22,547 bases of DNA from a virus (IMGVR_UViG_3300006929_000139:1-22547), one strand, 5' to 3'; counted from the first letter of the stretch, positions 1 to 22,547 are shown. Notes: a model not told the origin generated them from the letters alone. Translations and numbers: made by a program.

Positions 1-1
1 A

Positions 2-223
2 CAAAACGATTTGGATGCAGTAAACAACCAGATTGAAACCTTTGCTGAAGAGCTAAGGAAAATAGATGCGGCAAGGGAAAATATAGTAACGCAGATTACA
101 AATTTAAACGGGGTGTCGATGTACTTAAGGGGGAAGCTGGCTACTGAAGATGAAGTAGTTGAAGAAGAGTCTTCTGAAGATGATTTAGAAAGAACTTCAG
201 AGTACCCAGAAGAAACATCATAA
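2..223 (+). CDS. coiled-coil protein, 5' end missing
   Basis: Unrecognised protein. The reading frame is open back to the window edge (codons for Q-N-D precede the TTG at 11), so the real start probably lies upstream and this is a C-terminal fragment of at least 73 residues. The visible part has a heptad-like, charged helical pattern (around NNQIETFAEELRKIDAARE) followed by a very acidic tail with many Glu residues ending in EETS. It lies 20 bp before the head-tail connector gene, so it may be a small head or neck accessory protein or chaperone; that is inference from position only. A start at TTG 11 is possible but has no visible ribosome binding site inside the window. Confidence 0.6.
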   Translation, partial: QNDLDAVNNQIETFAEELRKIDAARENIVTQITNLNGVSMYLRGKLATEDEVVEEESSEDDLERTSEYPEETS

Positions 224-243
224 ACCCCCAAATGGGGAGATAA

Positions 244-1359
244 ATGGCTACAACCGATTTTAGTTTTACAAGCGTATTAACTTATAACGGTTCTAATTAC
301 GGAGATATGACCTTAGAGGCACAAAAGCCCGGAGGAACTTCGTTTGGGGCCTTTGTAGGAACAAGCCATTTTTTATATTTAGGGCATGATACTAAATTTG
401 ATATGGCTATTTTTGATATTGATACCGCAGGAAGTCTTGGGACTTTAAAGTATGAATATTACAACGGTAGTGCATGGACTGAATTTAACCCAGCCTCAGC
501 ACTTTATGCCCAAGACCCAGACGACGACCAAGATGCTCAATATGCATTTGACGCAGACGGAGCAGAAACATTTCCTTTAAATAGATTGGATAATTGGGCT
601 ACCGTAGCGATAGACAGCAAAACTAAATATTGGGTACGCATCTCTAGTCCCACTAGTGTTAGTACTGCCCCAACCTTTAAACGTATTCAGATGCGTCCGT
701 TAGCTGCATATTGCTCAACCAAAGATGTATTTGATTTAATGCAGCTTAGTGCGGTATTAGGGGGAACTGATTTTACTACAAGTACTGTACCTACTAAAGA
801 CTTAGTAGAAAAATTTATTGACGAATCTCAATCTTACATAGATTATATGACTCGTAAATCATGGAGACCTAATATTGTATACGATGAATACCATGAATTT
901 AATTTAAGTGGGTTTAAATTAGATAGACCAGACCCTTCAAAAATTATACACGTAAAAATATGGAATGGGTCTTCATGGGATATTAAAACTCAAGGCAGAA
1001 AAGGAGATTTCTTTTTAGTCCATGATACTGGAATGATACATTTTTCAAGGTATTTTTTACTGCCAGCACGATTTCAATCTTATAATGCCCCAGTCTGGAG
1101 ATGGGGAGGCGGCGAATTTACCATGCCTATTAAAGTTACTTATTTAAATGGGAGAGATTTTAATACGGATGTAAGAGAAAATGGCATTGTCCACGATGCC
1201 TGTAAAAAATTAGCTGCTATAAACGTATCACGTAATGCAGACTTCGGTGGATTAATTGTAAGTGGTATGGATAGAGTTCCTACCCCACAGCGTTTAGAAA
1301 GCTGGAAAGCGGAAATCGACGAACAATTAGAAAGCCTAAGAGCTTTTGAAATATTTTAA
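244..1359 (+). CDS. head-tail connector protein with N-terminal beta-rich domain
   Basis: 371 residues; ATG follows a GGGGAG ribosome binding site. The C-terminal part (about residues 155-371) resembles the gp6/Ad1-type head-tail connector family: a start like STKDVFDLM, a helix LVEKFIDESQSYIDYMTR followed by a Trp-containing turn, and a C-terminal helix (around residues 345-368). Such proteins form a ring under the portal and join the DNA-filled head to the tail. The first 150 residues are an added beta-rich domain with aromatic and acidic loops (YYNGSAW, then WVRISS near its end), the look of a beta-sandwich as in virion decoration or sugar-binding modules. Connector alone is usually 100-200 residues, so this is a clear extension. 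Position next to the tail genes supports the role. Family assignment is by pattern, not search. Confidence 0.6.
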   Translation: MATTDFSFTSVLTYNGSNYGDMTLEAQKPGGTSFGAFVGTSHFLYLGHDTKFDMAIFDIDTAGSLGTLKYEYYNGSAWTEFNPASALYAQDPDDDQDAQYAFDADGAETFPLNRLDNWATVAIDSKTKYWVRISSPTSVSTAPTFKRIQMRPLAAYCSTKDVFDLMQLSAVLGGTDFTTSTVPTKDLVEKFIDESQSYIDYMTRKSWRPNIVYDEYHEFNLSGFKLDRPDPSKIIHVKIWNGSSWDIKTQGRKGDFFLVHDTGMIHFSRYFLLPARFQSYNAPVWRWGGGEFTMPIKVTYLNGRDFNTDVRENGIVHDACKKLAAINVSRNADFGGLIVSGMDRVPTPQRLESWKAEIDEQLESLRAFEIF

Positions 1360-1369
1360 GAGGTAAATA

Positions 1370-1807
1370 ATGCCAGAACCAGTAGCAGTTACCGACATAT
1401 TAAGTGAACTTGATGGGCAATGGAATGCCTCTAATGTAACAAAGCCTGAAATTGTAGAAATGAATGGGGCTGCAGGAGTTACACGTATAGACCTTAATAG
1501 AGGAGATTACGTAGTAGGGCAGCCCGGTAGTCCTACAATGGAAGAAATTCCTATAGGTAACTGGAAATATGTAAACAGAACTTATGGTGTTAGCCTTATG
1601 GTATATACCAAAACCAGCAGGCAACGTCTATATGATTTAATGCGGGAGGTTAGGAAAATATGTCATGTCCGTAGGCATAGCATGACTAACTTTCAACGAT
1701 TACAATTTTTAAACTTCAATGAAGAGGTTACGGAACAAGTAAATGTATGGTCTGGAATAGTTTCATTACAAGCAGTTAATGAGAATGTTTTAGCAGAAAC
1801 TACGTAA
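1370..1807 (+). CDS. probable tail terminator / neck protein
   Basis: 145 residues, ATG after AAGAGGTAAATA, 10 bp after the connector gene. The middle (residues about 65-105) has beta strands then a helix-rich stretch RQRLYDLMREVRKICHVRR, ending in a beta strand (VWSGIVSLQAV). Size, mixed alpha/beta pattern and place between connector and major tail protein fit the tail terminator (gpU/gp17-like) or tail completion proteins, which cap the tail tube and dock it to the head. I do not recognise a diagnostic motif, so the role rests mainly on gene order. It could instead be a second head-tail connector ring. Confidence 0.45.
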   Translation: MPEPVAVTDILSELDGQWNASNVTKPEIVEMNGAAGVTRIDLNRGDYVVGQPGSPTMEEIPIGNWKYVNRTYGVSLMVYTKTSRQRLYDLMREVRKICHVRRHSMTNFQRLQFLNFNEEVTEQVNVWSGIVSLQAVNENVLAETT

Positions 1808-1859
1808 ATATGAGTATAATAATAAGAAGAACTTTGTTCTTTCCTAATTAGGAGGAAAT
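1808..1859 (+). promoter_or_regulatory. leader of major tail gene: TATAAT box and stem-loop
   Basis: This 52 bp gap is the largest without coding on either side that I found. It contains a perfect TATAAT at 1815-1820, then a perfect 6-bp inverted repeat AAGAAC/GTTCTT (1827-1832 and 1836-1841, loop TTT), then the strong ribosome binding site TTAGGAGG at 1848-1854 before ATG 1860. I see no good -35 box 15-19 bp upstream, so a sigma-70 promoter is uncertain in such AT-rich DNA. The stem-loop is not followed by a clear T run, so it looks more like a 5' mRNA-stabilising or processing structure than a terminator. Confidence 0.35.
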
Positions 1860-3548
1860 ATGGCAATATATAGGTCGGACCAAGCCCAACTTACATTTGG
1901 CCCTGAAGCTGCGGCCGGAGGTTACGCCGAATTAGCGTATGGCAATACTTTAGCTAGTGGTTCTAACGGCAGTTCGCCCTATGAACATGGGCTTTTAGAC
2001 CATGCAAGCGGATTACCTGCTGGGTCTATTCAAATAAAAGTTGATGATATTGAAAGCGGTTTTACTTTTGCCGCTGAAGACATTATTCAAATAAATAGGT
2101 TAAACCACGCTACTCAAGCATCTGAAATTAGGATGGTTGTTTTTGCAACGGCTAATGTTGCCAACGTACAAACTTTAACATTAGACGCTCCAACGGGTTT
2201 TTACCACGCTAATAATGAAACAGTTAATAAAGTTTTAGCTGCAGCAGACCAAAGCACTGGTGTTTTTATTAATACTATTCCGGGTGTTTACGATACTGTT
2301 GATTTACCCGACCCCGAAATGAGTATTGAACCTCACTACTTTTTAGGGACAGCTGCTAAACGTAATTTTAATAGAGTTGTAAGCGGGCAACAAACCTTTA
2401 GTGGTAGTATCGGAGGATTTGTTTTACTTAATGGGAAAGCTTTAAGATTTCCTATAGGTAGGGTTGTTTCTGATGTTTCTTCCGTAGCGGCTAGAACCTA
2501 CTTATCAGCTAGTACAAAAAAAGGTGATGTTAATATTACAGTTAATTCAGCTACCAACTTAGCGGCCGGAGATATTATTGGAATTGATGTTCCAACTGCG
2601 GTATCTTCTGGAACGGTTAGTTCCACTAGCGTAGGAGAATTAAGAAAAATTGTTACTGTAGCTAGTACTAATTTGCAATTAGACTATCCTTTACAATATG
2701 ACCATACTGCTGCTGGGTCGGGAACTACACAAATTACTGAAGCGGGTTCTTCTGTCTATACACATACTATTTTAGAAACCGTGGATTTAGATTCTATTAG
2801 TTGGCATGCTCATATGCGAGCTTCAAATGAAACTGCTACACATGATTTTGACAGACGCTATTTTGGGGGGAAAGTAGGAAGCGCTTCCATATCTGCTGAA
2901 GAAGGTGGAATGTTATCAATGTCATGGGATGGGGTTAACTTCTTAGGAATGATTCATAATCAAGCTCAAAACGCTAGTAATGTTGAAACCCCGTTTTATT
3001 CTGTTATGCAGCCTATTATCAGCACCGATGTGGTTCAGCCTACTACAGAACCTTATTATTTTTCTCAAGGGGTTGTAACTTTATTTGGTACGGAAGTAGC
3101 TAGGTTACGAAGTTTTAATATTTCAGTAAATAATAATGTAGAGCCTAGATACTACATTCAACAACGAATGGGTAGACATCGAGGACCTACAGAAATTAGA
3201 GAGCAAAGAAGAGAATATACTATGTCGGCAACAATGGCTGTTGCAGACTCAGCGACAAGTACCGGAGCTGCTAATTCTCTATTTAAAGAGTTACTTTTTG
3301 AAGGGGATTATGGAAGCGGAAAAACTGGTTTTTCAATTACTTTAGTATTTACACGAGGAACTAACGATACTATTACAATTACTATTCCAGATGACGGTAC
3401 AGCGGGAACTGGTGGACATAATCAAGGAGCCTTTATTAGAAGCGCTGGGCATAACATCACTTCAGATAATCCAGTACAAGCGGATGTAGATATTTTGTTT
3501 AGAAATATGTTAATTGAAGTTGTAGATGGGGAATATTATTATCCATAA
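1860..3548 (+). CDS. major tail (tube) protein
   Basis: 562 residues, ATG behind a very strong AGGAGGAAAT site, as expected for an abundant structural protein. It is beta-rich throughout with no enzyme motif. Place after the terminator-like gene and immediately before the tail assembly chaperone is the standard place of the tail tube subunit, which forms the hollow tube through which DNA passes. It is larger than typical tube proteins (about 150-350 residues). The extra length includes two inserted beta modules, about residues 56-127 and 213-300, with the pattern of a strand, AAGDIIGID or AEDIIQIN, then a second strand and a loop ending in a HxA/HTA motif; similar modules recur in the 1629-residue hub protein. 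C-terminal half (about 320-562) is likely the tube fold. Role inferred from order and composition. Confidence 0.65.
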   Translation: MAIYRSDQAQLTFGPEAAAGGYAELAYGNTLASGSNGSSPYEHGLLDHASGLPAGSIQIKVDDIESGFTFAAEDIIQINRLNHATQASEIRMVVFATANVANVQTLTLDAPTGFYHANNETVNKVLAAADQSTGVFINTIPGVYDTVDLPDPEMSIEPHYFLGTAAKRNFNRVVSGQQTFSGSIGGFVLLNGKALRFPIGRVVSDVSSVAARTYLSASTKKGDVNITVNSATNLAAGDIIGIDVPTAVSSGTVSSTSVGELRKIVTVASTNLQLDYPLQYDHTAAGSGTTQITEAGSSVYTHTILETVDLDSISWHAHMRASNETATHDFDRRYFGGKVGSASISAEEGGMLSMSWDGVNFLGMIHNQAQNASNVETPFYSVMQPIISTDVVQPTTEPYYFSQGVVTLFGTEVARLRSFNISVNNNVEPRYYIQQRMGRHRGPTEIREQRREYTMSATMAVADSATSTGAANSLFKELLFEGDYGSGKTGFSITLVFTRGTNDTITITIPDDGTAGTGGHNQGAFIRSAGHNITSDNPVQADVDILFRNMLIEVVDGEYYYP

Positions 3549-3574
3549 ACAAAATTTATTTAGAGGAGAAAAGA

Positions 3575-3961
3575 ATGACTACTACAGATAATCCAAATCA
3601 AGGGACAGCTTTTGATGTTAGTAAGTATCAAGTAACTAAAGAACCTGAAAGTATGACTGTTGTAATTGAGGAAACCGGAGAAAGTTTTGAAGTTAAACTC
3701 CGACAAATTTCTTGGGCAAAAAGAAATCAATTAATTTCTCAATTTATGTCATGGGATGGTGATGGTAATACATCCTTTAATGCAGATGGATATGTTCGAG
3801 CCTGCCTTAAAGAAATGTTAGTTGAAACTCCGTGGGGAAAAACTACTGAAACTTTTTTAATTTCTATAGATGCTAGATTAGGTACAGCGCTAGAAAAACT
3901 AGTGCCTAATGCTTTTGGCATAGAGGAGGTTGACCCTTCGGCTGTAAAAAAAGGGTCCTAA
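3575..3961 (+). CDS. tail assembly chaperone, short (gpG-like) form
   Basis: 128 residues, ATG after TTTAGAGGAGAAAAGA. The pattern (IEETGESFEVKLRQISWAK, then helices, then an LEKLVPNAFG end) fits phage tail assembly chaperones, which coat the tape measure while the tail tube is built and are absent from the finished virion. Position directly between major tail protein and tape measure is diagnostic. The gene ends in GTA AAA AAA GGG TCC TAA, a run of seven A that forms a slippery site just before the stop; a second open frame continues in the -1 frame. This matches the G/G-T arrangement of lambda and many siphoviruses, where a small share of ribosomes makes the longer product. Confidence 0.8.
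   Translation: MTTTDNPNQGTAFDVSKYQVTKEPESMTVVIEETGESFEVKLRQISWAKRNQLISQFMSWDGDGNTSFNADGYVRACLKEMLVETPWGKTTETFLISIDARLGTALEKLVPNAFGIEEVDPSAVKKGS
3946..3952 (+). promoter_or_regulatory. -1 ribosomal frameshift slippery site A AAA AAA
   Basis: Zero-frame codons are GTA AAA AAA GGG TCC TAA, so the heptamer A_AAA_AAA ends three codons before the zero-frame stop; the heptamer is followed by G as in the efficient A-AAA-AAG type. Slippage by -1 lets both tRNA-Lys re-pair perfectly. A Shine-Dalgarno-like AGAGGAGGT lies at 3922-3930 with no start codon to serve; upstream SD-like sequences stimulate dnaX-type -1 frameshifting, though the distance here (15 nt) is a little long. A small 6-bp stem-loop TATAGG/CCTATA (3975-3980 with 3988-3993) lies 22 nt downstream, probably too far to matter much. 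Confidence 0.75.
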
Positions 3962-4191
3962 CCTTTCTCAGAGGTATAGGTAACATTCCTATAGAGGAGG
4001 GAATTTTATATAATTATTGGCTTACGGTAAGCACATTATTAGACATTGGGTATTCTTATGAAAGTATTCAAACTCTTAGTGAGCAGGAAATTATGTTAGC
4101 CATCGGCGTACACTTAGCGTTAAAAGAAAGGGAATCTGAAGAATCTGACAGACAAACAAGAATAGCACAATTTAATTCTACACAAAGGTAG
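3952..4191 (+). CDS. tail assembly chaperone, -1 frame extension (T-like part of G-T)
   Basis: An open frame in the -1 register relative to 3575-3961, running to TAG at 4189-4191. It has no well-placed start of its own (first ATG is at 4093, far inside), so it should be made only by frameshifting. After the two slipped Lys codons it adds about 79 residues to give a protein near 205 residues. It is helical, with segments such as LTFLRGIGNIPIEEG, YNYWLTVSTLLDIGYSYE and EIMLAIGVHLALKER, then a charged tail. In lambda the G-T extension contacts the tape measure and the tube subunits; the same role is inferred. The tape measure gene starts 8 bp after this stop, which also fits. Confidence 0.75.
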   Translation, partial: RVLTFLRGIGNIPIEEGILYNYWLTVSTLLDIGYSYESIQTLSEQEIMLAIGVHLALKERESEESDRQTRIAQFNSTQR

Positions 4192-4199
4192 GCATACTA

Positions 4200-5243
4200 A
4201 TGGCAGATGGAAGACCATTAATAGCAAAAATACAGGTTGAACATTCAGGAGGTTCCGGCGCAATGGCCGGAGGTAATAGAAACGTGGCTTCTTCTGGAGC
4301 TTCGGGCGGAAGTATCCGTGAAAAACAAGTAGCTAGAGATAATAAAACCCAAACCGAAACTTTAAAAGATATTGCAAAAACTAGTAAGTTTAGTTTATTA
4401 CGTACTTTGGGTATTAGCGCTACTGCAGCCTCTATTTTAAAACAATCTCAAATTTGGACTGGGACATTAGGAGCATTCTTTCAAATTTTTGGTGCTTTGA
4501 TTGACTTACTTTTAGCTCCCCTTATTCCAGTCTTAATTCCTTTTCTTCAAAAATTTGCAAAAGCTGTTCCTAAAATAGCTGAACGTATTGGAATAATAAC
4601 TACGTCTATTGTTAATGCTGCAAAATGGATAAAACTACAATATGATAGATGGACTCCAGAGTGGCTAAAAAATCTTTTAAATAGTATGATTTGGGGCCCT
4701 CTTAAACTAATGTTAGGCACATATGTAGTAGCTCGCCTTTTAGTAGGGCAAGCTTTAACGCATGGGCTTATTAAAACTGCTTTAGGAACCGTAGGCATAG
4801 GGGCAGGGGCTGGTATAGCTGGTACAGCTGCTACCGCTGCTACTACCGCTGCTGGCACAACTTTAGCTACTCAAGCAGCTAGAGGAGGGTGGATGTCACG
4901 AATGGGGTCAAGACTTGCAGGTTTAGGTAGAAACATTATGAGAGGGGGTATATATGCGTTGCTTGGGATTCCTCTCATGCAGAGCATAATGGAAGACGGA
5001 TTTGGAACTAAATATACATTTGGAATAGGTGACGACCCCCATAGATTTCAATTTGGCAACAGACCACATACCGGAATATTTTCTGGATTGAATGAAGGAA
5101 GGTCATTTGGTTTAGCAAATGAAGGAATAACCATTAATATCATAGATAGAAATGGAAATATTAATAGTAGCCATAATACCCCTAGAGAAGAACGTGGATT
5201 CTTTGGTAATGCATTAGATTTCTTTTTATCAACAGGGGAATAG
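4200..5243 (+). CDS. short tail tape measure protein
   Basis: 347 residues, starting 8 bp after the frameshift extension, the fixed place of the tape measure gene. Gly/Ser/Ala-rich N-terminus (residues 15-40), then a helical and strongly hydrophobic stretch at about 85-117 (GALIDLLLAPLIPVLIPFL), a second hydrophobic helical region at about 165-225 that is Ala/Gly/Thr-rich, and a soluble Gly-rich C-terminal part. Tape measures set tail length, occupy the tube lumen and often insert in the host membrane during DNA entry. It is short for the family, which often reaches 700-2000 residues; at the usual 0.15 nm per residue this predicts a tail of only about 50 nm. I see no lysozyme or peptidase motif. 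Confidence 0.7.
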   Translation: MADGRPLIAKIQVEHSGGSGAMAGGNRNVASSGASGGSIREKQVARDNKTQTETLKDIAKTSKFSLLRTLGISATAASILKQSQIWTGTLGAFFQIFGALIDLLLAPLIPVLIPFLQKFAKAVPKIAERIGIITTSIVNAAKWIKLQYDRWTPEWLKNLLNSMIWGPLKLMLGTYVVARLLVGQALTHGLIKTALGTVGIGAGAGIAGTAATAATTAAGTTLATQAARGGWMSRMGSRLAGLGRNIMRGGIYALLGIPLMQSIMEDGFGTKYTFGIGDDPHRFQFGNRPHTGIFSGLNEGRSFGLANEGITINIIDRNGNINSSHNTPREERGFFGNALDFFLSTGE

Positions 5244-5257
5244 GAGGACAGGTTTAA

Positions 5258-5872
5258 ATGGTTTTAGCAGTTTTATTACGAAATGGGAAACATGCTAGTG
5301 CTACATCGTCAGAAACGGCGACTATTTTCTATGCATTAAAATGCGATACTTTTGCTATTCAATTACAAAAATCTCCTATAACCATCCCCATCCCTCAAGG
5401 GTCTCCTGAACTTATTGACTTAGGGATTGTAAGACCTAGCATTACTATTAGCGGAATTGTAGATACCGTAGGGCAAACAGACCACGATATAAGTGCCCAC
5501 GAAAATATGGAAACTGTAAGCGTTACTCGTAAATACTGGGAAAGTGCAAGTAGTTATGCAGACAGTACAAAAATTTATTATGTCCCATATAAAAATAAAT
5601 TAGAAAATGCAGTTTATGATTGGTTAGGGTCAGATGACCAAGCTTTAGAAATAGAAATTGGAGATGCTAATGTTCCCGCATACCAAGTAGCTGCCGAACC
5701 TAATAGCAACAATTCAGTTGCTTATAGCGGGGGTACTACTGAAACGGGAGGAGGAGTATATGTTGTAGCTATTCAATCTTGTAGATTTCAAGTAGACCCA
5801 GCTACAGAAGATAGATTTCAATTTCAAATGCAATTTGTTTGTAAAACTAGAAAAGATTTCTTATTTACATAA
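5258..5872 (+). CDS. distal tail / baseplate-like protein
   Basis: 204 residues, ATG after AGGAGGACAGGTTTAA. No enzyme motif; the content is beta strands with a repeated hydrophobic/polar alternation (SITISGIVDTVG; CRFQVDPATEDRFQFQMQF near the C-terminus). It sits between the tape measure and the hub/fibre gene, where siphoviruses place the distal tail protein (Dit) that forms the ring at the tail tip and anchors the hub. The central KIYYVPYKNKLENAVYDWL segment is the only clear helix. Only position and beta-rich texture support the role; a minor tail protein of another kind is possible. Confidence 0.5.
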   Translation: MVLAVLLRNGKHASATSSETATIFYALKCDTFAIQLQKSPITIPIPQGSPELIDLGIVRPSITISGIVDTVGQTDHDISAHENMETVSVTRKYWESASSYADSTKIYYVPYKNKLENAVYDWLGSDDQALEIEIGDANVPAYQVAAEPNSNNSVAYSGGTTETGGGVYVVAIQSCRFQVDPATEDRFQFQMQFVCKTRKDFLFT

Positions 5873-5890
5873 ATAATGAGAGGTAAATAA

Positions 5891-8800
5891 ATGGCAGCTC
5901 CTAATGTAAGTTTTTTCTATTATGATAAAGCAAATACTCAATGGAAAGAAGCTAGAACTCATAGCGGAAATAATGCTGTTAAGTTATGCTATATAACAAA
6001 AGCAATTAACAATCCTAGTACAGCTGAAGTTACCTTAGCTAATCCATCTAAAGATAGTGGAGAAACTGATACTGCTAAAAGCACCGGAGCTTTAACTGAT
6101 GTTTTTTCTTCGTACACGCCCGTTTTTATTCGGGATAATGAGACAGGTTTAATTTTATTTCGGGGCAGAGTTCAAAAAAATCAAGAGGGTTTTAGTTACG
6201 AAGAAGGTAAAGATATTCTTGTAGTTTGTAAAGACGCTTTACAAGAATTAGTTGAAGTAGCAGCAGGTGCTATGCCGAGTAGCTTAAAACAACTTACATT
6301 AACTCCAGCTGGTAGTGTAGAAATTAGCGATACTACACTGGGCGTAGCAGTCTCTTCTAATAGTGCTACAAGTATTGTAATTGTGAATCCTAAAGATTTT
6401 TTTGAAGGGCAGTATATTCAATTGACTGGGGCTCAAAGTACTGAGGTTATGCAAATTACCAGCTTGTTTAATGCAGATGGTAGCATGACAAGTACAACCG
6501 GAGGATATACCGTAGGAGTAGAAAGAGCTAAAAAAAATCCTATTACAGGGTCTGCTACTACCGCAAACTCTTCAATTTCTCAAGGAGCTTCTGTATATGT
6601 TTATCCTACGAAATATCGAGGGGAAATAATTAGACAAATTATTAGTGACACTAGTGTAAATATACATTTACCTAATACTAAATTTGATGGAAGTACAGCT
6701 GGAAGTGATAATGGTGCAATGGTTCGTAGTGAGAATTCACATTATGAACTTTTACAAACGGACACCGTTCAAACTTATAAAGAAGTATTAGACCCAAATA
6801 ATAATAACATTGCTACTGTCGATATTTCTAGTTTAGGGGAAAATGCTCTTCAATCTATTAATTCTCTTGCAGCTTTAGACGGTCACGATAGTAATGAATC
6901 TAATAGTCACGTAGGGTGGGATTTTTATGTAGACCCTAATATTACAGAAATGATTAATCATGGTACGGCCAGTAGTACTTATGACCCCTTTAAAGCTGAC
7001 GGTACTCAATATTCTGCATTTAATTATTTTAAAAGAGGGACTCGACCATCACTATCCAGCTTTACTAGTGCTACCACTACTAGTTATGGGTTAACTATTG
7101 AATATCCTTCAAATAACTTTGTATCAATTGGAGACGCTTATAAATCTACCTTTATTCGTTCAGCATCTCCCCAATCAAGTTTTGAAGATGAGGATAGTAA
7201 ATTAGTAACTTCTTTATATGCTACATGGCATGATACAGGGTCGAATATTTTTCTAGATGAAAATTTCCATCTTGTAGAACAGAGTAATTTGAAAGGCGAA
7301 GCTACATACGAACTTCTTACGTGTAAATTAGGTAAAACTAGTAGTAATGTACATTTTGTTTATGATGATATGCTCGCTCCAAATTATGGTAAAACAGTGT
7401 GGTTAGGGGCTAGAGGTGCAATTAAACCAGTTAATCCAAATGTAGTTTTACAAAAAAATGGGAGTTATTATGGGTTAAATTTTAATAATTCTAAAATAGT
7501 TAGTTTAAGTTCTCAGTTGCTTTATAAATATGGGCAAAATAATCCATGTGCGGCTATTATTTATGCTACCGGAGACGGAGGGACAGCCCATGATGATAAA
7601 ATTGTAGTTACTCATATTTATGATTCTGCTACTGAGGTAGTTGATAAAGGTATGGAACCCGATGCATCTGGAGAGCCTCAGTCTGTTACATTTGAAGCAT
7701 TTCCCACCGGGACATCTGCCGTTAGATTATTTAACGCTCAGGCGGGAAGTTATGGAAATACAGATACTCCTAGCAATGTAGCTTATGTAGATGTTATTCC
7801 AGACACTGGAAGACCTATACTTAAACATAAAATTAATAAAAGTGCTTATGAAAAATTTAATCAATCATCTATAGGAGATATTAGGACAGCTATTTTTAAA
7901 AAATTAGATGAGGGTTCAGTAGGTAGAGTTACTACAGCAAAAATGTCTACGGCTAGATATCCCTATACTAAAGTTATAGCTGACCCAGACAAATATAATT
8001 ATACAATTGGTTCTGCAACTACCATAGTATTTAGTGCGAATGCTGCTGGAACTAAAGCCTTTTTAAAAGCCGATGCCGGGCATGGGGCAGCAGTAAGTTA
8101 CACTAATGATATTAGAGAATTTGGTTTAAAGCCCGGAATGCCTATTGTTGAATTAGACGAAAAAGGCTTAGTTGCTAGATATGCTTATGTAAAATCTTGC
8201 GCTGTTGCAAATGCTGGACAATCAACAGAAACTATTACTATTACTATAAGTGCTACTTCCGATGGTGTGGCTTTGTTTAATAGCGGTACTACTTTATCAG
8301 CGGATATAGATACTACAAGCAATACAAATATTACCGTAGCTGACGGCAGTAAATTTGATGTGGGGATGTATATTAAAATTGACGCTGAAGCAATGCTTAT
8401 TACAGCTATTTCAGGAAATACATTATCTGTTACAAGAGCACAATTTGGAACTAGTGCTGATGGAAGTGGGCACGATTCTGGAGACGCTGTATATAGATAT
8501 CGCAGAGTAGCATTTATTATTCCTACAGAACCCGGACATGAAGTTCGAGTAAAAAGTAAACATGTAAATGCGAATTACGATGCTATTGTTAAAAATGTTG
8601 ATTTTGAATATACGGGCGCAGGGGTTAGAGGTTACCTAGAAAGTGTAGGTATTAATATTAAAACTACTTCTGCTAATAGTGTAGGAGTACCTACTATTGA
8701 ACCTACTTTAATTAATGCTGTAAATAAACAATCTTTTAATGTTAATTATGCTAATCCCGCATTTAAAGCGGATGAAAATTTAGCAGACGATAGATGGACT

Positions 8801-10780
8801 TTAAAAACTGGACGTATTGTAGCTTCAAATAATAAAACTATATCTGTAGTAAGTTTATTTAAAACTCAGTTAAATGAAGCTTTAGATGCAAGTGAGACTG
8901 GGGTAGATGTAGACGATGGCTCGGTATTTAAAGTAGGACAAACAATTCAAGTAGATTCTGAACAAATGTATATTAGCGGTAAAAGTACTAATACCTTAAC
9001 AGTTACAAGAGGTTATAACGGAAGCACTGCTGCAACACATACTGATAATGAATACATTTCTGTTAGCACTGTTACCTTAACTAGAACAGGGTCTCGTCCC
9101 GTAACAATTCATATTTCCGACGCAGATATAAATGGAGGAATTCATATAGAAGACGGTTCCGTAGATTCGGATTTAGCTTTTAAATCTCATACTCTTTATT
9201 ACAGAGCTCCTTTTGATGAGGCAGGTAATTCAATACCTAGTGGAAGTTCTAAAATCCAAGCTTACCCCGATAGGAGTGCGTCGGATGATGAGAGTATTTT
9301 TGATGACATTAAACGTCCTACAGATATTATAATTGGAAAAGCTAGAGCTATATCCACCACAAGTACGTTTTTAGCAGAGTTTGAATTATATATTAGAACA
9401 ACTTCTATGGATAATGGGATACTTACCTATGGAGCACAGAATCTTCCTGCTTACGCAATGAAACAAAGTGGGCAGTACTGGTCTACAAACTTTAAAATTG
9501 AAGGAGTTGCTTGGAACCAAATTAGATGGGGGTTAAATGGTACAATAGCAAGTAATGCTACTATTTCTTTTGGGGATGATTCTACTCAGACTATATATGC
9601 CTCTGATGAAAGCGCAAAATATACTGGGTTATCATACCCTAGTGGTGTGTCTTACTCTAATCCAAACTTTACTCTTCCTGCAGCCACTACTTTGTATGTA
9701 TATAAAGATGTATCTACAGACAATGTGAATAATGATACGGGAAAAACTCTCTATTTTACTACTACTTATTCGGATGTTTATAAAGATGATAGGGTTTTAT
9801 TAGCAGTTGTAATTACGGCAGCAGATGCTACAGCAGCGGGGGATGAGGCAACACCGTCAATTTTTCCCTTCGGGGCAGGTGAAGCAACCTTTACTAGTGC
9901 TGTAATTAAAGCTGGGACTTTTACTACAGGTATTACAGCGGGAATGACGGGTATAGATATTACTGCTAATGGTCAAATATTTACTCATGAACCCGATGCA
10001 ACTGCGGCAACCTATGCTAATGGCGTAACAGGTTTTATTTTAGAATATAATAATGGGGACCCTAGATTTAGAATTGGGACTAGTAGTAGCTATTTAAAAT
10101 TTGATGCGAGTGCTGGAACCCCAACACTAGAAATAAAGGGAGAGTTTACTGTAGCGAATGGAAACATTAGCCTTAAAGATGACGGATTAAAATTAAATAA
10201 TGGTACAGCTAATCAAATTGTTTTTAATGTCGGTGGTACTGGACAGATGCAACAGTTTTATAACCATAGCACTGGCTATTTAACTTTTAGTAAAACGAAT
10301 TCAGCTGGTGGGGTATATATAGCTCAAGATGTACTAGCAGGTACTGGTGAGATAACTGGAGCTCTTTCAAAAGGTAGCGGAACTTTTAAAATTGCCCATC
10401 CTTTAGATAAAGATAATAAATATTTATATCATGGATTTATTGAAGGACCTAATTATGATTTAATTTATAGAGGTAAAGTAAATCTAGTGGGCGGTACGGC
10501 AACTGTTAATATAGACACAGTTTCTAATATGACTGCAGGGACATTTGTAGCTTTAACACAAAACCCCGATTATTATCTGCAAAATAATACTAGTTGGGAT
10601 GCGGTAAAAGGAAGTATTTCAGGAAATACATTAACCATTACTTGCCAAAATAGTAGTTCAACGGATACAGTTTCTTGGATGGTCGTCGCTGAACGGGCTG
10701 ATGACCTAATTAAAGAAACAAAGTTATCTGACAGCGATGGGCATTTAATTCCAGAATGGGATAAAGCAGATATAGACTAA
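5891..10780 (+). CDS. tail hub fused to receptor-binding fibre
   Basis: 1629 residues, ATG after GAGAGGTAAATAA; largest gene in the window. Residues 1-130 resemble the baseplate hub (gp27/gpD/Tal) fold: strands with AEVTLANPS, PVFIRDNETGLILFRGRV, then a helix KDALQELVEVA. More hub-like sequence follows near 245-350. Three small beta modules occur at about 147-240, 800-872 and 993-1058, the last two with the pattern KIDAEAMLI/QVDSEQMYI, NTLxVTR, then a His-containing loop, a common decoration of phage tail proteins. The C-terminal part (about 1380-1610) is fibre-like; residues 1492-1612 contain a domain I recognise from marine phage fibres (GTFKIAHPL, GFIEGPNYDLIYRG, DTVSWMVVAER). It probably forms the tail tip that opens the tube and binds the host. 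No intramolecular chaperone motif was seen. Confidence 0.7.
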   Translation: MAAPNVSFFYYDKANTQWKEARTHSGNNAVKLCYITKAINNPSTAEVTLANPSKDSGETDTAKSTGALTDVFSSYTPVFIRDNETGLILFRGRVQKNQEGFSYEEGKDILVVCKDALQELVEVAAGAMPSSLKQLTLTPAGSVEISDTTLGVAVSSNSATSIVIVNPKDFFEGQYIQLTGAQSTEVMQITSLFNADGSMTSTTGGYTVGVERAKKNPITGSATTANSSISQGASVYVYPTKYRGEIIRQIISDTSVNIHLPNTKFDGSTAGSDNGAMVRSENSHYELLQTDTVQTYKEVLDPNNNNIATVDISSLGENALQSINSLAALDGHDSNESNSHVGWDFYVDPNITEMINHGTASSTYDPFKADGTQYSAFNYFKRGTRPSLSSFTSATTTSYGLTIEYPSNNFVSIGDAYKSTFIRSASPQSSFEDEDSKLVTSLYATWHDTGSNIFLDENFHLVEQSNLKGEATYELLTCKLGKTSSNVHFVYDDMLAPNYGKTVWLGARGAIKPVNPNVVLQKNGSYYGLNFNNSKIVSLSSQLLYKYGQNNPCAAIIYATGDGGTAHDDKIVVTHIYDSATEVVDKGMEPDASGEPQSVTFEAFPTGTSAVRLFNAQAGSYGNTDTPSNVAYVDVIPDTGRPILKHKINKSAYEKFNQSSIGDIRTAIFKKLDEGSVGRVTTAKMSTARYPYTKVIADPDKYNYTIGSATTIVFSANAAGTKAFLKADAGHGAAVSYTNDIREFGLKPGMPIVELDEKGLVARYAYVKSCAVANAGQSTETITITISATSDGVALFNSGTTLSADIDTTSNTNITVADGSKFDVGMYIKIDAEAMLITAISGNTLSVTRAQFGTSADGSGHDSGDAVYRYRRVAFIIPTEPGHEVRVKSKHVNANYDAIVKNVDFEYTGAGVRGYLESVGINIKTTSANSVGVPTIEPTLINAVNKQSFNVNYANPAFKADENLADDRWTLKTGRIVASNNKTISVVSLFKTQLNEALDASETGVDVDDGSVFKVGQTIQVDSEQMYISGKSTNTLTVTRGYNGSTAATHTDNEYISVSTVTLTRTGSRPVTIHISDADINGGIHIEDGSVDSDLAFKSHTLYYRAPFDEAGNSIPSGSSKIQAYPDRSASDDESIFDDIKRPTDIIIGKARAISTTSTFLAEFELYIRTTSMDNGILTYGAQNLPAYAMKQSGQYWSTNFKIEGVAWNQIRWGLNGTIASNATISFGDDSTQTIYASDESAKYTGLSYPSGVSYSNPNFTLPAATTLYVYKDVSTDNVNNDTGKTLYFTTTYSDVYKDDRVLLAVVITAADATAAGDEATPSIFPFGAGEATFTSAVIKAGTFTTGITAGMTGIDITANGQIFTHEPDATAATYANGVTGFILEYNNGDPRFRIGTSSSYLKFDASAGTPTLEIKGEFTVANGNISLKDDGLKLNNGTANQIVFNVGGTGQMQQFYNHSTGYLTFSKTNSAGGVYIAQDVLAGTGEITGALSKGSGTFKIAHPLDKDNKYLYHGFIEGPNYDLIYRGKVNLVGGTATVNIDTVSNMTAGTFVALTQNPDYYLQNNTSWDAVKGSISGNTLTITCQNSSSTDTVSWMVVAERADDLIKETKLSDSDGHLIPEWDKADID

Positions 10781-10790
10781 GTGGTTAATA

Positions 10791-11171
10791 ATGAGAACTG
10801 ATAAAAAAATTATCAGACTACGAAAACAGCAACCTTTATTGACGGGCTCGGCTATAGCACGTAAACTTAATATTAGCAGGCAATACGTCTCTAGAATTTT
10901 ACAACATGCGGGGCTAAATAATACACAACCACATTATAGGAAACAAGTTACTACTTGTTTATTTTGCGGTAAGATAACATTTAGACATCAAAAGTTTTGT
11001 CCTAACAGTGATTGTAGAGAACAATATTACTATATAGATGTAACATGTTCTTTCTGTCATTATAACTTTAAGTTACTTAAAAGTACTGTAAAAAAGGGAT
11101 ATGCAAGAGGTAGTAGATATATCTACTGTAGCTCTACTTGTTATTCTAAAGGTAAGAAACAGGGTACTTGA
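10791..11171 (+). CDS. HTH and double zinc-ribbon DNA-binding protein
   Basis: 126 basic residues. Residues 17-42 (TGSAIARKLNISRQYVSRIL) form a clear helix-turn-helix of the transposase/regulator type. Two cysteine clusters follow: C56-x2-C59 with C70-x4-C75, and C86-x2-C89 with C113-x3-C117, each the layout of a zinc ribbon. Together they indicate a sequence-specific DNA-binding protein. It is the first gene after the tail block and is followed 1 bp later by a sigma-like factor, so transcription control is the best guess. HNH endonucleases can carry similar zinc ribbons and HTH, but I see no HNH catalytic histidines. The ribosome binding site is weak (GTGGTTAATA). Confidence 0.6.
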   Translation: MRTDKKIIRLRKQQPLLTGSAIARKLNISRQYVSRILQHAGLNNTQPHYRKQVTTCLFCGKITFRHQKFCPNSDCREQYYYIDVTCSFCHYNFKLLKSTVKKGYARGSRYIYCSSTCYSKGKKQGT

Positions 11172-11172
11172 T

Positions 11173-11733
11173 GTGGACATTAATGATGAATTATTGGAGA
11201 AGTGGGAACCTAAAGTCCAGAAGTTTCTCCAGACAACTTTCGTTACTGGGATGGATAGGGAAGATATCGCCCAAGAACTTCGTATAGCTATAATAAAAGC
11301 TGCTGACCATTACGATGATTCTAAAGGGGTAATCTTCCATACTTATTTACATACTGTAATGGTAAACACATTACGTACCCTTATCTCTAAAGCTCAAAAA
11401 ACTAAAAATGTTAACATTACATATAGTATTGACGGCATGGATGTTAATGATAATCCCCAAGGTTTTCTTCCTAATGAAATAGCTAATTCCCTTGCAGATG
11501 AATCAGCAGTAGAATTTGTTAATAATATAGAATTAATGGATATTATTACCCGTTCTGGGCTAACCCAACAAGAGTTAAATTTTTTAGAGCTTAGGTTAGA
11601 AGGCATGACGATGGAATTTATTTCTGAACGCCTAGAAGACTCTGCTTATAAAGTTAGAAATGCTATCCAAAAAAAGATTCAAGCGTTTATTTTAACTAGG
11701 GAGAAGTTAAATGAGAAAACGGAGAAAAAATAG
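11173..11733 (+). CDS. RNA polymerase sigma-70-like factor
   Basis: 186 residues from GTG 11173. The frame is open further up to ATG 11101, but that would overlap the zinc-ribbon gene by 71 bp with no good ribosome binding site; GTG 11173 starts one base after the upstream stop and has AGGG at 11160-11163. Residues 10-75 match sigma region 2: MDREDIAQELRIAIIKAADHY, then FHTYLHTVMVNTLR, which in sigma factors binds the polymerase clamp and the -10 element. Residues 128-172 (LTQQELNFLELRLEGMTMEF and the next helix) match region 4, the HTH that reads the -35 element. A linker without region 3 joins them, as in ECF and phage sigma factors. It probably redirects host RNA polymerase to phage promoters. 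Confidence 0.7.
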   Translation: MDINDELLEKWEPKVQKFLQTTFVTGMDREDIAQELRIAIIKAADHYDDSKGVIFHTYLHTVMVNTLRTLISKAQKTKNVNITYSIDGMDVNDNPQGFLPNEIANSLADESAVEFVNNIELMDIITRSGLTQQELNFLELRLEGMTMEFISERLEDSAYKVRNAIQKKIQAFILTREKLNEKTEKK

Positions 11734-11944
11734 AGCTGGGGGATTTTTCCGAAAATTTTTATTGACAAATGAATCGCCTGAGCTTTATGATGTTCTCGCA
11801 ATAAATAAAAACACTGGCTCGATTCAACAGATTGGTAAAGTATCAAGCGTAGAAGAAGCATTAGAATTAAAGAAAAAGTATTTAGCTATAAATACTCAAT
11901 ATTATATTCTTGAGGATAGTTCCGTCTTAGTCGAGTTACAGTAG
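11711..11944 (+). CDS. small protein of unknown function
   Basis: 77 residues, overlapping the end of the sigma-like gene by 23 bp, with AGGGAGAAG upstream of ATG as ribosome binding site. Basic N-terminus (MRKRRKNR with several more Arg/Lys), then an alpha/beta part: YDVLAINKNTG, a helix SSVEEALELKKKY, and a strand YYILEDSS. The pattern is a small ferredoxin-like or domain-swapped fold, but I do not recognise a family. Tight translational coupling to the sigma factor suggests co-expression and possibly a modulator of it; that is only inference. Confidence 0.6.
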   Translation: MRKRRKNRAGGFFRKFLLTNESPELYDVLAINKNTGSIQQIGKVSSVEEALELKKKYLAINTQYYILEDSSVLVELQ

Positions 11945-11952
11945 GAGAGACT

Positions 11953-13218
11953 ATGGAAAAGTATGAGTTTATAGAATCAGCAATTGTTTTAGGATTAAAC
12001 TCGTTTGAGACCCTTAAAAAGTTTAAACATGTACAGTCAGACTTTGTTATGCATGGGGATGCGTATAGATTTTTAATAAAATATGTAGATGATTATTCAG
12101 ACTTCCCAACGGTAGAATTAATGTTAGAGAGTTATCCCACATTAGATATTTCAGCACGGGATATTAAGTTTGATTATGCATTAGATAAATTTAAACAGCA
12201 GATTTTAACTCGACAGGTTATTCACGCCTTTCAAGTGAACAAAGATATTATTCATGATGACCCGAAAAAAGCTTATATGAATATTATGTCGTCAATGAAT
12301 GATATTAATGCTATGACAGATGAGGATATTATTCATTATGATGATAAGTCTTTAGATAGGCTATCGGAATGGAGAGCCCGTAAAGAACGGAGAGAGCTTG
12401 AGGGGGGTTTAATGGGTATCCCTACCCCGTTTGACTCGATTAACAGGTCAGGAGTAGGGTGGATGGATGGTGATTTAATCGCTATGTTTGCTAGACCCAC
12501 AGTAGGGAAGACGTGGATGTGTGCTGAAATGGCAGCTACTGCTATGTTAGCAGGTGTAAAGACTCTCTTTGTATCTACTGAAATGTCTACTCAATCTATT
12601 ATGATGAGGCTAGACGTTATACTAGCTAGTAAATTAGGGTATGAGCTTTCGCATAGAGCCCTAAGACATGGGGAAGAAATTAACGAAGAGCTTTATTCAG
12701 ACGTACTTAAACAATTAGACACTAAAAACTTACTTATATGCGACCACATTAGTGGGCAGCCTAGTATAACGATTGAGTCTATTGAAGGTTTAGTACGTAA
12801 ACATAATCCTAGCTTTATAGTCTTAGATGGAATTTACTTAGTTTCTACTGGAATTGGTAGAAGTGCTATGTGGGAACAATCTCATGAACTATTCTATGCA
12901 ATGAAGAACTTATGCAAGGCACAAAATGTAGCTATGTGTGTAAGTACTCAGGCTAATAGAGATGCCGCTAATATGTTTGAGCCTCCCAGTGCCTCTCAGG
13001 TGGCGTTTGGAGATGCTTTAATTAGAGCCGCAGACGTGGCTTTGTCAATGTGTAGAGTACAAGATGGGGACGGGGACGTGAATGAGCGTCTACGAAGGGT
13101 TCAAGTCCAAAAGATTAGAGATAGTGAAACCTATATAGATAATATGTATATGACATGGAATGTAGATAAAGGTGAAATAAAGGAGATGATAGGATATGAA
13201 CCATACGCAGAATACTAA
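11953..13218 (+). CDS. replicative DNA helicase, DnaB-like
   Basis: 421 residues, ATG after GTAGGAGAGACT. N-terminal helical domain (about 1-120) of the DnaB-N type, then a RecA-like motor. Visible motifs: Walker A ARPTVGKT (180-187; E. coli DnaB has ARPSMGKT), catalytic Glu in VSTEMS (E210), Walker B FIVLDG (288-293), the polar sensor VSTQANR (Q333), and a late basic stretch RLRRVQVQKIRDS. It would form a hexamer on the lagging strand, unwind the fork by 5'-3' movement and recruit the primase encoded just downstream. Slightly shorter than cellular DnaB (about 450-470). The primase gene overlaps its end by 23 bp. Confidence 0.85.
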   Translation: MEKYEFIESAIVLGLNSFETLKKFKHVQSDFVMHGDAYRFLIKYVDDYSDFPTVELMLESYPTLDISARDIKFDYALDKFKQQILTRQVIHAFQVNKDIIHDDPKKAYMNIMSSMNDINAMTDEDIIHYDDKSLDRLSEWRARKERRELEGGLMGIPTPFDSINRSGVGWMDGDLIAMFARPTVGKTWMCAEMAATAMLAGVKTLFVSTEMSTQSIMMRLDVILASKLGYELSHRALRHGEEINEELYSDVLKQLDTKNLLICDHISGQPSITIESIEGLVRKHNPSFIVLDGIYLVSTGIGRSAMWEQSHELFYAMKNLCKAQNVAMCVSTQANRDAANMFEPPSASQVAFGDALIRAADVALSMCRVQDGDGDVNERLRRVQVQKIRDSETYIDNMYMTWNVDKGEIKEMIGYEPYAEY

Positions 13219-14083
13219 TGTCGATTGGGCTCATTTATTATTATCCGCTGATTTAGACATACCAATAGGTAAATCAGAGTTTAGCATTGTATGCCCATTC
13301 CATGATGATTCTGTAGCGTCATGTTCAATTAATGTGGATAAAGGTGTATGGATATGTTTTGCAGGGTGCGGCCAAGGTTCCCTAGCAAAATTTCTCCAAA
13401 GGCTTTTAAACATCAGCGACTCTGAAGTAAACGAACTAGTTTATAAAAATGAGTATTCTTTAAACCTCGATTTTTTTGAAGATGTGGAACCCACCGAAGA
13501 ATTTATGCCTGAAGTGGAACTACCTTCTGAAGTTATTGCTGGAACATATCCCGCATGGGTATACCAGAGAGACTTTAAAAAGGTTACATTAGAGTCGTGG
13601 GGATGTAGAACAAATAATCATGGAGATTTAATTATTCCTATTCATGATATAGATAGCAAGTTAGTAGGATGGGTTTCTCGCAGACCTTTTCTAGTACCTA
13701 AGTATTTGTATAGTAAAGGTTTAAAAAAATCTAAGGTGATATTTGGTGGGAATAGAGTGGAGTCTTGTAGATTTGTATGTGTAACAGAAGGTACTTTAGA
13801 CGCTATGTGGCTAACTCAAAATGGTTATCCGGCAGTGGCTATTCTAGGAATGGATATGTCAAAAGCCCAACAAAAGCTATTAACTTCATTACCTACACAG
13901 GAGATAGTTCTTTGTTTAGATAATGATGAAGCCGGAACTATAGGCTTTAATAAAGCTTTTTCCGCATTAACACAATCTATAATTACAACTTTTATTAAAA
14001 TTCCTAACGAATATAAAGACGTTCAGGACATTAGAGAGAAAAAAATACTTGACAGAATAATTGCCGATAGATATTATTGGTAA
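13196..14083 (+). CDS. DNA primase (CHC2 zinc finger and Toprim)
   Basis: 295 residues. ATG 13196 lies inside the helicase end, preceded by AAGGAG at a good distance, so the two are translationally coupled. Zinc finger: C33-P-F-H36 and C54-x3-C58 (WICFAGCGQG), which reads the template priming site. Toprim domain: Glu198 in VTEGTLDA and the DxD pair D242/D244 in LCLDNDEAG, which bind catalytic magnesium. It would make short RNA primers for lagging-strand synthesis. About half the length of bacterial DnaG and lacking its helicase-binding C-terminal domain; T7 joins the same activities in one gp4 chain, here they are split. Confidence 0.85.
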   Translation: MNHTQNTNVDWAHLLLSADLDIPIGKSEFSIVCPFHDDSVASCSINVDKGVWICFAGCGQGSLAKFLQRLLNISDSEVNELVYKNEYSLNLDFFEDVEPTEEFMPEVELPSEVIAGTYPAWVYQRDFKKVTLESWGCRTNNHGDLIIPIHDIDSKLVGWVSRRPFLVPKYLYSKGLKKSKVIFGGNRVESCRFVCVTEGTLDAMWLTQNGYPAVAILGMDMSKAQQKLLTSLPTQEIVLCLDNDEAGTIGFNKAFSALTQSIITTFIKIPNEYKDVQDIREKKILDRIIADRYYW

Positions 14084-14109
14084 ACTATAAAATTAAAAGG
14101 AGAAAAGAA

Positions 14110-14844
14110 ATGGCAGGATTAGAAGAATTATTACAGGAAAGTAGCCCAGTACGTAACATAAGAGTTGCGCAACCAAATAAAGAGTTATATCTCAGACAAG
14201 ACGGGGACGATGCATTTGTTACGTTTTTAACGGATGCGGATGAAGAATCTGATGGTGATACATGGTTATCAGGATTAGAAATATATTCTTTTCAAAATGG
14301 GCAGAAGCCCAATGGAGACCCAAGATGGGCATTTTTATTAAATGACCCAGATGTAGATTTAAGCACTATGCCAGACGATGCTCGATTAAAGAAACAAGTA
14401 GCATTCTGGGTATATGTACATTATGTGTATCATCCTACAAGACCTAATATTCCAAATATTGGAGATGATTGGGAAGAGGTACAGGATAATCGTGGGAAAC
14501 ACTTTAAAGAAACCGTAAATGATTATCGTATTTTTTCTGTAGGGTATGGTCAAAAGAAAGTTAACCTCGAAGCTCTGAGTAATATTAAAGATGAGTGGGG
14601 TGGGAAACTATCAAAAGGTGTTGTAAGAATAAAACGTAATGGACTATTCTTAGACACTACTTACACCTTTACCCCAACGGTTAGAGATGAAGAAGCACCA
14701 GCACCAGAAGAAGCCCTACAACCTTTATCAGAGTACTATAAAGAAAATTATAGTAAACTCTGGAGCCCTGCTTCACAAGAAGCCTCTACTACAGGGGAAT
14801 CTGTAGAATTTGCTATAGAGGACACTAACGGCCTACCGTTCTAG
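14110..14844 (+). CDS. ssDNA-binding protein candidate with acidic tip
   Basis: 244 residues from ATG 14110, chosen because AAAAGGAGAAAAGAA stands right before it; the frame is open to ATG 14077 but that start overlaps the primase and has no site. The N-terminal 180 residues are beta-rich with many aromatics (GLEIYSFQNGQ, KQVAFWVYVHYVY, GLFLDTTYTFTP), the texture of an OB-fold that stacks on bases. The last 25 residues are acidic and end in EDTNGLPF, close to the DDDIPF tip of bacterial SSB and the acidic-plus-Phe tail of T7 gp2.5, which bind partner proteins. Position between primase and DNA polymerase fits. I recognise no specific family, so the call rests on the tail, context and composition. 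Confidence 0.6.
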   Translation: MAGLEELLQESSPVRNIRVAQPNKELYLRQDGDDAFVTFLTDADEESDGDTWLSGLEIYSFQNGQKPNGDPRWAFLLNDPDVDLSTMPDDARLKKQVAFWVYVHYVYHPTRPNIPNIGDDWEEVQDNRGKHFKETVNDYRIFSVGYGQKKVNLEALSNIKDEWGGKLSKGVVRIKRNGLFLDTTYTFTPTVRDEEAPAPEEALQPLSEYYKENYSKLWSPASQEASTTGESVEFAIEDTNGLPF

Positions 14845-14852
14845 GAGAGAAG

Positions 14853-17054
14853 ATGATAGTAAATACAGATAGTCTATTTCAACAGGCTATTGAGGATTTA
14901 TCATCATATTCATCTTGGACAGTAGATGTAGAAACGAATGGCTTAGATGCTTATGGTTACAACCAGCTTTGTGGCATAGGCATAGCCATCGACCGTAAAT
15001 CGGACTCAACGTATTATTTTCCATTTAGGCATCAGCAATCCGGGAACTTAAATCCTTCATACCTCCCTACCTTGATGGACCTAATGAGTACTCGAACTGA
15101 ACTACTTGGATATAATCTAAAGTTCGATTTACGGTTCCTAACAAATGATGGGTTAGATATTAGCAACACTAAGTTAATTGATGTAATGCTGCTAGTTAGG
15201 TTAACCGCAGATTCTACTGTAAATGAATTAGGTTTAACAAAAACCTTAACTAGATTTTATGGTCCTCAAGCCGCAGAATACGACATAGAAACAAAGAAAT
15301 ACTTACGGTCTAATAAATGGCATAAAGACTTTTCATTAGCTCCGCCAGATGTTTTGGGGGAGTATTGTGAATATGATGCATACTGGACCTTACACCTTTA
15401 TAAAGATTGCTTAGGTAAAATTGAACAAAGTAATCAGCAAAAAATCTTAGAGTTAGAATATGAATTAACTCGTGTATTATTTGATATGGAAAGTAGGGGA
15501 GTAATTATTGATTCACAATATGCTCAACAAACTATTAAGAAAATTGAAGAGCGGAAGATAGAAGTAGAAGCTAAGATATTTGAGCTTAGTGGTAAAGAAT
15601 TTAATATTCGCAGTACACAAGAGATAGGAACTATATTTAATGATATGGAAATTTACTCTAATGTACTTACTAATACTGGTAGGCAGTCATGGGGAACTGC
15701 GGCTTTAGCCCAGATTAACCACCCATTAGCTGGATTTATAAGACAGCATAGAGCCTTAACTAAACTATCTTCTACGTATCTTGAGCCTTACATTGAAAAG
15801 CCTGTACTACACACTAACTTTTGTAATTGGGGAACTTTAACCGGGAGGTTATCTTCAAGGGAACCCAACTTACAGAACATTCCTCGAAACCATTTTAATC
15901 TTAGAGATAGGAAACTATCCGCTGAGGAGTTAGAAATAGTTCAAGGACGTATAGAAGCTACAGCTAATTTAGAAGAAGGGGTTCATTTAGATAACGATGT
16001 GTTAAATACATGGGGCTTTATGGGAGACGAGTCTTACGACGAATCTGATGACCGTCAAGTTTCTATTAGAAGATTGTTTTTACCCAGAGAAGGTTATCAA
16101 TTAGTAAGCTTTGACTATTCTCAAATGGAAGTTAGGGTCTTTTTAAGTTATTTGCAGAATGATAGTATGCAAAACCTTTTAAATAGGACTGATGTAGACT
16201 TTCATGGGGAAGCAGCAAAGATTGCATTTGAGTTAGATGAAGATGACCCACAGTTTAAGTACTATAGGCAAATGGCTAAGGGGATTACTTTTGGAATTAT
16301 ATATGGAATTGGTAATCAACGTCTTGCTCAGCAACTACAGACTACTAAGCAAGAAGCCGGGAAGTATAAGAAGAGGTACTTAGACAGCATTGAAGGCTCT
16401 AGAGAGTTTATACGAGGCGTTATGAAGGCTGTAGAGAGCCGAGGATGGATAAAGAACAAGTATGGTAGGGTTTATAAGATACCATCTGGTATGAGCTATA
16501 AAGGAGTTAATTACTTAGTTCAAGGTACTAGTGCAGATATATTGAATGAAAGGTTAATTAAAGTAGATGAATTTCTACAAGGTAAGTTAAGTAAACCTTT
16601 ACTTCAAGTCCACGATGAAATTATTTGTGAAGTACATGAAGATGAGATGGATGAAGTAGTTCCGGAGATTATTAATATAATGCAGACTAATAGTTTAGGA
16701 ATTCCTTTGTTTGTTGATAAAGAGGTTTGTACCCCATCATGGGCTACTAAGATGGACTATGAAGATTACGTGACATCTTATGCAGATAGTGATACACTTA
16801 AAAAAATTACGAAAACGGAGGGCATTATGCCGAAGATTACATCCCACCTCGGAGTCACTATGAATGTTGGCAAAGACGGCTCGAATCAATATGCTAGATT
16901 AGACATTACAATTAGTGATATAGATACTGAAATACCTTTAGAACCCCAACTTGAAGATAGTAATAAAGTAATTGATGCAGTATATCAAGCTACTAAAGAA
17001 AAACTATCTGCTCAGATTAGAGATTTACGTAATAGAAACTCTGATAAGGACTAA
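14853..17054 (+). CDS. polA: DNA polymerase I family A with 3'-5' exonuclease and C-terminal module
   Basis: 733 residues, ATG after CTAGGAGAGAAG. Proofreading exonuclease (about 15-190): VDVETNG (D25, E27), GYNLKFD (N88, D92), YCEYDA (Y171, D175). Polymerase: SSREPNLQNIPR near 334-345; motif A SFDYSQMEVR (D421); motif B R472-x3-K476-x3-F480-G-x2-Y484; motif C VHDE (H587-E589). F480 is the position of E. coli Phe762, so the ordinary Phe is kept. No 5'-3' exonuclease domain is present. Odd features: about 58 extra residues (346-404) between NLQNIPR and IRRLFLP, acidic in the second half, and about 75 residues beyond the polymerase fold (659-733) with an internal ATG and ribosome binding site. 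This is the replicative polymerase of the phage. Confidence 0.9.
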   Translation: MIVNTDSLFQQAIEDLSSYSSWTVDVETNGLDAYGYNQLCGIGIAIDRKSDSTYYFPFRHQQSGNLNPSYLPTLMDLMSTRTELLGYNLKFDLRFLTNDGLDISNTKLIDVMLLVRLTADSTVNELGLTKTLTRFYGPQAAEYDIETKKYLRSNKWHKDFSLAPPDVLGEYCEYDAYWTLHLYKDCLGKIEQSNQQKILELEYELTRVLFDMESRGVIIDSQYAQQTIKKIEERKIEVEAKIFELSGKEFNIRSTQEIGTIFNDMEIYSNVLTNTGRQSWGTAALAQINHPLAGFIRQHRALTKLSSTYLEPYIEKPVLHTNFCNWGTLTGRLSSREPNLQNIPRNHFNLRDRKLSAEELEIVQGRIEATANLEEGVHLDNDVLNTWGFMGDESYDESDDRQVSIRRLFLPREGYQLVSFDYSQMEVRVFLSYLQNDSMQNLLNRTDVDFHGEAAKIAFELDEDDPQFKYYRQMAKGITFGIIYGIGNQRLAQQLQTTKQEAGKYKKRYLDSIEGSREFIRGVMKAVESRGWIKNKYGRVYKIPSGMSYKGVNYLVQGTSADILNERLIKVDEFLQGKLSKPLLQVHDEIICEVHEDEMDEVVPEIINIMQTNSLGIPLFVDKEVCTPSWATKMDYEDYVTSYADSDTLKKITKTEGIMPKITSHLGVTMNVGKDGSNQYARLDITISDIDTEIPLEPQLEDSNKVIDAVYQATKEKLSAQIRDLRNRNSDKD
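16827..17054 (+). CDS. possible separate C-terminal product of the polymerase gene
   Basis: In-frame ATG 16827 inside the polymerase gene is preceded by GGAGGG at 16817-16822, four bases upstream, a site as strong as those of real genes here. It would yield 75 residues starting MPKITSHLGV. The segment lies after the end of the polymerase fold: strands (LGVTMNVGKDGSNQYARLDI) then a charged helix (AVYQATKEKLSAQIRDLRNR). This strand-strand-helix pattern looks to me like a stand-alone small phage protein that often occurs as its own gene, but I cannot name the family. It could be a domain fused to the polymerase, made independently as well, or only a chance site. Confidence 0.35.
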   Translation: MPKITSHLGVTMNVGKDGSNQYARLDITISDIDTEIPLEPQLEDSNKVIDAVYQATKEKLSAQIRDLRNRNSDKD

Positions 17055-17063
17055 GGTAAATAT

Positions 17064-18002
17064 ATGAAAGACAATGCAGAAGAGGTTATACAACAACTTC
17101 TTGCTAAAAAAGATTTAAACTTATTTAGAGGAAGTAATGATGCGTTTTCTTATGAGCGTATCCCCTTTGGTATTCCAGCATTAGACTCCCTTACGGGAGG
17201 AGGGATACCTAAAAAGCGTATGACTCTTCTGTACGGTCCTACCGATGTAGGAAAATCTTACTTAGCCTCTCAAATAGCTCGAAATGCGCAATTAGCGGGT
17301 GGTACTGCTGGTTGGATAGATACAGAGTTGTCGTGGGATGTGAACTGGGTTACAAAATGTGGCTTAGACGCAGAAAAGATTCTGGTCTCTCAACCCCCTA
17401 ATGGGGAAGATGCATTAGAGATTGTTAGAGAGATGATGAAGGCAGGGGTTGATGTTATTGTTTTAGATAGCATTGCTGGACTTGTGCCTACTACAGTTGC
17501 TGAAGAGGAGTTTTCCTACAACCCAATGGCATGGCAGGCGAGATTCATTAACTCAGCCCTACCAAAACTTCTTCCTAACCTAAAACACGGCTCTGCGTTA
17601 GTGGCAATCAATCAGGTTCGCTCAAGTTTGGGACCCGTTGCCATAGACAACATGCCCGGTGGATTAGCACAAACTTTCTTTTCGCATTTTCTCCTGCAAG
17701 TTAGACGTAGCGGATGGATTGAAGAAAACAAGCAAAGAGTTGGATTTGATATGGAAGTGCGTTTACGCAAGAGTAAGGTGGGTGGTGAGAACTGGAGGTC
17801 GGCTGTTGTGCCATTTAGGGTTGATGGTGGGATTGATATATTAGAAAGCTTCATTAGAGAAGCTATAGATATAGGACTTATAACTAGAGCAGGGGCTTGG
17901 TATAGTTATAAAGAAGATAAGGTTATGGGATTAAATGGATTGAAACAATTCTTTTTAGATAATCCGGAAAAAATTGATGCCTTAAAGCTTGAAGTTGTAT
18001 GA
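17064..18002 (+). CDS. recA: RecA-type recombinase
   Basis: 312 residues. Walker A GPTDVGKS (58-65), catalytic Glu in WIDTELSWD (E88, matching DAE of RecA), Walker B VIVLDS (131-136), NQVR (184-187, as NQIR in RecA), and PGG followed by FFSHFLLQVRR (matching the L2 loop and the strand after it). The C-terminal GAWYSYKEDKV motif matches bacterial RecA more than T4 UvsX. It coats ssDNA and drives strand exchange, supporting recombination-dependent replication and repair. It lacks the full C-terminal domain of cellular RecA (about 350 residues). Ends with an ATGA overlap into the next gene. Confidence 0.85.
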   Translation: MKDNAEEVIQQLLAKKDLNLFRGSNDAFSYERIPFGIPALDSLTGGGIPKKRMTLLYGPTDVGKSYLASQIARNAQLAGGTAGWIDTELSWDVNWVTKCGLDAEKILVSQPPNGEDALEIVREMMKAGVDVIVLDSIAGLVPTTVAEEEFSYNPMAWQARFINSALPKLLPNLKHGSALVAINQVRSSLGPVAIDNMPGGLAQTFFSHFLLQVRRSGWIEENKQRVGFDMEVRLRKSKVGGENWRSAVVPFRVDGGIDILESFIREAIDIGLITRAGAWYSYKEDKVMGLNGLKQFFLDNPEKIDALKLEVV

Positions 18003-18298
18003 ATATAAAACCTACAGATTTTACTCATCAAGAGAACATTATTGCAGAATGTTTATCTGACATGGGAATGAGGTTTGAACAACAAAAACAATTTGGTAAT
18101 TATACAGTTGATTTTTGGATAGCTGATTTAAAGTTTGTAATTGAAGCTGATGGGGTTTATGGACATTTAAAAAAACGAGATATGAAACGGGATATGGATT
18201 TAATGGAAATTCCATCTATAGAATATATTTTTCATATTAGGGCTGAAACTAAAACACGAGTTCAGGAGGAATTATGGCGAGCCTTAGCGAGCTGCTAG
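17999..18298 (+). CDS. DUF559/Vsr-like endonuclease
   Basis: 99 residues, starting in an ATGA overlap with recA. The arrangement Q11-E12-N-I-I, then D38 in NYTVDFWI, then E49-A-D51 in KFVIEADG, and a basic GHLKKRDMKRD helix, matches the DUF559 group of small PD-(D/E)XK nucleases related to Vsr. Such enzymes nick or cut DNA, in Vsr at mismatches. The ExK lysine is replaced (E-A-D), as is common in DUF559. With RecA and a Cas4-like nuclease around it, a role in end processing, branch cleavage or homing is possible. No family search was done. Confidence 0.65.
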   Translation: MNIKPTDFTHQENIIAECLSDMGMRFEQQKQFGNYTVDFWIADLKFVIEADGVYGHLKKRDMKRDMDLMEIPSIEYIFHIRAETKTRVQEELWRALASC

Positions 18299-18930
18299 AA
18301 GATAGTGTAGACGGTATACAAGATAAGTGGCTTTTAAAGAGTATAGATACTAGCCTCAAAGAAGCACAGAGACCTGCTAGGCAAGGGGTATTTTATCCTT
18401 CTGCTTTAGGAAGTATTTGCGATAGATATCTTTATAATTGTTATAACGGGCTTGTTAAAGAAGAAGAGATAAGTGCTGTAGCAAGACGTATATTCGATTG
18501 CGGAGATTATTTAGGATATAGATATGAGAAATACTTTGAAAAAATGGACGTTTTATTAGAAACAGAATCAGTTATTAAAGCAGATGACCCTCCTATTTCT
18601 GGAAGATTAGACTTTTTGATTAGTCATCCAGAACATGAAAAACTATTAATTGAATTGAAGTCTATTAATCAAAGAGGCTTTAATGCTTTGAAAGAACCTA
18701 AACCTGAACATACGATACAAATTCAAATTTATTTAAATCTTACCGGATACCAACATGGTGTGGTATTATATGAATGTAAGAACGACCAAAAGATTAAAGC
18801 GTTTGAAGTTAAAAAAGACCCGGAGTGTTGGAAAGAGATTCATGATAGGTGTAATCGAATTATGAATATGACTTCCCAACCTGAAAAATGTACGGGGTAC
18901 AGATACTGTGCCTGTAAGAGAGAAGATTAA
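18274..18930 (+). CDS. Cas4/RecB-like nuclease with four candidate Fe-S cysteines
   Basis: 218 residues, ATG behind AGGAGGAATT and overlapping the DUF559 gene by 25 bp. PD-(D/E)XK core: GRLD (D113), LLIELKS (E127, K129), then QIQIYL (Q149, Y153). An N-terminal Cys49 (SICDRYLY) and three C-terminal Cys (C206, C212, C214) match the 1+3 layout that holds a 4Fe-4S cluster in Cas4, AddB and DNA2-type nucleases. The usual RecB-motif His is absent; a Tyr-rich GYRYEKYF is in that place. Such nucleases resect DNA ends to make 3' tails for RecA. There are no other CRISPR genes, so this is best seen as the phage exonuclease, not an adaptation protein. Confidence 0.75.
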   Translation: MASLSELLEDSVDGIQDKWLLKSIDTSLKEAQRPARQGVFYPSALGSICDRYLYNCYNGLVKEEEISAVARRIFDCGDYLGYRYEKYFEKMDVLLETESVIKADDPPISGRLDFLISHPEHEKLLIELKSINQRGFNALKEPKPEHTIQIQIYLNLTGYQHGVVLYECKNDQKIKAFEVKKDPECWKEIHDRCNRIMNMTSQPEKCTGYRYCACKRED

Positions 18931-18932
18931 AT

Positions 18933-19445
18933 ATGGCAGCTATGAAATGGTCACCGTTAATAGCCTTAGATAAAGCGAATGATTTTGTAAGAGATTTATC
19001 TATTCCTGCAATAGGGAAAGAAGTTACTAAAGAGTATAGCGTCGATTTTACTAATTTGATGAATGCTACTAATCAACAACTAGAAGAGTTTTTAACTATG
19101 TTTGGTGGCTATAAAGCGTACTTAGAAAATCAATTAGCAGATGTTACAGCTATTAAAACCGCTTTAGAAGCAGCTTTTAATGAAAGATATTCTACGGCTA
19201 TTTATAAGTTAGCCGATGAACGGGAAGAAGCAGGTAAAAAGAAACTTACTAGAGAAGAAGTTAGAGGTGCTGCATTTGAAAAATATCCTAATTTAACAGA
19301 TTTAAGAAAAGAAATTATTGGGCAAGAGGCTATTCATATAAAAGTATCGGGCTTGCTTAATGCCTATAAATCAGCTTATGATGCAGTCTCTAGAGTTGTG
19401 ACCTTACGCAATATGGGTAGGGACAATACCAAGACATGGGGGTAA
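18933..19445 (+). CDS. possible UvsY-like recombination mediator
   Basis: 170 residues, almost entirely helical and charged. Outline resembles T4 UvsY (137 residues): a short N-terminal strand-like piece EYSVDFTNLMN, a helix with GGYKAYLENQL, a long charged helix with LADEREEAGKKK, then a final helix AYDAVSRVVTLRNMG that parallels the ALDAIKSRG...DMR end of UvsY. UvsY helps the recombinase displace ssDNA-binding protein. Position next to recA and a resecting nuclease fits well. This is pattern similarity seen by eye and not a proven homology; a coiled-coil scaffold of another kind is possible. ATG is preceded only by a weak site (AGAGAAGATTAAAT). Confidence 0.4.
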   Translation: MAAMKWSPLIALDKANDFVRDLSIPAIGKEVTKEYSVDFTNLMNATNQQLEEFLTMFGGYKAYLENQLADVTAIKTALEAAFNERYSTAIYKLADEREEAGKKKLTREEVRGAAFEKYPNLTDLRKEIIGQEAIHIKVSGLLNAYKSAYDAVSRVVTLRNMGRDNTKTWG

Positions 19446-19448
19446 AAA

Positions 19449-19679
19449 GTGGTAGCTAAAACAAATAAATATAGAATTTGGGTTGAGCATAGATTAGTTC
19501 ATGCCATTGAAGTTATAGCTGATTCAGCTGAAGAAGCTGAGAACAAGGTATATGAACAACAACGTAAAGGTACGTATTGTTCTAAACATAAAAAATCTGA
19601 AAAAGTTACATGTCAAAAAATTGTAGAACTTATGGAAACTGAAATTAAAAAAGACAGGTCATGGATAGCTTATGGATAA
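19449..19679 (+). CDS. small alpha/beta protein of unknown function
   Basis: 76 residues from GTG 19449, three bases after the upstream stop, with AUG absent nearby; ATGGGGGTAAAAA gives a plausible GGGGG ribosome binding site. Strand KYRIWVEHRLVHAIEV, then a helix DSAEEAENKVYEQQRKG, then Cys residues at 52 and 59 (YCSKHKKSEKVTCQK). The first half looks like the small DpnD/PcfM-type or dsRBD-like strand-helix modules often seen in phages, but I cannot assign it. Overlaps the next gene by 8 bp. Confidence 0.5.
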   Translation: MVAKTNKYRIWVEHRLVHAIEVIADSAEEAENKVYEQQRKGTYCSKHKKSEKVTCQKIVELMETEIKKDRSWIAYG

Positions 19680-19866
19680 GCGCTTTAAAACGCTAGACGA
19701 CCATGAGTTGTTAGATACAGCTAATAAAGCGGAGATTATACTTCGAGGAATGCGTTACGCTATTGTATATCAAGATATTGATACCTTACGAAAATGTGTA
19801 ACAGACTTGCGAAACTGCGTGTTAGACATGAATGAAATAGTAGAGGAAGAGTTTGGTAAAGAATGA
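19672..19866 (+). CDS. small helical protein of unknown function
   Basis: 64 residues, ATG 19672 overlapping the previous gene by 8 bp. Composed of two or three helices (HELLDTANKAEIILRG and DTLRKCVTDLRNCVLDMNE) with an acidic end. Two Cys (46 and 53) are spaced on one helix face. No family recognised. It is read within a string of overlapping genes, so it is likely expressed with its neighbours. Confidence 0.5.
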   Translation: MDKRFKTLDDHELLDTANKAEIILRGMRYAIVYQDIDTLRKCVTDLRNCVLDMNEIVEEEFGKE

Positions 19867-20380
19867 AGGTAATTGGCAGATTTTTGAAGACCTCCCTGAA
19901 ACTGTATATATGGGGATTGACTGTTCATCTAAGGCAGTCCATGCGGTCTTAGTAGATTCAACTGAAACTGTAATAGGGCAAGCAAAATGGGGAAGTTCTG
20001 AAAAAGATTTTAATTTAAGAAGTCTTCAAATTGCTCGTAAATTTGCGGAAGATTTGAGTAAAATAAAGATATGTATAGAAGCTGCTGTTGAAGCGGCTAT
20101 ATTTATTCAAAACCCTAAATCTACAATGGAGATTGCGGGGGTTGTACATGGAGTCAGACTTTTGTGCGACCAGCATAAAATTAACTGTATTCCAGTTGAT
20201 AATCGTCATTGGAAGAAATATATTTTAGGAAAAGGTAATTTAAATAAACAGGCGATAAAAGAATTTACTATCGACAAATGGGGAGATAGATTTTCTGAAC
20301 AAGATTGGTGTGATGCGGCCTGTATAGCATTATGGATAAAAAGGAGACATAAAGGTGAGCTTCCAGAACTTGAAGGATAA
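19853..20380 (+). CDS. RuvC-like Holliday junction resolvase
   Basis: 175 residues from TTG 19853. The start is chosen because GAGGA stands 5 nt before TTG; the next ATG (19910) would cut into the first strand. RNase H-fold motifs: D23 in YMGIDCSS, E76 in CIEAAVEA, then LNKQAIKEFTIDKWGD and DWCDAACIALW (D151/D154). The helix with GKGN then KQAIKEF is typical of RuvC-family proteins. It would cut four-way junctions in recombining or concatemeric phage DNA, so that the terminase can package linear DNA. Similar to phage RuvC relatives of lactococcal type; length fits. Confidence 0.75.
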   Translation: MVKNEGNWQIFEDLPETVYMGIDCSSKAVHAVLVDSTETVIGQAKWGSSEKDFNLRSLQIARKFAEDLSKIKICIEAAVEAAIFIQNPKSTMEIAGVVHGVRLLCDQHKINCIPVDNRHWKKYILGKGNLNKQAIKEFTIDKWGDRFSEQDWCDAACIALWIKRRHKGELPELEG

Positions 20381-20393
20381 AGGAGTATAAACT

Positions 20394-20897
20394 ATGTTAG
20401 GAAAAGGTGGTCTACAAAAAGTAGGACCTGAGATTAGGCAAGCATTTATAGGACCTGCAAAAAAGAAAATTCGTAAGTATGAAGATACATTTCCAAAAGA
20501 TTTGCCTACTATAGAGGATGTAAAAGCTAAACATGGAACGGTTGTGTGGTGTAAGTATACAGATTGTAAATACAATCAAGAAATAGATGACTTACAACGA
20601 ACTAGCAGTTCTATCATGAAGAACAAAACATATAAACCTATAGGTGAGCAAGAGCATATTTGGGTTAATGTGTGTACTAAGGATGAAATTTCAATTAAGT
20701 TTCAAGAAGTAGAGCCAAGCAAAAACACAACGGTTAAAGTTCCTTTTTGTTTTTCAGCAGCTAATAAAACAGCGGGGCACATAGACTTTACTAGATTCTT
20801 AAATTCTGATGGAAGCCCATTAGGGGGAAACATTGATTCCCAACATGTGTCCGATGACGGATATGGTGGATTAGACCCTAATAGCTTTTATCAATAG
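20394..20897 (+). CDS. unknown protein with CxxxxC metal-site-like motif
   Basis: 167 residues, ATG after AAAGGAGTATAAACT. Basic N-terminus (GPAKKKIRKYE), then C53-x4-C58 in VVWCKYTDCKYNQ, later C94 in VNVCTKDEISIKF and C119. The C-x4-C-x2-N ... C-x4-I-x-I arrangement is like the small cysteine-containing DUF1540 type, which may bind metal, but this is only a resemblance. The C-terminal 50 residues are Gly/Asp/Ser-rich and look disordered. It lies just before the terminase genes, so it could be a packaging accessory or regulator; no function can be claimed. Confidence 0.5.
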   Translation: MLGKGGLQKVGPEIRQAFIGPAKKKIRKYEDTFPKDLPTIEDVKAKHGTVVWCKYTDCKYNQEIDDLQRTSSSIMKNKTYKPIGEQEHIWVNVCTKDEISIKFQEVEPSKNTTVKVPFCFSAANKTAGHIDFTRFLNSDGSPLGGNIDSQHVSDDGYGGLDPNSFYQ

Positions 20898-20905
20898 GAT
20901 ATTTT

Positions 20906-21403
20906 ATGCCAAAGCGTATACCACAAGAAGTAAAAACTAAAGCTATGGAATTCTTTTTAGAAGGTAAACCTGCTAGAGAAATTGCGGAAAAAGTTAGTGA
21001 CACGTTTAATGTACAAGTTAAACCTTCTACTATTTATGCGTGGGCGAATCAATATAAGTGGGGAGAGACCAGAGCCGTTTCAAGGGCAGATGCCGTGGAG
21101 AGAGTTAAAGAAACAGAGACTCAACGCTATGCTAGACTTCAAGAAGAGCATTTAGATACTTATGAAGGTTTACGTAGGAAAGCATCAGCTGAATTAAATA
21201 CGCAAATGTTTGATAGAGCATTTGATGCTGCGAAAGCGTTAGATTTAGGAATTAAAGGCGAGAGGGCAGTAATGTCTGGCTTGGTAAGTTTGCAATTTAT
21301 ACAAGATGTTATGGAAGTTCTTATAGATGAGGTAACTGACCCTGAGATTTTAAGTAGGGTTGCATTAAAATTAAAAGCATTGGTAGAAACAGATAATGAG
21401 TAA
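20906..21403 (+). CDS. terS: terminase small subunit
   Basis: 165 residues, 8 bp after the preceding gene. N-terminal helix-turn-helix (about 7-55): EVKTKAMEFFLEGKPAREIA, then PSTIYAWANQYKWGE, typical of TerS, followed by a long charged helical region and a C-terminal helix bundle (EVLIDEVTDPEILSRVALK). TerS recognises the packaging site and stimulates the large subunit. The adjacent downstream gene is the large subunit, overlapping by 8 bp, which makes the call firm despite weak sequence conservation of the family. Confidence 0.7.
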   Translation: MPKRIPQEVKTKAMEFFLEGKPAREIAEKVSDTFNVQVKPSTIYAWANQYKWGETRAVSRADAVERVKETETQRYARLQEEHLDTYEGLRRKASAELNTQMFDRAFDAAKALDLGIKGERAVMSGLVSLQFIQDVMEVLIDEVTDPEILSRVALKLKALVETDNE

Positions 21404-22547
21404 TCAACATTCAACTACATTTGGGGACGCTTTAAATCGGTTAGCCGATGGTTTAGAAGCACGTCAAGCTATTAAGGTAGGTAGTTTTTGGGAGTTTCTA
21501 CGAGACATCTGGAGTTTATCATTTGACCATCCAGAATATTTTAAAGCTTGGCATGTTGGTGTAGTTGCTGAAGATGTGGAGAGATGTCTTGAAGAGGGGT
21601 TAAACTACGTTGCTATCCTCCCACGGTTCCATTTTAAGTCTACCTTACTAGGACACGCCTTTAGTGTTTGGAGGCTCTTAAAAGCCAACAGGGACTGTTC
21701 TGTGCTATATCTTTCTTACAGCGACCATATGGCTAGATATCATTTAAGTGAAATTAATAAATCTGTAAATCGAAATCCTATTCTAAAAGAATGGATGGTT
21801 AATCGAAGCCCTAAAGCAGATTATTCTTTTAGATATTATGTTAATGGAAATCCAGTTGAGATTGCTCATGGAGGTCTTTTTTCATTTAAACGAGGTATGC
21901 ATGTCAATGGAGCTTTGATTGCAGATGATATACTTCGTGACCCAGATAACCCATTAAATATGGGACAAATACATAAGGTTGAGGACCATTTCTTAACTGA
22001 ATCAATGTATATCCCACTAAAAGGCGTTCCTTCTATAGTACTTGGGACACCTATGTTACCCGGAGATTTGTTAACTAAACTCCAATCTGATGACCGATTT
22101 TTTACTAGAGTTTTGCCCGCACTAGACCCAGAGCCCGGACGTAGGGTATTAATGCCAGAACTTTATACAGAAGAATGGTTATTACAGCAACAGAAGGCTA
22201 GACCTAAATCTTTTGCATCAGAGTTTTTGCTAGTTCCACATTTATCTACACAATCTTATTTTGAAGAAGAAGAAATAAGTAAATGTGAGAAGCTTGATTT
22301 GGTAAACCATTCAGCATATAAGACATATGATAATAATGGTACTGACCAGCTATTTGCTGGTTTCGATGTTGGAAAGAAAAGACACCCATCTCATTTAGTT
22401 ATTTTTAGACGTAAAGGTTCTTTGATAGAGCAGGTACATCAATCATGGTTAGATGGTTGGAACTATTCTGACCAAATAGAATATTTAAATCAGGTAGCAG
22501 AAAATTTTAATATTCAAAGAGGGTATATAGATAATACTAGAGGAGAG
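21396..22547 (+). CDS. terL: terminase large subunit, 3' end cut by window
   Basis: At least 384 residues, open to the window end; start ATG 21396 overlaps terS by 8 bp. ATPase motifs: Walker A-like PRFHFKST (76-83; most terminases have a Gly where the second Phe stands), Walker B LIADDIL (D177, D178), coupling motif VLGTP (215-219). After about residue 320 the RNase H-like nuclease starts, with D324 in FAGFDVGKK as first metal ligand; the rest lies beyond the window. It pumps DNA into the procapsid and cuts concatemers. The presence of terminase after the recombination block, while the tail lies upstream, indicates that capsid genes follow beyond this end or the map is circular. Confidence 0.85.
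   Translation, partial: MSNQHSTTFGDALNRLADGLEARQAIKVGSFWEFLRDIWSLSFDHPEYFKAWHVGVVAEDVERCLEEGLNYVAILPRFHFKSTLLGHAFSVWRLLKANRDCSVLYLSYSDHMARYHLSEINKSVNRNPILKEWMVNRSPKADYSFRYYVNGNPVEIAHGGLFSFKRGMHVNGALIADDILRDPDNPLNMGQIHKVEDHFLTESMYIPLKGVPSIVLGTPMLPGDLLTKLQSDDRFFTRVLPALDPEPGRRVLMPELYTEEWLLQQQKARPKSFASEFLLVPHLSTQSYFEEEEISKCEKLDLVNHSAYKTYDNNGTDQLFAGFDVGKKRHPSHLVIFRRKGSLIEQVHQSWLDGWNYSDQIEYLNQVAENFNIQRGYIDNTRGE

Follow-up and report, generated by a model that had tools for sequence, protein, structure and literature searches.

Absence of GATC from the window

Why does a long piece of a phage genome carry no GATC at all? The question is raised by the IMG/VR virus record IMGVR_UViG_3300006929_000139:1-22547, part of the genome of an uncultured marine tailed phage; "the window" below means this whole stretch of 22,547 bp. 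By motif counts, positions 1 to 22547 are free of GATC, CCWGG and CGCG across a tail module, a replication module and a terminase region. The tail, terminase, PolA, DnaB and DnaG genes, together with the virus record, place the window among the dsDNA viruses of prokaryotes.

The genes named here all lie on the plus strand. The tail region encodes a conserved phrog_17057 protein with no assigned function (244 to 1359), a minor tail protein (phrog_290; 1860 to 3548) and a 1,629-aa protein (5891 to 10780) that has no Pfam match and is, from its size and position, probably a tail fibre or baseplate protein. Further along are an RNA polymerase sigma factor-like protein (11101 to 11733), a DnaB-like replicative helicase (11953 to 13218), a DnaG-type primase with zinc ribbon and Toprim (13196 to 14083), a family A DNA polymerase (14853 to 17054), a UvsX/RecA-like recombinase (17064 to 18002), a small DUF559/Vsr-like endonuclease in the replication module (17999 to 18298) and a terminase small-subunit-like protein with a Terminase_5 match (20906 to 21403). 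A conserved protein truncated by the window end (21396 to 22547) was read as the putative large terminase; it has no Pfam match, is complete at 574 aa in contig L002 and matches annotated phage terminases at 22%. L002 is 99.97% identical to the window and prolongs the run without GATC to 27,051 bp (0 observed against 43.3 expected by the Burge method in these 27 kb), and the near-identical contig runs on into a class II-like ribonucleotide reductase. No integrase was noticed in the window, which covers only part of the genome.

The total lack of GATC noticed in a preliminary description was confirmed by an exact count of zero on both strands, with z about -10 against Markov, Burge and codon-preserving models. 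The same description had expected about 70 sites, which holds as a composition-only value (73), whereas better models give 36 to 56: 53 by dinucleotide shuffles, 47.8 by a second-order Markov model, 36.4 by the Burge compositional-bias method and 49.6 to 55.5 by codon-preserving shuffles, whose minimum was 35 in 400 and 39 in 1,000 shuffles. None of these expectations is near zero. Palindromes of the same composition are normal and as common as had been claimed (CTAG 83, CATG 71, GTAC 74, AGCT 128).

The avoidance is visible codon by codon. There are 315 GAT codons before A, G or T and none before C; Asp before C is written GAC in 37/37 cases, as the preliminary description had noted, and its example at 511 to 531 on the plus strand (CAA GAC CCA GAC GAC GAC CAA) reads as it was given. 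Where Ile follows a G, it is encoded by ATT or ATA and in no case by ATC, and GA|TC junctions number zero. GAT-C, G-ATC and GA|TC are all lacking, and GATC is therefore avoided in all three reading positions. A bias of composition, codon usage or mutation in the phage or its host might remove GATC without any selection by a nuclease, and the genome is indeed A-rich with some general under-representation of palindromes. However, the 50 to 56 sites predicted by codon-preserving shuffles, the normal counts of same-composition palindromes and the normal GATC of relatives with the same gene order leave such a bias next to no probability.

CCWGG and CGCG are eliminated as well

Two further sites, overlooked in the preliminary description, are eliminated in the window. 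CGCG is absent where codon shuffles give 12.7 (minimum 3 in 1,000), and CCWGG is absent where they give 12.4 (minimum 5). CCSGG is over-represented (14 versus 6.8 by codon shuffle); with CCWGG lacking and CCSGG in excess, what is avoided is therefore an EcoRII/Dcm-type specificity. GGCC is depleted, with a compositional bias of 0.38.

All the four- and five-base sites named here are Type II specificities, matched to enzymes from established knowledge. GATC, CCWGG and CGCG in the window, like GGWCC, CCGG, GGCC and GCGC in its relatives, are orthodox Type II sites. In a published survey, a site was called eliminated at a compositional bias (observed/expected) <0.1 with an expectation >15 (PMC6286503). 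GATC in the window falls within these limits (0/36.4, Burge); the Burge expectations of CGCG and CCWGG, 7 to 12, lie under the cut-off, and their elimination rests on the codon shuffles.

Maintenance in the clade of the window

The window was compared by alignment with eight GATC-free relatives from its own clade, whose DNA is 86-92% identical. Among 4,785 four-mers lying one mutation from GATC in either genome, none was GATC in the other, whereas other palindromes were converted at 0.6-3.3% of such positions; CGCG behaved like GATC (0/1,398). GATC is thus continuously kept out of this clade by purifying selection. One short relative, 93% identical in the terminase, holds a single GATC (1/15). 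The GATC sites of the relative G003 appear in the window mostly as GACC (12/29), a silent Asp change.

Distribution of GATC loss in the family

Through the polymerase or the terminase, 149 distinct relatives were found, of which 58, amounting to 585 kb with ~1,440 expected sites, contain exactly zero GATC. L113 (IMGVR_UViG_2785510824_000001) is a GATC-free relative with a record number of the kind given to isolate or single-cell genomes, to judge by its look. The largest GATC-free cases are G022 (0/202 in 81.6 kb) and G015 (0/161 in 66.9 kb). The ratio of observed to expected GATC is sharply bimodal, with very few relatives between 0 and 0.3 and the rest from 0.3 to 1, and no such zero class was seen for CTAG, CATG, AGCT, GTAC or TCGA.

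The GATC-free state requires 4 changes on a first tree, built on the polymerase, and 10 on a second, quick tree built on the terminase, where well-supported branches demand 8 of the 10. The view of selection acting for a long time in one host group consequently holds over the time spanned by the window's clade and fails for the family, given at least 8 changes of state and GATC-bearing relatives with terminases 88-90% identical. Relatives with and without GATC come from shared metagenomes (e.g., 3300046467, 3300025141, 3300006929, 3300028607 and 3300023192). This excludes an artefact of library preparation and speaks against one of assembly, such as digestion with a GATC cutter, which might be suspected since all relatives are metagenomic contigs. 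Fragment loss could not produce the codon-level change to GAC before C either, and we regard an artefact as practically negligible.

Partly depleted relatives offer a hint of the opposite change. G026 and G039 have none of their 11 and 12 GATC sites in common, as against 0.30 (30%) for control palindromes; G003 and G006 share 0.07 versus 0.15 for the controls, and G003 and G043 share normally. This suggests, from site positions, that partly depleted relatives may have re-acquired GATC after a GATC-free ancestor, the alternative being independent loss.

Lineage-specific sets of eliminated sites

Most longer contigs lack a lineage-specific set of sites drawn from GATC, CCWGG, GGWCC, CCGG, GGCC, CGCG, GCGC and CASTG, although some entries in shorter contigs rest on small expectations. 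Beside the GATC, CCWGG and CGCG of the window, GATC is eliminated with CCGG and GGCC in G004, with CCGG in G005, with GGCC in G007, with CCGG and GGWCC in G015, G017 and G019, and with CCWGG, GGCC and GCGC (plus CGCG) in G021 and G022. In other lineages GATC is normal, and the eliminated sites are CCWGG, CGCG and CASTG (G008, G013, G014 and G027) or CCWGG, GGCC and GCGC (G028 and G029). G041 and G042 have apparently regained GATC while CCGG and GGWCC are still at zero, with small expectations there. Eliminated sites thus turn over independently of each other among relatives. Six-base sites are likewise lacking in long contigs, for instance AAGCTT (0/21) and ACTAGT (0/19) in G028.

Two observations stand apart. 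In G027 (L197-L201), which lacks CASTG and CCWGG, the non-palindromic AGCTC/GAGCT is found once versus 69 expected, AGCT being common; this deficit suggests that the site avoided is asymmetric or longer. G003 (L178-L179) and G043 (L220), near kin of the window clade, have no eliminated site.

The selection first proposed, exerted by a GATC-reading defence of the host, is well supported: the avoidance is specific, is kept across 8-14% nucleotide divergence, extends to other Type II sites and is due neither to composition nor to codon use. It is not a single-motif phenomenon, however, with three sites here and other sets in relatives.

Phage methyltransferases and nucleases

Searches of 39-40 contigs, mostly fragments and GATC-bearing ones included, turned up no adenine methyltransferase of the D12, N6_N4 or Dam families. 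The window encodes no D12, N6_N4, Dam or C5 methyltransferase (D12 was searched in relatives including the near-identical G001). Since the contigs searched hold no adenine methyltransferase, the sites were probably removed rather than modified. C5 methyltransferases were detected, among the contigs searched, only in G021, G022 and G025, which form one GATC-free lineage. G022, which has two C5-methyltransferase-like genes, also encodes a quinolinate synthase (NadA; L169:1185-2393), a possible auxiliary metabolic gene.

A phage nuclease could in principle cut host GATC, the phage protecting itself by lacking the site, and the small endonuclease-like gene at 17999 to 18298, widely conserved, would be a candidate. 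However, DUF559 genes are present in 12/12 GATC-free versus 8/11 GATC-bearing contigs, and their sequences are similar in G003, where GATC is present, and in G004 and G005, where it is absent. Gene presence does not track the GATC state, and the DUF559 nuclease was rejected as its cause. Nor can a single nuclease explain three eliminated sites in the window and up to five in relatives; we judge a phage nuclease very improbable.

In a search for genes that might account for the differing GATC state of relatives, one family, family 46, proved exclusive to GATC-bearing contigs (6/11 versus 0/12 GATC-free). Its members (L205:11679-13034 and relatives) are 440-500 aa long, carry hydrophobic segments at the N-terminus and many repeats at the C-terminus, and mostly adjoin the ribonucleotide reductase. 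A role as a modification enzyme was rejected, since these are repeat proteins anchored in the membrane, and they have no match in Pfam. G028 additionally encodes a PnrA/Bmp-like ABC transporter substrate-binding protein (L205:8863-10005).

Search for the host

No near relative was found by DNA among cultured phages, the best terminase match being 22% identical. A scan of genome contigs with the terminase returned only phage-like contigs or remote matches, and a scan for relatives with the tail protein returned none. Substantial similarity in the genome collection was limited to JACOXG010000010.1 (L235-L240), a 109,932-bp contig of a Candidatus Daviesbacteria MAG. This contig has identical 99-bp ends and a gene set syntenic with the phage family of the window, and looks like a complete phage genome misbinned into a CPR MAG. 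It is not evidence that Daviesbacteria are the host. Apart from this misbinned phage, no tRNAs were found in the phage contigs scanned.

Discussion

The window is a real and very strong case of restriction-site elimination, ordinary in kind, that involves three sites and belongs to a family with repeated switching. We consider it very probable that unmodified phage DNA was selected to lose the sites cut by host Type II restriction-modification, a GATC-specific enzyme of the MboI/DpnII/Sau3AI type among them. The DNA injected by the phage would carry no protective modification at these sites, and in hosts with Type II restriction-modification, genomes with unprotected GATC, CCWGG or CGCG would be cleaved. 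Mutations that remove a site would be favoured, and those that create one purged, until zero remain. The GATC cutter would most likely be of the MboI/DpnII/Sau3AI type and act on unmethylated GATC. Lineages of the family would meet differing enzyme sets, and the sites eliminated would differ between lineages accordingly; a site would return once a lineage ceased to encounter the enzyme that cuts it.

Which enzyme is at work does not follow from avoidance by itself. GATC is the target of several systems other than Type II restriction-modification, and another host defence reading it, such as phosphorothioate-dependent restriction, a methyl-directed DpnI-type or Type IV system or a BREX-like system, might have exerted the selection. 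Enzymes of the DpnI type depend on methylation of GATC, and unmethylated sites would be safe from DpnI; the contigs searched yielded no adenine methyltransferase. In favour of such a defence, under-representation of Type IIM GATC sites has been described for phages of hosts that possess these enzymes (PMC6286503). Against it, elimination was essentially confined to orthodox Type II sites in that survey of ~4,000 viruses (PMC6286503). In our data the companions CCWGG, CGCG, GGCC, GGWCC, CCGG and GCGC are all ordinary Type II sites, and Type II restriction is therefore likelier than other GATC-reading defences, which we hold to be improbable. Of the candidates first put forward, enzymes of the Sau3AI/MboI type are favoured, whereas Dam and DpnI-type systems fit poorly, with no adenine methyltransferase in the phages examined.

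Elimination of Type II sites has been described for dsDNA phages that are non-temperate, in which avoidance is the stronger (Rusinov et al. 2018, PMC6286503). The present family resembles those phages in its compositional bias <0.1 at Type II sites, in the palindromic 4-5 bp sites concerned and in that no methyltransferase of its own is seen in the window. It differs in that the set could be followed, repeatedly changing, inside one syntenic uncultured family. The 140-kb genome of Staphylococcus phage K is free of GATC and escapes Sau3A, and this complete loss, like that of the window, was ascribed to a host Type II enzyme specific for GATC (cited in PMC6532042). Phage K and its host are unrelated to the phage of the window, in which two more sites are eliminated. 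Coliphages with and without a DNA hydroxymethylase indicate that avoidance is expected where protective modification is lacking (PMC6286503). Unlike in that comparison, G003 and G043 avoid nothing and carry no evident modification gene in their incomplete contigs, which counts against restriction by Type II enzymes as the mechanism; most contigs are fragments, and genes for a methyltransferase or another means of protection may be situated beyond the sequence seen.

Site elimination is already a known phage strategy, usually shown for single cultured phages. A single syntenic family provides dozens of natural replicates in which the same genes occur with GATC present, partly depleted or absent and other sites switch independently, and it makes it possible to measure how fast sites are lost and regained. 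It also yields predictions on the restriction enzymes of marine hosts, possibly helping to locate these hosts. We lean slightly towards the view that the eliminated-site set forms, lineage by lineage, a barcode of the Type II systems carried by never-cultivated hosts. On this view the barcodes turn over site by site and faster than core genes diverge, and phage sequence by itself could show what specificities are in circulation among marine bacteria and how frequently phages move from one to another.
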